Assembly: GCF_001830325.1 (NCBI RefSeq)
Contig: NZ_MHZG01000001.1
Location: 372,001-436,000 of the forward strand
Origin: Polynucleobacter sp. GWA2_45_21
GTDB lineage: Bacteria; Pseudomonadota; Gammaproteobacteria; Burkholderiales; Burkholderiaceae
Reading direction: 5' to 3'
Length of the DNA: 64,000 nucleotides
The position numbers and the translations under genes are program-made. Positions 1 through 64,000 of the stretch are shown piece after piece. Position 1 is the first letter of the stretch, and each line of letters begins with the position of its first letter. Under the pieces are notes generated by a model. That model was not told the origin of the DNA, searched no databases, and saw nothing but the letters and a program-made list of their open reading frames with translations.

Positions 1-1
1 C

Positions 2-487
2 GATAAGATTGATGAGCAAAGCGAAGCTTGGGTAGCCCAGATTAAATCGATTGTGGATGCTTGCCGCAATTTACGTGGTGAGATGCAAGTCTCTCCCGCA
101 CTCAAGGTGCCTCTCTGGATTAGTGGGCCGCAAGACTTCCTGAAGAAGGCTAGCCCATACTTAACCGCGCTGGCCAAGTTATCCGAAGTCAAAATCTACG
201 ATGACGAGTCTGCTTTGGAGAAAGATGCTCCTGGCGCCCCAATGGCCTTAGTTGGCAATCTCAAGCTATTACTCAAAATTGAAGTGGATGTTGCGGCTGA
301 GAGAATTCGCCTGAGCAAAGAAATTGAGCGCCTAGCAATCGAGATTACTAAAGCACGCAGCAAGCTAGGTAACGAAAGTTTCGTAGCTCGAGCCCCAGAA
401 GAGGTAGTTGCCCAAGAAAAGCAACGTCTTGCTGGGTTTGAGCAGAACCATGAGAAGCTTGTTGCACAATTAGAGCGACTGAAATAA
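2..487 (+). CDS. valS: Valine--tRNA ligase, C-terminal end (partial)
   Basis: This is the 3' end of a class I aminoacyl-tRNA synthetase that charges tRNA-Val in the cytoplasm. The open frame runs in from the left edge without a stop, so the GTG at 53 in the ORF track is not a real start. The visible ~161 residues hold the end of the anticodon-binding region ([11 protein letters not shown]) and then the ValRS C-terminal arm, a coiled coil of about 65 residues: [13 protein letters not shown], the [16 protein letters not shown] signature, and [12 protein letters not shown]-like heptads. The KLxNExFVxxAPxxVV pattern is characteristic of ValRS tails. The catalytic core lies outside the window. galU follows 28 nt downstream on the same strand. 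Confidence 0.93.
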
Positions 488-515
488 AGCAGCAATAAAA
501 CTGATCGGAATTTCT

Positions 516-1400
516 ATGCCATTAAGCACTAAAGCCGTTACCAAAGCTGTCTTCCCTGTTGCAGGTTTGGGTACACGCTTCTTGCCAGCTACTAAAGCCA
601 GTCCAAAAGAAATGCTGAATGTCGTGGATAAACCCCTGATTCAGTATGCGGTTGAAGAAGCGATTGCTGCCGGCATTACTGAAATGATTTTTGTTACCGG
701 CCGCAGTAAGCGCGCCATCGAAGATCACTTTGATAAGGCTTATGAATTAGAAGCCGAACTCGAAGCCAAAAATAAGCAGGCACTCTTAGAGATTGTCCGT
801 AGCGTTAAACCAAGTCATGTGGACTGCGTGTATGTACGTCAACCTGAAGCGCTAGGTTTGGGTCATGCCGTTCTGTGTGCAGAAAAGTTGGTTCGCGATG
901 AACCCTTTGCCATCATCCTTGCGGATGACTTACTCGATGGTCAACCACCAGTTCTGAAGCAGATGCTCAAAGTGTTTGATGAGCAAAACGGCTCAGTCTT
1001 AGCAGTAGAAAAAATTGATCCTTCCAAAAGCAGCTCCTACGGCATTATTTCTGGGGCGGAAGTGTCCAAAGGGATCTATCGTTTAAATGGGATTGTGGAG
1101 AAGCCACAACCTCAGGATGCACCATCCAACTTGGCGGTGGTGGGTCGCTATGTTCTGTCTTCAGACATCTTTAATCACATTCGCAATCTCAAACCCGGTG
1201 CTGGTGGTGAAATCCAACTCACCGATGCGATTGCCTCACTACTCAAAGAAGAGCCAGTCTTCGCTTATGAATACGATGGTGTGCGCTATGACTGCGGCAG
1301 CAAGCTAGGCTACCTTAAAGCTTCTGTGGAATTTGCATTACGCCATCCAGAGGTGAGTACTGAGTTTGCGGCGTATTTAAAAGGCCGCTCTTTAACTTAG
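516..1400 (+). CDS. galU: UTP--glucose-1-phosphate uridylyltransferase
   Basis: Makes UDP-glucose from UTP and glucose-1-phosphate, the activated sugar for LPS core, exopolysaccharide and cell-surface glycans; cytoplasmic. The 294-residue length fits bacterial GalU. The N-terminal nucleotide-binding signature [20 protein letters not shown] begins near residue 11 and is followed by [19 protein letters not shown]. The ILADDLLDG metal/sugar region lies near 130, and [10 protein letters not shown] with [12 protein letters not shown] near 225-275 are typical of the family. The ATG at 516 is the first in frame and gives the expected short N-terminus. It lies 28 nt after valS and ends before a strong hairpin terminator, so it may be the last gene of a valS-galU unit. 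Confidence 0.96.
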
Positions 1401-1445
1401 ACTCAAGTTCATCTTGGGCAGATTTAAATTCTGCGGGATAAAAGC

Positions 1446-1476
1446 AAAAAAGGCAGAAATCACTTTCTGCCTTTTT
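1446..1476. terminator. Bidirectional rho-independent terminator between galU and tusA
   Basis: An 8-bp GGCAGAAA/TTTCTGCC stem with a TCAC loop is flanked by an A-run on the left and a T-run on the right, so it can act in both directions. It sits between the convergent galU and tusA genes. A closely similar hairpin recurs between grpE and dnaK. Confidence 0.88.
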
Positions 1477-1511
1477 CTTTGATGCTGAGAGTTTCAGACG
1501 TTTAAAGCACC

Positions 1512-1751
1512 CTATCTTCTCTTGAGGAAGAAAACCAATACATCGCCCTCGGTAGTACTGGAAAGTAATTCATTGCCAGTCTGTTTTGCAAAGGCAGGAA
1601 AGTCATTTGCCGCACCTGAGTCAGTAGCCTTGACTTTCAGGACTTGACCAGATTGCATTGTGGCTAAAGCCTTCTTAGTACGTAAGATCGGCAAAGGGCA
1701 ATTCATGCCAATGGCATCGACCTCGAGATCAAATTCAATGGGATTACTCAC
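1512..1751 (-). CDS. tusA: TusA/SirA-family sulfurtransferase
   Basis: Small sulfur-carrier protein (79 aa). Family members move persulfide sulfur, for example from cysteine desulfurase to the tRNA 2-thiouridine relay. The diagnostic CPxP motif is in [15 protein letters not shown], with the sulfur-accepting Cys near residue 18, followed by the typical [22 protein letters not shown] stretch. The start is GTG at 1751, overlapping the alaS stop codon (GTGA), so translation is probably coupled to alaS. The link with alaS suggests a role in tRNA modification, but that is inference; betaproteobacteria often have several TusA-like paralogues, so the E. coli TusA function is not certain. Confidence 0.85.
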
Positions 1752-4372
1752 TTAGAGGCCACCCAATCTTTCACACCAGCTAATGCCGCGCCCAACTTGC
1801 TTGGGTCAGTACCGCCAGCCATCGCCATCTCTGGTTTGCCGCCACCCTTGCCACCAACCTGCTGGGCAACAAAGTTCACCAAGTCACCCGCTTTAACTTT
1901 GGCAATCGAATCTGCAGTCACGCCAGCAATGAGGCTGACCTTATCACCCTGCACAGAAGCCAAGACAATTGCGGCTGTTTTCAATTTCGCCTTTAAGGCA
2001 TCCATGGTTTCGCGAAGTACTTGCGCGTCTGCACCATCCAAACGAGCGGCTAAGACCTTGATACCGTTGACATCAATTGCTTGTGTCGCCAATTCATCAC
2101 CTTGGCTTGCAGCAAGCTTGGAATTCACTTTATCCAACTCACGCTCGGCTTGACGTAGGCTTTCTTGGAGTTGAGCAACACGATTTACTAAATCACCTGG
2201 ATGGGTTTTTAAGATTGTTGCTGCTTCGTTGATCTTATCTTCCATGCCTTGCAAGAAGTTCAAAGCGTTTCTGCCAGTGACCGCTTCAACACGGCGAATA
2301 CCTGCAGCAACACCACCCTCAGAAACAATCTTCAAGCTACCGATATCCCCAGTACGACCAACGTGGGTACCACCACAGAGCTCTTTAGAGCTACCGATTT
2401 CTAGAACGCGGACCTCGTCGCCATACTTCTCACCAAAGAGCATCATGGCGCCCGTTTTTTGCGCATCATCCAAAGACATTACTTTTCCGGAGGTCGCAGT
2501 ATTAGCAAGGATCTCCGCATTCACAATATCTTCTATGCGACGAATCTCTGCTGCAGTAATAGGTGCATTGTGAGTAAAGTCAAAACGGGTTTTACTGGCA
2601 TCCACCAAAGAACCCTTTTGCTGCACATGATCACCCAAGACTTCACGCAACGCTTTATGCAGGATATGCGTAGCACTGTGGTTGCGCATCGTTTCAGTTC
2701 TTTGTTCAATATCTACCAAGGCATTGATTGCATCGCCCACCTTGAGCTCGCCTTCTTGCACTTCACCTTGATGACCAAACACATCAGCCTGAATCTTGAA
2801 GGTATCTTCCACTGCGAAACGCACTGCCTCATTGCGCAACTCACCCTTATCACCAACCTGTCCACCAGATTCAGCATAGAAAGGGGTGTTATCTAATACG
2901 ATCACGGCGGCATCACCAGCCTTGACAGACTGCACGGCTGAGCCATCAACGTAGAGTGCTGTTACTTTAGCGCCCTCATGCTTCAGAGTGTCATAGCCAT
3001 GAAACTGGGTTGGTTTGCCGGAGTATTCCAGGCCTTGTGCCACTTTGAACTTGCCGGCTGCTCTTGCTTGATCGCGCTGCTTTTGCATCGCTAATTCAAA
3101 GCCTTCTGCATCAACTGTCACGTCACGCTCACGGCAAACATCGGCAGTTAAATCCAATGGGAAACCGAATGTATCGTGCAAACGGAAAGCAGTTTCACCA
3201 TCAACCGTCTTCGCACCGCCTGCAAGCGCACCTTCCAAAATCTCCATACCGTTAGCGATTGTCTGGAAGAAGCGCTCTTCTTCCTGCTTAATCACATCAC
3301 TTACTTTGTCCTTGGCAGCTTGTAACTCTGGATAAGAAAGCCCCATCTCTTTTACGAGGGCGGGAACAAGTTGATAGAAAAACGGTTTACGTGCACCCAA
3401 CTTGTAGCCATGACGAATTGCGCGGCGCGTAATACGGCGCAGGACATAGCCGCGCCCAGCATTACCTGGGATCACACCATCCACCACAATAAAACTACAT
3501 GCACGAATATGATCAGCAATCACCTTCAGTGAAGGGCTGTCAATATCGCAATTTCCGCCGCCAGCTGCATCAACTGCTTCTTTAGCAGCCTTGAGCAAAT
3601 TCACAAAGAGATCAATCTCATAGTTGGAATGCACGTGCTGCAATACTGCTGCAATACGCTCCAAGCCCATACCAGTATCGACGCTAGGCTTAGGCAAGGG
3701 ATGCATATTGCCCGCTTCGTCGCGGTTGAACTGCATGAACACGTTATTCCAGATCTCAATATAGCGATCACCATCCTCATCAGGGCTTCCTGGAGGGCCA
3801 CCAGCAATATGCGGGCCATGGTCATAGAAGATCTCGGTACAAGGACCACAAGGACCGGTGTCACCCATCATCCAGAAATTATCTGAAGCGTAACGCGCTC
3901 CCTTGTTATCGCCGATGCGAATAATGCGCTCAGCTGGTACACCAATTTGCTTATTCCAAATCTCATAAGCTTCGTCATCTTCCGCATACACGGTGACAAG
4001 TAGCTTTTCTTCTGGAAGCTTAAAGACCTCGGTAAGTAATTCCCAAGCAAATTGGATTGCATCCTTCTTAAAGTAATCCCCAAAAGAGAAGTTACCCAGC
4101 ATTTCAAAGAAGGTGTGATGACGGGCTGTATAGCCAACGTTATCTAGGTCATTATGTTTGCCACCCGCACGGATGCATTTTTGAGCAGTGGTTGCGCGGT
4201 TATAGGGACGCTTATCAAAACCCAAAAAGACGTCCTTAAACTGGTTCATCCCCGCATTTGTAAATAACAGGGTTGGGTCATCCCCTGGCACTACCGGGCT
4301 GGAGGCGACAATTTGATGGCCTTTTTGGGCGAAGAAGTCCAGGTATGCCTGGCGAATTTGGGAGACTTTCAT
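1748..4372 (-). CDS. alaS: Alanine--tRNA ligase
   Basis: Class II synthetase charging tRNA-Ala, with editing of Ser/Gly mischarging. At 874 aa it is full length. The class II catalytic core includes [19 protein letters not shown] near residue 75 and [14 protein letters not shown] near 240. The editing domain carries the zinc-binding [16 protein letters not shown] near 570 and [13 protein letters not shown] near 670. The C-terminal oligomerisation domain ends in the [15 protein letters not shown] signature. I place the start at 4372 ([14 protein letters not shown]), 12 codons inside the ORF-track start. MKVSQIR matches the family N-terminus, and a GATAAT hexamer ends 7 nt upstream with no Shine-Dalgarno between, which suggests a leaderless mRNA. 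Divergent from tctB. Confidence 0.97.
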
Positions 4373-4379
4373 GCGAATA

Positions 4380-4408
4380 ATTATCGCATTGGCACTAGTC
4401 GGGGGCAA
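4380..4408 (-). promoter_or_regulatory. alaS promoter abutting the start codon
   Basis: On the minus strand, TTGCCC (4408-4403), a 17-bp spacer and GATAAT (4385-4380) resemble a sigma-70 promoter. The -10 ends 7 nt before the alaS ATG, so the predicted transcript would begin at or within a base or two of the start codon. Confidence 0.6.
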
Positions 4409-4437
4409 ACCCTAGGCAAAGCGCCCTAATCCTGCCT

Positions 4438-4489
4438 TACAATCCTCCTACATTAATAAATAGATCGGCATTTGAGCCGATATAAGGAG
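4438..4489 (+). promoter_or_regulatory. tctB -10 candidate and ribosome binding site
   Basis: A TACAAT hexamer at 4438-4443 is a plausible -10. It would start transcription near 4450. AAGGAG at 4484-4489 lies 6 nt before a TTG codon at 4496, which decides the tctB start in favour of TTG 4496 over TTG 4472. Confidence 0.55.
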
Positions 4490-4495
4490 CTCAAC

Positions 4496-4954
4496 TTGAA
4501 AATTCGCAATCAACGGGATTTTGGCGCTGGAATCATGTACATGGTGATCGGCCTTTTCTTTGCAGGCATCGCTACTACCTATTCTTTGGGCACCGCGGCC
4601 AAGATGGGGCCTGGATATTTCCCGCTTGCCCTGGGAATACTCATGTTTTTATTGGGTTTACTTGTACTCGTTACCTCATTGAGGGCTAGTGCAGCTATAG
4701 ACCAAATCCCCAAATTTAATTGGCGGGTGATCGGCATTATTACCGGATCAATTTGTCTTTTTGGCATTTTGTTACCAACCATGGGAGTTTTGGTAGCGAT
4801 TTTTGCCCTGGTTTTTGCATCCTCCACAGCCAGCAAGGAATTTAGCTGGAAAGCAGCTACCCTGAATTCTATTGTGCTGATGGGATTTACTTACCTGGTG
4901 TTTATCGTTGGCCTTAAGCTCACGTTCCCAGTTTTACCGTTCTTTTTCGAATAA
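4496..4954 (+). CDS. tctB: Tripartite tricarboxylate transporter small subunit TctB
   Basis: Small membrane subunit of a TTT-family secondary transporter, which imports carboxylates together with the large permease TctA and a periplasmic TctC-type binding protein. The 152-aa product is strongly hydrophobic with about four membrane segments: near residues 8-28, 38-60, 78-100 and 125-145. The N-terminal MGPGYFPLALGILM patch is typical of the family. The start is a TTG at 4496 preceded by AAGGAG at good spacing; the ORF-track start at 4472 lies upstream of that ribosome binding site. tctA follows 18 nt later. No tctC lies next to the pair, so substrate specificity cannot be read here. Confidence 0.9.
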   Translation: MKIRNQRDFGAGIMYMVIGLFFAGIATTYSLGTAAKMGPGYFPLALGILMFLLGLLVLVTSLRASAAIDQIPKFNWRVIGIITGSICLFGILLPTMGVLVAIFALVFASSTASKEFSWKAATLNSIVLMGFTYLVFIVGLKLTFPVLPFFFE

Positions 4955-4972
4955 TCACCGGGAACCTGAAAA

Positions 4973-6475
4973 ATGGAATTATTTAATAATCTCGCTCTCG
5001 GCTTTGATACCGCGTTTACCCTTCAAAATTTAATGTATTGCTTTATTGGCTGCCTATTGGGCACGCTAATTGGCGTACTCCCAGGCCTAGGCCCTGTAGC
5101 TACTATTGCTATGTTGCTCCCAGCAACCTATGCACTGCCTCCAATTGCAGCCTTGATTATGTTGGCCGGTATTTATTACGGCTCACAGTACGGCGGGTCT
5201 ACTACTGCAATTTTACTCAACATCCCTGGGGAAACGTCCTCGGTGGTGACGGCGATTGATGGCTACCAAATGGCCAAAAATGGGCGTGGTGGTGTTGCTT
5301 TATTTACTGCCGGTATGGGTTCATTCTTTGCTGGTTGCGTAGCTACTTTAGTTTTAGCCGCTTTTGCCGCACCACTCTCTGAATTAGCATTTAAGTTTGG
5401 TCCAGCCGAATACTTCTCCCTGATGGTTTTAGGATTAATTGGTGCAGTTGTGTTGGCTTCAGGATCTTTGATCAAAGCGATCGGCATGATCATCCTGGGT
5501 CTCTTGATGGGCTTGATCGGTACCGACGTGAACTCTGGCGTTGCTCGTTACTCCTTTGACATCCCACAATTAAGCGATGGTATTGGCTTTGTTAGTGTGG
5601 CTATGGGCGTATTTGGCTTTGCTGAAATCATGGGCAATTTGGAGAAAAAAGATGATGAAGAGGGCTTCCTCAACAAAGTCACCTCCATGATTCCTACCAA
5701 AAACGATATTAAGCGCATGGTTCCATCCATCCTGCGCGGCACTACTATTGGCTCTATTTTGGGAATTCTGCCAGGTGGTGGCGCAGCTCTAGCCGCCTTT
5801 GGTGCTTACTCAGTTGAGAAGAAATCCTCAAAATACACCCACGAATTCGGTAAGGGTGCTATTGAGGGTGTTGCGGGTCCAGAAGCAGCCAATAATGCTG
5901 CAGCTCAAACCTCTTTCATTCCATTGCTCACTTTGGGTATTCCGCCAAATGCAGTGATGGCTCTGATGGTTGGAGCGATGACTATTCATAACATTCAACC
6001 TGGTCCACAAGTGATGACTAGCAACCCAGCCCTGTTCTGGGGTCTGATTGCGTCCATGTGGATTGGTAACGTGATGTTGATTCTCTTGAACTTGCCTCTC
6101 ATTGGTATCTGGGTAAAGCTCTTGAAGATCCCTTACCGCTTGATGTATCCAGCCATTCTGGTCTTCTGCTGTATTGGCGTTTACACCGTCAACAACTCCG
6201 TATTTGACGTTTACGTAACTGCTGGTTTCGGTTTAGTTGGTTACCTCTTCTTCAAACTCGGCTGCGAACCTGCTCCATTACTCCTTGGCTTCGTACTCGG
6301 GCCAATGATGGAAGAGAACTTCCGTCGCGCTTTGTTATTGTCACGCGGTGATTTCACAACCTTCTTTACGCGCCCACTATCTCTGAGCCTGCTCATTGCA
6401 GCGGCTCTCTTGGTAGTGATCGTAGCCCTCCCGTCGGTTAAGAAAACCCGTGAAGAGGCTTTTGTAGAGGAATAA
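4973..6475 (+). CDS. tctA: Tripartite tricarboxylate transporter permease TctA
   Basis: Large inner-membrane subunit (500 aa, about 12 membrane segments) of a TTT carboxylate importer. Family signatures are present in order: [19 protein letters not shown] near residue 30, [18 protein letters not shown] near 70, the internal repeat [20 protein letters not shown] near 262, and [24 protein letters not shown] near 303. Substrates of relatives include citrate, tartrate, terephthalate and similar acids; the substrate here is unknown. It forms a two-gene unit with tctB and ends before a strong terminator. No binding-protein gene is adjacent, which is common in Burkholderiales where many tctC paralogues are scattered. 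Confidence 0.95.
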
Positions 6476-6498
6476 TTCCCGAAAGCTTCCCAGAAACG

Positions 6499-6526
6499 AG
6501 CCCGCAGTAGTTTGCGGGCTTTTTTC
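6499..6526 (+). terminator. Terminator after tctA
   Basis: An 8-bp stem AGCCCGCA/TGCGGGCT with a 6-nt loop is followed by an uninterrupted T-run from 6520. It lies 23 nt after the tctA stop and just before the glnS promoter region. Confidence 0.9.
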
Positions 6527-6559
6527 TTTCTGGGCGGGGGTTTTCTCTACAATGGGCGC

Positions 6560-8332
6560 ATGTCCCAAGATAGCAAACCCTCTAAAGTTCCTGCCAGCGC
6601 GCTTGCTGAGCCTTCTAACTTTTTGCGCCAGATCATTGACCATGATTTGGCGAGTGGCGCCTATCAGAACCGCAGTAGCCGTGATGGCCAAGCTATCCCC
6701 TCCATCATTACGCGCTTTCCCCCTGAGCCCAACGGCTACCTTCATATTGGTCACGCCAAAAGTATTTGCTTGAACTTTGGCTTAGCTGCTGATTACAACA
6801 ATCAAGCAGGTGGCGCCCGATGCAATATGCGTCTGGATGACACCAATCCAGTTAAAGAAGATATTGAATACGCCGATAGTATTTTGGATGCGGTCAAATG
6901 GCTTGGCTTTGATTGGGGATCACACCTGTATCACGCGAGTGATTACTTTGATCAGCTTTATGAGTTTGCAGAAATTCTGATTCAGAATGGCAAAGCCTAT
7001 GTCGATAGTCAAAGCGCGGATGATATTCATACCAATCGCGGCAACTTTGGCCAAGCAGGAAAAAATAGTCCTTATCGCGATCGCACTCCAGATGAGAATC
7101 TCGCTTTATTCCGCGAGATGCGTGATGGCAAATACAAAGATGGCGAACATGTTCTACGTCTAAAAATTGATATGGCGCATCCTAATATTGTGATGCGTGA
7201 TCCTGTGGTCTATCGCATTCGTCATACCGATCACCACCGGACTGGCAGTAAGTGGTGTATCTACCCTTTATATGATTTCACGCACTGTATTTCCGATGCA
7301 CTGGAAAATGTCTCACACTCGATCTGCACTTTGGAGTTTGAAAATAATCGCCCGCTCTACGATTGGATTGTTGCCTCACTAGCAGAACTGGGGATCTTCA
7401 AAAATCCAGTGCCACATCAGTATGAATTTGCCCGCCTTAACTTAACTTACACCATCACTAGCAAACGTAAGTTGCTGCAATTAGTCGAAGAAAAACATGT
7501 TGATGGCTGGGATGACCCGCGAATGCCAACCATCGTCGGCATTCGTCGCAGAGGCTATACACCAGAGAGTATTCGCTTGTTCTGCGAGCGCATCGGGGTT
7601 TCTAAAGCGGATAGCTGGATCGACATGAGCACGCTGGATCAAGCCTTGCGTGATGATCTTGAAGCCAAGGCACCACGTGCCACAGCGGTTCTGAAGCCAC
7701 TCAAACTCGTCATTGAAAATTTTGATGCCTCTGCAAGTGAACCTTGCTCAGCACCGCGCCATCCTCAGCACCCTCAATGGGGCAATCGAGAATTTCATTT
7801 CACAAAAGAATTGTGGATTGAGGAAGATGACTTTATGAAAGAGCCCATCAAGGGATTCTTCAGACTCTATCCACCAATCGGTGATCAGCCCGGTGGACGC
7901 GTGCGTTTGCGCCATGGATTTGTGATTGAGTGCACTGGCTTTGAAGTAGACGCCAATGGCAATGTGATTCAAGTGAACGCGACTCACTTCCCAGATAGTA
8001 AGAGCGGTACTCCTGGTTCAAACAATTACAAGGTCAAGGGCAATATTCATTGGGTCAGCGCAGCTGAGGCTGTGCCTGCGCAAGTGCGTCTCTATGATCA
8101 TCTGTTTAATGATCCACATCCAGATAGTGGTGATAAGAATTTCCTTGATGCGATTAACCCAAGCTCTAAGCAAACGATTACTGCCTACTTAGAGCCTTGC
8201 ATGAAAGATGCTAAAGCAGAAGATCGCTTCCAGTTTGAGCGCCACGGTTACTTTGTGGCGGACCAAAGCGATTCTAAGCCGGGTCAGCCTGTATTTAATC
8301 GTACGGTTGGTCTTAAGGATTCTTGGAAATAG
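6560..8332 (+). CDS. glnS: Glutamine--tRNA ligase
   Basis: Class I synthetase charging tRNA-Gln directly (590 aa). The HIGH-type motif is in PPEPNGYLHIGHAKS, near residue 58 from this start. The KMSKS-equivalent is ITSKRKL near 302. The DDTNPVKEDIEYADSI and WDDPRMPTIVGIRRRGYTPE signatures are GlnRS-specific, and the C-terminal anticodon-binding beta-barrels follow. I choose ATG 6560 (MSQDSK) rather than 6512, because the extra 16 residues would be translated from the tctA terminator hairpin. TACAAT at 6548-6553 ends 6 nt before this ATG with no Shine-Dalgarno, suggesting a leaderless mRNA. The last 20 nt overlap the convergent epimerase-like gene. Confidence 0.96.
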   Translation: MSQDSKPSKVPASALAEPSNFLRQIIDHDLASGAYQNRSSRDGQAIPSIITRFPPEPNGYLHIGHAKSICLNFGLAADYNNQAGGARCNMRLDDTNPVKEDIEYADSILDAVKWLGFDWGSHLYHASDYFDQLYEFAEILIQNGKAYVDSQSADDIHTNRGNFGQAGKNSPYRDRTPDENLALFREMRDGKYKDGEHVLRLKIDMAHPNIVMRDPVVYRIRHTDHHRTGSKWCIYPLYDFTHCISDALENVSHSICTLEFENNRPLYDWIVASLAELGIFKNPVPHQYEFARLNLTYTITSKRKLLQLVEEKHVDGWDDPRMPTIVGIRRRGYTPESIRLFCERIGVSKADSWIDMSTLDQALRDDLEAKAPRATAVLKPLKLVIENFDASASEPCSAPRHPQHPQWGNREFHFTKELWIEEDDFMKEPIKGFFRLYPPIGDQPGGRVRLRHGFVIECTGFEVDANGNVIQVNATHFPDSKSGTPGSNNYKVKGNIHWVSAAEAVPAQVRLYDHLFNDPHPDSGDKNFLDAINPSSKQTITAYLEPCMKDAKAEDRFQFERHGYFVADQSDSKPGQPVFNRTVGLKDSWK

Positions 8333-9200
8333 TTTTCAGAAACTCTGCGACGCTGGGATAGCGTAGCGGAGTTTTTAATTCTGCCAGTCGTGTATTCGTT
8401 ACGCGCCGAGACTCACGCATAAAAGACCACAGCATGGGAGATACGATCTTCTCCAACTGCGCAGCAGGCATTCTTGGTGGCCGATCTAAGCCAAAGGCAT
8501 CAGCCACTTCATCAAAGTAATCGCCCATCCTAGTTTCACCGCCGTCACAGGCATTAATGACACGCTGTGGTTTACCGTGATAAACGGCAGCACAAACCAA
8601 TCTCGCCAAATCATCACTCTGAATATGGTTTGAGTAGGCATCCTCATCTGCGATTAAGGCGGGTGTTCCCGCTTGAATACGCTCAACTGGCAATCGGTCA
8701 GCAGCATAAATACCTGGCACACGCAAAATCGTCAGGGCTACACCGTGAGCTGGGGCCCAAAGGCGGAGGCAATTTTCTGCATCCACTCTTCGCGTAGCCC
8801 TCTCACTTTGGGGGTTAACAGGGGTCACTTCACTCACCCTGCCACCTGCGTGATCTCCATAAACACCGGTAGTGCTCACATAAATCAAGCGCCCAACAGT
8901 ATCAGAGCCTTGGGATAAAATTCGGAGAAGGTTGCGAGTTCGGCAATCACGATGACCTGTATTTTGGGGTGGTGCCAGGTGGATCACGGTTTGCGCTAAT
9001 CCACTTAAACGCCACAAGCTATCGGGCTTATCCAGATCCCCCAAAATCGGAATCGCGCCAACCGCTCTCAACTCCTGAAAACGGGTTTTCTGGGAAGTTA
9101 AGGCATATACCCGATGACTTCGGGCAAGCTGCTTGGCAACACGAAGGCCAATGTCGCCGCAGCCAATGATCAGGATTCGAGGTTTACCAAAAGATTGCAT
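8313..9200 (-). CDS. NAD-dependent epimerase/dehydratase family protein (YeeZ-like)
   Basis: An extended short-chain dehydrogenase fold protein (295 aa) resembling E. coli YeeZ. The N-terminal Rossmann dinucleotide motif is GCGDIGLRVAKQL near residue 13. A YVSTTGVYGDHAG segment near 107 carries the SDR-like Ser/Tyr region, although a canonical YxxxK is not obvious; the ERATRRVDAE stretch follows. No substrate can be assigned. It is convergent with glnS and its 3' end overlaps glnS by 20 nt. TACGAT (9213-9208) ends 7 nt before the ATG, another candidate leaderless start. The neighbouring plus-strand flavin reductase begins 37 nt away. Confidence 0.8.
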   Translation of the reverse strand: MQSFGKPRILIIGCGDIGLRVAKQLARSHRVYALTSQKTRFQELRAVGAIPILGDLDKPDSLWRLSGLAQTVIHLAPPQNTGHRDCRTRNLLRILSQGSDTVGRLIYVSTTGVYGDHAGGRVSEVTPVNPQSERATRRVDAENCLRLWAPAHGVALTILRVPGIYAADRLPVERIQAGTPALIADEDAYSNHIQSDDLARLVCAAVYHGKPQRVINACDGGETRMGDYFDEVADAFGLDRPPRMPAAQLEKIVSPMLWSFMRESRRVTNTRLAELKTPLRYPSVAEFLKTISKNP

Positions 9201-9236
9201 AGGTCACATCGTAACGATTTATTGAAAGGAATGAGA

Positions 9237-10277
9237 GTGTCTTACCAAGTCACGCTCAAGGCGAGCGGCAAACAATTTACCGTCCAGAAGGATCAAACCC
9301 TACTTGAAGCAGCGCTCCAACAAGGCATCACGCTCCCGTATGGCTGTAAAAACGGTGCCTGCGGATCCTGTAAGGGCAAGGTTTTAGAAGGCGAGGTGGA
9401 GCACGGTCAACATAGTGCTGCCGCCTTAAGCCCTGCTGATGAAGCCGCTGGGGGCACCTTGTTTTGCTGTGCCCATCCTAAGTCAGACCTTTTGATCGAG
9501 GCTCGTGAAGTTCAAGGTGCCGGCGATATCGCCATCAGAAAGGTGCCTTGTCGCGTGAATGCGATTACCAAACCAAGCACTGATGTGGCGATTCTCAAAC
9601 TGCAATTACCAGCTGCCGAGCGCTTTCAATTTCTGGCGGGTCAGTATTTAGAATTCCTCCTCAAAGATGGACAGCGCCGCGCCTACTCCATTGCCAATGC
9701 GCCCGATCAAGAGGGGCCTCTCGAGTTACATATTCGCCACTTACCGGGCGGGCTCTTTACCGACTTCGTTTTTGGTGCAAAAGATCCCGCATTAAAAGAA
9801 AAAGATATCCTGCGCTTTGAGGGTCCATTAGGTAGCTTCTTCCTCAGAGAGGACTCCAAGAAGCCCATCATTTTTGTTGCGGCAGGCACTGGCTTTGCAC
9901 CCATCAAATCCATTGTTGAGCAAATGCAGCTCAAAAAGATCCAGCGCCCGATTCATTTGTACTGGGGTGGACGGCGCCCTAGCGACCTCTATTTGGATGA
10001 GCTCTGTCAGTCATGGGCAAGAGATATTCCTAATTTCAAGTACATCCCCGTCGTTTCCGATGCACTTCCAGAAGATCAATGGACTGGGCGCACAGGCTTT
10101 GTGCATCAAGCCGTGATCGCCGACTATTCTGACCTTAGCCCCTACCAGGTCTATGCCTGCGGCGCCCCTGTCATGGTCAACGCAGCCCGCCAGGACTTTT
10201 CTTCTCAGTGCAAGCTACCTGAGGAGGAGTTCTTTGCAGACTCCTTTACCAGCGCAGCTGATCTTGCAACAAGCTAG
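9237..10277 (+). CDS. 2Fe-2S ferredoxin-fused NAD(P)H-flavin reductase (annotated in relatives as CDP-6-deoxy-delta-3,4-glucoseen reductase)
   Basis: A soluble electron-transfer flavoprotein (346 aa). The N-terminal plant-type [2Fe-2S] domain has the cluster motif CKNGACGSCKGKV near residues 36-48 and a fourth Cys in TLFCCAHP near 78. It is followed by an FAD-binding ferredoxin-reductase domain (RRAYSIANAP near 145) and an NAD(P)-binding domain (FVAAGTGFAPIKSIVEQ near 215, YACGAPVMV near 305). The order matches phenol-hydroxylase or AscD-like reductases. The start is GTG 9237 because AAGGA sits 6 nt upstream; ATG 9231 is too close to that site. The partner oxygenase or acceptor is not visible. 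The deoxysugar name used in databases is probably only a homology label. Confidence 0.85.
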   Translation: MSYQVTLKASGKQFTVQKDQTLLEAALQQGITLPYGCKNGACGSCKGKVLEGEVEHGQHSAAALSPADEAAGGTLFCCAHPKSDLLIEAREVQGAGDIAIRKVPCRVNAITKPSTDVAILKLQLPAAERFQFLAGQYLEFLLKDGQRRAYSIANAPDQEGPLELHIRHLPGGLFTDFVFGAKDPALKEKDILRFEGPLGSFFLREDSKKPIIFVAAGTGFAPIKSIVEQMQLKKIQRPIHLYWGGRRPSDLYLDELCQSWARDIPNFKYIPVVSDALPEDQWTGRTGFVHQAVIADYSDLSPYQVYACGAPVMVNAARQDFSSQCKLPEEEFFADSFTSAADLATS

Positions 10278-10328
10278 CCTGCTAAGCGTGATAATAGAAA
10301 CTTCATTTGATCTCACTTCGCACACGAT

Positions 10329-11522
10329 ATGAATAAGCCAGCCCAATCCGTAGATGCCCACTCAGTGATGTTTATTACTCCACGACCAGAAGTGATGATG
10401 GTTGAGGGCAAAGGTTCATGGCTCACCGATAACAATGGCAAGCGTTACTTAGACTTCTTGCAAGGCTGGGCTGTGAACTGCCTGGGTCATAGCAACCCAG
10501 GAATGATTGAAGCGCTCAATGCTCAAGCAAAGAAACTGATTAACCCGAGTCCAGCGTTCTATAACGAACCAATGATTCGCCTCTCCAATCTTCTAACTGA
10601 GAACAGCTGCTTTAACAAAGTATTTTTTGCCAATAGTGGCGCTGAAGCAAATGAAGGTGCTATCAAGCTGGCTCGTAAATGGGGTCAACTGAATAAACCA
10701 GGTGCCTTTGAAATCATCACCTTTGATCACAGCTTTCATGGTCGTACCTTAGCGACCATGAGCGCATCTGGCAAGCCAGGTTGGGACACCATGTTTGCCC
10801 CGCAAGTTCCCGGCTTTCCAAAAGCAGATTTGAATGACTTGGACTCTGTCAGAAAACTAGTCACTGACAAAACAGTTGCAGTCATGCTCGAGCCAGTTCA
10901 AGGCGAAGGTGGCGTGATCCCCACTACGAAAGAATTTATGCAAAGCCTGCGTAAATTCACTAAAGAAAACAATATTCTGTTGATCGTGGATGAAGTACAA
11001 GCCGGCTGTGGGCGCACTGGAAAACTCTTTGCCTATCAACATTACGGCATCGAACCAGACATCATGACCTTAGGCAAAGGTATTGGTGGTGGCGTTCCCC
11101 TGGCCGCGCTAATGGCAACTGATGCAGTTGCATGCTTCGTTCCAGGCGATCAGGGCGGCACCTATAACGGCAACCCACTCATGACCGCAGTAGGCATTAG
11201 TGTGATCGAACAGTTATTAGCTCCAGGATTCTTGGATGCAGTCCGCGCAAAGGGTGAACTACTTAGCAAAGAGTTGTTTTCTATCTCTGCAGAATTTAAT
11301 CTGAATGGTGAACGTGGTGAAGGCTTATTGCGCGCCCTCATGCTGAGCAGTGATGTTGGCGCCAAGTTAGTTGAACTTGCTCGCGATAGAGGTCCAGAAG
11401 GATTGTTGATCAACTCACCAAGGCCAAATCTCCTGCGCTTTATGCCTGCACTCAATGTATCCGATGATGAAATCCGTCAGATGTGCAACATCTTGAGAGA
11501 GCTCCTAAAGCAGGTGACCTAA
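10329..11522 (+). CDS. argD: Acetylornithine/succinyl-DAP-type class III aminotransferase
   Basis: PLP-dependent class III aminotransferase (397 aa), most like acetylornithine aminotransferase, which makes N-acetylornithine for arginine. Motifs in order are FANSGAEANEGAIKLARKW near 103, FHGRTLATMSASG near 138, the PLP-phosphate and ring-binding region LLIVDEVQAGCGRTGKLFAYQHYGIEPD near 220, and the Schiff-base lysine in LGKGIGGGVP near 253. A GATAAT at 10290-10295 may be its -10. No clear Shine-Dalgarno precedes ATG 10329. argF and argG are found elsewhere in this window, consistent with dispersed arginine genes. A related omega-aminotransferase function cannot be excluded. Confidence 0.88.
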   Translation: MNKPAQSVDAHSVMFITPRPEVMMVEGKGSWLTDNNGKRYLDFLQGWAVNCLGHSNPGMIEALNAQAKKLINPSPAFYNEPMIRLSNLLTENSCFNKVFFANSGAEANEGAIKLARKWGQLNKPGAFEIITFDHSFHGRTLATMSASGKPGWDTMFAPQVPGFPKADLNDLDSVRKLVTDKTVAVMLEPVQGEGGVIPTTKEFMQSLRKFTKENNILLIVDEVQAGCGRTGKLFAYQHYGIEPDIMTLGKGIGGGVPLAALMATDAVACFVPGDQGGTYNGNPLMTAVGISVIEQLLAPGFLDAVRAKGELLSKELFSISAEFNLNGERGEGLLRALMLSSDVGAKLVELARDRGPEGLLINSPRPNLLRFMPALNVSDDEIRQMCNILRELLKQVT

Positions 11523-11541
11523 AAGTATCTAGATGGAATGT

Positions 11542-11568
11542 AATAAAGGAGCCTTAGGCTCCTTTATT
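11542..11568. terminator. Bidirectional terminator between argD and ispH
   Basis: A perfect 12-bp inverted repeat AATAAAGGAGCC/GGCTCCTTTATT with a TTA loop lies between the convergent argD and ispH stops. It can terminate both transcripts. Confidence 0.85.
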
Positions 11569-11576
11569 GTTTATGG

Positions 11577-12518
11577 CTAGCCAACTAAATTCTTTGGTAG
11601 CGAGAACGTGACATCCTCCACAACGCCCTCCAAGTTGCGAATGGAGCGTGGGCCAAATTCTTGAATCTTTTCCACAATCGAGAGCGCTAAGCTCTCTGGC
11701 GCTGACGCACCTGCAGTAAGGCCAACACGTTTCTTGCCCGCAAACCATTCAGCTTGAAGCTGTCCGGGTGCATCAACCATGTAAGCTGGTACACCGAGTT
11801 TTTCAGCTAATTCACGCAAGCGATTCGAGTTCGAGCTTGCCTTGCTTCCCACCACAATAACTACCTCAACCTGAGGTGCCATAAATTTCACAGCATCTTG
11901 TCGGTTCTGAGTGGCATAACAAATATCTTGTTTACGCGGCTGAACAATATTCGGAAATTTTTGAGTCAAGGCGTCGACAATTTCTTTCGTCTCATCTACG
12001 GAGAGTGTAGTTTGCGTTACAAAAGCAATTTTTTCATTCTCAGTAAAAGGCAAATTCGCAACATCTGCCACCTTTTCGATCAGATGAATGCCTTTGTCTA
12101 CCTGCCCCATCGTGCCTTCAACTTCGGGGTGTCCTGCATGACCAATCATCAGGACTGTAAAACCATCTTTACACATTTTGACGACCTCAAGATGCACCTT
12201 GGTAACCAATGGGCAGGTAGCGTCATATACCTGCAATCCGCGTGCTTCAGCATCTTGGCGCACCTCTTGAGAAACACCATGAGCACTAAATACCACGATG
12301 CCGCCTTTGGGAACTTCATGCAACTCATCGACAAATACAGCACCTTTTTCGCGCAGTCCATTGACGACATAGGCGTTGTGAACAATTTCATGACGCACAT
12401 ATATTGGTGCGCCAAAACGAGTCAATGCTTCATTGACAATATTGATGGCACGATCCACGCCCGCGCAAAAACCGCGAGGCTGCGCCATCAAAATTTCTGC
12501 TTGGACTTGATTGCTCAT
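11577..12518 (-). CDS. ispH: 4-hydroxy-3-methylbut-2-enyl diphosphate reductase
   Basis: Last enzyme of the MEP isoprenoid pathway. This [4Fe-4S] protein reduces HMBPP to IPP and DMAPP (313 aa). The three cluster cysteines appear in [12 protein letters not shown] (C18), [11 protein letters not shown] near residue 102 and [11 protein letters not shown] near 200. Substrate-contact motifs HEIVHN, FSAHGVS and [14 protein letters not shown] are all present. The family TxxTT run is [12 protein letters not shown]. It follows fkpB with a 3-nt gap, the same fkpB-ispH order as in E. coli, so it is probably translated from a bicistronic mRNA starting at the fkpB promoter. Confidence 0.97.
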
Positions 12519-12521
12519 CAG

Positions 12522-12968
12522 TTACAGAATCGCAACGATTTCAGCTTCAAAGGTAACAGGCCTTCCAGCAAGCGGATGATTGAAATCAAACCATGCACCT
12601 TCTTCATTAATGGATTGCAGTACCCCGGCATATTGAGCGCCACCAGGCGCATTAAATTCAATCACGTCGCCAGGATTAAATTCCACATCATCATCGCGCC
12701 CTTCTTTGAGCGCCCCCAAAGAAACCCACTGAATTAATTCTTCCTTACGCTCACCAAAGCTTTCTTCAGGCGGCAGCAAGGCACTTTTCTTTTCACCCAC
12801 AGCTAACCCGATCAACACCTTTTCAAAACAAGGCGCAAATTGTCCAGAACCCATCAACACCGTCGCAGGGCGATCAATAAAAGTATTGATGTAATCATCC
12901 CCGCTGGGCAAAATCAGCCGATAGTTGAGGGTCAAGAAGGAATTGGGCAAAACCGTAAGCTTAGTCAT
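12522..12968 (-). CDS. fkpB: FKBP-type peptidyl-prolyl isomerase, FkpB/SlpA type
   Basis: Small cytoplasmic FKBP (148 aa) of the SlpA/FkpB class, a peptidyl-prolyl isomerase with chaperone activity. The FKBP half-domain contains GSGQFAPCFEKVLIGLAVGEK near residues 33-53. An inserted IF-like flap (LLPPEESFGER ... FNAPGGAQYAGVLQS) follows, then NHPLAGRPVTFEAEIV, the NHPLAGxxL signature of this group. I choose ATG 12968 (MTKLTVLPNSF) over the ORF-track 13004. The inner start matches family length and TACAAT ends 6 nt before it, again implying a leaderless mRNA. Divergent from radC across only 30 bp; ispH follows. Confidence 0.9.
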   Translation of the reverse strand: MTKLTVLPNSFLTLNYRLILPSGDDYINTFIDRPATVLMGSGQFAPCFEKVLIGLAVGEKKSALLPPEESFGERKEELIQWVSLGALKEGRDDDVEFNPGDVIEFNAPGGAQYAGVLQSINEEGAWFDFNHPLAGRPVTFEAEIVAIL

Positions 12969-12998
12969 AAGGTAATTGTATCTAGGCCCGACGCGAGC

Positions 12999-13700
12999 GT
13001 GCACTCGCCGATTACCGATTGGCCAAAAATAGAGCAGCCACGCGAGAAGCTGCGCACCCTTGGAGCGGCAGCCCTAACTGATGCCGAATTACTGGCGATC
13101 TTTCTGCGGGTTGGCGTCAAAGGCAAAACCGCTGTGGCCCTAGCTGAAGATCTTCTCCATCATTTTGGCAATTTGCCACGCCTCCTATCCTGCGCTCCAG
13201 AAGAATTAACCCAGATTCATGGCATGGGTATTTCCAAATGGTCTCAAATTCAGGCAGCGTACGAGCTCGTCAAGCGCAGTCTTGAGGAATCCCTTTCTCA
13301 GGAGTCAGTTTTCTCGTCACCAAGCTATGTCAAAGAGTTCTTGCAAGCCCGATTTGGGCGTCTACCGCATGAAGTCTTTCTTTGCCTATACCTTGACTCC
13401 CGCCTACACCTGATTGAGTGTCAGGAGCTCTTTAGGGGCTCCTTGACCCATACAGCTGTCTACCCCCGAGAAATCCTCAAGGAAGCCCTTGCCAGGAATG
13501 CTAGCGCCCTTATCGTGGCCCATAACCACCCTAGCGGCAACCCACTGCCCAGCCTTGCCGACCAGGAATTAACCAAAACGCTATCTAAAGCCTTGCAGTT
13601 GGTGGATATTCCGCTCCTAGATCACTGCATAGTTAGCGATAGCGGATTTTTCTCATTTTCAGATTCAGGCCTTATGAAAAATGACTTTAATCATAAGTAA
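12999..13700 (+). CDS. radC: RadC/JAB-domain DNA repair-associated protein
   Basis: RadC-family protein (233 aa). An N-terminal helix-hairpin-helix region (PREKLRTLGAAALTDAELLAIFLRVG, LTQIHGMGISKWSQIQAAYEL) precedes a JAB/MPN metalloprotease-like domain. The zinc motif is visible as AHNHPSGNPLPSLADQELT, an HxH...D pattern, near residue 172, with the upstream Glu in the SLTHTAVYPREILKEAL context. Biological role is unsettled; the historical radiation-sensitivity phenotype of E. coli radC was reassigned. I choose GTG 12999 (HSPITDWPKIEQPREK) because the ORF-track extension to 12840 would overlap all of fkpB's 5' end antisense and lacks family similarity. rpmB-rpmG follow, as in E. coli. Confidence 0.9.
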   Translation: MHSPITDWPKIEQPREKLRTLGAAALTDAELLAIFLRVGVKGKTAVALAEDLLHHFGNLPRLLSCAPEELTQIHGMGISKWSQIQAAYELVKRSLEESLSQESVFSSPSYVKEFLQARFGRLPHEVFLCLYLDSRLHLIECQELFRGSLTHTAVYPREILKEALARNASALIVAHNHPSGNPLPSLADQELTKTLSKALQLVDIPLLDHCIVSDSGFFSFSDSGLMKNDFNHK

Positions 13701-13798
13701 TCACTAACTTTTTGCTTATTTTTGACCCATATTGGCGGCTAAACCGCTAAATCCTTAAAACTAAAGCGAATTAGGGCTAGATCAAAGTACTCGGAGAC

Positions 13799-13807
13799 TG
13801 ATACAAT
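13799..13807 (+). promoter_or_regulatory. Extended -10 promoter for rpmB-rpmG
   Basis: TG-A-TACAAT forms an extended -10 element about 31 nt upstream of the rpmB ATG. No good -35 is visible at 17 bp. The 138-nt gap after radC otherwise holds only the rpmB leader with GGAG at 13828-13831. Confidence 0.6.
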
Positions 13808-13838
13808 CTTCTTTTTTCGCAATTAATGGAGTTATGTC

Positions 13839-14072
13839 ATGGCAAAAGTTTGCCAAGTCACTGGGAAGAAGCCGATGGTTGGCAACAATGTATCCCATGC
13901 AAACAATAAAACGAAGCGTCGCTTTTTGCCGAATTTGCAAAACCGTCGTTTCTGGGTTGAATCTGAAAACCGTTGGATTAGCTTGCGCTTAACCAATGCT
14001 GGTTTGCGCGTTATCGACAAGAACGGCATTGATGCTGTGTTGTCTGATCTCCGTGCACGTGGCGAAATTTAA
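13839..14072 (+). CDS. rpmB: 50S ribosomal protein L28
   Basis: L28 (77 aa), a basic protein of the large subunit. The N-terminus [34 protein letters not shown] is the standard L28 signature, including the [11 protein letters not shown] box, and the C-terminus has [19 protein letters not shown] 8 nt before the ATG supports the start. rpmG follows 11 nt later; the pair forms the usual L28-L33 operon. A C+ (zinc-ribbon) Cys set is absent apart from one N-terminal Cys. Confidence 0.98.
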
Positions 14073-14083
14073 GGAGCGCACAA

Positions 14084-14251
14084 ATGGCTAAAGGCGGCAG
14101 AGAAAAAATCAAATTAGAGTCATCAGCTGGTACTGGTCACTTCTATACCACTTCAAAAAACAAGCGTACAAAGCCTGAGAAAATGGAGATCATGAAATTC
14201 GATCCAACCATTCGCAAGCACGTTGCTTACAAAGAAACAAAGCTCAAGTAA
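14084..14251 (+). CDS. rpmG: 50S ribosomal protein L33
   Basis: L33 (55 aa), too short for the ORF track. The frame reads [20 protein letters not shown], then [21 protein letters not shown] and [12 protein letters not shown], matching the proteobacterial cysteine-free L33. AAGGAG at 14071-14076 is a strong ribosome binding site 7 nt before the ATG and overlaps the rpmB stop. A rho-independent terminator follows 31 nt after the stop. Confidence 0.97.
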
Positions 14252-14282
14252 TTTATCGATTCGATATTTATTTGCTGCAAAT

Positions 14283-14311
14283 AAAAAACCCGCTACATCA
14301 GCGGGTTTTTT
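14283..14311 (+). terminator. Terminator after rpmG
   Basis: The perfect stem AAAAAACCCGCT/AGCGGGTTTTTT with a 5-nt ACATC loop ends in a T-run. Its A-run also makes it competent as a terminator for the convergent minus-strand desaturase gene, which stops at 14352. Confidence 0.92.
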
Positions 14312-14351
14312 ATTGTCTTGATTTTCACCAAGATCAAAGTCATGCCATCAC

Positions 14352-15545
14352 CTAAGCGTAACGACGTAATCTCAAAGAGAAGTCACGCAGACTAGATAAA
14401 CCACTCTCCTCGGCACGCTGACACCATGCATGCAATTGAGAAACCAACTGATCGCCTGTAGCGTTAGAGCGACTCCAGATGGCTTGTAAATCACGACGCA
14501 TCTCAATCATCTTGCGAAGCTGCGCATTACTTGCCATCAACTCTTCTAGTTTGATTTTTTCTTCCGCAGTCAAACGGGATTCATCTTTACCTAACCAGGT
14601 ACGCGCATCCTTCAGATGAGCAGCCAACACTTGCATGTGCTGAACTTCATTGCTGAAGAAAGTGCTCAGAGTCTTACTGTAACGGGCCATGATTTCATAA
14701 CGATTTGCAATGATGGCTTCGAGCGTACCTTGATCGGCGGGGCGTAAGTCACTGAGTACCGGCTTAGGAGATGTCTTCTTCACTTTAGCCAAGCCCACTG
14801 CACTCATCATCTGAATGTACATCCAGCCAATGTCAAATTCATACCACTTGCTAGAGAGCTTAGCGCTCGTGGCAAATGTGTGATGGTTGTTATGCAGCTC
14901 TTCGCCGCCAATCAAAATACCCCAAGGGAAAATATTTCTAGAGGCATCTTCACAGTCGTAGTTGCGATACCCCCAGTAGTGACCAATACCATTAATAATT
15001 CCGGCGGCAGTAATTGGAATCCACAGCATCTGCACTGCCCACACAGTTAAACCAATAGCGCCAAACAAAAACACATCGATGATCAACATCAAGGCAACAC
15101 CTTGCCAAGAAAACTTGGAATAGACATTGTGCTCGAGCCAATCATCTGGTGTGCCATGACCAAACTTATCTAGAGTCTCTTGATTGTGAGATTCTTTTTT
15201 ATATAACTCCGCACCGCGAGAAAGCACGGTGTTGATACCGAGAACTTGCGGGCTATGCGGGTCATCAACAGTCTCACACTTGGCATGGTGTTTGCGATGA
15301 ATGGCTGCCCATTCTTTAGTGACCATCCCGGTAGTTAGCCATAGCCAAAACCGGAAGAAATGGGACATGATCGGATGCAGATCTAAAGCACGATGCGCTT
15401 GGCAACGATGCAAGAAGATCGTTACAGCGGCAATCGTAATGTGTGTTGCCACCAAGGTGAAAACAAGAATCTGCCACCATGACCAATCCAAATAGCCATT
15501 AGCAAGCCAGTGGAGAAAGACATCAAAACCTGAAGCTGAATTCAA
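14352..15545 (-). CDS. Acyl-CoA desaturase-like membrane fatty acid desaturase
   Basis: Integral-membrane di-iron desaturase (397 aa), resembling delta-9 stearoyl-CoA/acyl-CoA desaturases that introduce cis double bonds and tune membrane fluidity. All three histidine boxes are present: HRCQAHRALDL near residue 46, HRKHH near 83, and HNNHH near 219 (preceded by GGEELHNNHH). Hydrophobic segments flank them (LVATHITIAAVTIFL, GVALMLIIDVFLFGAIGLTVWAVQML). After about residue 270 there is a ~125-residue soluble, charged, helical tail. The start is TTG 15545, supported by AAGGA 7 nt upstream. It lies 30 nt after the RsmB-like gene on the same strand and may be co-transcribed with purN. Confidence 0.9.
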   Translation of the reverse strand: MNSASGFDVFLHWLANGYLDWSWWQILVFTLVATHITIAAVTIFLHRCQAHRALDLHPIMSHFFRFWLWLTTGMVTKEWAAIHRKHHAKCETVDDPHSPQVLGINTVLSRGAELYKKESHNQETLDKFGHGTPDDWLEHNVYSKFSWQGVALMLIIDVFLFGAIGLTVWAVQMLWIPITAAGIINGIGHYWGYRNYDCEDASRNIFPWGILIGGEELHNNHHTFATSAKLSSKWYEFDIGWMYIQMMSAVGLAKVKKTSPKPVLSDLRPADQGTLEAIIANRYEIMARYSKTLSTFFSNEVQHMQVLAAHLKDARTWLGKDESRLTAEEKIKLEELMASNAQLRKMIEMRRDLQAIWSRSNATGDQLVSQLHAWCQRAEESGLSSLRDFSLRLRRYA

Positions 15546-15575
15546 AAGGGTTTCCTTAAGAGGAGGTATAAACCC

Positions 15576-17177
15576 TTATTTTAGTTCTTTAGCGACTTTC
15601 TTGGTTTTGATCTTTGTCTCTTTTTCTTCGCCTTTTACGTCATCCTGATCAATCTTCTCAACAGGAGCGGAAGCCTTCTTTTGAAAAACAGCCCCAAAGA
15701 AGCCGTCTGTCCCGTGAATATGAGGCCAAAGCTGCCACCAAGGGTTGTCAGGACTACATCCCATGGGGATTTTATCCTTTGGAAACAATGGCTTAAGAAC
15801 CTCAGCTGCTCGAACAACCTCAAAATTGGGGTGCTTTGCCAAGAAATCTTCTGCAATTTGCTGGTTTTCTTGAGGTAATAAGCTGCATGTGGCGTAAACC
15901 AAGCGGCCTCCTGGCTTGAGCAAGCGACTTGCCGAAGCCAATATATTCATTTGCTTTTGATTAAGTTCCAGAACCCCTTCTGGGGTCTGACGCCATTTCA
16001 GATCCGGATTACGGCGCAAAGTACCCATACCACTGCAGGGTGCATCCACTAAAACGCGGTCAATCTTGCCGGCCAAGCGCTTGATCTTGGTGTCATTCTC
16101 GCTATCAATCCAAACGGGATGGACGTTAGAAAGGCCACTACGAGCTTGACGTGGCTTCAAATTGGCTAAGCGACGCTCTGATGTATCCAGCGCATACAAA
16201 CGGCCTGTGGAGCGGATGATGGCTCCAATCGCCAAAGTCTTGCCACCAGCACCTGCGCAAAAGTCCACCACCATCTCACCGCGCTTAGGCGCCAGCAAAT
16301 AAGCCAAGAGCTGACTGCCTTCATCTTGAACCTCAAACATCCCCGCTTTAAAACCAACCGTATTTTGCAAAGCAGGCTTACCCATAATGCGCACACCATC
16401 AGGAGCATACGGAGTTGGGATTGCTTGATAGCGACCGCCAAGGGCATTCATCTCAGCAAGCAATTGCTCACGAGTCGTCTTCATGGTGTTGGCACGCAAA
16501 TCTAAAAGAGCTGGGTGCATGAGTGATTTAGCTAACTCTTCGCGAGATTCTTCACCAGGATATTTTCCAAAAGCTTCCCATAACCATTCTGGCAAATTAT
16601 TCCGAACTAAAGGATTGAGTGCAGATGGATCCACTATTGCAAAACGTTGCAACCATTCATACTCACCTGTCTTCAGCACATGGGCTAAGTCGGCAATTGC
16701 ACTCTCAGCTCGATTAGCAGAACCAAGACCACCTTCAGACAGAGCAGACAGCAAACCCAATAGGGCTAAGCGTCTGGCCTGTGATCCCTCACCACTTGAA
16801 GCAAATTGTGAAAACTCATTTTTACGACGCAAGATGGCAAAAGCACTCTCAGCAATTAAAGCGCGATCGCGATTACCTAGCTGCGGTTCAGAGCGGAAAT
16901 ACCGACTCACTACACGATCAGCTGGTTGCTCAAAATTCAGTAGCTCTGGCAGCAAGCGCTCCAAATGAATCGCATGTTGTGGCAATGCTTTTGCATTGGA
17001 AAAGTTTTTTTGACCTTCGGGCGCAATGATGTTTCCGCTCGCATTACGACGCTCTGGGCGACGCAATGGATCCTTAGATTTAGCGGCATAACTCTTTTGT
17101 GGGCCTAGGCGTGATCCAGATCTGGATCCAGACTTTGAGCCAGTACCGGCTCCGCGGGATGAACGTTCTTTACTCAT
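15576..17177 (-). CDS. RsmB/NOP-family class I SAM-dependent RNA methyltransferase
   Basis: RNA cytosine-C5 methyltransferase of the RsmB/NOL1/NOP2 family (533 aa). The SAM-binding motif is VVDFCAGAGGKTLAIG near residue 308. The family catalytic cysteines are in DAPCSGMGTLRRNPDLKW near 377 and YATCSLLPQENQQI near 430. An N-terminal domain of ~300 residues precedes them. The first ~45 residues are low complexity and basic (SGSRSGSRLGPQKS), and the C-terminal 25 residues are lysine-rich; both could bind RNA. The purN stop overlaps its start (ATGA), indicating coupling. Whether it is true RsmB (16S m5C967) or a paralogue cannot be decided, because Burkholderiales often carry two. Confidence 0.88.
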   Translation of the reverse strand: MSKERSSRGAGTGSKSGSRSGSRLGPQKSYAAKSKDPLRRPERRNASGNIIAPEGQKNFSNAKALPQHAIHLERLLPELLNFEQPADRVVSRYFRSEPQLGNRDRALIAESAFAILRRKNEFSQFASSGEGSQARRLALLGLLSALSEGGLGSANRAESAIADLAHVLKTGEYEWLQRFAIVDPSALNPLVRNNLPEWLWEAFGKYPGEESREELAKSLMHPALLDLRANTMKTTREQLLAEMNALGGRYQAIPTPYAPDGVRIMGKPALQNTVGFKAGMFEVQDEGSQLLAYLLAPKRGEMVVDFCAGAGGKTLAIGAIIRSTGRLYALDTSERRLANLKPRQARSGLSNVHPVWIDSENDTKIKRLAGKIDRVLVDAPCSGMGTLRRNPDLKWRQTPEGVLELNQKQMNILASASRLLKPGGRLVYATCSLLPQENQQIAEDFLAKHPNFEVVRAAEVLKPLFPKDKIPMGCSPDNPWWQLWPHIHGTDGFFGAVFQKKASAPVEKIDQDDVKGEEKETKIKTKKVAKELK

Positions 17178-17803
17178 AATTTTATTAATTGCGACTCCGG
17201 TGGTTGAACCTGAACTTGATTACCTTCTATTCGCAATCGTCCATCTAGGAACCATTTTACGGCCCGCGGGTAAATCTGATGTTCTGCAGCTAAAACTCGT
17301 GCCGCCAAACTATCTGCATCATCGCCCGGAAGCACTGGGACCGAGGCCTGGCAGATGATGGGGCCTTCATCGACACCCTCGGTAACAAAGTGCACACTGG
17401 CACCATGTTCGGCTACACCAGCCTCCAAAGCCCGCTCGTGGGTATGCAAACCTGGGAAGGCTGGCAGCAAGGCTGGGTGAATATTGATGAGTCGACCCTC
17501 AAAATGGCGGATAAAGCCCGGGGTCAGAATGCGCATAAAACCCGCGAGAACCACTAAATCAGCCCCCAATTCATCGATTTTCGCGATGAGGGCGGCATCA
17601 AAGGACTCGCGCGTAGCATGCTCTTTGTGCTCAATAACAAAGGCAGGAATGCCCTGAGAGCGAGCAAAATCAAGGCCCTTAGCCGCAGAGTGATTAGCAA
17701 TCACCCCCGCAAACGTGACGGGCCACTGCTCATTTTGAGCTGTTTTGACGATAGCCTCGAAATTGGATCCGCGGCCTGAGATTAAGGTGACGATAGATGG
17801 CAT
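17174..17803 (-). CDS. purN: Phosphoribosylglycinamide formyltransferase (GART)
   Basis: Third step of purine synthesis: transfers a formyl group from 10-formyl-THF to GAR (209 aa). The N-terminal SGRGSNFEAIV binds the phosphoribosyl group. Catalytic residues lie in INIHPALLPAFPGLHTHERAL (Asn and His, near 106-126) and FVTEGVDEGPII (Asp, near 145). The ORF track starts at GTG 17809, but I prefer ATG 17803. TATATT (17815-17810) ends 6 nt upstream, so GTG would fall inside the promoter-start spacer. It is the first gene of a minus-strand unit with the RsmB-like gene (ATGA overlap), divergent from ribF. Confidence 0.95.
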   Translation of the reverse strand: MPSIVTLISGRGSNFEAIVKTAQNEQWPVTFAGVIANHSAAKGLDFARSQGIPAFVIEHKEHATRESFDAALIAKIDELGADLVVLAGFMRILTPGFIRHFEGRLINIHPALLPAFPGLHTHERALEAGVAEHGASVHFVTEGVDEGPIICQASVPVLPGDDADSLAARVLAAEHQIYPRAVKWFLDGRLRIEGNQVQVQPPESQLIKL

Positions 17804-17854
17804 GCCCACAATATAATTGATGGTTACCCCGAAAGCGACCCTGAAAGCGATTTA

Positions 17855-18805
17855 GTGAACGTATTCCGTGGCCCCACCCAGTTTTCTGCAGGACCGGCTT
17901 GTGCCTTAACCATCGGTAATTTCGATGGCGTGCACAGGGGTCATCGCGCCCTGCTCAAACAACTGAAGGATGGCGCCCAAGAGCGTGGCTTGGTTAGCTG
18001 TGTGATGACTTTCGAGCCACACCCTAAGGAATTCTTTTCCCCAGAGCAGGCGCCGCCTCGCATTTTAAATTTACGCGATAAGCTTGCCGCCTTTGCCGAC
18101 ATCGGCATCGATCGTGTAGTGGTGGAACATTTCAACACTGCTTTCGCTCGACTAACTCCAGAAGAGTTCGTTTCTGAAATCATCATCAAACAACTCAATG
18201 CCAAATGGATTTTGATTGGGGATGATTTTTGCTATGGCGCAAAGCGCGCGGGCAATTTTGGAAGCCTCAAAGCTGCTGGTGAAAAATATGGTTTCGAAGT
18301 TTCCAGCATTCACACCGTGCAAGAAGATGGCGAAAGAATTTCCAGCTCAGCACTTCGCAATGCCTTAGCTAACGGAGACATGGATCAAGCCAGCAAGTTA
18401 TTAGGACGCCCCTATGGCATTTCTGGTCATGTCATTCACGGACAAAAGCTAGGGCGCACTTTAGGATTCCCCACACTCAATCTCGCTGTTGCCAATCACC
18501 TGCATCACCGCAAACCTGCCTGTTCTGGCATATTTACTGCACAAGTAGTAGGCCTTGGAGACAAGCCACTTCCTGCTGTAGCCAGCCTCGGGGTAAGGCC
18601 AACAGTCGAAGACGAAGGTCGAGTTCTCTTAGAGACACACATCTTTGATTACAACGCAGATGTTTACGGAAAAATTATTACCGTTGAACTCTTAGAAAAA
18701 ATCCGTGACGAGGCGAAGTACTCTGACCTCGACACTCTTACCAAAGCGATTGCATCTGATGCAGCGCATGCCAGAAATTATTTCCAGAAAAAAGCTTATG
18801 TCTGA
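17855..18805 (+). CDS. ribF: Bifunctional riboflavin kinase/FAD synthetase
   Basis: Converts riboflavin to FMN and then FAD (316 aa). The N-terminal nucleotidyltransferase FAD-synthetase domain has [17 protein letters not shown] near residue 22 and [12 protein letters not shown] near 125, plus [14 protein letters not shown]. The C-terminal flavokinase domain has [22 protein letters not shown] near 190 and GIFTAQV. The start is GTG 17855; the N-terminus [11 protein letters not shown] aligns with E. coli RibF. It overlaps ileS by 8 nt, the conserved ribF-ileS-lspA arrangement. No FMN riboswitch is visible in the short upstream gap. Confidence 0.95.
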
Positions 18806-21659
18806 AAAAGAAAACTCTTATCCCGTTAATCTTCTAGAGACCTCATTCCCAATGCGGGGAGACCTGCCAAAGCGTGAGCCTCAATGGGTTGCTCAATGGC
18901 AGAAAAATATACTCTACGAAAAGATTCGCGCAGCACATGCTAATCAACCAAAATTTATTTTGCATGATGGCCCCCCGTATGCAAATGGCGATATTCATAT
19001 TGGTCATGCCGTAAATAAGATCCTCAAGGATATGATCGTGAAGTCCCGCTGGTTAATGGGCTTTGACTCTACATACGTGCCAGGCTGGGATTGCCATGGC
19101 ATGCCGATTGAGATTCAGATTGAAAAAGAGTTTGGCAAAAATCTACCTACTGCTGAAGTTCAATCAAAAGCTCGTGCTTACGCCAAGGTACAGGTAGACA
19201 AGCAGAAAAAAGACTTTGAACGTTTGGGTGTATTGGGCGACTGGAATAACCCCTATCTCACCATGAATTATCGCAATGAGGCCGATGAAATTCGTGCACT
19301 CGGGAAAATCTGGGAAAAGGGATACGTATTCCGCGGCCTAAAGCCTGTCAACTGGTGCTTTGATTGCGGCTCCGCATTAGCCGAAGCTGAAGTGGAATAC
19401 CAAGACAAGACTGATCCAACGGTCGACGTTGGTTTTGCTTTTGATGATGCGCAGCGTCCACAATTGGCAAAAGCATTTGGTCTACCTGAGATTCCAGCCA
19501 AGCCCGGAATGATTGTGATTTGGACCACAACACCTTGGACCATCCCATCCAATCAAGCGCTGAATGTTCACCCTGAACTCAGCTACGCTTTGGTAGATAC
19601 CGGCGATAAGTTACTCATCCTGGCAAAAGACCGAGTAGAGACTTGCCTCGAAGATTTTGGCCTTGAAGGTAAAGTGATTGCTACTTGTTTAGGTAGTCAA
19701 TTAGCAAACATCTCATTCTGGCATCCGCTTGCTCCATTGCACGAGGGATACAAGCGCCTCTCACCAATCTACCCAGCTGAATATGTCACGCTCGATACTG
19801 GTACTGGTGTTGTGCACTCTGCACCAGCCTATGGTGAGGAAGACTTTAAGTCTTGCAAAGCAAATAAGTTAGCAGATAAAGATATCTTGAACCCAGTGAT
19901 GGGTAATGGCGTCTATGCCTCCTGGTTGCCACTCTTTGCCAATGAATATATTTGGAAAGCCAATCCGAAGATTGTCGAAGCCATGCGTGAAGCAGGCAGC
20001 CTCTTGCGCGATAAGACTTATACCCACTCTTACATGCATTGCTGGCGTCACAAGTCGCCAATTATTTATCGTGCAACCTCACAGTGGTTTGCAAGCATGG
20101 ATAAGAGACCATCTGATGGCAAAGCAAGTCTGCGCGAGGCAGCCTTAACTGGCATTGAAAATACTGAGTTCTTCCCGGCCTGGGGTAAGCAGCGCCTAAA
20201 GAGCATGATTGCCAACCGTCCAGATTGGACCTTGTCACGTCAACGTCAATGGGGTGTGCCCATGGCCTTCTTTGTGCACAAGGAAAGCGGTGAACCCCAT
20301 CCTCGTACAGTGGAATTACTCGAAGAGATTGCAAAGCGAGTTGAAAAAGAAGGTATTGAAGCTTGGCAAAAACTTGAGGTGGCTGAACTGCTTGGTGAAG
20401 AAGGGGCTCAATATGAGAAGAATCGTGACACCTTGGATGTGTGGTTTGATTCCGGCACTACGCATTGGCACGTCATTCGTGGCTCACACCGTGATGAGCT
20501 CTATCGCCCTGAAGCCGAAAGCGCTGATGGTCGTTTAGCTGATTTATATCTTGAAGGTTCAGACCAACACCGCGGTTGGTTCCACTCATCTCTGCTTACT
20601 GGCGCAATGCTCGATGGCAAGCCGCCGTACAAAGCACTGCTGACGCATGGCTTTACCGTCGATGGACAAGGCCGCAAGATGAGCAAGTCTGTGGGTAACG
20701 TCATTGCACCTCAACAGGTTGCCGACAAGCTGGGTGCAGAGATTATTCGCTTGTGGGTAGCGTCTACCGATTATTCCGGTGAGATGACCATTTCCGATGA
20801 GATTCTGAAACGGGTAGTGGAAAGCTATCGTCGTATTCGCAATACTTTGCGTTTCTTGCTGGCCAACCTCTCCGACTTTGATCCATCAAAGCACAGCATG
20901 CCTGCAAGCGAGTGGCTTGAGATTGATCGCTATGCTGTTGCTCTCGCCAATCAATTACAAAATGAAGTTCAGGCTCACTACAAGGCTTATGAGTTCCAGC
21001 CTGCTGTAGCTCGCATGCTAACTTTCTGTTCGGAAGATTTGGGTGGCTTCTACTTAGATATTCTGAAAGACCGCCTCTATACCAGTGCTCCAGACTCTAA
21101 AGAGCGTCGTGCCGCACAAAATGCACTGTTTCACATCACTCGCAATCTACTTAAATGGCTAGCGCCGTTCCTCTCCTTTACCGCAGAAGAAGCCTGGACA
21201 TCGCTCCCCCATGCGGCTAATGAAAAACTCAGTGAATCCATCTTCATGGAAGAGTTTGGCACCTTCCCAAAAATCAACCATGCAACAGAGCTACTTGCAA
21301 AGTGGGGACGCATTCGCGAAATTCGCTCCGAGGTAACTAAAGCTATTGAGATTGAACGTGAGGCTGGCAACGTAGGCTCATCCCTGCAAGCAGAGCTGAC
21401 CATTAAAGTGGGTGATGTCGATTTTGCGATTTTGCATTCTCTTGAAGATGACTTGCGCTTCGTCACCATTACCTCCAGTGCCAATATTGAATTGAGTAAT
21501 GGCGGTCTAGAAGTCCTTGTGCGAGGCAGCCAATATAAGAAGTGTGGCCGTTGTTGGCATCACACTGCCGATGTTGACGCTAATGCTGAACATCCAGAGT
21601 TATGCGGCCGCTGCATCAGCAATCTTTTTGGGGGTGGTGAAGCACGTTTGTTTGCATAA
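18798..21659 (+). CDS. ileS: Isoleucine--tRNA ligase
   Basis: Class I synthetase with editing domain (953 aa). The HIGH motif is in [16 protein letters not shown] near residue 57, the CP1 editing domain carries [14 protein letters not shown] near 235, and KMSKS is in [10 protein letters not shown] near 627. The C-terminal zinc finger [24 protein letters not shown] ends the protein, as in the proteobacterial (mupirocin-sensitive) type. I choose ATG 18798 ([15 protein letters not shown]) over ORF-track 18705, since the upstream 31 residues are merely ribF in another frame. The start overlaps the ribF stop by 8 nt, so translation is likely coupled. Confidence 0.97.
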
Positions 21660-21685
21660 ACAATCAGCATTCATACCACTACATC

Positions 21686-22180
21686 ATGAGCGCAAACCTA
21701 TCATTTCTTCGTTATCTAGCAATTGCAATCATTACGCTATTGCTAGACCAACTGAGTAAATGGTCTGCCTTAAGCAATCTTCAATTAGGCGTACCGGAAC
21801 CGGTCCTGCCATTTATGAGCTGGTTGCTGCTATTTAACCCAGGAGCTGCGTTTTCTTTTTTAGCGCAGAGCTCGGGGTGGCAGCGCTGGTTCTTTACGGT
21901 CTTAGGCTTATTAGCCTCAGCTTATATCCTTTGGTTGCTACACAAGAGTCTGGCCGACAAAATGCTCTGCTGGGCTCTCAGTCTCATTCTAGGGGGCGCT
22001 CTAGGGAACGTCTTGGATCGCATCATGTATGGTGCTGTAGTAGATTTTATTGACCTACATTACGCCAATTGGCATTGGCCCGCATTCAATATTGCCGATA
22101 GCGCCATTTGTGTTGGTGCTGGCCTCATTATTTGGGGCGAGCTTCGCAAGTCATTTGGCAAAACGCCTCAATCCTATTAA
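21686..22180 (+). CDS. lspA: Lipoprotein signal peptidase (signal peptidase II)
   Basis: Inner-membrane aspartyl protease that cleaves prolipoprotein signal peptides after lipidation (164 aa). Four membrane segments are visible. The catalytic aspartates lie in the conserved GGALGNVLDRIMYGAVVDFID region (Asp near 113) and AFNIADSAICVGA (Asp near 140). The NPGAAFSFLA motif near residue 52 is also family-specific. It follows ileS after 26 nt and precedes coaBC by 9 nt, so it is part of one long plus-strand operon. Confidence 0.96.
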   Translation: MSANLSFLRYLAIAIITLLLDQLSKWSALSNLQLGVPEPVLPFMSWLLLFNPGAAFSFLAQSSGWQRWFFTVLGLLASAYILWLLHKSLADKMLCWALSLILGGALGNVLDRIMYGAVVDFIDLHYANWHWPAFNIADSAICVGAGLIIWGELRKSFGKTPQSY

Positions 22181-22189
22181 GCTGGCCCC

Positions 22190-23401
22190 ATGCAATCACT
22201 TTTAAATAAGAAAATCGTTCTCGGCATTTCTGGTGGCATTGCGGCCTACAAGTCGGCTGAGCTAGCACGTCAGTTAATACAAGAAGGTGCCAGCGTTCAA
22301 GTGGTGATGACCCAAGCTGCTCAACAATTTGTGACACCAGTCACCATGCAAGCGCTCACAGGCAATCCGGTTTACACCAGCCAATGGGATAGCAGCATTG
22401 CCAATAATATGGCTCATATTGAACTATCTAGAGCTGCAGATGCGATTTTGATTGCGCCAGCAAGTGCAGATCTGATGGCTAAACTATCTCTTGGCCTGGC
22501 TGATGATTTACTCACCACACTTTGCCTGGCAAGGGATTGCCCCTTATTGCTTGCTCCCGCCATGAATAAACAAATGTGGGAGCATGCCGCAACCCAAAGA
22601 AGTGCTGAACGACTGATTAAAGACAATGTCACCCTACTCGGCCCTGCAAGTGGCTTTCAGGCGTGTGGCGAAGTGGGTTTTGGTCGCATGCTCGAACCCG
22701 CAGAAATTACCGAGCAATTAATTGCCTTCTTTCAGAAGAAACCGTTGGTAGGTAAGAGAGTTTTAATTACTGCGGGACCTACCTTTGAAGCAATCGATCC
22801 TGTTCGCGGTATTACCAATCGCAGCTCTGGCAAGATGGGGTTTGCAATCGCTCGCGCCGCTGTAGAGGCTGGTGCAGAAGTTCACCTGATAGCTGGCCCT
22901 TGCGAGTTAGATACACCACTGGCTGCCACTGGCAAAATTACGCGCACTAATGTAGTTAGCGCCAGAGAAATGCACGCAGCCACCATGCAATCTACAGACT
23001 GCGATATTTTCCTTGCGGTATCTGCTGTTGCCGATTGGGGTATTGCAAAACCCGCCAAAGAGAAGATAAAGCGTCAAGGCAAGCAGGCTCCAAACCTTGA
23101 ATTTATTGCTAATCCAGACATTCTGGCGGATATTGCAAAGACAGTAAAAACAAAAGGTGGCAAGCCCCACCCTTATTGCGTTGGCTTTGCTGCAGAATCC
23201 ACAGACCTTCTGAAGCATGCGCAAGAAAAACTGCAGCGCAAAGGTATTCCGATGATCGTAGGCAATATTGGCCCCGATACTTTTGGCAGCGATCTCAATG
23301 AATTACTCATTGTAGAAAAAAATACTAGTAAGAAAATTGCCAAGGCTGACAAGCTTCAGCTAGCACGCCAACTCATTGCACTAGTTGCTAAGAAAATTTA
23401 A
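22190..23401 (+). CDS. coaBC: Bifunctional phosphopantothenoylcysteine decarboxylase/phosphopantothenate--cysteine ligase
   Basis: Two consecutive steps of CoA synthesis (403 aa). The N-terminal CoaC flavoprotein domain has [19 protein letters not shown] near residue 10, the active-site His in [13 protein letters not shown] near 75, and [10 protein letters not shown] near 125. The C-terminal CoaB ligase domain opens with [27 protein letters not shown] near 190 and contains the AVADW and KIKR region near 280. The start ATG 22190 lies 9 nt after lspA. dut follows 34 nt later; coaBC-dut adjacency is widely conserved. Confidence 0.95.
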
Positions 23402-23435
23402 TCCCCCAAACCAATACCCTGCTTTAGGAAATTGT

Positions 23436-23885
23436 ATGCAAGAACTTCAAGTCAAAATTCTCGATGAACGTATGCGAGACCAGTTGCCAAGCTATGGCAC
23501 ACCAGGCAGCGCCGGTTTGGATCTGCGCGCCTGCATTGATGAAGCCATTGAAATCGCTCCAGGACAAACCGTTCTCATCCCAACAGGTTTAGCGATTTAT
23601 GTAGAAGATCCACGCTATGCAGCGTTCATCCTACCACGTTCTGGTTTGGGCCATAAACATGGCATCGTACTGGGGAACCTCGTGGGACTGATTGATTCAG
23701 ACTACCAAGGCCAACTCATGGTGAGCACCTGGAATCGCGGATCTACAACATTCAAGCTCGAGCCTATGGAGCGCCTGGCTCAGTTAGTAGTGATGCCAGT
23801 GCAACAAGTTCAACTCAAAGTAGTTGAAGAGTTCACTGAGAGTAGTCGTGGTGCGGGTGGTTTTGGGAGCACTGGAAGAGCGTAG
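23436..23885 (+). CDS. dut: Deoxyuridine 5'-triphosphate nucleotidohydrolase
   Basis: Trimeric dUTPase, hydrolysing dUTP to dUMP and preventing uracil incorporation (149 aa). The five conserved motifs are visible in order: [12 protein letters not shown] near 26, [26 protein letters not shown] near 69-94, [16 protein letters not shown] near 110, and the C-terminal P-loop-like [13 protein letters not shown] choose ATG 23436 ([13 protein letters not shown]) because TAGGAA precedes it at good spacing and the family begins here; the ORF-track start 23385 overlaps the coaBC end. The stop directly abuts the stop of the convergent hypothetical gene. Confidence 0.96.
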
Positions 23886-24617
23886 TTACCTACTCAATAC
23901 GGGATGTATTCGCGCATCACGAGTGTCAATGATTGTTTTGAATCCAGATATGGGATCAATAGTTTCTGTATAGCTAGCGCCTAAGTTTGAGATTACAGCA
24001 AACTGCTGAGGTATATCAAATGCGAGCGCTTCCGCTTTTTTCCGCAATTCATCCTCCTGCTCACGAAGCTTAATGCAGCTGGGTGCAGCTGCAGAATATT
24101 TACTGGTGCATTTAATTGCTAAGGCATCTTCATACATACCAACCTGATCAAATGATCTTGCCGCCTCAAAAGTCATGCACTCTGCTGCCTCCCAGGATGA
24201 GCCAGCACTAAAACCAAACAAGACTGCAGAGCCCCCAATAGATGTGGACCCCATACAGGGAGCAGTGGGATGATTTGCCGGAGAAAATGCTGTAGCTACA
24301 GGAATCTTAGGGGCTGCATAGGAGGTTGAAATGGTGGTGTTTCCTGAAATATTTCCTTGCGAGCTGGAGGCGCCTGTAGAGGTATTGCCTACTGATCCAC
24401 CGAGCGATGTTGAGCTTGATGATCCAGTAGTAAGGTCTCCAACACTTGAACTCGACGGGCCAGCTATGACGTCACCGACAGTGGAAACAGAATTACTGAG
24501 AGGGCTACTGGTAATAGCACCACCTGTAGTAGTCGCTGATGTGTCGATATTAATTTGAGCATGGGGCATGCTACATACAAGCGCAATTAAACTTGCCGTT
24601 GCAAGTTTTTTAAACAT
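23886..24617 (-). CDS. Secreted low-complexity protein of unknown function
   Basis: I do not recognise this 243-aa protein. Residues 1-20 (MFKKLATASLIALVCSMPHA) look like a Sec signal peptide cleaved after AHA-like Ala. Residues ~25-100 are a Ser/Gly/Thr-rich, repetitive linker (SSSSVGDLTTGSSSSTSLGG). The C-terminal ~140 residues are more ordered and hold four Cys (APCMGSTSIGG, EAAECMTFEAA, ALAIKCTSK, APSCIKL), possibly two disulfides, followed by a charged helix (KLREQEDELRKKAEALAF). The CMGS-type Cys motif vaguely recalls small proteins near phage or conjugative genes, but none are present here. Its stop abuts the dut stop with no gap. The gene looks intact and expressed from the repeat-containing gap upstream. 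Confidence 0.65.
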   Translation of the reverse strand: MFKKLATASLIALVCSMPHAQINIDTSATTTGGAITSSPLSNSVSTVGDVIAGPSSSSVGDLTTGSSSSTSLGGSVGNTSTGASSSQGNISGNTTISTSYAAPKIPVATAFSPANHPTAPCMGSTSIGGSAVLFGFSAGSSWEAAECMTFEAARSFDQVGMYEDALAIKCTSKYSAAAPSCIKLREQEDELRKKAEALAFDIPQQFAVISNLGASYTETIDPISGFKTIIDTRDARIHPVLSR

Positions 24618-24852
24618 ATAAAAAATTTTCTGAGAAGAATGAGGCCTACTCTAATTCGCTAGAGAGGATGACTGTTACGTGAGGTTGAGAAGCCCAAGGC
24701 TGTAACAGTTATAAGCCTTCGGATACCTTAAAGATACTCTTTAAGCGCAACAATAGATATAACTCATTGGCAAAGCCTATCTCAGCGCTTGAATGAGAGT
24801 TTATTTACAGGGTGAAGACTGATATTCAGCGGTGTGCCGCCACATTAAATAC
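24618..24852. other. Non-coding gap with two inverted repeats
   Basis: This is the largest gap without a gene apart from the cspA leader. It contains ACTGTTAC (24671-24678) matched by GTAACAGT (24702-24709), an 8/8 inverted repeat with a 23-nt interior. A perfect CTTAAAG-ATACT-CTTTAAG repeat lies at 24727-24745. Neither has a T-run on the plus strand. They could be operators or leader structures for the secreted-protein gene, or degenerate elements. I see no ORF of note. Confidence 0.5.
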
Positions 24853-24876
24853 AAAAACCACCCGAAGGTGGCTTTT
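24853..24876 (-). terminator. Terminator of clpS-clpA with UUCG tetraloop
   Basis: Read on the minus strand, CCACC-TTCG-GGTGG is followed by TTTTTG. The UUCG loop is exceptionally stable in RNA. It lies about 30 nt after the clpA stop. Confidence 0.88.
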
Positions 24877-24905
24877 GAGTAACTAAGAGTTAAGGATAAA
24901 GTAAG

Positions 24906-27212
24906 TTAAATTTCTTCAACTGGCGCTACATCCGCCTTAGGCCGCTTACCCGGAATCACGGGGGCATCAAACTGAAGTTGAACTTTGCCATCAGCATCAA
25001 TGTCAACGTCCACATGACCGCCCTGCGCCAATTTACCGAATAGCAATTCATCAGCCAAGGCTTTGCGAACTGTATCTTGAATAATGCGTTGCATTGGTCT
25101 TGCACCCATAAGTGGGTCAAAACCATGCTTAGCCAGATGCGCGCGCAATGCCGGACTAAAGCTTGCATCCACTTTCTTCTCATGCAATTGCTCTTCTAAC
25201 TGCATTAAGAACTTATCAACAACTCGCATGATGATAGTTTCATCAAGCGCCTTGAAGGAAACAATCGCATCTAGACGGTTACGGAACTCTGGTGTGAAGA
25301 ACTTCTTGATATCCGCCATCTCATCACCAGACTCACGTGCATTGGTAAAGCCAATGGTGGACTTCTGCATGGCTTCGGCACCAGCATTAGTGGTCATAAT
25401 GATGATGACATTACGGAAGTCGGTCTTACGGCCGTTGTTATCCGTGAGGGTGCCATGATCCATTACCTGCAAGAGAATATTGAAAATGTCTGGATGAGCC
25501 TTTTCGATTTCATCAAGCAAGAGTACGCAATGTGGCTTTTTATTTACGGCCTCAGTCAGCAAGCCGCCTTGATCAAAGCCAACATATCCAGGTGGCGCGC
25601 CAATCAAGCGGCTGACAGCATGACGCTCCATATACTCCGACATATCAAAACGCAAAAGCTCAATCCCGAGTATGTAGGCAAGCTGCTTAGCAACTTCAGT
25701 CTTACCAACACCAGTTGGACCAGAGAACAAGAATGATCCAATTGGCCTATCGATCTTGCCAAGACCAGCGCGAGTCATCTTAATAGCACTCGCCAACGCC
25801 TCAATTGCAGGATCTTGACCAAACACCACGCTCTTAATATCGCGATCCAGTGTTTGCAACTTGCTACGATCATCCACAGTTACAGACTGTGGCGGTATGC
25901 GAGCAATCTTCGCAACGATCTCTTCAATCTCTGGACGGCCAATGGTTTTCTTCTGCTTAGACTTTGGCAAAATGCGCTGCGCTGCGCCTGCTTCATCAAT
26001 TACATCAATTGCCTTGTCTGGCAAATGACGATCATTGATATAGCGTGAAGATAGCTCAGCAGCAGCCACTAAAGCAGCGGAAGCATATTTAACACCATGA
26101 TGCTCTTCAAAACGAGATTTAAGGCCACGCAGAATTTGCACAGTCTGATCGACGGTTGGCTCAACCACATCCACTTTTTGGAATCGACGTGATAGCGCTG
26201 CATCTTTTTCAAAAATGCCGCGGTATTCAGTAAAGGTAGTTGCGCCGATACACTTCAGCTGGCCATTTGATAAAGCAGGCTTTAATAAATTGCTCGCATC
26301 TAATGTACCGCCTGAGGCCGCACCAGCACCAATCAGAGTATGAATCTCATCGATAAATAAAACGCCATGCGGGCTGTCTTTTAAGGACTTGAGAACACTC
26401 TTCAAGCGTTGCTCAAAATCACCGCGGTATTTAGTACCCGCCAAGAGCGCGCCCATATCCAATGAATAGACTGTGGCATCAGCCAGGATTTCAGGCACAT
26501 CGCCCTTCACAATTCTCCAGGCAAGGCCTTCAGCAATCGCAGTCTTACCCACACCAGCCTCACCCACCAAGAGCGGATTATTTTTACGACGACGGCAAAG
26601 CACCTGAATCACACGCTCAACTTCGCTCTCACGGCCAATGAGTGGATCAATCTTGCCCTGTTTAGCCATGACATTCAGGTTCTGAGTGTATTGCTCCAAT
26701 GGACTCTCTTTACCGCCAGAGGATGCGTCTTCAGTCTCTTGAGTAGATTCAGCAGGCTTCACTTGCTCAGTTTGATCCTTGCGTACACCGTGGCTAATAA
26801 AGTTCACGACATCCAAACGAGTCACGCCTTGTTGCTGCAAGAAATAAACCGCGTGCGAATCTTTTTCACCAAAGATGGCAACCAGTACGTTCGCACCAGT
26901 CACTTCTTTTTTGCCGCTTGATGTGGATTGCACATGCATGATGGCGCGCTGAATTACGCGCTGAAAACCTAAGGTTGGCTGCGTATCAACTTCATCGTTA
27001 CCAGGTACAACTGGTGTGTTGTCATTAATAAAGTTTTTGAGTTGCGCACGCAGCTCAGCAATATTGACAGCACAGGCTTTTAAAACCTCGACTGCCGTAG
27101 CGTTATCTAACAAAGCGGCAAGCAAATGCTCAACCGTAATAAATTCATGTCTTGAAGCTCGCGCATCAACAAATGCCATGTGCAAACTGACTTCTAGTTC
27201 CTGGGCAATCAT
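24906..27212 (-). CDS. clpA: ATP-dependent Clp protease ATP-binding subunit ClpA
   Basis: AAA+ unfoldase that feeds ClpP (768 aa). An N-terminal Clp-N double repeat ([14 protein letters not shown] near 28) binds ClpS. AAA-1 has Walker [16 protein letters not shown] near 222 and Walker [13 protein letters not shown] near 288. AAA-2 has [15 protein letters not shown] near 500 and [14 protein letters not shown] near 567. The ClpP-binding loop tripeptide is probably in the STIGFTNA region (IGF near 622), as expected for ClpA. I choose ATG 27212 ([14 protein letters not shown]) because GGAGGA lies just upstream and the codon overlaps the clpS stop (ATGA). The ORF-track start adds six residues that encode the ribosome binding site. 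Confidence 0.97.
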
Positions 27213-27556
27213 GCTTCCTCCATAGTGCACTGTAGTGGGTGACCCGCTTCGCGGGAGAGCTCGATAACTTGATGCACTTTTGTTGCCGCAACATCACGTG
27301 TAAATACACCGCAAATGCCTTTGCCAACTAAATGAACCTGCAACATGATCCGTGTAGCTGTTTCATGATCTTTATTAAAATACTCCTGAATAACCATCAC
27401 CACAAATTCCATTGGTGTGTAATCGTCATTCAATAGTAAAACTTTATACATCGAAGGCGCCTTTAATTTCTCGGCCTGCTTTTCGAGAAGAATGGTGTCT
27501 TCAATGTGAGGGTTATTTGGATTGCCAACCGTGGGATTTTTCGTTGTACGACTCAT
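27209..27556 (-). CDS. clpS: ATP-dependent Clp protease adapter ClpS
   Basis: N-end rule adaptor delivering substrates with bulky hydrophobic N-termini to ClpA (115 aa). The fold signature is present: [16 protein letters not shown] near residue 36, the Asn-Asp-Asp pocket, and the [20 protein letters not shown] region near 75. The N-terminal ~25 residues form the usual flexible tail. I choose ATG 27556 ([12 protein letters not shown]) over 27610. TAGAAT (27569-27564) ends 7 nt before it with no Shine-Dalgarno, again a leaderless pattern. The TGA overlaps the clpA start. Confidence 0.95.
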
Positions 27557-27701
27557 GAGAAACATTCTAAACACAGATGTAAAAATTTGGATTTGAGGGC
27601 TTTGTTGCAAAAAACCATCAAGAAAGGCCTCCTAACCCCATATTGGGGCATTTTTCGATAAAAAAAGGGGTCTTTAGCAGTAACTATCTTTACCCAACCC
27701 C

Positions 27702-27730
27702 TTGACACCCCACCATAAAGGGCAAACAAT
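27702..27730 (+). promoter_or_regulatory. cspA promoter with long leader
   Basis: TTGACA (27702-27707), a 17-bp spacer and AACAAT (27725-27730) form a strong sigma-70 promoter. Transcription would begin near 27737 and give a 5' leader of about 100 nt before cspA, as in cold-shock genes. GGAG at 27832-27835 is the probable ribosome binding site. Confidence 0.75.
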
Positions 27731-27840
27731 CAGGGGGTAGGCTTTATTTGGAGTCCTATTTAGGCGTGTTGTAGAGCGAGACTGATTAAAAAGTATTCAC
27801 CCTCATCACGGTTGTTTTAAGTTTATGTAATGGAGTTCGC

Positions 27841-28044
27841 ATGGCGACCGGAATTGTTAAGTGGTTCAATGATGCAAAAGGTTTTGGCTTTATCAAACCT
27901 GATGATGGTGAAGAAGAGTTGTTTGCGCATTTCAGCGCAATCACAATGCCTGGGTTCAAAACCCTCAAGGAAAACCAAAAGGTAACGTTTGACATTACCC
28001 AAGGCCCTAAAGGCAAACAAGCTACTAATATCCAAGCAGCTTAA
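27841..28044 (+). CDS. cspA: Cold-shock protein (CspA family)
   Basis: Single cold-shock domain RNA chaperone (67 aa). Both RNA-binding motifs are present: [10 protein letters not shown] (RNP1-like) near residue 15 and ELFAHFSAI (RNP2-like) near 27. The N-terminus [17 protein letters not shown] is typical, and the length matches CspA. It is a single-gene unit between a strong promoter with a ~100-nt leader and its own terminator. Which CspA paralogue it corresponds to, and whether it is cold-induced or constitutive, cannot be told from the protein alone. Confidence 0.96.
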
Positions 28045-28063
28045 TCTGCTTTAGATCATTATT

Positions 28064-28095
28064 AAAAACCCAGGACTTGTTCCTGGGTTTTTTTT
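28064..28095 (+). terminator. Terminator after cspA
   Basis: A CCCAGGA/TCCTGGG stem with a 5-nt loop, flanked by AAAAA and a long T-run, lies 20 nt after the cspA stop. Confidence 0.94.
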
Positions 28096-28168
28096 CGCCT
28101 GAATTTTCTTTCCCTGCTTGTACCCTGACTTAGAATTACCCTCACACCAACGGATCACTCAGAACACC

Positions 28169-28624
28169 ATGCTCCAATCCAAAATCAAAAAAATTCTTAC
28201 CCTACTAATCACCGCTTCCAGCTTCTTTTCTGCTGTTAGCTTCGCGCAGGTCAATACTGGTCTGCCAATCGTTGAGCTTAAGGCTGGTATCTATCGCATT
28301 CAGGCGGAGTTAGCCGACACCCCTAAAGCACGTGAAGTCGGACTCATGAATCGCACCAACATGCCTACTAACTCAGGCATGTTGTTTATCTTTGAGCAAA
28401 AAGCAGGGCATTGCTTCTGGATGAGCAACACCAAGATCCCACTATCCATCGCCTTCATTGCTGATGATGGCAAGATTGTGAATATCGAAGAGATGCAAGC
28501 GCAGACAACTAACAATCACTGCCCTCAAGCTCCAATTCGCTATGCTCTAGAGATGAATAAACAGTGGTTCTCTGAAAGAGTGATCGTGCCAGGTACCGTT
28601 ATTCAAGGCTTGCCCAAGAGATAA
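28169..28624 (+). CDS. DUF192 family secreted protein
   Basis: DUF192-family protein (151 aa) of unknown function, with an export signal. Residues 1-27 (MLQSKIKKILTLLITASSFF...) form a Sec signal peptide ending in SFAQ. The conserved core has LADTPKAREVGLMNRTNMPTNSGMLFIF near 42-70 and FWMSNTKIPLSIAFI near 79, the usual ERxxGLM...MLF...FWMxNTxxPLDxxF pattern. I choose ATG 28169 over the ORF-track TTG 28118, because only the inner start leaves the signal peptide at the N-terminus. It is followed by a terminator and is convergent with ppnP. Confidence 0.88.
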   Translation: MLQSKIKKILTLLITASSFFSAVSFAQVNTGLPIVELKAGIYRIQAELADTPKAREVGLMNRTNMPTNSGMLFIFEQKAGHCFWMSNTKIPLSIAFIADDGKIVNIEEMQAQTTNNHCPQAPIRYALEMNKQWFSERVIVPGTVIQGLPKR

Positions 28625-28648
28625 GGTCATTCAGTCGGGGTTAGCAAT

Positions 28649-28676
28649 AAAAAACGCAGACCGAGGCCTGCGTTTT
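28649..28676 (+). terminator. Terminator after the DUF192 gene
   Basis: The AAAACGCAG/CTGCGTTTT stem has an 8-nt loop and ends in TTTTCTTTT. The flanking A-run may also let it stop the convergent ppnP transcript. Confidence 0.82.
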
Positions 28677-28719
28677 CTTTTGGATGCAAGAGGAATGCTT
28701 CTCTTGTTTGCTCGCCTAC

Positions 28720-29025
28720 TTATTCAAAGTGGCAAACATAGTGCACTGGTGACTCGGCACGGATAATGAAATAACCACCCTTTTCCACTTCCCAGCTTTG
28801 ACCAGCCTTGAATTCGACTTCAGGAGCGCCGTTGATGCTGACAAATGCATTTCCATCGACTACTTCCATGACTTCTTTAGTGCTCAGATCAAAACGTAAA
28901 GTACTTGGTAACACTACGCCGACAGACTTACGAACGCCATTAGGCAAAGTCACAGTGTGAGATACGCACTTACCATCAAAAAATACATTGGCTTTCTTGC
29001 CTACAGAAACTTGATCAAATTGCAT
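28720..29025 (-). CDS. ppnP: Pyrimidine/purine nucleoside phosphorylase PpnP
   Basis: Small cupin-like nucleoside phosphorylase (101 aa, formerly DUF1255/UPF0345, E. coli YaiE). Family members split several purine and pyrimidine nucleosides with phosphate. The signature VSVGKKANVFFDGKCVSHTV, GVVLPSTLRFDLSTKEVMEVVDG and the FEVPANSSF-like FKAGQSWEVEKGGYFII are clear. It follows argG after 46 nt on the same strand, so it may be the last gene of argF-argG-ppnP; a functional link to arginine synthesis is not known to me. Confidence 0.9.
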   Translation of the reverse strand: MQFDQVSVGKKANVFFDGKCVSHTVTLPNGVRKSVGVVLPSTLRFDLSTKEVMEVVDGNAFVSINGAPEVEFKAGQSWEVEKGGYFIIRAESPVHYVCHFE

Positions 29026-29071
29026 CTTTATTCTTTCTAATCTGAATTTACTAGTTAGTTATTTATCGAAA

Positions 29072-30301
29072 TTATTTAGCACGCTTACGTCTTGCAGTTT
29101 CAGCAATTCGCATGCGCAAAGCATTGAGCTTGATGAATCCACCAGCATCAGCTTGGTTGTATGCACCACCGTCATCATCAAAGGTGGCGATAGTTTGATC
29201 AAACAGGGTGTTCGCTGAATCACGTGAGATCACAGAAACAGACCCCTTATACAGCTTCAAACGCACAACGCCATTAACCATCTGCTGCGTATGATCGATC
29301 AATGTTTGCAGAGCCAGACGCTCTGGCGCCCACCATAAACCGTTGTAGATCAAGCTGGCGTAACGTGGCATCAAATCATCTTTGAGGTGGGCTACTTCAC
29401 GATCCAAAGTAATGCTCTCAATACCGCGGTGCGCTTTCAACAAAATAGTGCCGCCAGGAGTTTCATAGCAGCCGCGGCTCTTCATACCTACAAAGCGGTT
29501 CTCAACCAAGTCAAGTCGACCAATGCCATGCATGCCACCGATGCGATTGAGCTCAGCCAACAACTCATGGGGCTTATATGCCTTGCCATTGATGGCTACT
29601 GGATCACCAGCACGGAATTCAATTTCAATGATTTCTGGGGTATCTGGAGCCTTCTCAGGAGAGACCGTCCAGCGCCACATGGATTCTTCTGCTTCAGCAT
29701 TTGGGTTCTCGAGATGACGGCCCTCGTAACTAATGTGCAATAAGTTGGCATCCATAGAATATGGGGAACCACCTTGCTTGTGCTTCATCTCAACTGGAAT
29801 ACCATGCTTTTCTGCATAAGCCATCAATTTTTCACGAGAAAGCAGATCCCACTCACGCCAAGGAGCAATGACTTTGATTCCTGGCTCAAGTGCGTAGTAA
29901 CCCAGCTCAAAACGAACTTGGTCATTGCCTTTTCCAGTGGCACCATGCGATACAGAATCAGCACCAGTTTGGCGAGCAATTTCAATTTGACGCTTAGCGA
30001 TTAATGGACGCGCGATGGAAGTACCTAAAAGATATTCACCTTCGTAAATCGTATTAGCGCGGAACATCGGGAATACAAAGTCACGCACAAACTCTTCGCG
30101 CAAATCATCGATAAAAATATTTTCTGGCTTGATACCAAACTGCAGCGCTTTAGCGCGCGCTGGCTCAAGCTCCTCACCCTGACCTAAATCGGCCGTGAAA
30201 GTAACGATCTCGCATTGATAAGTATCTTGAAGCCATTTCAAGATCACGCTAGTGTCAAGACCGCCGGAATACGCTAGAACTACTTTTTTAATATCAGACA
30301 T
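29072..30301 (-). CDS. argG: Argininosuccinate synthase
   Basis: Joins citrulline and aspartate with ATP in arginine synthesis (409 aa). The N-terminal PP-loop nucleotide motif is [18 protein letters not shown] near residue 8. [19 protein letters not shown] near 118 binds aspartate and ATP, and EGRHLENP and [19 protein letters not shown] near 258 are typical of type 1 argininosuccinate synthase. It lies 58 nt downstream of argF, so the two consecutive steps from ornithine to argininosuccinate are encoded together. Confidence 0.97.
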
Positions 30302-30359
30302 GATTTCTTTTCAATTAAAAATGAACTAATAACCAACCAAAATAAATTGCTTCAAAAAA

Positions 30360-31307
30360 TTAATCCAAACGGCCGCAGAGTAAATACTCCATCAAGGCCT
30401 TTTGAACATGCAGACGATTTTCAGCTTCTTCCCAAACAATACTTTGAGGGCCATCAATCACTTCCGCCGAAACCTCTTCACCACGATGGGCAGGCAGACA
30501 ATGCATGAACAAGGCATCTGGCTTTGCCAAAGACATTAATTCTTCATCCACCATCCAGTCCTTAAAAGCGCTCATGCGTGAGGTGTTCTCATCCTCATAA
30601 CCCATGCTGGTCCATACATCGGTAGTCACCAAGTCAGCATCCTTGCAGGCATCTTTTGGATCAGCACAAACAGTAAGGTGTTGCTTCGCTTTAGCAGTCA
30701 ATCTAGACTCATCAAGCTGATAGCCGCCTGGCGCAGAGAAACGAATTTGGAAATCTAAACACTCAGCTGCCTGTATCCAGGTATAGGCCATATTGTTAGC
30801 ATCACCCACCCAAGCTACAGTTTTGCCTTGGATCGGGCCACGAGCCTCAACGAAAGTAAAGATATCGGCTAATACTTGGCAAGGATGGTATTCATTAGTA
30901 AGGCCATTGATCACCGGCACACGAGAATTCGCAGCAAAGCGCTCAATAATCTCTTGGCCGAAAGTGCGGATCATGATGATATCGGTCATCCTAGAAATGA
31001 CCTGCGCAGCGTCCTCTACAGGCTCGCCACGACCCAACTGGGTATCTCTGGTGTTCAGGTATACCGCATGCCCGCCAAGCTGGTGTATGCCAGCCTCAAA
31101 AGAAAGACGAGTACGAGTCGAATGCTTCTCAAAGATCATCGCTAGAGTGCGATCGTGCAGGGGATGCCAAGTCTCGTAACTTTTGAACTTAGTCTTGAGC
31201 CAAGCAGAACGCTTGAGGAGATAGTCATACTCTTCGCGTGTCAGGTCAGCAAACTGCAAGTAATGCTTAACCTGGCCAGGCACTTGAGGCTTTGCCAAAG
31301 ATGTCAT
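30360..31307 (-). CDS. argF: Ornithine carbamoyltransferase
   Basis: Makes citrulline from ornithine and carbamoyl phosphate (315 aa from this start). The carbamoyl phosphate motif STRTRLSFEAGIHQLGGHAVYLN is near residue 57, HPCQVLADIFTF near 136, and the ornithine-binding HCLPAHRGEEVS near 272. Two ATGs are possible: 31340 in the ORF track (326 aa) and 31307 (MTSLAKPQVPG). I prefer 31307 because family N-termini begin only shortly before the YLQFADLT segment; neither has a strong Shine-Dalgarno. argG and ppnP follow on the same strand; DUF3579 is divergent. Confidence 0.93.
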   Translation of the reverse strand: MTSLAKPQVPGQVKHYLQFADLTREEYDYLLKRSAWLKTKFKSYETWHPLHDRTLAMIFEKHSTRTRLSFEAGIHQLGGHAVYLNTRDTQLGRGEPVEDAAQVISRMTDIIMIRTFGQEIIERFAANSRVPVINGLTNEYHPCQVLADIFTFVEARGPIQGKTVAWVGDANNMAYTWIQAAECLDFQIRFSAPGGYQLDESRLTAKAKQHLTVCADPKDACKDADLVTTDVWTSMGYEDENTSRMSAFKDWMVDEELMSLAKPDALFMHCLPAHRGEEVSAEVIDGPQSIVWEEAENRLHVQKALMEYLLCGRLD

Positions 31308-31460
31308 TGTTGAGCTTTCTACTAGAGTTTTAGCTTGCATTTTTTGTTTGGAGCACCGAACTGCACGAAAATAGTTCCTAAAGTCATCTTAAGGCCTTCG
31401 CAGACTGTTAAGCTAGAGGGCTGAGTAACACTGATTCCTTACAACGATTTCTACGCCAAC

Positions 31461-31775
31461 TTGAACCACAAAAAGCTTTTTATTCAAGGCATTACAACTT
31501 CTGGCAAACCTTTTCGTCCCAGCGACTGGGCCGAACGTCTTTGCGGAGTGATGGCCACTTTTCGCCCACCAGGCGATGCTGGTGACCCCCGCTTCACTTA
31601 CTCACCTTATGTCAGGCCAGTGGTTATTGCAAAAGTGAAATGCGTTGTTATTGATACCAGACTGAGAGACCTTGATCCGAGAGCGCTCGACTTTGTCATG
31701 AACTTTGCCAAAGACAACAGCCTACCAATCGAAGAGGCCTGTGAATTCGAACCGAATTCACAATCCCAGTCCTAA
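31461..31775 (+). CDS. DUF3579 family protein
   Basis: A 104-aa protein of the betaproteobacterial DUF3579 family, function unknown. The typical body is KLFIQGITTSGKPFRPSDWAERLCGVMATF and SPYVRPVVIAKVKCVVIDTRL with LDPRALDFVMNFAKDN. The only reasonable start is TTG 31461, since an in-frame TGA lies at 31422 and there is no ATG or GTG between. It is divergent from argF and convergent with rpsT. No signal peptide or membrane segment is visible, so it is probably cytoplasmic. Family assignment is from memory of the conserved GITxxGxxFRPSDWAERLxG pattern. Confidence 0.8.
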   Translation: MNHKKLFIQGITTSGKPFRPSDWAERLCGVMATFRPPGDAGDPRFTYSPYVRPVVIAKVKCVVIDTRLRDLDPRALDFVMNFAKDNSLPIEEACEFEPNSQSQS

Positions 31776-31805
31776 AAACAAAAACCCGCTCTGATAAGGA
31801 GCGGG
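31771..31805 (-). terminator. Terminator of rpsT
   Basis: On the minus strand, CCCGCTC and GAGCGGG pair around a 7-nt loop and are followed by TTTTTGTTTTT. It lies 45 nt after the rpsT stop. On the plus strand there is no T-run, so the DUF3579 gene gains little from it. Confidence 0.88.
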
Positions 31806-31850
31806 CTTAGACCCCGATTACTCTAGAGTCTGCCTAAAACTATAAAAGTC

Positions 31851-32117
31851 TTACGCTGCCATTGCCTTGATAGCTGCAGACAAACGTGACTTCTGACGTG
31901 ATGCAGTATTTTTGTGAGCAATCTTTTTATCAGCAATCTTGTCGATTGTTGATTGAGTTGCTGCGAACACTTTAGCTGCAGCAGCCTTGTCGCCAGTTTC
32001 AATTGCTTTGCGAACTGCCTTGATTGAAGTGCGAAGCTTTGAACGCAAACTGGAGTTGTGCTCATTCTGTTTTACTGCCTGCCGTGCGCGTTTACGCGCT
32101 TGTGCGGTATTGGCCAT
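31851..32117 (-). CDS. rpsT: 30S ribosomal protein S20
   Basis: Small basic ribosomal protein (88 aa). The sequence [40 protein letters not shown] is the S20 signature, and the C-terminus has [27 protein letters not shown] sits upstream of the ATG. It is a single-gene unit with its own terminator and is divergent from murJ across a 153-bp gap; this rpsT/murJ divergence is conserved in many proteobacteria. That gap contains AT-rich -10-like sequences on the minus strand (TATATA) but no promoter I can fix confidently. Confidence 0.97.
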
Positions 32118-32270
32118 CTTTAAACCTTGCTATATAAAAATTACAAAATACGATTAACTGAAAATCTGCGTGGGTTCGCCAAATTTGTAAGCTGACTCAC
32201 CAAAACCCAAGATTTTACATTAAAGGACTAAAAAAGCCCAGTCGCTTGATAAATAGGGGAAAATTAGCCC

Positions 32271-33824
32271 ATGAATCTGCTTTCTGCTGCCGCCAAGGTT
32301 AGCTCCCTCACCATGCTCTCTAGGATCACCGGACTCCTCCGGGAGACCCTGATTGCCCGTAGTTTTGGGGCCTCTGAGTGGACGGATGCCTTTAATGTGG
32401 CCTTCAGACTGCCTAATTTACTACGCCGACTCTTTGCTGAAGGGGCCTTTTCTCAGGCATTTGTACCCATTTTGGGGGAAATTTCCAGCAAGGGTGACGT
32501 AAAACAGTCCCAAATCCTCGTAAATGCCGTTGCCACGCTCTTATTCTGGGCTTTGTTGCTTACGGTACTCCTTGGAGTGATCGGCGCCCCCTTGTTGATT
32601 TTGGTGATTGCTACAGGCTTTGAGGGCGGACCAGCATACGAGGCAAGCGTAGTCATGACCCGAATCATGTTCCCTTACATTGGCCTTATTTCCATGGTTT
32701 CTCTGTCAGCTGGGATCCTCAATACTTTTGGCCGCTTCGCCATTCCGGCGTTTACCCCAGTTTTACTCAATTTAGCCCTGATCGGCAGCGCCATATTTTT
32801 GGCGCCCCACTTGGATCAACCGATTTATGCCTTGAGCATTGGCGTGCTCGTGGGTGGCTTCTTGCAACTGGCGATTCAGGTTCCAGCGCTATCCCGCCTC
32901 GGCTTATTGCCTAAAGTAGGTCTCTTGCCAGGCGCCATCAAAGCAGCCATTCAAAATCCAGATGCAAGGCGCGTCATGAAACTCATGGGGCCTGCGGTGT
33001 TTGCAGTCTCTGTTGCCCAAATTTCTCTGATCATCAATACCAATATTGCTTCTCGCTTGCAAACCGGTAGCGTGTCTTGGCTCTCTTACGCGGATCGTCT
33101 GATGGAGTTTCCTACGGCCCTATTAGGCGTAGCACTAGGAACCGTCTTACTGCCAAGTCTCAGTAAAGCAAATGCAAAAAATGATTTAGTGCATGCTGGT
33201 GAACTTCTTATTTGGGGATTGCAGCTCACCTTTTTGCTAGCGGCCCCTTGCGCAATTGCTCTCTTTATTTTTGGTGAGCCACTAGCAGCGGTGCTGTATC
33301 ACTACGGCAAGTTCAACGCCATGGATGTCCTAATGACACAGCGTGCACTAGCAGCTTATGGCGTTGGACTGATTGGTCTCATTTTGGTGAAGATCCTGGC
33401 TCCCGGCTTTTATTCACGACAAGATATCCGCACACCAGTGAAAATTGGTTTGTTGGTCTTGGTTGCGACCCAATTGGCTAATTTAGTTTTTGTTCCTTGG
33501 TTAGGCCATGCCGGCCTCGCCCTTTCCGTGGGTGCTGGTGCCTGCCTAAATGCAACGCTACTCTGGGTTGGCCTCCATCGTCGTGGCGCTCTACCTAGCG
33601 CTGCATGGTTAAAGTACTTAGGGCAGCTCTTACTTGCCTTAATTCCTTTTGCCTTTCTCTTGTATTACGCCGCTACTGCACACGATTGGATTGAGCTGCA
33701 ATCTAGTCCATGGATTCGCATTGGATTAGTGGCTGCATGGCTAGCTGCTGCAGCTGTGGTTTATTTTGCAGCCCTATGGCTTGTTGGCATTCGCTGGCAA
33801 AAATTCCTGCGTCATGCAAAATAG
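32271..33824 (+). CDS. murJ: Lipid II flippase MurJ
   Basis: MOP-superfamily membrane protein (517 aa, about 14 membrane segments) that flips the peptidoglycan precursor lipid II. The N-terminus AAAKVSSLTMLSRITGLLRETLIARSFGAS and AFNVAFRLPNLLRRLFAEGAFSQAFVP near residue 45 are diagnostic of MurJ/MviN. The SWLSYADRLMEFPTALLGVALGTVLLPSLSK segment near 265 is the mid-protein signature. GAAAAT ends 6 nt before ATG 32271, a weaker example of the start-proximal -10 pattern. The SirB1-like gene follows after 5 nt. Confidence 0.95.
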   Translation: MNLLSAAAKVSSLTMLSRITGLLRETLIARSFGASEWTDAFNVAFRLPNLLRRLFAEGAFSQAFVPILGEISSKGDVKQSQILVNAVATLLFWALLLTVLLGVIGAPLLILVIATGFEGGPAYEASVVMTRIMFPYIGLISMVSLSAGILNTFGRFAIPAFTPVLLNLALIGSAIFLAPHLDQPIYALSIGVLVGGFLQLAIQVPALSRLGLLPKVGLLPGAIKAAIQNPDARRVMKLMGPAVFAVSVAQISLIINTNIASRLQTGSVSWLSYADRLMEFPTALLGVALGTVLLPSLSKANAKNDLVHAGELLIWGLQLTFLLAAPCAIALFIFGEPLAAVLYHYGKFNAMDVLMTQRALAAYGVGLIGLILVKILAPGFYSRQDIRTPVKIGLLVLVATQLANLVFVPWLGHAGLALSVGAGACLNATLLWVGLHRRGALPSAAWLKYLGQLLLALIPFAFLLYYAATAHDWIELQSSPWIRIGLVAAWLAAAAVVYFAALWLVGIRWQKFLRHAK

Positions 33825-33829
33825 CTTTT

Positions 33830-34672
33830 ATGCCAACACAACAACTTGACTATTTCACATCCCTCGTAGCTGAGGACGAGCACTTCCCTTTAACTGAGGC
33901 GACGGTTGCGGTTGCACAACATGCTTATCCTGATCTGGATGTTCAAGGTGTTCTCGATCAGATCGATCAATGGGGCAATAAGTTGAAGCAACGCATTACT
34001 TCTGATACGCCACCGATTCAGCGCCTGCAATTGCTCAAGCATTTCTTTTACAACGAATTGGGATTTGGCCCCAATCCGAATGATTTTTACGCGCCCGAGA
34101 ATTCTTATCTTCATCAAATCATTGAGAATCGCCGCGGCATTCCAATCTCATTGGCAATCTTGATGATGGAGCTTGGTCAGCAAATTGGTTTGAATATTCG
34201 CGGGGTATCTTTCCCTAATCACTTCATGATGCGCATCTCCTTACAACAAGGTGAAATCATCATGGATCCTTTGAATGGCGAGTCCCTCTCCAAAAATCAA
34301 TTACAGGAAATGCTCGATCCTTACCTCGATGCCAAAGGCTATCGTGGTGAGCTCAGTCTGCCACTCAATATTTTCTTGCGCGCCTCTAGCTCTCGAGAAA
34401 TCCTTTCTCGCTTTATGAGAAATCTCAAAATGATTTACTCCGAAGATGAGCGTTGGGAGCGTCTGCTGGGTATTCAAGAACGCCTTGTCATTTTGTTGCC
34501 AGAGTCAAGCGAAGAGGTTCGGGATCGTGGATTAATCTTCGCGCAACTAGAGTACGTTCGTCCTGCGATAGCCGACCTTCATCGCTACTTAAGTGAAATG
34601 CCTGGCGCAGAAGATGCAGCCGACATTCGTGAGCATATTGCCACGCTAGAGAGTCAAACAAAACTACATTAA
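33830..34672 (+). CDS. SirB1 family protein (transglutaminase-like domain)
   Basis: A 280-aa protein of the SirB1/Transglut_core2 family; function not established. The core ENRRGIPISLAILMMELGQQIGLNIRGVSFPNHFMMRI near residue 99 carries the conserved His and the degenerate transglutaminase-like fold. A C-terminal TPR-like helical repeat follows (ERWERLLGIQERLVILLPESSEEVRDRGLIFAQLEYVRPAIADLHRYL). I choose ATG 33830 (MPTQQLDYF); the ORF-track start 33710 is murJ sequence in another frame. The 5-nt spacing to murJ suggests co-transcription. E. coli SirB1 lies in the prfA-prmC operon, so neighbourhood here is different. Confidence 0.85.
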   Translation: MPTQQLDYFTSLVAEDEHFPLTEATVAVAQHAYPDLDVQGVLDQIDQWGNKLKQRITSDTPPIQRLQLLKHFFYNELGFGPNPNDFYAPENSYLHQIIENRRGIPISLAILMMELGQQIGLNIRGVSFPNHFMMRISLQQGEIIMDPLNGESLSKNQLQEMLDPYLDAKGYRGELSLPLNIFLRASSSREILSRFMRNLKMIYSEDERWERLLGIQERLVILLPESSEEVRDRGLIFAQLEYVRPAIADLHRYLSEMPGAEDAADIREHIATLESQTKLH

Positions 34673-34717
34673 GCAGTAGGCTCGTTAATCTCAATAGAGA
34701 TTGCAGCATTTCATTCC

Positions 34718-34723
34718 TATAAT
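34718..34723 (+). promoter_or_regulatory. Consensus -10 abutting miaA start
   Basis: A perfect TATAAT ends 5 nt before the miaA ATG (34729). The spacer is GTCTT and there is no Shine-Dalgarno. This places the predicted +1 at, or one base from, the A of the start codon. No convincing -35 is seen. Confidence 0.65.
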
Positions 34724-34728
34724 GTCTT

Positions 34729-35733
34729 ATGCAAACTGAACCTCACATTCAGCCTACGCATTTACCTCATCAGCCACCCATACTCTGTATTGTTGGCCCT
34801 ACAGGCGCAGGCAAAACTCATCTCGCCATGGCTTTGGCAGAGCATGCCAAGCTCATAGGTAGAACCGTTGAAATCATCAGCATGGACTCTGCCCTGGTTT
34901 ATCGCGGACTAGATATTGGAAGTGCCAAACCAAGCAAAGCAGAGCAGGCTGCGGTTCAACACCACCTGATTGATATCTTAGAGCCCACCGAATCCTATTC
35001 AGCAGCACGCTTTGCAAATGATGCTAAGCGACTATGCGAAGAAATTCGTGATCGTGGGAATATTCCCATTGTGGTGGGTGGCACGATGTTGTATTGGCGG
35101 GCCTGGGCCTATGGACTCTCTTCTTTACCGCCAGCAGATCCAGAAATCCGCTCCCGCCTCGATGAGCAAGGCAAATTGATTGGCTGGCCTGCGATGCATG
35201 CCGAACTCGCCAAAGTAGACCCCATCACTGCGGCACGTTTACAACCCAATGACTCACAACGGGTACAACGCGCTTTAGAAGTTTTTGAAATTACTGGCAA
35301 ACCAATGTCGGAACTGCTCGCAGATGCGCCAAGCGAAGATGGCAGAGAAGGTTCAACTATTCCGGAGTGGATTGACCTCATTTCGCTCGAGCCCAGCGAT
35401 CGCTCGCGCTTACATCAGAACCTAGAAAAAAGATTTGATGAAATGCTCATCGGAGGATTATTAGAGGAGGTTCAGCTGCTCAGAAAAAATCCAGACCTGC
35501 ATGGTGACTTACCTGCGATTCGCTCTGTTGGCTATCGACAAGTCTGGGAGTTCTTATCCGGGGAAGTTGATCAGACTGAAATGCGCTACAAAGCACTCGC
35601 TGCGACTAGGCAGCTTGGTAAGCGGCAATTAACTTGGTTGCGTGCAATCGCTGGAAGAAAAACATTTGACCCATTTAACCCAAGCGAGTTGAATGCGGCC
35701 CTAGAGCACTGCAAGCAAAGCCTCAGCAAATAG
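34729..35733 (+). CDS. miaA: tRNA dimethylallyltransferase
   Basis: Adds dimethylallyl to A37 of tRNAs reading UNN codons (334 aa). The P-loop is CIVGPTGAGKTHLAMALAEH near residue 21, the substrate region SMDSALVYRGLDIGSAKPSKAEQ near 51, and IVVGGTMLYWRAWAYGL near 112. RSVGYRQVWEFL and ATRQLGKRQLTWLRA near 265-305 are typical C-terminal MiaA motifs. The N-terminal ~18 residues are a short extra tail. The start is fixed by a perfect TATAAT 5 nt upstream. Convergent with purM, stops 12 nt apart. Confidence 0.96.
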   Translation: MQTEPHIQPTHLPHQPPILCIVGPTGAGKTHLAMALAEHAKLIGRTVEIISMDSALVYRGLDIGSAKPSKAEQAAVQHHLIDILEPTESYSAARFANDAKRLCEEIRDRGNIPIVVGGTMLYWRAWAYGLSSLPPADPEIRSRLDEQGKLIGWPAMHAELAKVDPITAARLQPNDSQRVQRALEVFEITGKPMSELLADAPSEDGREGSTIPEWIDLISLEPSDRSRLHQNLEKRFDEMLIGGLLEEVQLLRKNPDLHGDLPAIRSVGYRQVWEFLSGEVDQTEMRYKALAATRQLGKRQLTWLRAIAGRKTFDPFNPSELNAALEHCKQSLSK

Positions 35734-35745
35734 GCTTTAGGCTTA

Positions 35746-36798
35746 TTAAATAACGATGGTTTGTGGTGCGCCAGTTGGACGCTCTACAACCTCACCAACC
35801 GTCCATGCATGCAAACCTTCAGCCTTGAGAGATTGAATTGCAGCATCTGCCTGATCGGCAGACACAATGACCACCATACCAATACCGCAGTTAAATACAC
35901 GCACCATTTCTGCATCGGCAACGCCACCCTTCATCTGCAACCAGCGGAAGAGTTCTGGCATTTGCCAGCTATCGCGATGTAATACAGCTTGCGTATTTTC
36001 TGGGAGAACACGCGGCACGTTATCCACTAAACCGCCACCAGTAATATGCGCCATGCCCTTTACATTGATCTCATTGATCAACTTCAACAGCTGCTTCACG
36101 TAAATTTGTGTAGGGGCCATCACCACATCACCCAATGAACGGCCACCTAAATCATCAGTTGGTTTTGCGCCGGCACGCTCAATAATTTTGCGAACCAATG
36201 AGTAACCATTGGAATGGGCGCCACTCGAAGCAATTGCCAACACCACATCACCCGGAGCAATCGTTGCACCAGTAATGATTTTGGATTTTTCAACAGCGCC
36301 AACAGCAAAGCCGGCTAAGTCGTATTCACCTGGAGGGTACATGCCAGGCATCTCAGCGGTTTCACCACCAATCAATGCGCACCCCGACAATTCACAGCCC
36401 TTAGCAATGCCACCAACGACAGTAGCCGCAGTATCGACAGTAAGCTTGCCGCATGCGAAGTAGTCTAGGAAAAAGAGGGGTTCAGCACCCTGAACCAAAA
36501 TGTCATTCACACTCATTGCCACCAAATCCTGGCCGATCGTGTCATGGCGATTCCACTCAAAGGCTAATCTGAGCTTTGTGCCAACGCCGTCAGTACCAGA
36601 TACCAATACTGGCTCTTTGTAGCGTTTTGGCACTTCAAACAGGGCACCAAAGCCCCCAATACCTGCCAATACGCCTTCGCGCATGGTTTTCTTAGCCAAA
36701 GGCTTAATGCGATCTACCAGATCGTCTCCAGCATCGATATCGACACCAGCGTCACGGTAGGAAAGGCCTTTTGCGGAAGAATTGGTAGTTGAGTTCAT
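35746..36798 (-). CDS. purM: Phosphoribosylformylglycinamidine cyclo-ligase
   Basis: AIR synthetase, fifth step of purine synthesis (350 aa). Signatures are [20 protein letters not shown] near residue 12, [15 protein letters not shown] near 64, [25 protein letters not shown] near 92, and [24 protein letters not shown] near 145. [16 protein letters not shown] near 248 is also conserved. It is divergent from the AI-2E-type permease and convergent with miaA. A 7-bp hairpin with one wobble pair spans 35727-35745 between the two stops, a possible weak terminator. Confidence 0.97.
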
Positions 36799-36871
36799 GG
36801 CAGAGATAGAAGATTAGTAAAAAACGCTACTTGGTCGGTAGAATCATTGAATTCTAGAGGATTCGAGCACG

Positions 36872-37861
36872 ATGGCTGAAATTTTTACCCCTTTTCTAAC
36901 CGCATTTATTCTGGCTTATGCCTTGCGCCCAGTTTGCTTGTGGCTTGAGGGGCATAAGCTACCCCGTGCAGCTGCAGCAGCGATTGCCATGATTCTGGGC
37001 CTGGGAGTGGTTTTTTTGATTTTGAGCCTGTTTATTACCCTCCTCAAAACCGAAATCCCCCTTATCAAGGCGCAATTTCCAGAATGGATTCAAAACACGC
37101 AAGCCTGGCTTGGGCCAAAACTGAGTGAATTTAATATCCATGTGGATTGGAGCACTCTAAAGTCCAGCGCCACCGAGAAAATTACGACGCATCTCAATGA
37201 CAATTCCGATGCACTGATGACATCCACACTAGAGACGGTATTGATGTCTGGTAGTTCAGTAATTACCGGATTCGTAAATGCAGTGCTGACGTTATTTGTG
37301 ATGTTTTATCTACTGATCGACTGGGATCATTTTTTTCAGTTACTGAAAAAAATTGTGCCTCTGAGAGCGCAAGATACAGTGCACCATTTAATCAAGCATG
37401 CTGATGGCTTACTCTCGCAATATCTGAGAGGCATGCTCATGGTGATTTCCATCATGTCTGTTTTTTATAGTACTGGATTAAGCATCATCGGAATTAAAGG
37501 CGCCGTGGCCTTAGGCGTATTCACCGCACTCATGATTGTGATTCCTTATATTGGCATTACCGTGGGATTCACCTTGGCCATCCTCGCAGCCCTTCTGCAA
37601 TTTGGACCGGGTGGTGCAATCATTGGCGTGCTGGTGCTATACGGGCTGGGTCAATTCATTGAAGGCTTCTTCCTCACGCCACGCCTAGTGGGCGAGCGTA
37701 TTGGCCTTCATCCAGTTGCCGTGCTATTTGCATTGCTACTGTTTGGAAACTTATTTGGCTTTTTTGGCGTGCTCCTAGCATTACCAATCAGCGCAGTCGG
37801 TTTGGTACTTTTGCAATATGGCTGGTCACGCTATACCCAAAGCTCTTGGTATCAAAAGTAA
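36872..37861 (+). CDS. AI-2E family transporter (PerM/YdiK-like)
   Basis: Polytopic membrane protein of the AI-2E exporter family (PF01594), 329 aa with about seven membrane segments. Characteristic pieces are FLTAFILAYALRPVCLWLE at the N-terminus, LLSQYLRGMLMVISIMSVFYSTGLSIIGIKGAVALG near 187 and QFIEGFFLTPRLVGERIGLHPVAVLFALLLFGNLFGFFGVLLALPISA near 266. Substrates vary in the family, so AI-2 export should not be assumed. The start lacks the extra leading membrane helix seen in many relatives, and an in-frame TGA lies just upstream, so it is short at the N-terminus. hda follows 12 nt later. Confidence 0.85.
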   Translation: MAEIFTPFLTAFILAYALRPVCLWLEGHKLPRAAAAAIAMILGLGVVFLILSLFITLLKTEIPLIKAQFPEWIQNTQAWLGPKLSEFNIHVDWSTLKSSATEKITTHLNDNSDALMTSTLETVLMSGSSVITGFVNAVLTLFVMFYLLIDWDHFFQLLKKIVPLRAQDTVHHLIKHADGLLSQYLRGMLMVISIMSVFYSTGLSIIGIKGAVALGVFTALMIVIPYIGITVGFTLAILAALLQFGPGGAIIGVLVLYGLGQFIEGFFLTPRLVGERIGLHPVAVLFALLLFGNLFGFFGVLLALPISAVGLVLLQYGWSRYTQSSWYQK

Positions 37862-37873
37862 ATTTCTGCAGCA

Positions 37874-38632
37874 ATGAATAAGCCGTCACTACCAAAGCAG
37901 TTTGCGCTCGACATTGGTCATACACCCAAACCCAGTTTAAGTAATTTTTTGGCTGGAGAAAATCTTGCGCTGCACTCTGCTTTAGTAGCACTAGTCAAAT
38001 CCTGGGAATCACACACTCCAAGATTGGTCAGCGAGAATCCCCTGAATCAACGCTGGATCTATTGGTGGGGGTCAGAAGGTTCTGGTCGCACCCACCTACT
38101 CGATGCAATTGGCAACGCAGCGCAACAATTGGGTTTGGAATACTTCCCCCTCACGCCCAATGAACCCATTTCCTGGGTTCGCCTGGAGGAAGGCCTACCC
38201 GCCCTCTGTGCAAGCGATAAACCCTCTGTAATCACCGTGGATGACGTGGATCGACTGGATGAGCGTTTGGTGGCCTCTTTATTTCGTATTCTGAATGCGA
38301 TTCAGGGCAGCAAAGCGGTGCATATTTTTATGGCTGGCAATGCCGCCCCAGGCGCTTTAAGGCTTAGAGAAGACCTTCGCACCCGCCTGGGATGGGGCTT
38401 GATCTTTCAAACTCACCTTTTGGGCGATGATGAGAAAATAGAAGCCTTACAACAAGCGGCGCTAGCGCGCGGTTTAGTTTTATCCCCAGATGTATTGCCT
38501 TGGTTATTAAATCGCTTTTATCGCGATATGCCTAACCTCATGGCCTTAATTGATGCTTTGGATGCCTATTCACTAGAAACAAAACGTGCTGTCACATTAC
38601 CTCTCGTACGAGAGCTGTTGCAGCCAAAATAA
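37874..38632 (+). CDS. hda: DnaA regulatory inactivator Hda
   Basis: DnaA-like AAA+ protein (252 aa) that, with the beta clamp, promotes ATP hydrolysis by DnaA and limits re-initiation. A clamp-binding-type N-terminus (KQFALDI near residue 8) precedes the AAA+ domain. The P-loop is WWGSEGSGRTHLLDAIG near 57, with Arg in place of the usual Lys as in E. coli Hda. Walker B is VITVDDVDRLDE near 120. The C-terminal lid (NRFYRDMPNLMALIDALDAYSLETKRAVTLPLVREL) matches the family. It lies between the permease and a HAD phosphatase on the same strand. Confidence 0.93.
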   Translation: MNKPSLPKQFALDIGHTPKPSLSNFLAGENLALHSALVALVKSWESHTPRLVSENPLNQRWIYWWGSEGSGRTHLLDAIGNAAQQLGLEYFPLTPNEPISWVRLEEGLPALCASDKPSVITVDDVDRLDERLVASLFRILNAIQGSKAVHIFMAGNAAPGALRLREDLRTRLGWGLIFQTHLLGDDEKIEALQQAALARGLVLSPDVLPWLLNRFYRDMPNLMALIDALDAYSLETKRAVTLPLVRELLQPK

Positions 38633-38651
38633 ATTAATTCATATTCAATTC

Positions 38652-39332
38652 GTGACCCAATTAGCCCTTTTCGACCTAGATCACACATTACTCCCCTGCG
38701 ATAGCGATTATGAATGGGGCCAGTTCTTGGCACGCATAGGCGTAGTAGATAGCAAATACTATGCACAGCAAAACGAACGCTTCTATCAAGATTACAAGGA
38801 TGGAAAGCTCAACATCCAAGAGTTCCTTCGGTTTGCTTTAAAACCGCTCTCAGAACATTCTCGCGCGCAACTCAAAGAATGGCATGACGCCTTTATGCAT
38901 GAAGTAATTACTGGTCAACTTCGTCAAGAGGCGATTGATCTAGTGAAGCGTCACCAAGATGCTGGCGATCTTTGCTGCGTTGTCACTGCAACCAATAGCT
39001 TTGTGACTAGGCCCATTGTTGAAAGTTTTGGCATAGAACATCTTGTAGCCACTGAACCTGCCACTGTGGATGACAACCCCCTCGCTGATTTCACTGGTGA
39101 AGTCAAAGGTATTCCGAGTTTCCGGGAGGGCAAAATTCAGCGAGTACACGATTGGCTTGCCACGCAAAATCACGCATTGGATCAGCTGCCACAAAGTTAT
39201 TTTTATTCGGACTCGATGAATGATTTACCTCTCCTGGAAAAAGTCAGCAATCCTGTTGCCACCAATCCAGATACCCGCCTGCGTGAAGAAGCTACAAAAC
39301 GCAACTGGCCCATACTTGAACTGTTTGCATGA
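38652..39332 (+). CDS. HAD-superfamily hydrolase, subfamily IB (PSPase-like)
   Basis: A 226-aa HAD hydrolase. Motif I is ALFDLDHTLLPCDSDYEW near residue 6 with the nucleophile and general-acid Asp. Motif II is in VVTATNSFVTRPI near 110, and motif IV is YFYSDSMNDLPLLEKV near 184. The cap contains FYQDYKDGKLNIQEFLRFAL. Family members include phosphoserine phosphatase and related small-molecule phosphatases; the substrate is unknown. The start is GTG 38652 (MTQLALFDLDHT); the ORF-track start overlaps hda. The stop overlaps the pcnB start (ATGA), so the two are probably co-translated. Confidence 0.88.
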   Translation: MTQLALFDLDHTLLPCDSDYEWGQFLARIGVVDSKYYAQQNERFYQDYKDGKLNIQEFLRFALKPLSEHSRAQLKEWHDAFMHEVITGQLRQEAIDLVKRHQDAGDLCCVVTATNSFVTRPIVESFGIEHLVATEPATVDDNPLADFTGEVKGIPSFREGKIQRVHDWLATQNHALDQLPQSYFYSDSMNDLPLLEKVSNPVATNPDTRLREEATKRNWPILELFA

Positions 39333-40729
39333 TTACCAAATTTATTAAACGTATTTTGCGTCGTGACCCCATGGTCAGACACACTGCCGTACATACCTCT
39401 GGCGCGCCCAAACGAATTCCTAAAAAATCTCACCGCATTGACCCGGCCTTACTCTCCAAAAATGCAGTGAAAGTAACCCAGACATTGCAACAAGCTGGCT
39501 ATGAAGCTTTTATTGTCGGTGGTGCAGTGAGAGATTTAGCGCTAGGCATTGGACCTAAAGATTTTGATGTGGCAACCAATGCCACGCCTGAGCAAGTGCA
39601 AAAACTGTTTCGCAAAGCGCGCTTGATTGGTCGCCGCTTCCAGATTGTGCACGTCACTTTTTTTGGCAAAGGTCAACCTGAAATCATTGAGGTATCCACC
39701 TTCAGGGCCTTGCTGGAGAACGCTGGAGAACATGTCGCCGAAAATGGTCGCATCCTGCGTGATAACGTCTGGGGCAGCCAACATGAAGATGCTGCACGTA
39801 GAGATTTCAGTATCAATGCGATGTACTACGATCCCGCCACCGAGACCGTGCTTGACTATCACGGCGGTATGGCTGACATGCAGAAGAAAACATTACGCAT
39901 GATTGGCGATCCCGCCAAGCGCTATCGCGAAGATCCCATCCGCATGCTGCGTGCGATTCGATTTGCAGCTAAAACGGGCTTTACTTTGGATGCGGCGACA
40001 AGTGCGCCTATCGCTAAATTGGGCAAGCTGATTCATGATGTTCCATCAGCCCGCCTCTTTGACGAAATCCTCAAGCTACTGATGTCCGGTTATTCATGGG
40101 CTGCGATTCAAGGTTTAAAAGATGCAGGACTACATCACGGGCTGCTTCCTTTACTCGATCACATCTTAGATAAGGGCGCGGATTCTAAAGAGGCAAATGA
40201 TTTTGTGCGCATTGCACTAGCCAATACCGATCAACGCATTCAATCTGGCAAAAGTGTTTCAGCAGGCTTCTTGTTTGCCACCTTGCTCTGGCCAGACCTT
40301 CTCAGCAATTGGAAAAAGAATATCGCCAAAGGGATCTCCAATATTCCCGCATTACATGATGCGATGGATGAGACCATTGCCAGCCAAAGTAGCGGCATGG
40401 TGATCCAGCGTCGCTTCGAAAGCGATATGCGAGAAATCTGGTCTATGCAACCTCGCTTTGAAAAGCGTGTTGGACGTTACCCGTACCGCCTCATTGAGTC
40501 CCCTCGCTTTAGAGCGGGTTATGACTTTATGTTGTTGCGCTGCGCCACTGGCGAGAAAAGCCCATCCCTAGGTCAATGGTGGACCGACTTCATTGCTGCC
40601 GACCCCGCAGGGCAGGAAGCCTTGATGGCCAGCGTCAAAAATGAGGCAGGTAATAGCGCCTCCCCTGCAAAACGACGCCGCCGGAGAAAACCCAAGGCAG
40701 CTAGCCCAGCAGAAGCTTCAACAGACTAA
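39329..40729 (+). CDS. pcnB: Poly(A) polymerase I
   Basis: Polyadenylates RNA 3' ends and promotes decay (466 aa). The nucleotidyltransferase core is AFIVGGAVRDLALGIGPKDFDVATNATPEQV near residue 58, followed by ARLIGRRFQIVHVTF, EDAARRDFSINAMYYDP and KRYREDPIRMLRAIRFAAKTGF near 195. The C-terminal region ends in a lysine/arginine-rich tail (AKRRRRRKPKA), common in PcnB. The N-terminus has an extra ~35 basic residues (RRDPMVRHTAVHT). ATG 39329 overlaps the HAD stop. CCA-adding enzyme is the closest alternative, but length and tail favour PcnB. Confidence 0.93.
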   Translation: MITKFIKRILRRDPMVRHTAVHTSGAPKRIPKKSHRIDPALLSKNAVKVTQTLQQAGYEAFIVGGAVRDLALGIGPKDFDVATNATPEQVQKLFRKARLIGRRFQIVHVTFFGKGQPEIIEVSTFRALLENAGEHVAENGRILRDNVWGSQHEDAARRDFSINAMYYDPATETVLDYHGGMADMQKKTLRMIGDPAKRYREDPIRMLRAIRFAAKTGFTLDAATSAPIAKLGKLIHDVPSARLFDEILKLLMSGYSWAAIQGLKDAGLHHGLLPLLDHILDKGADSKEANDFVRIALANTDQRIQSGKSVSAGFLFATLLWPDLLSNWKKNIAKGISNIPALHDAMDETIASQSSGMVIQRRFESDMREIWSMQPRFEKRVGRYPYRLIESPRFRAGYDFMLLRCATGEKSPSLGQWWTDFIAADPAGQEALMASVKNEAGNSASPAKRRRRRKPKAASPAEASTD

Positions 40730-40799
40730 GCAGACTTGAGAAAAATTCAGTAAAGTAGGCCCGATAGTTTCATGTAGTTTTCTCTTGTTTGGAATGAGC

Positions 40800-41327
40800 A
40801 TGGCTCGAGCTTTTATTGGATTTGGCGGCAATATCGGTGACACACGTCAGCTCATTACTGACGCGATTGTGTGCCTCGCGCAGCGTTGCGAACTCCAAAT
40901 TCTTGCCAAAAGCTGTTTCTACCAAAGCGCCCCTTTTCAAGCTGTTGGGGGTGACTACATCAATGCGGTCATTGAAATTGAAACGCAACTAAGCCCTTAC
41001 GGCTTATTGCACGTCTGCCAAGCAGTTGAACAAGAATTTGGCCGTGAGCGGCCTTACACCAACGCACCTCGCACAATTGATCTGGACATCCTGGCATTTG
41101 AGGGTGTATCCCAAACAGATACAGAACTCACTATTCCCCACCCCAGAATCATTGAGCGCTCTTTTGTTCTCCTACCATTACTGGAAATTGCCCCGGATTT
41201 CTTTTTACCCAACTGGGGTGAGCTCAAGGCCTATCTACCCAACGTAGCTGACCAGCGCATCGAAAAACTCCCTTGCCGCAACTGTAATTGCGGTGAAAAA
41301 GACGTTTATAGCCAATCAGCGCATTAA
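40800..41327 (+). CDS. folK: 2-amino-4-hydroxy-6-hydroxymethyldihydropteridine diphosphokinase
   Basis: Pyrophosphorylates the pterin precursor in folate synthesis (175 aa). Family signatures are ARAFIGFGGNIGDTRQLI at the N-terminus, YQSAPFQAVGGDYINAVIEIETQL near 40, and RPYTNAPRTIDLDILAFEGV near 85 (the RxxRxxDLDIL box). I choose ATG 40800 because GGA lies 6 nt upstream; ATG 40794 is also possible. panB follows 17 nt downstream, pairing folate and pantothenate genes as in many bacteria. panC is not in the window. Confidence 0.94.
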   Translation: MARAFIGFGGNIGDTRQLITDAIVCLAQRCELQILAKSCFYQSAPFQAVGGDYINAVIEIETQLSPYGLLHVCQAVEQEFGRERPYTNAPRTIDLDILAFEGVSQTDTELTIPHPRIIERSFVLLPLLEIAPDFFLPNWGELKAYLPNVADQRIEKLPCRNCNCGEKDVYSQSAH

Positions 41328-41344
41328 TTCATTAAACTCACGCC

Positions 41345-42160
41345 ATGGGTTACTTACAAGGCGAAAAGCCAATCACAATCTCTAAACTCCTCTCCATGCA
41401 TGCTGAGGGTGAAAAAATTTCGATGCTGACAGCATACGACTCCACCATGTCGGCCTTATTAAATCGCTGCGGGGTGGAAACTATCCTCATTGGGGATTCC
41501 TTGGGTAACGTGATTCAAGGTCACTCATGTACTACGCCAGTAACCGTTGAGCAAGTGGCATATCACACCGAATGTGTAGCCCGCGCCAACTCTCACGCCT
41601 TCATCATTGCCGATCTTCCTTTTGCCAGTTATGGTGATCCGGTTCAAGCCTTAGACTCGGCTGCAGAACTCATGCGTGCTGGTGCAGATATGGTCAAGCT
41701 TGAAGGTGGTGATTGGCAAATCGACATCATTCAATACCTTGTAGAGCGCAGTGTTCCTGTTTGTGCCCACCTGGGACTGCTGCCTCAATCTGTGCATCTC
41801 TTGGGTGGCTACAAGGTTCAAGGTAAATCAAAGGATGCCGCAAGCTTAATGTTGGAACAAGCGATTGCTTGTGAGCAAGCAGGTGCCCAGATGATTGTGC
41901 TCGAGGCCATCCCCTCTTCATTGGGCAGACTCATTACTGAATCACTTTCTATTCCTACCATTGGAATTGGCGCAGGGGCAGATTGCTCCGGTCAAGTGTT
42001 GGTATTGCAAGATATGTTGGGCATCAGCCCTGGAAAACCACCAAAGTTTGTAAAAAACTTTTTGGATGGTCATGCCTCAATTGAAGCTGCAGTCAAAGCC
42101 TATGTTCGAGAAGTGAAAACCGGAAAATTTCCCGGACCCGAACACGGCTTTGCTGGATAA
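41345..42160 (+). CDS. panB: 3-methyl-2-oxobutanoate hydroxymethyltransferase
   Basis: First committed step of pantothenate synthesis, making ketopantoate (271 aa). Motifs are [34 protein letters not shown] near residue 27, [11 protein letters not shown] near 92, [31 protein letters not shown] near 140, and the catalytic Glu region [11 protein letters not shown] near 182. The PGPEHGF tail is standard. TAAACT ends 6 nt before ATG 41345 with no Shine-Dalgarno, a weaker leaderless candidate. Convergent with dnaJ, stops 10 nt apart. Confidence 0.96.
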
Positions 42161-42170
42161 ACTTTACTAG

Positions 42171-43298
42171 CTAGCTAAAAAAACTCTTCACGCCATCAAA
42201 CCAACCCTTTTGATGAGGGTTATGTTTGTCGCCACCAGATTTGAGGCTGTCATCAAACTTCTGCAGTAATTTTTTCTGCTCTTCAGTCAGCTTCACCGGC
42301 GTTTCAACGGCAACGTGAACGAAAAGATCACCTACCATCGTAGAGCGCAAACCTTTAATTCCCTTATTACGCAAACGGAATGTTTTTCCGGTCTGCGTTC
42401 CCTCAGGAATTGGAAACTCGACGCGCCCTGAAAGCGTTGGCACCTCAATATCACCACCAATTGTCGCGGTAGCAAAAGAGATCGGCATTTGCACATGCAG
42501 ATCGCTACCATCGCGCTCAAATACCTTGTGGGGCTTCACTCTCACTTCGACATAGAGATCGCCAGATGGTCCGCCATTTACACCTGGCTCGCCGTTACCA
42601 ACTGAGCGTACGCGCATACCATCATCAATACCCGCAGGGATTTTGATTTCGAGTGTTTTTTGTTCTTTGTGTTTACCGCTGCCATGGCAAGTCTTACATG
42701 GCTTCGGAATGTACTCGCCAGTGCCACGGCACTTAGGGCAAGTTTGTTGCATTGAGAAGAAGCCTTGCTGGACACGAACTTGGCCATGACCATCGCAAGT
42801 AGTACATCTCTCAGCTTTGCTGCCAGGCTCAGCGCCAGTACCGTGACATGGTTTGCAGTCACTCCAACTTGGCACTCGAATTTGCGTGGTGTAACCCTCA
42901 GCAGCTTGCTCGAGAGTGATTTCCATGTTGTAACGCAAATCGGCACCCTTATAAACCTGAGGTCCTGACTGACGTCCACCACCCTGGCCGAAGATATCGC
43001 CGAAGATATCGCCGAAAGCATCAGCAAATCCACCGCCAGCAAAGCCGCCGCCAAATCCACTAGACTGATCAACACCTGCATGACCGTATTGATCATAAGC
43101 AGCACGTTTGTTGGGATCGGTTAAGGTTTCGTAAGCTTCTTTAACTTCTTTAAATTGCGCTTCTGCTGTTTTGCTATCGGGGTTGCGATCAGGGTGATGC
43201 TTCATCGCCATTTTCCGATAAGCCTTTTTTAGCTCCTCATCGCTGGCACCTTTCGCAACACCAAGCACTTCGTAATAATCGCGTTTACTTTTAGGCAC
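42171..43298 (-). CDS. dnaJ: Chaperone protein DnaJ
   Basis: Hsp40 co-chaperone of DnaK (375 aa). The J-domain has [15 protein letters not shown] with the HPD tripeptide near residue 33. A Gly/Phe-rich linker ([20 protein letters not shown]) follows. Four zinc-finger repeats are intact: [24 protein letters not shown] and CKTCHGSG. The C-terminal substrate-binding domain completes a type I DnaJ. The start is GTG 43298 ([12 protein letters not shown]), preceded by GAGAGGA; the ORF-track start 43337 would read through the intergenic hairpin. It follows dnaK after 98 nt. Confidence 0.97.
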
Positions 43299-43325
43299 AA
43301 AATTCCTCTCAACAACCTGAATGAC

Positions 43326-43350
43326 ACAAGTCGGCACGAGGCCGACTTGT
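43326..43350 (-). other. Intercistronic hairpin between dnaK and dnaJ
   Basis: A perfect 10-bp inverted repeat ACAAGTCGGC/GCCGACTTGT with a 5-nt loop sits in the 98-nt gap. On the coding strand no T-run follows it, so it looks like an mRNA processing or stability element, or a partial attenuator, not a full terminator. It ends 27 nt before the dnaJ start. Confidence 0.75.
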
Positions 43351-43396
43351 TATTGAAGTACTTCTAAACTACGTTAAATGGCTCTCAATTAAGGGA

Positions 43397-45331
43397 TTAT
43401 TTCTTGTCATCCACTTCTTTGAAATCTGCATCTACTACGTCAGCATCTGGAGCAGCCGCTTGCGCACCGCCAGGAGCTGCGCCAGGTGCAGCGCCACCAG
43501 CTTTAGCTTGTTCAGCAGCCATGGCTTTTTCACCCAACTTCTGACTTGCTTTACCTAAGGCTTCGGTCTTAGCTTCAATAGCAGCTTTATCGCTACCCTT
43601 GATTGCCTCATCCAAGTCTTTCAAGGCGGCTTCGATAGCTTCTTTCTCAGAAGCTTCTAAAGCGGAACCATGCTCTTCCAAGGCTTTCTTGGTTGAGTGA
43701 GCTAAAGCATCAGCGGTGTTGCGCGCCGTTACCAATTCCAACGCTTTTTTATCTTCATCGGCATTCGCTTCAGCATCTTTCACCATGCGCTGAATTTCTT
43801 CTTCAGTCAAACCAGAGTTTGCCTTGATGGTGATCTTGTTCTCTTTGCCAGTCGTTTTGTCTTTTGCAGTGACATGCAAAATACCGTTGGCATCAATATC
43901 AAAAGTCACTTCAATTTGTGGCATACCACGTTGTGCTGGAGCAATGCCTTCTAAATTAAACTCACCGAGCAATTTGTTGGCAGCAGCCATCTCACGCTCA
44001 CCCTGGAAGCACTTAATTGTTACCGCAGGTTGGTTATCTTCCGCTGTGGAGTAAACCTGTGAATGCTTAGTAGGAATGGTTGTGTTCTTCGGAATCATCT
44101 TGGTCATTACGCCGCCCAAGGTTTCGATACCCAATGACAATGGGGTTACGTCCAAGAGCAATACGTCTTTACGATCGCCAGACAATACGGAGCCCTGAAT
44201 CGCAGCACCAACAGCAACAGCTTCGTCTGGGTTCACGTCTTTGCGTGGCTCTTTACCAAAAATCTCTTTTACCTTGTCTTGCACAGCAGGCATACGAGTC
44301 TGACCACCAACCAAAATCACATCGTCGATGTCAGATACATTGACGCCAGCATCTTTGATTGCTGTCAAGCAAGGACCAGCCGTACGGTTGATCAACTCTT
44401 CTACCAAAGACTCCAACTTAGCGCGAGTCAGTTTCAAGTTCAAATGCTTAGGACCGCCTGCATCAGCAGTCACATATGGCAAGTTGATTTCAGTTTGCTG
44501 TGCAGATGACAATTCGATCTTAGCTTTTTCAGCAGCATCTTTTAAACGTTGCAATGCCAATACGTCTTTGCTCAAATCGACGCCTTGCTCTTTCTTGAAC
44601 TCAGCAATGATCCAGTCAATGATGCGTTGGTCAAAGTCTTCACCACCCAAGAAGGTGTCGCCGTTAGTGGAGAGTACTTCGAACTGCTTCTCACCATCTA
44701 CGTTAGCAATTTCAATAATGGACACGTCGAATGTACCGCCGCCCAAGTCATACACAGCGATCTTACGATCCACTTTGTCTTGCTTGTCGAGACCAAATGC
44801 CAATGCTGCAGCGGTTGGCTCGTTGATGATGCGTTTGACATCCAAACCAGCAATACGGCCAGCATCTTTAGTAGCTTGACGTTGGCTATCGTTGAAGTAA
44901 GCAGGAACGGTAATCACTGCCTCAGTCACTTCTTCGCCGAGATAATCTTCGGCTGTCTTTTTCATTTTGCGCAGAATTTCTGCTGATACTTGTTGTGGCG
45001 CCATTTTTTTATCACGCGCTTCAACCCAAGCATCACCATTGTCTGCTTGAACAATTTTGTAAGGCATCAAACCGATGTCTTTTTGCACTTCAGCATCAAT
45101 AAACTTACGACCCATCAAACGCTTCACCGCGTAGATGGTGTTTTTAGGATTGGTAACTGATTGGCGTTTTGCGGGTGCGCCAACCAATACTTCACCGTCT
45201 TCAACGTAAGCAATGATGGATGGGGTTGTGCGAGCGCCTTCAGCGTTCTCAACAACTTTAGGTGCATTGTTTTCTACAACGGAAACGCACGAGTTTGTGG
45301 TTCCTAAGTCAATTCCGATAATCTTTCCCAT
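43397..45331 (-). CDS. dnaK: Chaperone protein DnaK (Hsp70)
   Basis: Hsp70 chaperone (644 aa). The nucleotide-binding domain begins [18 protein letters not shown] and has [44 protein letters not shown] near 140, [15 protein letters not shown] near 195 and [13 protein letters not shown] near 342. The linker and substrate-binding domain follow ([19 protein letters not shown] near 390). The tail is Ala/Gly-rich and ends [16 protein letters not shown], close to the usual EEVKDKK. GGAG precedes the ATG. A near-perfect sigma-32 promoter lies upstream and a terminator separates it from grpE, so dnaK-dnaJ form their own heat-shock unit. Confidence 0.98.
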
Positions 45332-45393
45332 AATGGCTCCAAAAATTAAGTTATGTGTAATTTCGTAATACTGCGAATAAATCGATATCCAAT

Positions 45394-45421
45394 AAATGGG
45401 GTCAAAAAGAGGGAATTCAAG
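45394..45421 (-). promoter_or_regulatory. Sigma-32 heat-shock promoter of dnaK-dnaJ
   Basis: On the minus strand CTTGAA (45421-45416), a 14-nt spacer and CCCCATTT (45401-45394) match the RpoH consensus CTTGAAA-N13/15-CCCCATNT. Transcription would start near 45387, leaving a ~55-nt leader. Confidence 0.9.
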
Positions 45422-45433
45422 GGCTAAAAATGC

Positions 45434-45458
45434 AAAAAAGGCAGATTTCTGCCTTTTT
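45434..45458. terminator. Terminator between grpE and dnaK
   Basis: A GGCAG/CTGCC stem with A- and T-runs on both sides acts in either direction. It stops grpE transcripts before the dnaK promoter, making grpE and dnaK separate units. The core nearly repeats the galU terminator. Confidence 0.88.
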
Positions 45459-45504
45459 ATCCCGCTTCTTGGTGAAAAACCCCTAATTTAGGGGTTTAAA
45501 TGAC

Positions 45505-46065
45505 TTATTTCGGTGCGCTCACGGTTACCAAGGCTGGTCGCAAAATGCGATCGGCAATCGAATACCCCCTCTGGAGCACTGAAACCACGGTATTTGCCTC
45601 TTGATCAGATGGCACCGAAGCTATCGCCTGGTGGTGGTGCGGATCGAACTTGTCACCTACAGCAGGATTAATCTCCGTCATACGACCTTTTTCAAAGGCG
45701 GAAAGTAGCTGTTTTAGGGTAATTTCCAAGCCCTCTTTAAAGGCTTTGGCATCCACTGCCTCTGTATTCAAAGCGGCATACAGACTATCGGTAACCGGCA
45801 CGAGATGCTCAGCAAAACTCTCAATCGCAAACTTATGGGCCTTAGAGACATCTTCAGCAGCACGACGACGAATATTCTCGCCTTCAGCCTTGGCGCGAAG
45901 ATAGTTATCTTGCATCTCGGTGAGCTTTTGGTTTAACTCAGCAATCTCTTGCTCTGGAGTTTTGACTTCATCGGATACGGGCGCCGCATCAGCGCCACCC
46001 TCTGCTTGAGCAAGCGGCTCAATATTATCTTGCTCAGGGGATGGATTTTGATTTTCTTGGGTCAT
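45505..46065 (-). CDS. grpE: Nucleotide exchange factor GrpE
   Basis: Releases ADP from DnaK (186 aa). An acidic disordered N-terminus (~35 residues) leads to the long dimeric coiled coil ([35 protein letters not shown]) and then the C-terminal beta domain. The signature [43 protein letters not shown] is clear near 136. It has its own sigma-32 promoter directly upstream and a terminator downstream. hemH ends 82 nt upstream on the same strand. Confidence 0.96.
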
Positions 46066-46108
46066 GGGTACAAATTCACTTTTCTATCAGAATGGCTACT
46101 TCTCAATG

Positions 46109-46136
46109 ATATGGGGCTGATTCAGGTAATTTCAAG
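46109..46136 (-). promoter_or_regulatory. Sigma-32 heat-shock promoter of grpE
   Basis: On the minus strand CTTGAAA (46136-46130), a 13-nt spacer and CCCCATAT (46116-46109) are a full consensus match for RpoH. It lies in the 82-nt gap between hemH and grpE and gives a leader of about 40 nt. Confidence 0.92.
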
Positions 46137-46147
46137 AGTGACGGAGT

Positions 46148-47242
46148 TTAAGCAATTCTGGCTTTAGCCAACTCAGCCAAGCGATCACGCTCCTGCAATA
46201 CCGCATCAGACTCAACACCCAGACTCCAGCCAGATAAATGCTGCTGGGCAATCTCGTACATTGCATCAATCCATTTTGGATTGCTATTGAGGCACGGAAT
46301 ATAGCGATAGTCTTTGCCGCCATGCTCTAGAAAGATCTCGCGTGCTTCCATGGCAATTTCCTCCAATGTTTCCAAGCAATCTGCTGGAAATCCTGGGCAA
46401 AAAATATCGACTCGCTTGCAGCCTTGTTTGCCCAACTCCTCAATCATTGGAGCTGTGTACGGCTTGAGCCATTCGGCTTTACCAAAACGAGATTGGAAAG
46501 TTACTAGATACTGACCGGGCTCTAGACCCAAAGATTCGCCAAGTAAGCGACCAGTTTTTAAGCACTCGCAATGATAGGGATCGCCCTTCATCAGATTTCG
46601 CTTGGGCAAGCCATGGAAAGACATCACTAGACGATCACCAGAAGCGAAATCTGGGCGACCATCTTTATCCCATGCGGTTAATACTTGGTCGCGCAGCGCG
46701 CTAATGTAGGCAGGATTATCGTGATAGTGCTTTATCAAGCGCAGCTCAGGTTGGTTACGCCAAGTTCCGAGAACACGAAACACTTCATCAAAACTGGAAG
46801 CAGTCGTTGTTGCTGAATACTGCGGGTATAGCGGTAACAACAAAAGACGCTCCATACCTTGTGCCTGCAAGGCTTCCAAGGCTTGCTGTGTAGAAGGCTC
46901 ACCATAGCGCATGGCTAAATCTACCAGCACCACCTCCCCATGATTAGCGAATTTCTCACCCAACTCTTTGGCCTGTAGGCGCGAGTAATGCATCAATGGG
47001 GAACCTAATTTTGGCAACCAAATAGAGGCGTATTTCTTTGCAGAAGCGCCACTACGAATCGGCAAAATAATGCCATTCAAAATGCACCACCAAATGATGC
47101 GAGGAATCTCTACAACACGAGGATCAGATAAAAATTCTTTGAGATAAGCCCTCACCGCTTTAGCGGTTGGCGCGGAAGGAGTGCCCAAGTTCAGCAATAG
47201 CACTGCTGTCTTGGTAGGGCGTAAATGGGGATTTTGGTTCAA
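46148..47242 (-). CDS. hemH: Ferrochelatase
   Basis: Inserts ferrous iron into protoporphyrin IX, the last step of haem synthesis (364 aa). Signatures are TAVLLLNLGTPSAPTAKAVRAYLKEFLSDPRVVEIP near residue 12, LLLPLYPQYSATTTASSFDEV near 145, the catalytic His in VMSFHGLPKRNLMKGDPYH near 203, and the Glu in FCPGFPADCLETLEEI near 290. The start is TTG 47242; an in-frame TAA lies just upstream and no ATG or GTG is available, so TTG is required. It sits between hrcA and grpE inside a heat-shock cluster and probably shares the hrcA transcript. Confidence 0.95.
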   Translation of the reverse strand: MNQNPHLRPTKTAVLLLNLGTPSAPTAKAVRAYLKEFLSDPRVVEIPRIIWWCILNGIILPIRSGASAKKYASIWLPKLGSPLMHYSRLQAKELGEKFANHGEVVLVDLAMRYGEPSTQQALEALQAQGMERLLLLPLYPQYSATTTASSFDEVFRVLGTWRNQPELRLIKHYHDNPAYISALRDQVLTAWDKDGRPDFASGDRLVMSFHGLPKRNLMKGDPYHCECLKTGRLLGESLGLEPGQYLVTFQSRFGKAEWLKPYTAPMIEELGKQGCKRVDIFCPGFPADCLETLEEIAMEAREIFLEHGGKDYRYIPCLNSNPKWIDAMYEIAQQHLSGWSLGVESDAVLQERDRLAELAKARIA

Positions 47243-47282
47243 GGAGGATCCGTCTTAATTAAAAAGAGCTAAAAAATGATTA

Positions 47283-48305
47283 CTAAAGGTTTGTTGGGGA
47301 ACTCAACGCGCCTGACAAGAGCTTAGAGGTGATATCAACGATCGGAATCACCCGATCGTATGCCATACGAGTTGGGCCAATCACACCAAGCGTTCCAACA
47401 ACCTGTCCATCCACACTGTAGGGCGCACTAATGACCGCCAAATCTTCGTAAGGTAGCAAATCACTCTCGCCCCCAATAAAGATCTGAATACCATCAGCAT
47501 GACTAGATACGTCCAGTAACTGCATGAGTACCGACTTTTGCTCCAGCATATCGAACATCTTGCGCAGCTTGTCTAAATTGGTACTGAGGTCACCGACATT
47601 GAGTAAACGACGCTCACCCGATAGCAGCATGTCTCCTTGGCCCATGCCGTAGTCACTCACACCACTGTGGAGCGCCAAGGCCATCAAGCCAGAGATATCG
47701 CTTCGCAAGTTATCCAGATCGGAGGCCAAATGTGCACGCACCTCAGCAAAGCTTTTACCGGCGAACTGCGTATTAATGTAATTGCCTGCTTCTACCAATT
47801 GGCTTGGGGTGTAGTCCTGTGTAGTAGGCAGTATGCGGTTTTGAACATCGCCTTCAGGAGTCACCATAATCAGCAAGATCTTGCCTTCACCCAGCCGCAA
47901 GAACTCGATGTGCTTGAATACTTGGGCCCGCTTCGGCGTCATCACCACCCCAGCAAAATGGGTCAAATTAGACAGAATTTGGGCGGCGGAGTTCATTACC
48001 CTTTGCGGAGAATCTGGCAAAAGGCCTTTTTCCATCTCACGGGTGGCAATTTCTTCTAGGGGGCGAACGGTCACCATCGTATCTACAAAGAGGCGATAAC
48101 CTCTTGGGGTGGGTATGCGACCAGCCGAGGTATGGGGGCTAGTCACTAAGCCCATCTCCTCTAAATCCGCCATCACATTGCGAATCGTGGCCGCAGAAAG
48201 ATCCAATCCCGAGAACCGCGATAGGGTACGTGAGCCAATAGGCTGCCCCTCTTCGATATAGCGCTCGATGAGGGTTTTCAGTAAGGCGCGTGAACGATCA
48301 TCCAT
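47283..48305 (-). CDS. hrcA: Heat-inducible transcription repressor HrcA
   Basis: Repressor that binds CIRCE operators and is tuned by GroEL (340 aa). The N-terminal winged helix has [63 protein letters not shown], the HrcA hallmark. A GAF-like domain and dimerisation region follow, including [22 protein letters not shown] and FIGGE. TAAAAT (48321-48316) ends 10 nt before the ATG. I saw no TTAGCACTC-N9-GAGTGCTAA operator upstream of hrcA, grpE or dnaK, so its targets (probably groESL) lie outside the window. Divergent from nadK. Confidence 0.95.
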
Positions 48306-48342
48306 AGTGGAAGGGATTTTATGCGTATGGTTTAATCGTTAT

Positions 48343-49248
48343 ATGTTAAGCCCATCCCCAAATTCCAGCAAAAAGGCGTTTAGCCGGGTTGCACTCGTCG
48401 GCAAATATCAGGCCGACGGTATGCAAGAGCGCCTTAAAGACCTAGCCAGCCTTCTGGCCGAGCAAGGCTGTGAGGTTTTTGTCGAAAGCGCTACCGCAAG
48501 CCATTTGGGGCTAACTGCCTACCCAATCAAGAAAGTCGAGGAGTTTTCGGATGCCATCGATCTAGCAGTTGTTTTGGGTGGTGATGGCACGATGCTTGGG
48601 ATTGGCCGTCAGTTGGCAGGCAGCAAAGTCCCTCTAGTTGGCATCAATATGGGTCGCTTGGGTTACATGACCGATATCCCAATTCAAAACGTTCAAACAG
48701 TCTTGCCGCAAATTATTGCTGGTGAATATGAAGCTGACACGAGGACCCTACTCGATGCAGTTGTCATGCGCAATGGCAAACAGATTAATCAAGCCCTCGC
48801 ATTAAATGATGTTGTTGTAAATCGTTCCGGAATTTCAGGAATGGTCGAACTTGCAGTCCGCGTTAATGGCTCATTCATGTACAACCAACGCTCTGATGGC
48901 TTGATTGTATCGACCCCAACTGGCTCAACCGCCTACGCACTCTCTGCTGGCGGACCTATTTTGCATCCGCGCGTTGCTGGAATTCTGTTAGCCCCAATTG
49001 CCCCGCACTCTTTATCTAATCGCCCTATCGTATTGCCACAAGATATTGTGGTGAGCATTGGGGTGGTGGATGGCAGAGAGGTAATTGTGAACTTTGATAT
49101 GCAATCGCAAACAGACTTGCAAACAGGCGACACTATTGAAGTTAGTCAGTCTCAAAAAACGATCACCCTACTTCACCCTCGCAGTCATAGTGATTACAAA
49201 ACCTTGCGAGAAAAATTACATTGGAATGAGTATCCATCGACATTCTGA
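48343..49248 (+). CDS. nadK: NAD kinase
   Basis: Phosphorylates NAD to NADP (301 aa). The ATP/NAD motif [37 protein letters not shown] is near residue 74, and the NE/D-type [11 protein letters not shown] near 155 and [20 protein letters not shown] near 190 complete the signature. I choose ATG 48343 over the ORF-track 48268. TG-G-TTTAAT at 48328-48336 is an extended -10 ending 6 nt before it, and the upstream ORF part overlaps hrcA antisense. The hrcA-nadK-recN arrangement is conserved in proteobacteria. Confidence 0.95.
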
Positions 49249-49274
49249 TGTCGAAATTTTCGGTACGCTAAGGC

Positions 49275-50945
49275 ATGCTTCAAACACTATCGCTTCGCGA
49301 CTTTGTCATTGTTGACCAGCTAGAGTTAGATCTTTCCTCAGGCTTCACAGTCCTCACCGGTGAAACCGGTGCTGGTAAATCAATCCTCTTAGATGCGCTC
49401 AGCCTAGTATTAGGTGAACGTGCGGATAGCAGCCAGATACGCGAGGGCTGCAACCGAGCGGAAATCAGTGCCCTCTTTCGAATCGATCCCCAGCTAATCC
49501 AGCACTTTAATCAATGGTTGGATGAGCAAGGCTTTCCGATTGATGATGAAGGACAAACCCTACTACTCAAAAGAACTGTAGAGAGCAATGGCCGCAGCCG
49601 CGCGTTCGTTAATGGCAGCGTAGCAACCTTGGCTCAACTACGTGAGGCAGGCGATCAGTTGGTGGATATTCATGGGCAACATGCACATCAATTGCTACTT
49701 AAAGGCGGTGCACAACGTGAGCTACTAGATCGCCACGCAAATCACATGGATCTGGTTGCCGAGGTCTCTCAACTATTTAAAACCCTCAATGAATCACGTC
49801 GCAAGCTAGAGCAAGCTGAAAATGCTGGGCAAGATATCGAGCGTGAACGTGAGCGTCTGGAATGGCAGCAAGAAGAACTGAGTGAACTCTCTCCACAAGA
49901 AGGGGAATGGGCGGCCATTCAAGGTGAGCATGCTCGCCTAGCAAACGGGGCAAAAATTATCAGTGGCTGCCAAGAAGCAATTGATGTTCTCAGCGATGCT
50001 GATAACTCGGTAGAGTCCATCCTCTCTAAAGCCAGCACCAATATGAGTGCATTAGCAGAACATGACGCTACATTGAGTGCTATTAGCGAAGCATTGGAGT
50101 CTGCACAAATCCAGATTGATGAAGCAGTGCATAGCCTTAATCGCTACTTACAAAAATTGGACTTAGATCCAGCCCACCTTAGTGAAGTTGAGGAGCGTAT
50201 GCAAGCTCTCCATGGTGCCGCAAGAAAATATCGCACTGAAGCAGATGATTTACCAAAACTACTTCTAGATACTACAGAGCGTTTAGAGGCATTAACAGCC
50301 TCACAAAATATTGAGGCATTACGAGAAAAAGTAAAGCAGGAAGAACTTGCCTACCTGAAACAAGCAAAGCAACTCACACAAAAGCGCAACAAAGCCGCGC
50401 TGGATTTAGGCAAGCAGGTTACCGCTGCTATGCAAGACCTATCGATGGCAGGCGGGCAACTGGAAATTGCCTTGCAGCCCTTAAACGAAGGCGGTGCTCA
50501 CGGTCTTGAGCAAATTGAGTTTTTGGTTGCGGGCCATGCTGGCAGTACCCCGCGCTCACTAGCAAAAGTAGCTTCCGGCGGCGAATTGGCTCGCATCAGC
50601 CTAGCCATTAGCGTCATCACTAGCAAGGCGGCATTTACCCCAACTCTGATATTTGATGAGGTCGATGCTGGTATTGGCGGCGCTGTTGCAGAGACGGTTG
50701 GCAAGTTATTGCGTCAACTAGGCGAATCGCATCAAATTCTCTGCGTGACCCATTTGCCACAAGTAGCTGCGCAAGGAAATCACCACCTGAAAGTCAGCAA
50801 ATCCCAGGAGGGTGATACAACTCTTTCCCAGGTCATGCCACTAGGTAGATCTGAGCGAGTAGAGGAAGTGGCTCGTATGCTGGGCGGAGCAACCATTACC
50901 GACACCACACGCCGACATGCGAGAGAACTGCTAGAGCAACATTAA
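49275..50945 (+). CDS. recN: DNA repair protein RecN
   Basis: SMC-like ATPase acting in double-strand break repair (556 aa). The N-terminal Walker A is LTGETGAGKSILLDALSLVLGERADSSQIREG near residue 28. Two coiled-coil stretches (about 150-215 and 325-370) flank a central region. The C-terminal ABC signature SGGELARISLAISVI near 435, Walker B LIFDEVDAGIGGAVAETV near 460 and the His-loop ILCVTHLPQVAAQGNHH are intact. It is 26 nt after nadK. Its stop lies 4 nt from the convergent glnE stop, with no terminator visible between them. Confidence 0.97.
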   Translation: MLQTLSLRDFVIVDQLELDLSSGFTVLTGETGAGKSILLDALSLVLGERADSSQIREGCNRAEISALFRIDPQLIQHFNQWLDEQGFPIDDEGQTLLLKRTVESNGRSRAFVNGSVATLAQLREAGDQLVDIHGQHAHQLLLKGGAQRELLDRHANHMDLVAEVSQLFKTLNESRRKLEQAENAGQDIERERERLEWQQEELSELSPQEGEWAAIQGEHARLANGAKIISGCQEAIDVLSDADNSVESILSKASTNMSALAEHDATLSAISEALESAQIQIDEAVHSLNRYLQKLDLDPAHLSEVEERMQALHGAARKYRTEADDLPKLLLDTTERLEALTASQNIEALREKVKQEELAYLKQAKQLTQKRNKAALDLGKQVTAAMQDLSMAGGQLEIALQPLNEGGAHGLEQIEFLVAGHAGSTPRSLAKVASGGELARISLAISVITSKAAFTPTLIFDEVDAGIGGAVAETVGKLLRQLGESHQILCVTHLPQVAAQGNHHLKVSKSQEGDTTLSQVMPLGRSERVEEVARMLGGATITDTTRRHARELLEQH

Positions 50946-50949
50946 GTTT

Positions 50950-53766
50950 TCAAGTGTTCGATGGCGCAAGAAATATCTCTTGCCATAAAGCTAACACCAC
51001 TTCTCTTGCTTTAACCAATTGAGGTTCAAGCTCCAAATCTACCCGTGTCTTTTCAGCGCCATCTAAACGCAAACGATGTTGACGCGCTCGCAGCAAGCGA
51101 TAAGCATCCCCGACCTCTTGAGCCATAGAAGCTTGAATTAAACCTACCTCTCCAGCAATTCTGAGCAAGGCGATATTACCTAGATTGCCGATCAGTTGTG
51201 GGTGGGTATTTGAAAATGCCAAGACTAAAAACTGTACGATAAATTCAATATCGACCATACCGCCGGCATCATGCTTTAAATCAAAATCAGGTGTCGGATT
51301 TGGATGTCCAGCATGGACCTTTCGACGCATTTCTAAAATCTCATGGCGGAGCTGATCAATATCACGCTTTTGGCTTAAGACTTCAAAACGCACATCATCA
51401 AAGAATGCTCCAACCCCTTTACTTCCCGCAGAGAACCTTGCGCGCGTTAGGGCTTGATGCTCCCAAACCCATGCAGCATTATCACCTTCACGTAGTTGGT
51501 ATTTTTTAAACGCATCGGCATTGGTTACTAAGAATCCTGCAGAACCGTTTGGGCGAAGACGTGTATCGATTTCAAACAGGCTACCGGCAGATGTGTAAGC
51601 TGTCAGCCAATTGATCATGCGCTTGGCTAGTAAGGCGTAAATTTCTTGAGCAGCAAAATCCGTTTCCTCGGCTTGATATAAAAAAACCAAATCCAAATCG
51701 GAGGCATATCCCAATTCTTTACCGCCCAACTTTCCGTAGGAGATCACCGCAAAGGGTGCGGCCGCATCAAGATGTAACCCAAACTTCTTAGCAACGCTAG
51801 GCCATACACGCTCAAAAGTAGTCTGCAATATTAAGTCGGCTAAAGCGGATAAATGATCGCTAACCTTCTCGACTGAAAGCTCATGATCAACACCAATTCC
51901 CAAATCAGCCAACAGAGTGATGAATGTTTCGGTATGGTGGGTAATGCGCAAAATATCCATGGCCTGCTCTGAGCCATCGCCATCAGCCATCACGTCATCC
52001 AAACGCATTTCTAATGTGGCTTTTACTTCCCGCCAATATTGCTCAGGATGTTCAATAAGCGCTTTTTCGGTGCGTGAGTTCAGCAGATAATCCAGGAGGT
52101 GGGGGTGCCTAGTTAAATACTCCGCACCCCACTGAGAGGCCTTGAGCAAAGCCAATACATTAGATAGCGCCTGCGGATACTCGGAAAGAATCGACAGATA
52201 TGCACTGCGCCGAGCAACCGCCTCTAATAAATCAAAAAAGCGAAGCAAGGTCTGGTCTGCACTAATTCCTGTAGGCTGATCTGCTTGCAAACTATCTGCA
52301 GCTTTACGAATCAGATTATTAAAAATGATTCTGCTTTTCTCTGGCAACTGTCTTTGCTTGGAGCTATCAGCCCAAGACAGCCAGCGAGCTGCAGAATCTG
52401 GGAACACCTTTCCGTCCGGCTCCCATCCAGCCGGTAAGGAGGTATTGTCTAGACGTGCAGCATCATCAAGTACAAATGCTTTTTCAAAATACTGCGCTAC
52501 TGCCGCTTGATGTTTATCGAGCTCCGACATGAAGGCATCTTGCCCTTGAACTTGATTGGGGCCAATCATGCTTGCAGCTAAGCGAGTGCGCGCACCTTCA
52601 TCCTCAGGTAAATAGTGGGTCTGCTGATCTTCCCAAACCTGAATACGGTGCTCTAAGCGGCGCAAGTATATATAAGCCGCCTTCAGATCTTCCACCTCAC
52701 CAGCAGGCAGAATTTCTTTTTGCTTGACCAAGTCCAAAACTTCTAGAGTAGGACGAATGCGAAAACGCGGATCCGTACCTCCGCGCATTAACTGAAACAT
52801 TTGCGCCAAGAATTCAATCTCACGAATGCCGCCACGGCCCAACTTAATATCCCTGGATCGACCATGATGATTGGAGGAGCGCTTCTCAGCTTCATGCTGT
52901 ATCTGCGCATGCAATTCTCGGATGGATGCAATCACACCATAATCTAGGTGTCGGCGATAGACAAAAGGACGAATGAGTTGATCCAGCTCCCGCTCGCAAT
53001 GAGTAAAAGCCGGTGATTCCGGTAAAGGCGCAATCAACCTTCCCTTAATCCAAGCGTAGCGCTCCCACTCCCTGCCTTGTACTAGGAGGTACTCTTCGAG
53101 CATATCGAGACTACAGACTAAGGGGCCAGAATCTCCATTGGGTCTCAGGCGCATATCCACCCGAAATACAAAACCATTTGCATCATGCTCTGCTAATAGC
53201 TTTATCAAACGCTTGCCCATTCGAGTAAACCACTCGTGATAAGAGAGGCTCTTAGGTCCGCCTTGCGTATCCCCTTCATGCTCATACAAAAAGATCAGGT
53301 CGATATCAGAGGAAAGATTGAGCTCTAAGCCACCCAACTTACCCATACCCACCACCATCAAAGGCATCTCTGAATCAGTGACCTTGCTCCAAGGCAAACC
53401 AAAGCGACGCTGCAGGTCTTCGCGAATATAGGCAATCGATAGTGCTACCACCTCCTCAGCAAAGTGACTGAGTGCATGCGTCACCTCACCAAGACTGGCC
53501 ATACCATTGAGATCTCGGAAGGCAATCCAGAGCATGAGGCGCTGCCTCGCCAACCTCAGATCAGCCATAAATTGAGCCTCATCCTGGTCTGGAACTGCCA
53601 AAGCATCACGACAAGGCCTCAATAGATCCCTAATTCCGGCAACATCTACTTTGCAAGAGCCCTGTAAACAAAGCCACTCTACCCATTCAGGGCGAGAATG
53701 AAGCCAACGTTGAGCGTAGCTGGAGTGCTGCTTTAGAAATTCAATTTGGGCAGGAAAGCTGGTCAT
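50950..53766 (-). CDS. glnE: Bifunctional glutamine synthetase adenylyltransferase/deadenylase
   Basis: Adenylylates and deadenylylates glutamine synthetase in response to nitrogen (938 aa). Two nucleotidyltransferase domains are visible. The N-terminal adenylyl-removase half has VGMGKLGGLELNLSSDIDLIFLYEHEG near residue 134 and GRDIKLGRGGIREIEF near 305. The C-terminal half has ISYGKLGGKELGYASDLDLVFLYQAEE near 690 and HDAGGMVDIEFIVQF near 850. Both DxD pairs are intact, so both activities are predicted. A TAATAT ends 6 nt before the ATG, a weak start-proximal -10. Divergent from yhdP. Confidence 0.95.
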   Translation of the reverse strand: MTSFPAQIEFLKQHSSYAQRWLHSRPEWVEWLCLQGSCKVDVAGIRDLLRPCRDALAVPDQDEAQFMADLRLARQRLMLWIAFRDLNGMASLGEVTHALSHFAEEVVALSIAYIREDLQRRFGLPWSKVTDSEMPLMVVGMGKLGGLELNLSSDIDLIFLYEHEGDTQGGPKSLSYHEWFTRMGKRLIKLLAEHDANGFVFRVDMRLRPNGDSGPLVCSLDMLEEYLLVQGREWERYAWIKGRLIAPLPESPAFTHCERELDQLIRPFVYRRHLDYGVIASIRELHAQIQHEAEKRSSNHHGRSRDIKLGRGGIREIEFLAQMFQLMRGGTDPRFRIRPTLEVLDLVKQKEILPAGEVEDLKAAYIYLRRLEHRIQVWEDQQTHYLPEDEGARTRLAASMIGPNQVQGQDAFMSELDKHQAAVAQYFEKAFVLDDAARLDNTSLPAGWEPDGKVFPDSAARWLSWADSSKQRQLPEKSRIIFNNLIRKAADSLQADQPTGISADQTLLRFFDLLEAVARRSAYLSILSEYPQALSNVLALLKASQWGAEYLTRHPHLLDYLLNSRTEKALIEHPEQYWREVKATLEMRLDDVMADGDGSEQAMDILRITHHTETFITLLADLGIGVDHELSVEKVSDHLSALADLILQTTFERVWPSVAKKFGLHLDAAAPFAVISYGKLGGKELGYASDLDLVFLYQAEETDFAAQEIYALLAKRMINWLTAYTSAGSLFEIDTRLRPNGSAGFLVTNADAFKKYQLREGDNAAWVWEHQALTRARFSAGSKGVGAFFDDVRFEVLSQKRDIDQLRHEILEMRRKVHAGHPNPTPDFDLKHDAGGMVDIEFIVQFLVLAFSNTHPQLIGNLGNIALLRIAGEVGLIQASMAQEVGDAYRLLRARQHRLRLDGAEKTRVDLELEPQLVKAREVVLALWQEIFLAPSNT

Positions 53767-53807
53767 TTCTCTATATTAATCCGACTCTAAATTGAAACCG
53801 CAGAAGC

Positions 53808-53837
53808 TTGGCGAGTAAGCAAGGGCTGACGGATAAT
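53808..53837 (+). promoter_or_regulatory. yhdP promoter abutting the start codon
   Basis: TTGGCG (53808-53813), an 18-bp spacer and GATAAT (53832-53837) form a reasonable sigma-70 promoter. The -10 ends 7 nt before the yhdP ATG, so a leaderless transcript is predicted for this operon. Confidence 0.6.
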
Positions 53838-53844
53838 AGAGCCC

Positions 53845-56800
53845 ATGCTTCGAAATATCATCCGGACTCGCCTGCAAAGCGTACTTCAAAAACGTCCACC
53901 AGGTTCTGGCGGTCGTTGGCGTAAGCGTGCACTCATTCTTGCTGGCATCACCGTGGCTTTTTTTGTACTTGGCCATCTTGGGGTGCGCTTCATTCTCTGG
54001 CCTCAGATCGAAAAATCTAAGCCCACACTAGAGCAGTTGATGAGTACGCGCTTAGGTGCCAATATCACGATGGACGACGTACAAGTATCTTGGACTGGAA
54101 TTCGTCCGAGTTTTGCAGTTCAAGGATTGAGATTTAACAGCACAAAAACATCAACCCCACCCCTATTTATTCAAAACATCAAGGGGCAGCTTAGCTGGCT
54201 ATCTTTTTATCACTTAGCCCCGTACTTTCATGAGATCACATTTGATCAAATTGAACTTTACGCACAACGAGATGCAAAAGGTGCAATCTCGATTGCTGGA
54301 ATTCCTATTCACAGCAAAGAAGATGATTTTTCTGCCGAGAATTGGTTGCTCGCCCAAAACGACATAAAAATTAATAACGCTAAAGTTTTTTGGGAAGACC
54401 AGCAAAGTCGAAAGCTAAAGACTTCAGTTAATGTTCAAAGTATCCATCTAACAAATGGTATTCGCAGACATGAGGGTCAATTAATTGCTCAGACCCCTTG
54501 GAGCCCAAACACGATCCGTCTACAAGCTGACTTTGTGCATCACCTTGGCGGACAAGAAGGAGATTGGCGAGATTGGATCGGCAGTTTTTCATGGGAGCTT
54601 GATGAACTCAACCTCAGCCAAATTTCCAAGGATCTTAGCCTTCCACTCTCTGACCTCGGCGGCAATGTCAGCACTAAGGGCAGTATCAAACTCGATAGCG
54701 GGAAAGCTGATGGCGGACAAATCTTTTTGGCAGCCGACAATCTCCGAGTCCAATTAAATAAAGGTGAAGATCCCCTTGAGTTCGGCAGGTTGGAAACCAA
54801 TCTAGTACAAGGAATAGATGGCGGCCTAAATTCCATCACAACAAAAACTTTGGCATGGCGCAATATCGACAGCCCCAGCACCGCCCCTCTTGAAAAATTA
54901 AGCCCCATAACTTTCCGCTGGCGCACACCAAAAGATGGTGGCGAGATCACAGAGTTCGGCTTTTCCTCACCCAAAATACAAGTAGAAGATATTGCACTCT
55001 TTGCACTCAATCTTCCTCTGCCGAAAAAAATACATCAGTGGATCAAGATTTCTAAGGCAGATGGCGAGCTGGAGAACTTAGATATCAATTGGTCTGAAAA
55101 AAAATCTGCTTTATCGACTTTACCAATTCCGGGAAATTGGTTTTCCGCCAATAGGCTTGATTACACCATCAGCGCAAAACTCAATGAGATCAGCTTTGCC
55201 GGAGTGAATAATTCGATGCCATCAGCATCGAATTTGTCCGGCACCTTAGTCGGCGATCAGAAGCAGGGTAGCTTCACGCTTGATTCTATAAACCTTGAAT
55301 TGGAGATGAATGATTTTTTATCTGATCCCGAGATTCAATTAGACCGCGCAAAAGGCGCCATTAGTTGGTCCAAGCAAAAAGGTGGCTGGCTCATTAATGC
55401 CAAGAAAATGCAGTTGAGCAACCCCGAAATAACCACTAATTTTGATCTCAGCTACCTTATTGGGGCGCCTAAGCAACCCGATCAAATGACGTTGGATATG
55501 GAATTCGTTAAGGCCAAATTAGCGACAGCTCATCGCTATCTACCCGTTGGAATGGATAAGGATAGTCGCGTCTATCTCAGTAAATCTTTTGAGGCTGGAG
55601 AGATTCAGAATGGTTCTCTCCACATCAAGGGAGATCCTGATCAAGTACCCTTCCCCACAGGAACAACTGGCGAACTTACTCTTCATTTGCCTTTTTCAAA
55701 AGCCATCTTTAAGCCGGCACCCTTATTGCCAAGAAGCAAAGGGGTTTGGCAAGCCTTCAACAATGTCAGCGGTAACATTGACATGAAGCAAGCAATTTTG
55801 AATGTTGATATCGATAAAGCCAACTACAAAAAAGTGGTGCTTACGAATGTCAAATCACAAATCCCTAATCTCAGCGCCAAAAATTTGACCTTACTCATTG
55901 GCGGCTCTGTTGAGGGTGAGGGCTCGGAAATCTTGGACTATCTATTTGCGTCTCCAGTAGGAGTACGGCAAGCCAACCTAGCCAAGAACTTCACATTACA
56001 GGGTCCAATTAGTCTGGGTCTTGATTTAAAAATTCCACTCTCCGGAAATGATGATGTTAATTTCGATGCAAAAATTAACCTCACCGGAAATCAAGCTCAA
56101 TGGGGGCAAACTCCCCCACTCCAGAACCTAAAGGGCAAGATACGTATCACCGAAGTCAATCCTGAGTTTGAAAATGTCACTGCAAACTTTTTAGGCGGAG
56201 CCTTGAAAATTGCAAGCGCACCTTCCACAGCAGGAAATACTAGCTTCACTATTGGAGGTGACATTAATGCAAGCTTCATCAAAGATTACATTTCAGGAAA
56301 TTTAAAATCTCCAGCTCATCCAGCACTACTAACTGCAATGGGCGGATCAGCTAAATACGAAGGCTTGATCAACTTTAATAAAGCAGGAAGTCAAACCGAT
56401 CTGAAAATCGATTTACGCAATTGGGTGAGCTCTGCCCCCGCTCCCGCCAAGAAATTAGCAGGGACCCCCATGCTGGGCGAGCTTAACTTAAGAACTCACA
56501 CAGCAGGTAAAAATAGTCCAGTGCGCGCAGATTGGTCGGGGAAATTGGGCGATCAATACTTCCTTCAAGGAAATCTCAACTTCGCGAATGAAATCAAAAA
56601 CGCCATAGGAGTTGGGTCCCCAGCGCCGCCGCTACAACCAGGTACTTCCCTTCATTTAGCAAGCAATGAACTCGATCTTGATGAGTGGGTTGAGTTTTTG
56701 GGTAAAGGAAGGCCAACAAATAAAGTGAGTGGGGCTAAACAGTCTGAAGCACCTGAGGAGGATGTCCAAATATCCGCTCAAGTAAAGAAATTAATTGCTC

Positions 56801-58002
56801 TAGATCGCGAATGGATGGATGTCAGCATGCAGTCCCAGAAAAGAAACATGGTCTGGCAACTGAGACTAAATGCACCTCAAATTGCCGGACAAGCGCAATG
56901 GCACCCCAGCAGCAGCGAACATCCGAGCGGATTGCTTGCTGGAAAACTTGCACGCTTGAAAGTACCAGATCAGCGCATAGCTCCAGACTTACTCAATAAG
57001 GAAGATGGTCCACAAAAACCATCTCCACTGAAGACCCCCGTCAGCCCCAATGCGATTCCCAGTTTAGATTTAGTAATTGATGACTTGAGTTGGACCAAGG
57101 CAAAACTGGGTACAGCAAAGATTAAATCCAAAACTAGTCAGGATCTCATTAAGGTCGAGTCTATTCAGATTAATAATCCCCAAGGCAACTCCACCATCAA
57201 AGGTCAATGGAGCGCCAAAACTCCAAATGTCGCGGAACAGAGTGCTTTCACTGCGAATGTGAATATCCAAGATGCTGGACAAATCATTTCGCATTGGAGT
57301 AACTCTAAATCGGTGGAAGGCGGAGAAGGAAAACTCAATGCTTCACTCTCATGGTCTGGATCACCCTTTTCACCAGCCTATGATTCACTGGCCGGCGATG
57401 TCAGCATCAATCTGGCAAATGGTCGCTTGCTCGAAGTCAATTCCGATGGCGCGAAATTGCTGGATGTCTTGAGCCTACAAAGCTTGTTTAAGTTTGCCAC
57501 TTTGGACTTAAAAGGCAGTCTGGGCAACTTGGTCACCAAGGGTACGCCATTCAACTCAATTAATAGCAATTTTGAGGTCGCGCAAGGAATTGCACAAACT
57601 AAACAATTCACGATGATTCTGGATCAGGCCCGTGTTGCAATGACAGGGCAAATTAATGTGCCCAAAGAGACCCAAGATTTACGCATTACCATCTTCCCAA
57701 CAATTGATGCCACAGCCGGATCACTGGCGGCATTTGTGATTAACCCGATCATTGGTCTAGGAGCAGTCGTAGGCCAATACCTCATTACCAATCAAATTAA
57801 TCGCAATATGCAAACAGATTATCTGATTCAGGGTTCTTGGGATAATCCAGAAGTGATCCCGCTCGATCAGAAGGGCCAACCGCTTGATGCAAAAACCCTA
57901 GAAACAATTCGCACTAAAAATCTTTTGAAAGAGCAAACTAAACCTAGTACGCCAAATTCTGCACCCGCAAGTCCACCTGTAAATCAAAACATCTCTAATT
58001 AA
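53845..58002 (+). CDS. yhdP: YhdP family AsmA-like envelope protein
   Basis: Very large envelope protein (1385 aa) of the YhdP/TIGR02099 AsmA-like family. E. coli YhdP helps move phospholipid between inner and outer membranes. A single N-terminal membrane anchor (ALILAGITVAFFVLGHLGV near residue 28) is followed by a long periplasmic beta-rich body, with DUF3971-like sequence early and an AsmA-type C-terminal part (SINLANGRLLEVNSDGAKLLDVLSLQSLFKFATLDLKGSL near 1190). The C-terminus has FVINPIIGLGAVVGQYLITNQINRNMQTDYLIQGSWDNP and a Pro-rich tail. It leads an operon with the nitrilase-like gene, tldD and possibly aroG. Confidence 0.93.
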   Translation: MLRNIIRTRLQSVLQKRPPGSGGRWRKRALILAGITVAFFVLGHLGVRFILWPQIEKSKPTLEQLMSTRLGANITMDDVQVSWTGIRPSFAVQGLRFNSTKTSTPPLFIQNIKGQLSWLSFYHLAPYFHEITFDQIELYAQRDAKGAISIAGIPIHSKEDDFSAENWLLAQNDIKINNAKVFWEDQQSRKLKTSVNVQSIHLTNGIRRHEGQLIAQTPWSPNTIRLQADFVHHLGGQEGDWRDWIGSFSWELDELNLSQISKDLSLPLSDLGGNVSTKGSIKLDSGKADGGQIFLAADNLRVQLNKGEDPLEFGRLETNLVQGIDGGLNSITTKTLAWRNIDSPSTAPLEKLSPITFRWRTPKDGGEITEFGFSSPKIQVEDIALFALNLPLPKKIHQWIKISKADGELENLDINWSEKKSALSTLPIPGNWFSANRLDYTISAKLNEISFAGVNNSMPSASNLSGTLVGDQKQGSFTLDSINLELEMNDFLSDPEIQLDRAKGAISWSKQKGGWLINAKKMQLSNPEITTNFDLSYLIGAPKQPDQMTLDMEFVKAKLATAHRYLPVGMDKDSRVYLSKSFEAGEIQNGSLHIKGDPDQVPFPTGTTGELTLHLPFSKAIFKPAPLLPRSKGVWQAFNNVSGNIDMKQAILNVDIDKANYKKVVLTNVKSQIPNLSAKNLTLLIGGSVEGEGSEILDYLFASPVGVRQANLAKNFTLQGPISLGLDLKIPLSGNDDVNFDAKINLTGNQAQWGQTPPLQNLKGKIRITEVNPEFENVTANFLGGALKIASAPSTAGNTSFTIGGDINASFIKDYISGNLKSPAHPALLTAMGGSAKYEGLINFNKAGSQTDLKIDLRNWVSSAPAPAKKLAGTPMLGELNLRTHTAGKNSPVRADWSGKLGDQYFLQGNLNFANEIKNAIGVGSPAPPLQPGTSLHLASNELDLDEWVEFLGKGRPTNKVSGAKQSEAPEEDVQISAQVKKLIALDREWMDVSMQSQKRNMVWQLRLNAPQIAGQAQWHPSSSEHPSGLLAGKLARLKVPDQRIAPDLLNKEDGPQKPSPLKTPVSPNAIPSLDLVIDDLSWTKAKLGTAKIKSKTSQDLIKVESIQINNPQGNSTIKGQWSAKTPNVAEQSAFTANVNIQDAGQIISHWSNSKSVEGGEGKLNASLSWSGSPFSPAYDSLAGDVSINLANGRLLEVNSDGAKLLDVLSLQSLFKFATLDLKGSLGNLVTKGTPFNSINSNFEVAQGIAQTKQFTMILDQARVAMTGQINVPKETQDLRITIFPTIDATAGSLAAFVINPIIGLGAVVGQYLITNQINRNMQTDYLIQGSWDNPEVIPLDQKGQPLDAKTLETIRTKNLLKEQTKPSTPNSAPASPPVNQNISN

Positions 58003-58018
58003 ATTCCAGGCTAATAAG

Positions 58019-58852
58019 ATGAATTTGCCAAAAAATCCTTCTGAACTCAGTATGGCCTCGATTCAAATGGTATCGACCCCTAGCCTCAGTGAAAACCTTG
58101 AGGTTGCGGCAGGCTTGATTAAAGCTGCCGCAGATTGCGGCGCTCAGCTGGCTGTACTGCCTGAATATTTTTGCTTAATGGGCTTGAAAGATACGGATAA
58201 AGTAAAGGCGCGAGAAGCTGCCGGATCAGGTCCAATTCAAGAGCGCCTCGCAGCCATGGCACAGGAAAATAATATTTATCTCGTCGCCGGAACCATTCCT
58301 CTTGAGGCGAAAGAATCCAATAAAGTTCTCAATACCTCTCTAGTATTTGATCCCCTGGGTCAGCAAATCGCTCGCTACGACAAAATCCATTTGTTTGGCT
58401 TTCAAACTGAAACAGAGCGTTACGAAGAATCGGAAACGATTGCAGCAGGCAGCCAACCAGGTCAATTTGCAATCAGGATCAATGAAGTTGACTGGCGTTT
58501 TGGCTTAAGCATTTGCTATGACCTACGCTTTCCAGAGCTATACCGCGCCCTTGGACAAGTCGATTGCCACATCATTCCAGCCGCATTTACCTACACAACC
58601 GGTAAGGACCATTGGGAGATCCTCTTGCGTGCACGCGCTATTGAAAACCAATGCTACGTACTAGCTTCTGCTCAAGGTGGTGTGCACCTCAATCAACGTC
58701 GAACCTGGGGAGAGAGCATGCTCATTGACCCTTGGGGAGAGGTCCTGAGTAATCTGCCCGAGGGGGAGGGATTTATTCAGGGCAAACTGAGCAAAGATAA
58801 ATTAAAAGAGGTACGCTCTAAGCTACCGGCACTAAAACACCGCAAGCTTTAA
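58019..58852 (+). CDS. Carbon-nitrogen hydrolase (Nit1/deaminated-glutathione amidase type)
   Basis: Nitrilase-superfamily amidase (277 aa). The Glu-Lys-Cys triad is intact: LAVLPEYFCLMG (Glu near 50), YDKIHLFGFQTET (Lys near 124), and SICYDLRFPELYRAL (Cys near 164). The RFPELYR and IHLFD-like motifs fit the Nit1 group, which repairs deaminated glutathione. A related omega-amidase role is possible. It lies 16 nt after yhdP and 24 nt before tldD, a neighbourhood conserved in Burkholderiales and Neisseria. ATG 58019 is the ORF-track start and is consistent with family length. Confidence 0.9.
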   Translation: MNLPKNPSELSMASIQMVSTPSLSENLEVAAGLIKAAADCGAQLAVLPEYFCLMGLKDTDKVKAREAAGSGPIQERLAAMAQENNIYLVAGTIPLEAKESNKVLNTSLVFDPLGQQIARYDKIHLFGFQTETERYEESETIAAGSQPGQFAIRINEVDWRFGLSICYDLRFPELYRALGQVDCHIIPAAFTYTTGKDHWEILLRARAIENQCYVLASAQGGVHLNQRRTWGESMLIDPWGEVLSNLPEGEGFIQGKLSKDKLKEVRSKLPALKHRKL

Positions 58853-58876
58853 TACAGAAAGTTCAGCTAAATTAAG

Positions 58877-60367
58877 ATGAGAGCACCAGAAGCATTATTT
58901 CCGAGCGATTGGACCAAGCCAAAGAAGCAGGCCGACCTTCTTAAGCTAGCGAAATCGATTTTGTTGGAACCTACTGGCCTCTCCGAGCAGGATTTGCGCC
59001 ATACCTTTGGCAATATGTTTACGCACCAACTCGATGATGCTGACCTTTACTTCCAGCACACTCGTAGCGAGAGCTGGAGTCTTGAAGAAGGCATCGTGAA
59101 ATCCGGTAGCTTTAGCATTGATCAAGGCGTGGGAGTGCGCGCAATTTATGGAGATAAAACTGCTTTTGCTTACTCCGATGAAATTAATTTAGAAGCTCTT
59201 AACAAAGCAGCTAAATCTACTCGTGTGATTGGGCCCCAAGGCGGTACACGTGCTGTTGCAAGCAAAATCTTTACGCCCGTTTCTAACCAGCTCTACTCAG
59301 ACTTAAATCCCCTAGACTCACTCGCACCGCAAGAAAAAATTGCGCTTCTTGAAGGGATTGAGCGTCGTGCAAAAGCGCGAGACCCGCGCATCATTCAGGT
59401 CATGGCCAGTCTTGCTGGTGAGTTTGATGTGGTGCTCGTGGTTCGGGCTGACGGCTTATTAGCTGCTGACGTACGTCCGCTGGTGCGAGTATCAGTACAT
59501 GTGATTGCAGAACAAAATGGTCGCCGCGAGTCTGGATCTTCGGGTGGCGGCGCTCGTCATGATTATCACTACTTCAATACAGAACTCATTAATCAATATG
59601 TTGACGAAGCTGTGGATGGCGCCCTGATTAATTTAGACTCCCGCCCCGCTCCAGCTGGTCCAATGACAGTAGTCATGGGGCCAGGATGGCCTGGAGTGTT
59701 ACTACACGAAGCTGTAGGTCATGGCCTCGAGGGTGACTTTAATCGCAAAGGCTCTTCTGCTTTTGCTGGCTGCATTGGACAACGCGTTGCCGCTAAGGGT
59801 GTCACTGTAGTAGATGACGGAACACTTTCTGGTCGTCGTGGCTCACTCAATATTGATGATGAAGGTACGCCCACCCAATGCACCACTCTGATTGAAGACG
59901 GCATTTTGAAGGGTTACATTCAGGATAGCCTGAATGCCCGACTCATGAATATGCCCCTCACCGGCAACGGAAGACGGGAGAGTTTTGCCTCTTTACCAAT
60001 GCCTCGGATGACCAATACCTACATGATGGCTGGCAAAGATGATCCCCAAGAAATCGTAGCCAGCATTAAACGTGGTCTTTACGCAGTGAACTTCGGGGGC
60101 GGCCAAGTCGATATTACGAGTGGAAAATTCGTATTTTCAGCTTCCGAGGCCTATTGGGTAGAAAACGGCAAAATTCAATATCCCGTTAAAGGCGCAACCA
60201 TCATCGGTAGCGGCCCCGAATCCCTAAAACAGGTCTCTATGATCGGAAATGACCTGAAATTAGATGGTGGTATCGGGGTTTGCGGCAAAGAAGGTCAGAG
60301 CGTCCCCGTAGGCGTTGGACAGCCAACTTTACGTATCGACAGCCTGACTGTCGGAGGAACTGCTTAA
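58877..60367 (+). CDS. tldD: Metalloprotease TldD
   Basis: Zinc metalloprotease of the TldD/PmbA family (496 aa); with TldE it degrades unfolded peptides and in E. coli matures microcin B17 and CcdA. The zinc motif LLHEAVGHGLEGDFNRKGSS near residue 276 carries HExxxH. TMPRMTNTYM-like MPRMTNTYMMAG near 374, GLYAVNFGGGQVDITSGKFVFSASEAYWVENGKI near 396 and the GIGVCGKEGQSVPVGVGQP tail are family-specific. pmbA/tldE is not in the window. It is followed by aroG after 19 nt. Confidence 0.95.
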   Translation: MRAPEALFPSDWTKPKKQADLLKLAKSILLEPTGLSEQDLRHTFGNMFTHQLDDADLYFQHTRSESWSLEEGIVKSGSFSIDQGVGVRAIYGDKTAFAYSDEINLEALNKAAKSTRVIGPQGGTRAVASKIFTPVSNQLYSDLNPLDSLAPQEKIALLEGIERRAKARDPRIIQVMASLAGEFDVVLVVRADGLLAADVRPLVRVSVHVIAEQNGRRESGSSGGGARHDYHYFNTELINQYVDEAVDGALINLDSRPAPAGPMTVVMGPGWPGVLLHEAVGHGLEGDFNRKGSSAFAGCIGQRVAAKGVTVVDDGTLSGRRGSLNIDDEGTPTQCTTLIEDGILKGYIQDSLNARLMNMPLTGNGRRESFASLPMPRMTNTYMMAGKDDPQEIVASIKRGLYAVNFGGGQVDITSGKFVFSASEAYWVENGKIQYPVKGATIIGSGPESLKQVSMIGNDLKLDGGIGVCGKEGQSVPVGVGQPTLRIDSLTVGGTA

Positions 60368-60374
60368 TACGGCT

Positions 60375-60380
60375 TAAAAT
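60375..60380 (+). promoter_or_regulatory. -10 element abutting aroG start
   Basis: TAAAAT ends 6 nt before the aroG ATG (spacer AGCCGT) and there is no Shine-Dalgarno. aroG could therefore have its own leaderless transcript in addition to any read-through from tldD. Confidence 0.55.
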
Positions 60381-60386
60381 AGCCGT

Positions 60387-61511
60387 ATGAGCCAACAAAA
60401 CACTAATCCCGCAAACTGGTACGCTGCCGTCGACAAAACGTCAGACACAGATGATCAACGCATTCACAACATTACTGTTCTGCCACCGCCAGAGCATTTG
60501 ATTCGCTTTTTCCCGATCTCGGGAACGCCGACTGAGGCATTGATTAGCAAAACGCGTAAAAAGATTCGCGACATCATTCATGGAAAAGATGATCGCTTGT
60601 TAGTCATTATTGGGCCTTGCTCGATTCACGATCCTAGCGCTGCTGTTGAGTACTGCCAACGACTACTTGCTGAGCGCGATCGTTTTGCAGGCGAACTTGA
60701 AATTGTGATGCGTGTCTATTTTGAAAAGCCACGCACGACAGTGGGTTGGAAAGGTTTGATTAATGATCCGTACTTGGACGAGAGCTATCGCATTGAAGAA
60801 GGTTTGCGGATTGCACGTCAAGTGCTGATGGAAATCAATCGCCTCGGCATGCCAGCTGGTAGCGAATTCTTAGATGTTATTTCTCCACAATATATTGCCG
60901 ACCTGATTTCTTGGGGCGCCATCGGAGCACGTACAACCGAAAGCCAAGTTCACCGTGAACTAGCATCAGGTCTTTCTGCGCCAATCGGATTTAAGAATGG
61001 TACCGACGGCAACATCAAGATCGCCACTGATGCGATTCAAGCAGCTAGCCGTCCACACCACTTTTTATCTGTGCATAAGAATGGCCAGGTTTCTATTGTG
61101 GAGACTAAAGGCAATAAAGACTGTCACGTTATTTTGCGTGGTGGTAAAGAGCCAAACTATGAAGCGCAGTATGTTCAAGCAGCCTGCTCCGAGCTAGCAG
61201 CAGCAAAGCTTCCAGCCAGTTTGATGGTTGACTTGTCGCATGCAAACTCCAGCAAAAAACATGAGCGTCAAATTGTGGTGGCAGAAAATATTGCTGAGCA
61301 AATTGAATCTGGCTCAAATCAAATTTTTGGAGTGATGATTGAGAGCCACCTGAATGATGGTGCGCAAAAATTCACACCTGGAAAAGATGATCCAAATAAG
61401 TTGGAATACGGAAAGAGCATTACCGATGCCTGCATTAACTGGGAAGATTCAGTCAATGTATTGCAACGCTTAGCATTAGCCGTAAAGAATCGTAGAAAAG
61501 CGAAGAAATAA
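60387..61511 (+). CDS. aroG: 3-deoxy-7-phosphoheptulonate synthase, class I (AroF/G/H type)
   Basis: First step of the shikimate pathway, joining PEP and erythrose-4-phosphate (374 aa). Signatures are LLVIIGPCSIHDPSAAVEYC near residue 71, RVYFEKPRTTVGWKGLINDPYLDESYRIEEGL near 110, AIGARTTESQVHRELASGLSAPIGFKNGTDG near 178, and MVDLSHANSSK near 278. Class I AroG/F/H enzymes are feedback-inhibited by aromatic amino acids, but which one acts here cannot be read from memory of the residues. It ends before two tandem hairpins. Confidence 0.95.
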   Translation: MSQQNTNPANWYAAVDKTSDTDDQRIHNITVLPPPEHLIRFFPISGTPTEALISKTRKKIRDIIHGKDDRLLVIIGPCSIHDPSAAVEYCQRLLAERDRFAGELEIVMRVYFEKPRTTVGWKGLINDPYLDESYRIEEGLRIARQVLMEINRLGMPAGSEFLDVISPQYIADLISWGAIGARTTESQVHRELASGLSAPIGFKNGTDGNIKIATDAIQAASRPHHFLSVHKNGQVSIVETKGNKDCHVILRGGKEPNYEAQYVQAACSELAAAKLPASLMVDLSHANSSKKHERQIVVAENIAEQIESGSNQIFGVMIESHLNDGAQKFTPGKDDPNKLEYGKSITDACINWEDSVNVLQRLALAVKNRRKAKK

Positions 61512-61521
61512 GATGTAAGAA

Positions 61522-61543
61522 AATAAAGCAAAGATGCTTTATT
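61522..61543 (+). other. AT-rich hairpin after aroG
   Basis: A perfect 9-bp inverted repeat AATAAAGCA/TGCTTTATT with an AAGA loop lies 10 nt after the aroG stop. It has no long T-run of its own and directly precedes the stronger terminator at 61549-61580. Confidence 0.6.
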
Positions 61544-61548
61544 CATTC

Positions 61549-61580
61549 AAAAAGAGACTATTTATTTAGTCTCTTTTTTT
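61549..61580. terminator. Terminator shared by aroG and the cobalamin adenosyltransferase gene
   Basis: A 12-bp AAAAAGAGACTA/TAGTCTCTTTTT stem with a 6-nt loop is followed by a T-run on the plus strand and TTTTTG on the minus strand. It overlaps the stop codon and last codons of the convergent minus-strand gene (stop at 61562-61564), so the hairpin is partly coding. Confidence 0.88.
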
Positions 61581-62131
61581 TCATGTTTCCAGAGAACATC
61601 TTGGCCGCCTGCCGCACGATTGAGAACACGCGCCAATACAAACAACAAATCGGATAAGCGATTGACGTATTGACGAGGAGCATCGTACAAAGGCTCTTCC
61701 CAACCCAAACGCACAATCGAACGCTCGGCACGCCTGCAAACTGTTCGACATACATGGGCCTGAGCGGCAGCACGTGTCCCACCTGGGAGAATAAATTCAG
61801 TCAAGGGAGGCAAAGTTGCATTGTATTTTTCTAGCCAAACATCCAGTTGGGCTACATGCTCAGGTTTAAGCAAGGTGTAATTAGGAATGCAAAGCTCGCC
61901 ACCCAGGTCAAATAAATCATGCTGCACTTGCAAAAATAAAGCTTTTAACTCCTCAGCAAGGCTCTCAGGGATCGATTCAGTCATCAAAACACCGATTTCG
62001 GAGTTCAATTCATCTACATCGCCCATGGCGCAAATGCGCAAATGATCCTTTTCTACTCGGCTACCATCACCAAGCCCGGTCATGCCTGCATCACCAGTTC
62101 TGGTGGCTATTTTTGAAAGTCGATTTCCCAT
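61562..62131 (-). CDS. PduO-type ATP:cob(I)alamin adenosyltransferase
   Basis: Adenosylates cob(I)alamin to give coenzyme B12 (189 aa, PduO/MMAB class). The ATP-binding N-terminus NRLSKIATRTGDAGMTGLGDGSRVEKDHLRICAMGDVDELNSEIGVL is diagnostic. The C-terminal AAQAHVCRTVCRRAERSIVRL near residue 125 and YVNRLSDLLFVLARVLN near 155 carry the conserved Arg and helix. The start is fixed by a perfect TATAAT (62143-62138) ending 6 nt before ATG 62131, again leaderless. Its presence implies use of adenosylcobalamin, for example by methylmalonyl-CoA mutase or a B12-dependent reductase elsewhere. Divergent from glcD. Confidence 0.92.
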   Translation of the reverse strand: MGNRLSKIATRTGDAGMTGLGDGSRVEKDHLRICAMGDVDELNSEIGVLMTESIPESLAEELKALFLQVQHDLFDLGGELCIPNYTLLKPEHVAQLDVWLEKYNATLPPLTEFILPGGTRAAAQAHVCRTVCRRAERSIVRLGWEEPLYDAPRQYVNRLSDLLFVLARVLNRAAGGQDVLWKHEKKETK

Positions 62132-62137
62132 GAACTA

Positions 62138-62159
62138 ATTATAGGTAAATGGCTAAAAT
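62138..62159. promoter_or_regulatory. Back-to-back -10 elements of two divergent genes
   Basis: Minus strand: a perfect TATAAT (62143-62138) ends 6 nt before the adenosyltransferase ATG. Plus strand: TAAAAT (62154-62159) ends 7 nt before an ATG at 62167 in the glcD frame. The two start codons would be separated by only 35 bp containing both -10 boxes. Confidence 0.6.
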
Positions 62160-62166
62160 GATTCTT

Positions 62167-63663
62167 ATGAATATGGTGACCCCACCCCCCGAGCTCGCGG
62201 CCATTACCGCCCTTCAATCCAAATTGGTATCGGCCTTGCGCCCCATTCTTCCAGAGCATGCTTTGCTTTGGGAGCCTGAGGACACGATTCCCTATGAATG
62301 TGATGGTCTAGCAGCCTATCGACGCATGCCCCTAGCAGTAGCCTTACCGGAGACTGAGGAGCAGGTTTCCCAGATCCTAAAGACCTGCTTTGAAATGCAG
62401 GTACCGATCGTTCCACGCGGTTCTGGCACTGGCTTATCCGGTGGCGCCATGCCTATTTCTCAAGGCTTAGTGCTCTCACTGGCTAAACTCAAAAAGATTA
62501 TCAGCATTGATCCCTTTACCAGAACTGCGGTTGTGCAACCCGGTGTTCGCAATTTAGCTATCTCAGAAGCAGTTGCTCATCTTGGCCTGTATTACGCTCC
62601 AGACCCCTCTTCACAGATTGCCTGCTCCATTGGTGGCAATGTGAATGAAAACTCTGGCGGGGTGCATTGCCTGAAATATGGGCTCACGCTTCACAACGTA
62701 TTAAAAGTCCGTGGCATTTTGATGAACGGCGAGATTGTGGAATTTGGCAGTCTTGCTCCAGACTCCCCAGGGCTTGATTTATTAGCAATCGTGATGGGCA
62801 GCGAAGGCATGCTTGCAGTAGTGACTGAAGTCACGGTCAAGCTGATTGCTAAGCCAAAATTAGCTCGCGTCATCATGGCCAGTTTTGACGATATTGAAAA
62901 AGGTGCAGATGCAGTTGCAGCCATCATCGCTGCCGGCATCATTCCTGCTGGCTTAGAAATGATGGATAAAGCCACTACTCGTGCCGTAGAAGAATTCGTT
63001 CATGCAGGGTACGACCTTGAAGCTGAGACCATTCTCCTGTGCGAGTCCGATGGCACGCCTGAAGAGGTTGCAGAAGAAATTGAGCGCATGACCAAGGTGC
63101 TTGAACTAGCAGGTGCAAGCGGTATTCAGATTTCTCAAAATGAAGCGGAGCGCCTGAAATTTTGGAGTGGTCGCAAAAATGCCTTCCCTGCAGCTGGACG
63201 CTTAGCGCCTGATTACTACTGTATGGATGGAACAATCCCTCGCAGAAATATTGGCACTCTACTCAGACGCATTCAGGTTATGGAAAAGAAATATGGTCTT
63301 GCTTGCTTGAATGTATTTCATGCGGGCGACGGCAATATGCATCCACTCATTTTATTTAACGGCGCCGATCAAGATGAGTGGCATCGCGCTGAAGAATTCG
63401 GCACTGAAATTTTAGAAGCCTGTGTCGAGCTTGATGGCACGATTACTGGTGAGCATGGCGTTGGAATTGAAAAGATTAATTCCATGTGCGTTCAATTTGG
63501 TGAAGGTGAACGTGAATCTTTCTGGGGTGTTAAAGCCGCATTTGACTCTGAACGATTATTAAATCCTGATAAGGCTATCCCCACATTAAATCGCTGCGCT
63601 GAATATGGTCGTATGCGCATTAGTGGTGGTAACTTGCCGCATCCTGAGTTGGAGCGCTTCTAA
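62167..63663 (+). CDS. glcD: FAD-linked oxidase GlcD (glycolate oxidase large subunit)
   Basis: FAD-binding subunit of glycolate oxidase (498 aa from this start), which oxidises glycolate to glyoxylate with GlcE and GlcF. The PCMH-type FAD domain has VPIVPRGSGTGLSGGAMPISQGLVLSLAKLKKI near residue 78 and QIACSIGGNVNENSGGVHCLKYGLT near 146. The C-terminal oxidase domain has LNVFHAGDGNMHPLILFN near 373 and the conserved GTITGEHGVGIEK near 415. ORF-track start 62149 is possible, but TAAAAT ends 7 nt before ATG 62167 (MNMVTPPPELAA) and favours that start. glcE follows with a 1-nt overlap. A D-lactate or other 2-hydroxyacid role is the alternative. Confidence 0.92.
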   Translation: MNMVTPPPELAAITALQSKLVSALRPILPEHALLWEPEDTIPYECDGLAAYRRMPLAVALPETEEQVSQILKTCFEMQVPIVPRGSGTGLSGGAMPISQGLVLSLAKLKKIISIDPFTRTAVVQPGVRNLAISEAVAHLGLYYAPDPSSQIACSIGGNVNENSGGVHCLKYGLTLHNVLKVRGILMNGEIVEFGSLAPDSPGLDLLAIVMGSEGMLAVVTEVTVKLIAKPKLARVIMASFDDIEKGADAVAAIIAAGIIPAGLEMMDKATTRAVEEFVHAGYDLEAETILLCESDGTPEEVAEEIERMTKVLELAGASGIQISQNEAERLKFWSGRKNAFPAAGRLAPDYYCMDGTIPRRNIGTLLRRIQVMEKKYGLACLNVFHAGDGNMHPLILFNGADQDEWHRAEEFGTEILEACVELDGTITGEHGVGIEKINSMCVQFGEGERESFWGVKAAFDSERLLNPDKAIPTLNRCAEYGRMRISGGNLPHPELERF

Positions 63664-64000
63664 TGTCCACATCCAACAATATGGCTATTGATTTATTTCG
63701 CGAACAAATTCTGGCAGCAGCCAAAAATAAAACACCCTTATCCATTGAAGGTGGTGGAACAAAGTCTTGGTATGGCAATACCAATTCCTATGCCAAGTTA
63801 GATACGCGCTCCTACTCTGGCATCTTGGAATACCAGCCTGAAGAGTTGGTGATTACCGCTTGTGCTGGTACGCCATTAAAAGAAATTGAAGCAGCACTAG
63901 CTGAGAAAAATCAAGTGCTGGCTTTTGAGCCTCCCCATTTTGGTGATAACGCAACTTTTGGTGGCGCCATAGCTGCGGGCTTAGCAGGACCTGGTCGTAT
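63663..64000 (+). CDS. glcE: Glycolate oxidase subunit GlcE (partial, cut by window end)
   Basis: The first 112 codons of an FAD-binding GlcE subunit; it is absent from the ORF track because no stop lies in the window. The frame begins MSTSNNMAIDLFREQILAAAK and contains PLSIEGGGTKSWYGN near residue 26, VITACAGTPLKEIEAALAEKNQVLAFEPPHFG near 65 and NATFGGAIAAGLAGPGR, the usual GlcE PCMH-like order. ATG 63663 overlaps the glcD stop (TAATG), so translation is coupled. glcF is expected just beyond the edge. Confidence 0.93.
   Translation, partial: MSTSNNMAIDLFREQILAAAKNKTPLSIEGGGTKSWYGNTNSYAKLDTRSYSGILEYQPEELVITACAGTPLKEIEAALAEKNQVLAFEPPHFGDNATFGGAIAAGLAGPGR

Follow-up and report, generated by a model that had tools for sequence, protein, structure and literature searches.

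Conserved −10 boxes adjacent to ATG codons predict leaderless mRNAs in Polynucleobacter sp. GWA2_45_21

Leaderless starting, in which a gene begins at the AUG itself without a ribosome-binding leader, is a known mode of gene starting, and leaderless genes are commonly regarded as an actinobacterial and Deinococcus trait. Zheng et al. 2011 (PMC3160421) reported TA-led genes in 9 of 71 beta-proteobacterial genomes, at 2.8–10.6% of genes. In Cupriavidus metallidurans CH34, mapped leaderless mRNAs made up 4.67% of primary starts (PMC7563307). For Burkholderia cenocepacia J2315, PMC4603805 gives 72 starts that coincide with the start codon and 42 within 10 nt, 24 of these being tRNAs; the leaderless mRNAs had a TA-rich motif directly upstream. 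The first-pass annotation of the DNA studied here had called leaderless genes established in some proteobacteria and had been unsure of this lineage. Mapped leaderless mRNAs are reported for these two members of the family, Cupriavidus and Burkholderia; the literature searched contained no account of leaderless mRNAs and no transcript data for Polynucleobacter. The phenomenon is already known; new here are the gene-specific deep conservation and the unusually short divergent gaps.

The window, meaning the whole stretch of DNA analysed, was 64,000 nt of Polynucleobacter sp. GWA2_45_21 (contig NZ_MHZG01000001.1, positions 372,001 to 436,000). The first-pass annotation had listed 13 start codons with a −10-like hexamer ending 5–7 nt upstream. 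All 13 were correct in coordinates, sequence and spacing, provided that glcD starts at 62167. The boxes are collected in Table 1. NCBIfam matches backed the gene names of the listed cases except the YeeZ-like gene, whose protein gave no match in the NCBIfam search; the scores of fkpB and glcD were under the curated cut-offs. No Rfam elements or tRNAs were found in the window.

Table 1. Putative −10 boxes close to start codons in the window (window coordinates).
Gene	−10 box	Position (strand)	Distance to ATG	Conservation of offset	Remark
alaS	GATAAT	4380..4385 (−)	7 nt before ATG 4372	6/6 genus orthologs	
glnS	TACAAT	6548..6553 (+)	6 nt before ATG 6560	10/10 genus orthologs	
YeeZ-like gene	TACGAT	9208..9213 (−)	7 nt before ATG 9200	11/12 orthologs	
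fkpB	TACAAT	12975..12980 (−)	6 nt before ATG 12968	11/12 orthologs	
purN	TATATT	17810..17815 (−)	6 nt before ATG 17803	14/14 genus orthologs	
coaBC	TAAGCT	22178..22183 (+)	6 nt before ATG 22190	relatives as distant as 82% aa identity	absent from first-pass list
clpS	TAGAAT	27564..27569 (−)	7 nt before ATG 27556	13/14 genus orthologs	
murJ	GAAAAT	32259..32264 (+)	6 nt before ATG 32271	12/14 orthologs	weak
SirB1-like gene	CAAAAT	33817..33822 (+)	7 nt before ATG 33830	12/14 orthologs	absent from first-pass list
miaA	TATAAT	34718..34723 (+)	5 nt before ATG 34729	10/10 orthologs	flanks largely diverged
panB	TAAACT	41333..41338 (+)	6 nt before ATG 41345	11/12 orthologs	
hrcA	TAAAAT	48316..48321 (−)	10 nt before ATG 48305	10 closer relatives	
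nadK	TTTAAT	48331..48336 (+)	6 nt before ATG 48343	12/12 genus orthologs	upstream TG (TGGTTTAAT)
recN	TACGCT	49264..49269 (+)	5 nt before ATG 49275	closer relatives only	possible box, weak; absent from first-pass list
glnE	TAATAT	53773..53778 (−)	6 nt before ATG 53766	12/12 orthologs	
yhdP	GATAAT	53832..53837 (+)	7 nt before ATG 53845	10/10 orthologs	only 29–82% protein identity
aroG	TAAAAT	60375..60380 (+)	6 nt before ATG 60387	single-genome reading	
cobalamin adenosyltransferase (PduO-type)	TATAAT	62138..62143 (−)	6 nt before ATG 62131	single-genome reading	
glcD	TAAAAT	62154..62159 (+)	7 nt before ATG 62167		alternative start ATG 62149

Enrichment was investigated in the window and in a sample of 864 kb of the same genome with 703 ATG genes, whose starts were set ab initio by our own gene caller, blind to upstream signal. 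In the window, hexamers of the form.A...T that differed from TATAAT at no more than 2 positions were counted 5–7 nt before ATG, with intervals of equal width further upstream as the control. They were present at 15 of 48 ATG starts against 2.9 expected from other offsets. In the 864-kb sample, the position of TANNNT relative to ATG was counted against the mean of offsets 10–40, which was 15.3. Offset 6 gave 60 of the 703 ATG starts (binomial P = 1e-18); offsets 5 and 7 gave 11 and 12. The peak was confined to ATG starts, with none at 73 GTG or TTG starts, though these are few. Applied to 300 kb of the E. coli K-12 genome, the identical code gave no offset peak.

The predicted leaderless mRNAs had been described as widespread. 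The excess is real, but "widespread" needs scaling: it amounts to 6–7% of ATG genes, a lower bound because degenerate −10 sequences and mis-called starts escape the count. A one-motif EM was dropped because it fused the −10 signal with that of the Shine-Dalgarno. An EM with three parts told the two apart, but its total fraction was uncalibrated (shuffled sequences yielded 25–37%), so the fraction was taken from the offset excess only. The window was denser than the rest of the sample (14/48 vs 80/655, Fisher P 0.003), so the first-pass annotation had seen a rich stretch. This richness, together with the roughly 3 of 48 starts expected by chance, would suit an AT-leaning genome full of TANNNT before ATG from which a reader had picked examples. 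The genome-wide peak and the conservation in relatives stand against such an origin; for the set as a whole chance was ruled out, its probability being negligible. The weak boxes of recN, the SirB1-like gene and murJ could be single cases of chance.

The first-pass annotation had also reported that Shine-Dalgarno sites are missing at these starts, and this was confirmed in the 864-kb sample: 1.5% of −10-box starts had one, compared with 24.5% of all ATG starts. No 16S rRNA from which to read the anti-Shine-Dalgarno was found in the assembly. Among the downstream operon genes to which clear Shine-Dalgarno sites had been ascribed, clpA and rpmG had them, and dnaJ had none at the GTG start called here. 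The base before ATG was a pyrimidine in 79% of −10-box genes and in 58% of the others, an excess expected at a transcription start site and an indirect sign of one. The candidate rpmB carries the same box, but upstream of a leader and a Shine-Dalgarno site. Distance, not motif, therefore sets the predicted leaderless genes apart.

Within the genus, the site was retained in 99 of 107 syntenic orthologs of less than 93% protein identity. In relatives of 75–93% identity, the −10 was 97% identical and the 6-nt spacer 65%; the sequence between box and ATG drifts while its length is constant. The ATG 5–7 nt after the box was likewise conserved. TANNNT was retained in 55/55 cases at offsets 6–7 compared with 36/114 at offsets 10–36 (relatives of 80–94% protein identity). 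The bases immediately 5′ of the −10 were conserved together with it, and the −35 position was 75% identical compared with 59–64% beside it (relatives of 75–93% identity). The −35 hexamers showed no enrichment of TTGACA match over other genes, which leaves the −10 and conservation as the basis for calling these sites promoters. Upstream of the coaBC box, TTGGCA lies at 17 bp, and the site reaches up to or into the preceding gene.

Conservation beyond the genus differed between genes. At purN, the box lay at 6–7 nt, mostly as TAAAAT, in 25 of 26 genomes from other family members. At clpS, TANANT was found at 5–7 nt in 24/27 other Burkholderiales, 8/17 other betaproteobacteria and 2/25 gammaproteobacteria. 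At nadK, a −10-like box occurred at 6–7 nt in 17 of 28 genomes across the order. These are mostly GC-rich genomes, where chance boxes are rare, and the flanks are unrelated. No such peak was found among 28 alaS genes outside the genus, and the glnS box was found in 0/23 there. The predicted arrangement of purN, clpS and nadK is old and widely common to other betaproteobacteria; that predicted for alaS and glnS arose in or near Polynucleobacter. Large-genome members of the family gave about 1% excess, a small-number result from separate genome stretches, which were used for the clade comparison because loci centred on clpA are biased by containing clpS. It is likely that Polynucleobacter differs in rate from its family.

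The boxes, fixed offset, conservation and missing Shine-Dalgarno sites, all directly observed, are very probably the marks of ordinary promoters whose −10 lies 5–7 nt before the start codon, giving leaderless mRNAs. The promoters would be of the housekeeping, sigma-70 type. RNA polymerase would start on, or 1–2 bases from, the A of ATG, and with the mRNA 5′ end at AUG the ribosome would initiate at this 5′-terminal AUG without a Shine-Dalgarno site, a mode known from leaderless mRNAs of other organisms. At least 6–7% of genes in this Polynucleobacter would be so organised. The earlier placement of +1 at the A of ATG or directly beside it is supported by the sharp offset, fixed spacer length, −35 conservation, pyrimidine at −1, scarce Shine-Dalgarno sites and the rpmB contrast. 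For some genes a further promoter upstream may give a leadered mRNA as well, and the hrcA leader is predicted to be short, about 4 nt.

The hexamer might instead act in translation: an unstructured segment rich in A and U, or an S1-binding element, immediately ahead of ATG would take the place of the Shine-Dalgarno on leadered mRNAs. Bacteroidetes are among the groups with known A/T-rich signals before the start (discussed in PMC3160421), and many starts here have no Shine-Dalgarno. This was considered very unlikely, given that the signal follows the −10 pattern T-A-n-n-n-T at a single offset (60 vs 11 and 12), that its conservation is shared by the −35 position and by the bases immediately 5′ of the −10, and that box and offset are kept in GC-rich relatives despite unrelated flanks. 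It is very unlikely that the promoters are real but serve genes whose true start codon comes after the called ATG, which would make the mRNAs leadered and leave the called ATG unused. The ab initio starts, the two candidate glcD starts and the variable N-termini of clpS would fit such starts, but the ATG 5–7 nt past the box is conserved even where N-terminal residues vary, as among relatives of clpS.

The predicted leaderless promoters resemble the TA-led genes of Zheng et al. 2011 (PMC3160421) in that a TA-like signal, about 10 bp ahead of the start codon, stands in for the Shine-Dalgarno, and the fraction is within the same range; the main text of that study names no Polynucleobacter and gives no gene-by-gene conservation for the lineage. 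C. metallidurans and B. cenocepacia also belong to Burkholderiaceae; their cases were mapped by transcript 5′ ends, and those here were read from sequence. Transcription regulators were enriched in those two species, whereas the window cases are mostly core metabolism or translation genes (purN, alaS, glnS, miaA, panB, nadK); purN, clpS and nadK are unnamed in the main texts of PMC7563307 and PMC4603805. Deinococcus-Thermus likewise has the −10 region adjacent to ORFs, and reporter tests there showed that it drives leaderless expression, but about 30% of ORFs are involved compared with the 6–7% lower bound here (PMC12340547).

The set provides strong, testable genes in a cultivable freshwater betaproteobacterium. 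It names genes whose leaderless layout would have lasted across a family or order and others that would have gained it recently, so that what favours leaderless starts, be it regulation, compact genomes or stress translation, can be approached by comparison within one class. A −10 box lying 6 nt upstream also helps start-codon annotation by pointing to the correct ATG.

Most of the genes had been called first genes of a unit. About 8 of 13 have a divergent neighbour; panB and aroG do not fit, lying 17–19 bp behind a same-strand gene. Divergent gaps below 60 bp made up 22 of 103, compared with 0 of 44 in E. coli. On balance, leaderless starting seems probably stable for particular betaproteobacterial genes (clpS, purN, nadK) over family-to-order distance, with alaS and glnS having switched within small-genome Polynucleobacter, where it would be linked to divergent genes 3–60 bp apart with promoters partly inside the neighbour's coding sequence.

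Divergent neighbours share DNA, and conservation on the −35 side is perhaps partly protein-coding constraint. glcD is divergent to the cobalamin adenosyltransferase gene with a start-to-start gap of 35 bp, and hrcA and nadK are also divergent partners.

All 13 hexamers and spacings listed in the first-pass annotation matched on re-checking, and most of its gene names were backed by NCBIfam. A −10-like hexamer 5–7 nt upstream was found at 15 of the 48 ATG starts in the window, with the clpS and glcD starts hand-set to the annotated choice, compared with 2.9 in equal windows further upstream. Three genes absent from the list (coaBC, a SirB1-like gene and recN) also carried such a box, which was kept in closer relatives. 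In the divergent pair nadK/hrcA, separated by 37 bp, a conserved TGGTTTAAT was located 6 nt ahead of the nadK ATG and a conserved TAAAAT 10 nt ahead of that of hrcA, for which a leader of about 4 nt is predicted. A candidate rpmB provided an internal contrast, with TACAAT well upstream and then GGAG. The description of dnaJ as Shine-Dalgarno-led was not borne out at the start called here, a GTG with no Shine-Dalgarno visible in the preceding 30 nt.

Coordinates of the features discussed (window positions unless a stretch is named; L003, L012, L030 and L037 are other DNA stretches)
Feature	Position	Remark
Divergent pair	8313-10277	<60 bp apart
Divergent pair	12522-13700	<60 bp apart
Divergent pair	47283-49248	<60 bp apart
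Divergent pair	61562-63663	<60 bp apart
Divergent pair	L012:6304-8300	<60 bp apart
Divergent pair	L012:8374-10236	<60 bp apart
Divergent pair	L037:287-2646	<60 bp apart
nadK/hrcA gap	48305-48343	
rpmB candidate	13839	
coaBC	22190	
SirB1-like gene	33830	
dnaJ	43337	GTG start
recN	49275	
Repeated upstream sequence	L003:19186	
Repeated upstream sequence	L030:7739	
Repeated upstream sequence	L003:10274	

Polynucleobacter is a freshwater betaproteobacterium of the Burkholderiaceae. The assembly carrying the window comprises 2.11 Mb in 19 contigs, and its source was assigned to this genus on the window clpA, which shares 98% identity with the counterpart in Polynucleobacter sp. UK-Mo-2m-Kol15. Despite a completeness of 99.7%, the contigs yielded no 16S rRNA gene, probably because of an assembly gap. 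The window was supplemented by 800 kb of further stretches of the same genome. Window-syntenic DNA came from 13 Polynucleobacter relatives (about 60 kb each), and 80 named clpA neighbourhoods represented the beta- and gammaproteobacteria. Two wider samples comprised 800 kb of DNA from elsewhere in the family and order, and 300 kb from E. coli K-12. All genes were called by a single script blind to upstream signals, so the choice of start was independent of the tested motif.

A scan for −10 enrichment gave a sharp peak. TANNNT ended 6 nt before the ATG (offset 6) in 60 of 703 ATG genes of the genome sample, versus 11 at offset 5, 12 at offset 7 and a mean of 15.3 over offsets 10–40. The binomial probability was ~1e-18, with the offset mean as null and genes taken as independent; one repeated upstream region entered the count more than once, leaving the picture unaffected. 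The same code showed no peak in the E. coli sample (2 at offset 6, background 4.5). The excess over background was at least 6.4% of ATG genes with TANNNT and at least 6.9% with a weight matrix. The window re-check and this peak confirmed the observation of start-adjacent −10 boxes.

A Shine-Dalgarno was present in 1.5% of box-bearing genes versus 24.5% of all ATG starts. A pyrimidine, the usual base preceding a transcription start, stood directly 5′ of the ATG in 79% of box genes versus 58% of the others. TTGACA matches were not enriched at −35, where the sequence was degenerate. The Shine-Dalgarno deficit and the pyrimidine support the boxes as candidate promoters of predicted leaderless mRNAs.

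Conservation was investigated in Polynucleobacter orthologs, as descriptive counts from non-independent sister genomes. TANNNT at offset 6 or 7 kept its offset in 17/17 orthologs at 94–100% protein identity, 55/55 at 80–94% and 14/28 below 80%; at offsets 10–36 the counts were 61/122, 36/114 and 6/65. With a looser −10 definition, the box was retained in 99 of 107 orthologs below 93% identity. In relatives at 75–93% identity, mean identity was 97% in the −10, 84% in the three bases preceding it, 65% in the six-base spacer, and 75% at the −35 position versus 59–64% on either side. A promoter footprint is thus conserved, and in the stretch from −10 to ATG mainly the length is kept.

Beyond the genus, the start-adjacent box was gene-specific. 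For purN, a box at 6–7 nt, mostly TAAAAT, occurred in 25 of 26 other family members, most of them with 62–70% GC. For clpS, TANANT at 5–7 nt occurred in 24/27 other Burkholderiales, 8/17 other betaproteobacteria and 2/25 gammaproteobacteria, and for nadK a −10-like box at 6–7 nt in 17/28 genomes from the order's other families. Several candidate ATGs per gene were permitted in these counts, slightly raising the chance level; counts at other offsets (means 0.03–0.7 per offset) were the control. No start-adjacent peak was found outside Polynucleobacter for alaS (28 genomes) or glnS (23 genomes). The set thus appears partly ancient and partly gained in or near the genus.

Divergent pairs less than 60 bp apart made up 22/103 in this genome; in the comparison samples, all of them small, the figures were 0/44 for E. 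coli, 2/40 for the rest of the family and 1/37 for the order. A −10-like box at 5–7 nt preceded 39% of ATG starts in these gaps versus 12% where the gap exceeded 120 bp, and some close pairs had a start-adjacent box on both genes. The shortest gaps were only 3–26 bp, placing a promoter within the neighbour's coding sequence. If both genes can do without a leader, gaps this short would be a natural consequence; this causal link is a possible one.

A published survey described leaderless genes with a TA-like signal in 9 of its 71 beta-proteobacterial genomes, where they made up 2.8–10.6% of genes (PMC3160421). Start-site mapping gave 4.67% leaderless mRNAs among primary starts in Cupriavidus metallidurans (PMC7563307), and 72 starts exactly at the start codon plus 42 within 10 nt, with tRNAs accounting for 24 of these, in Burkholderia cenocepacia (PMC4603805). 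In the main texts of open papers, Polynucleobacter and leaderless were not found together. Leaderless starts are thus a known phenomenon, of which this is a new, well-supported instance. The same literature contained no earlier description of the gene-specific conservation across a family or order, or of the short divergent gaps.

Near-identical upstream sequence, tttacagttatatttacatta..agtgttaatata, preceded ATGGAA in two or three places, probably reflecting a repeated element, or paralogy of a gene that has a −10 box next to its start.
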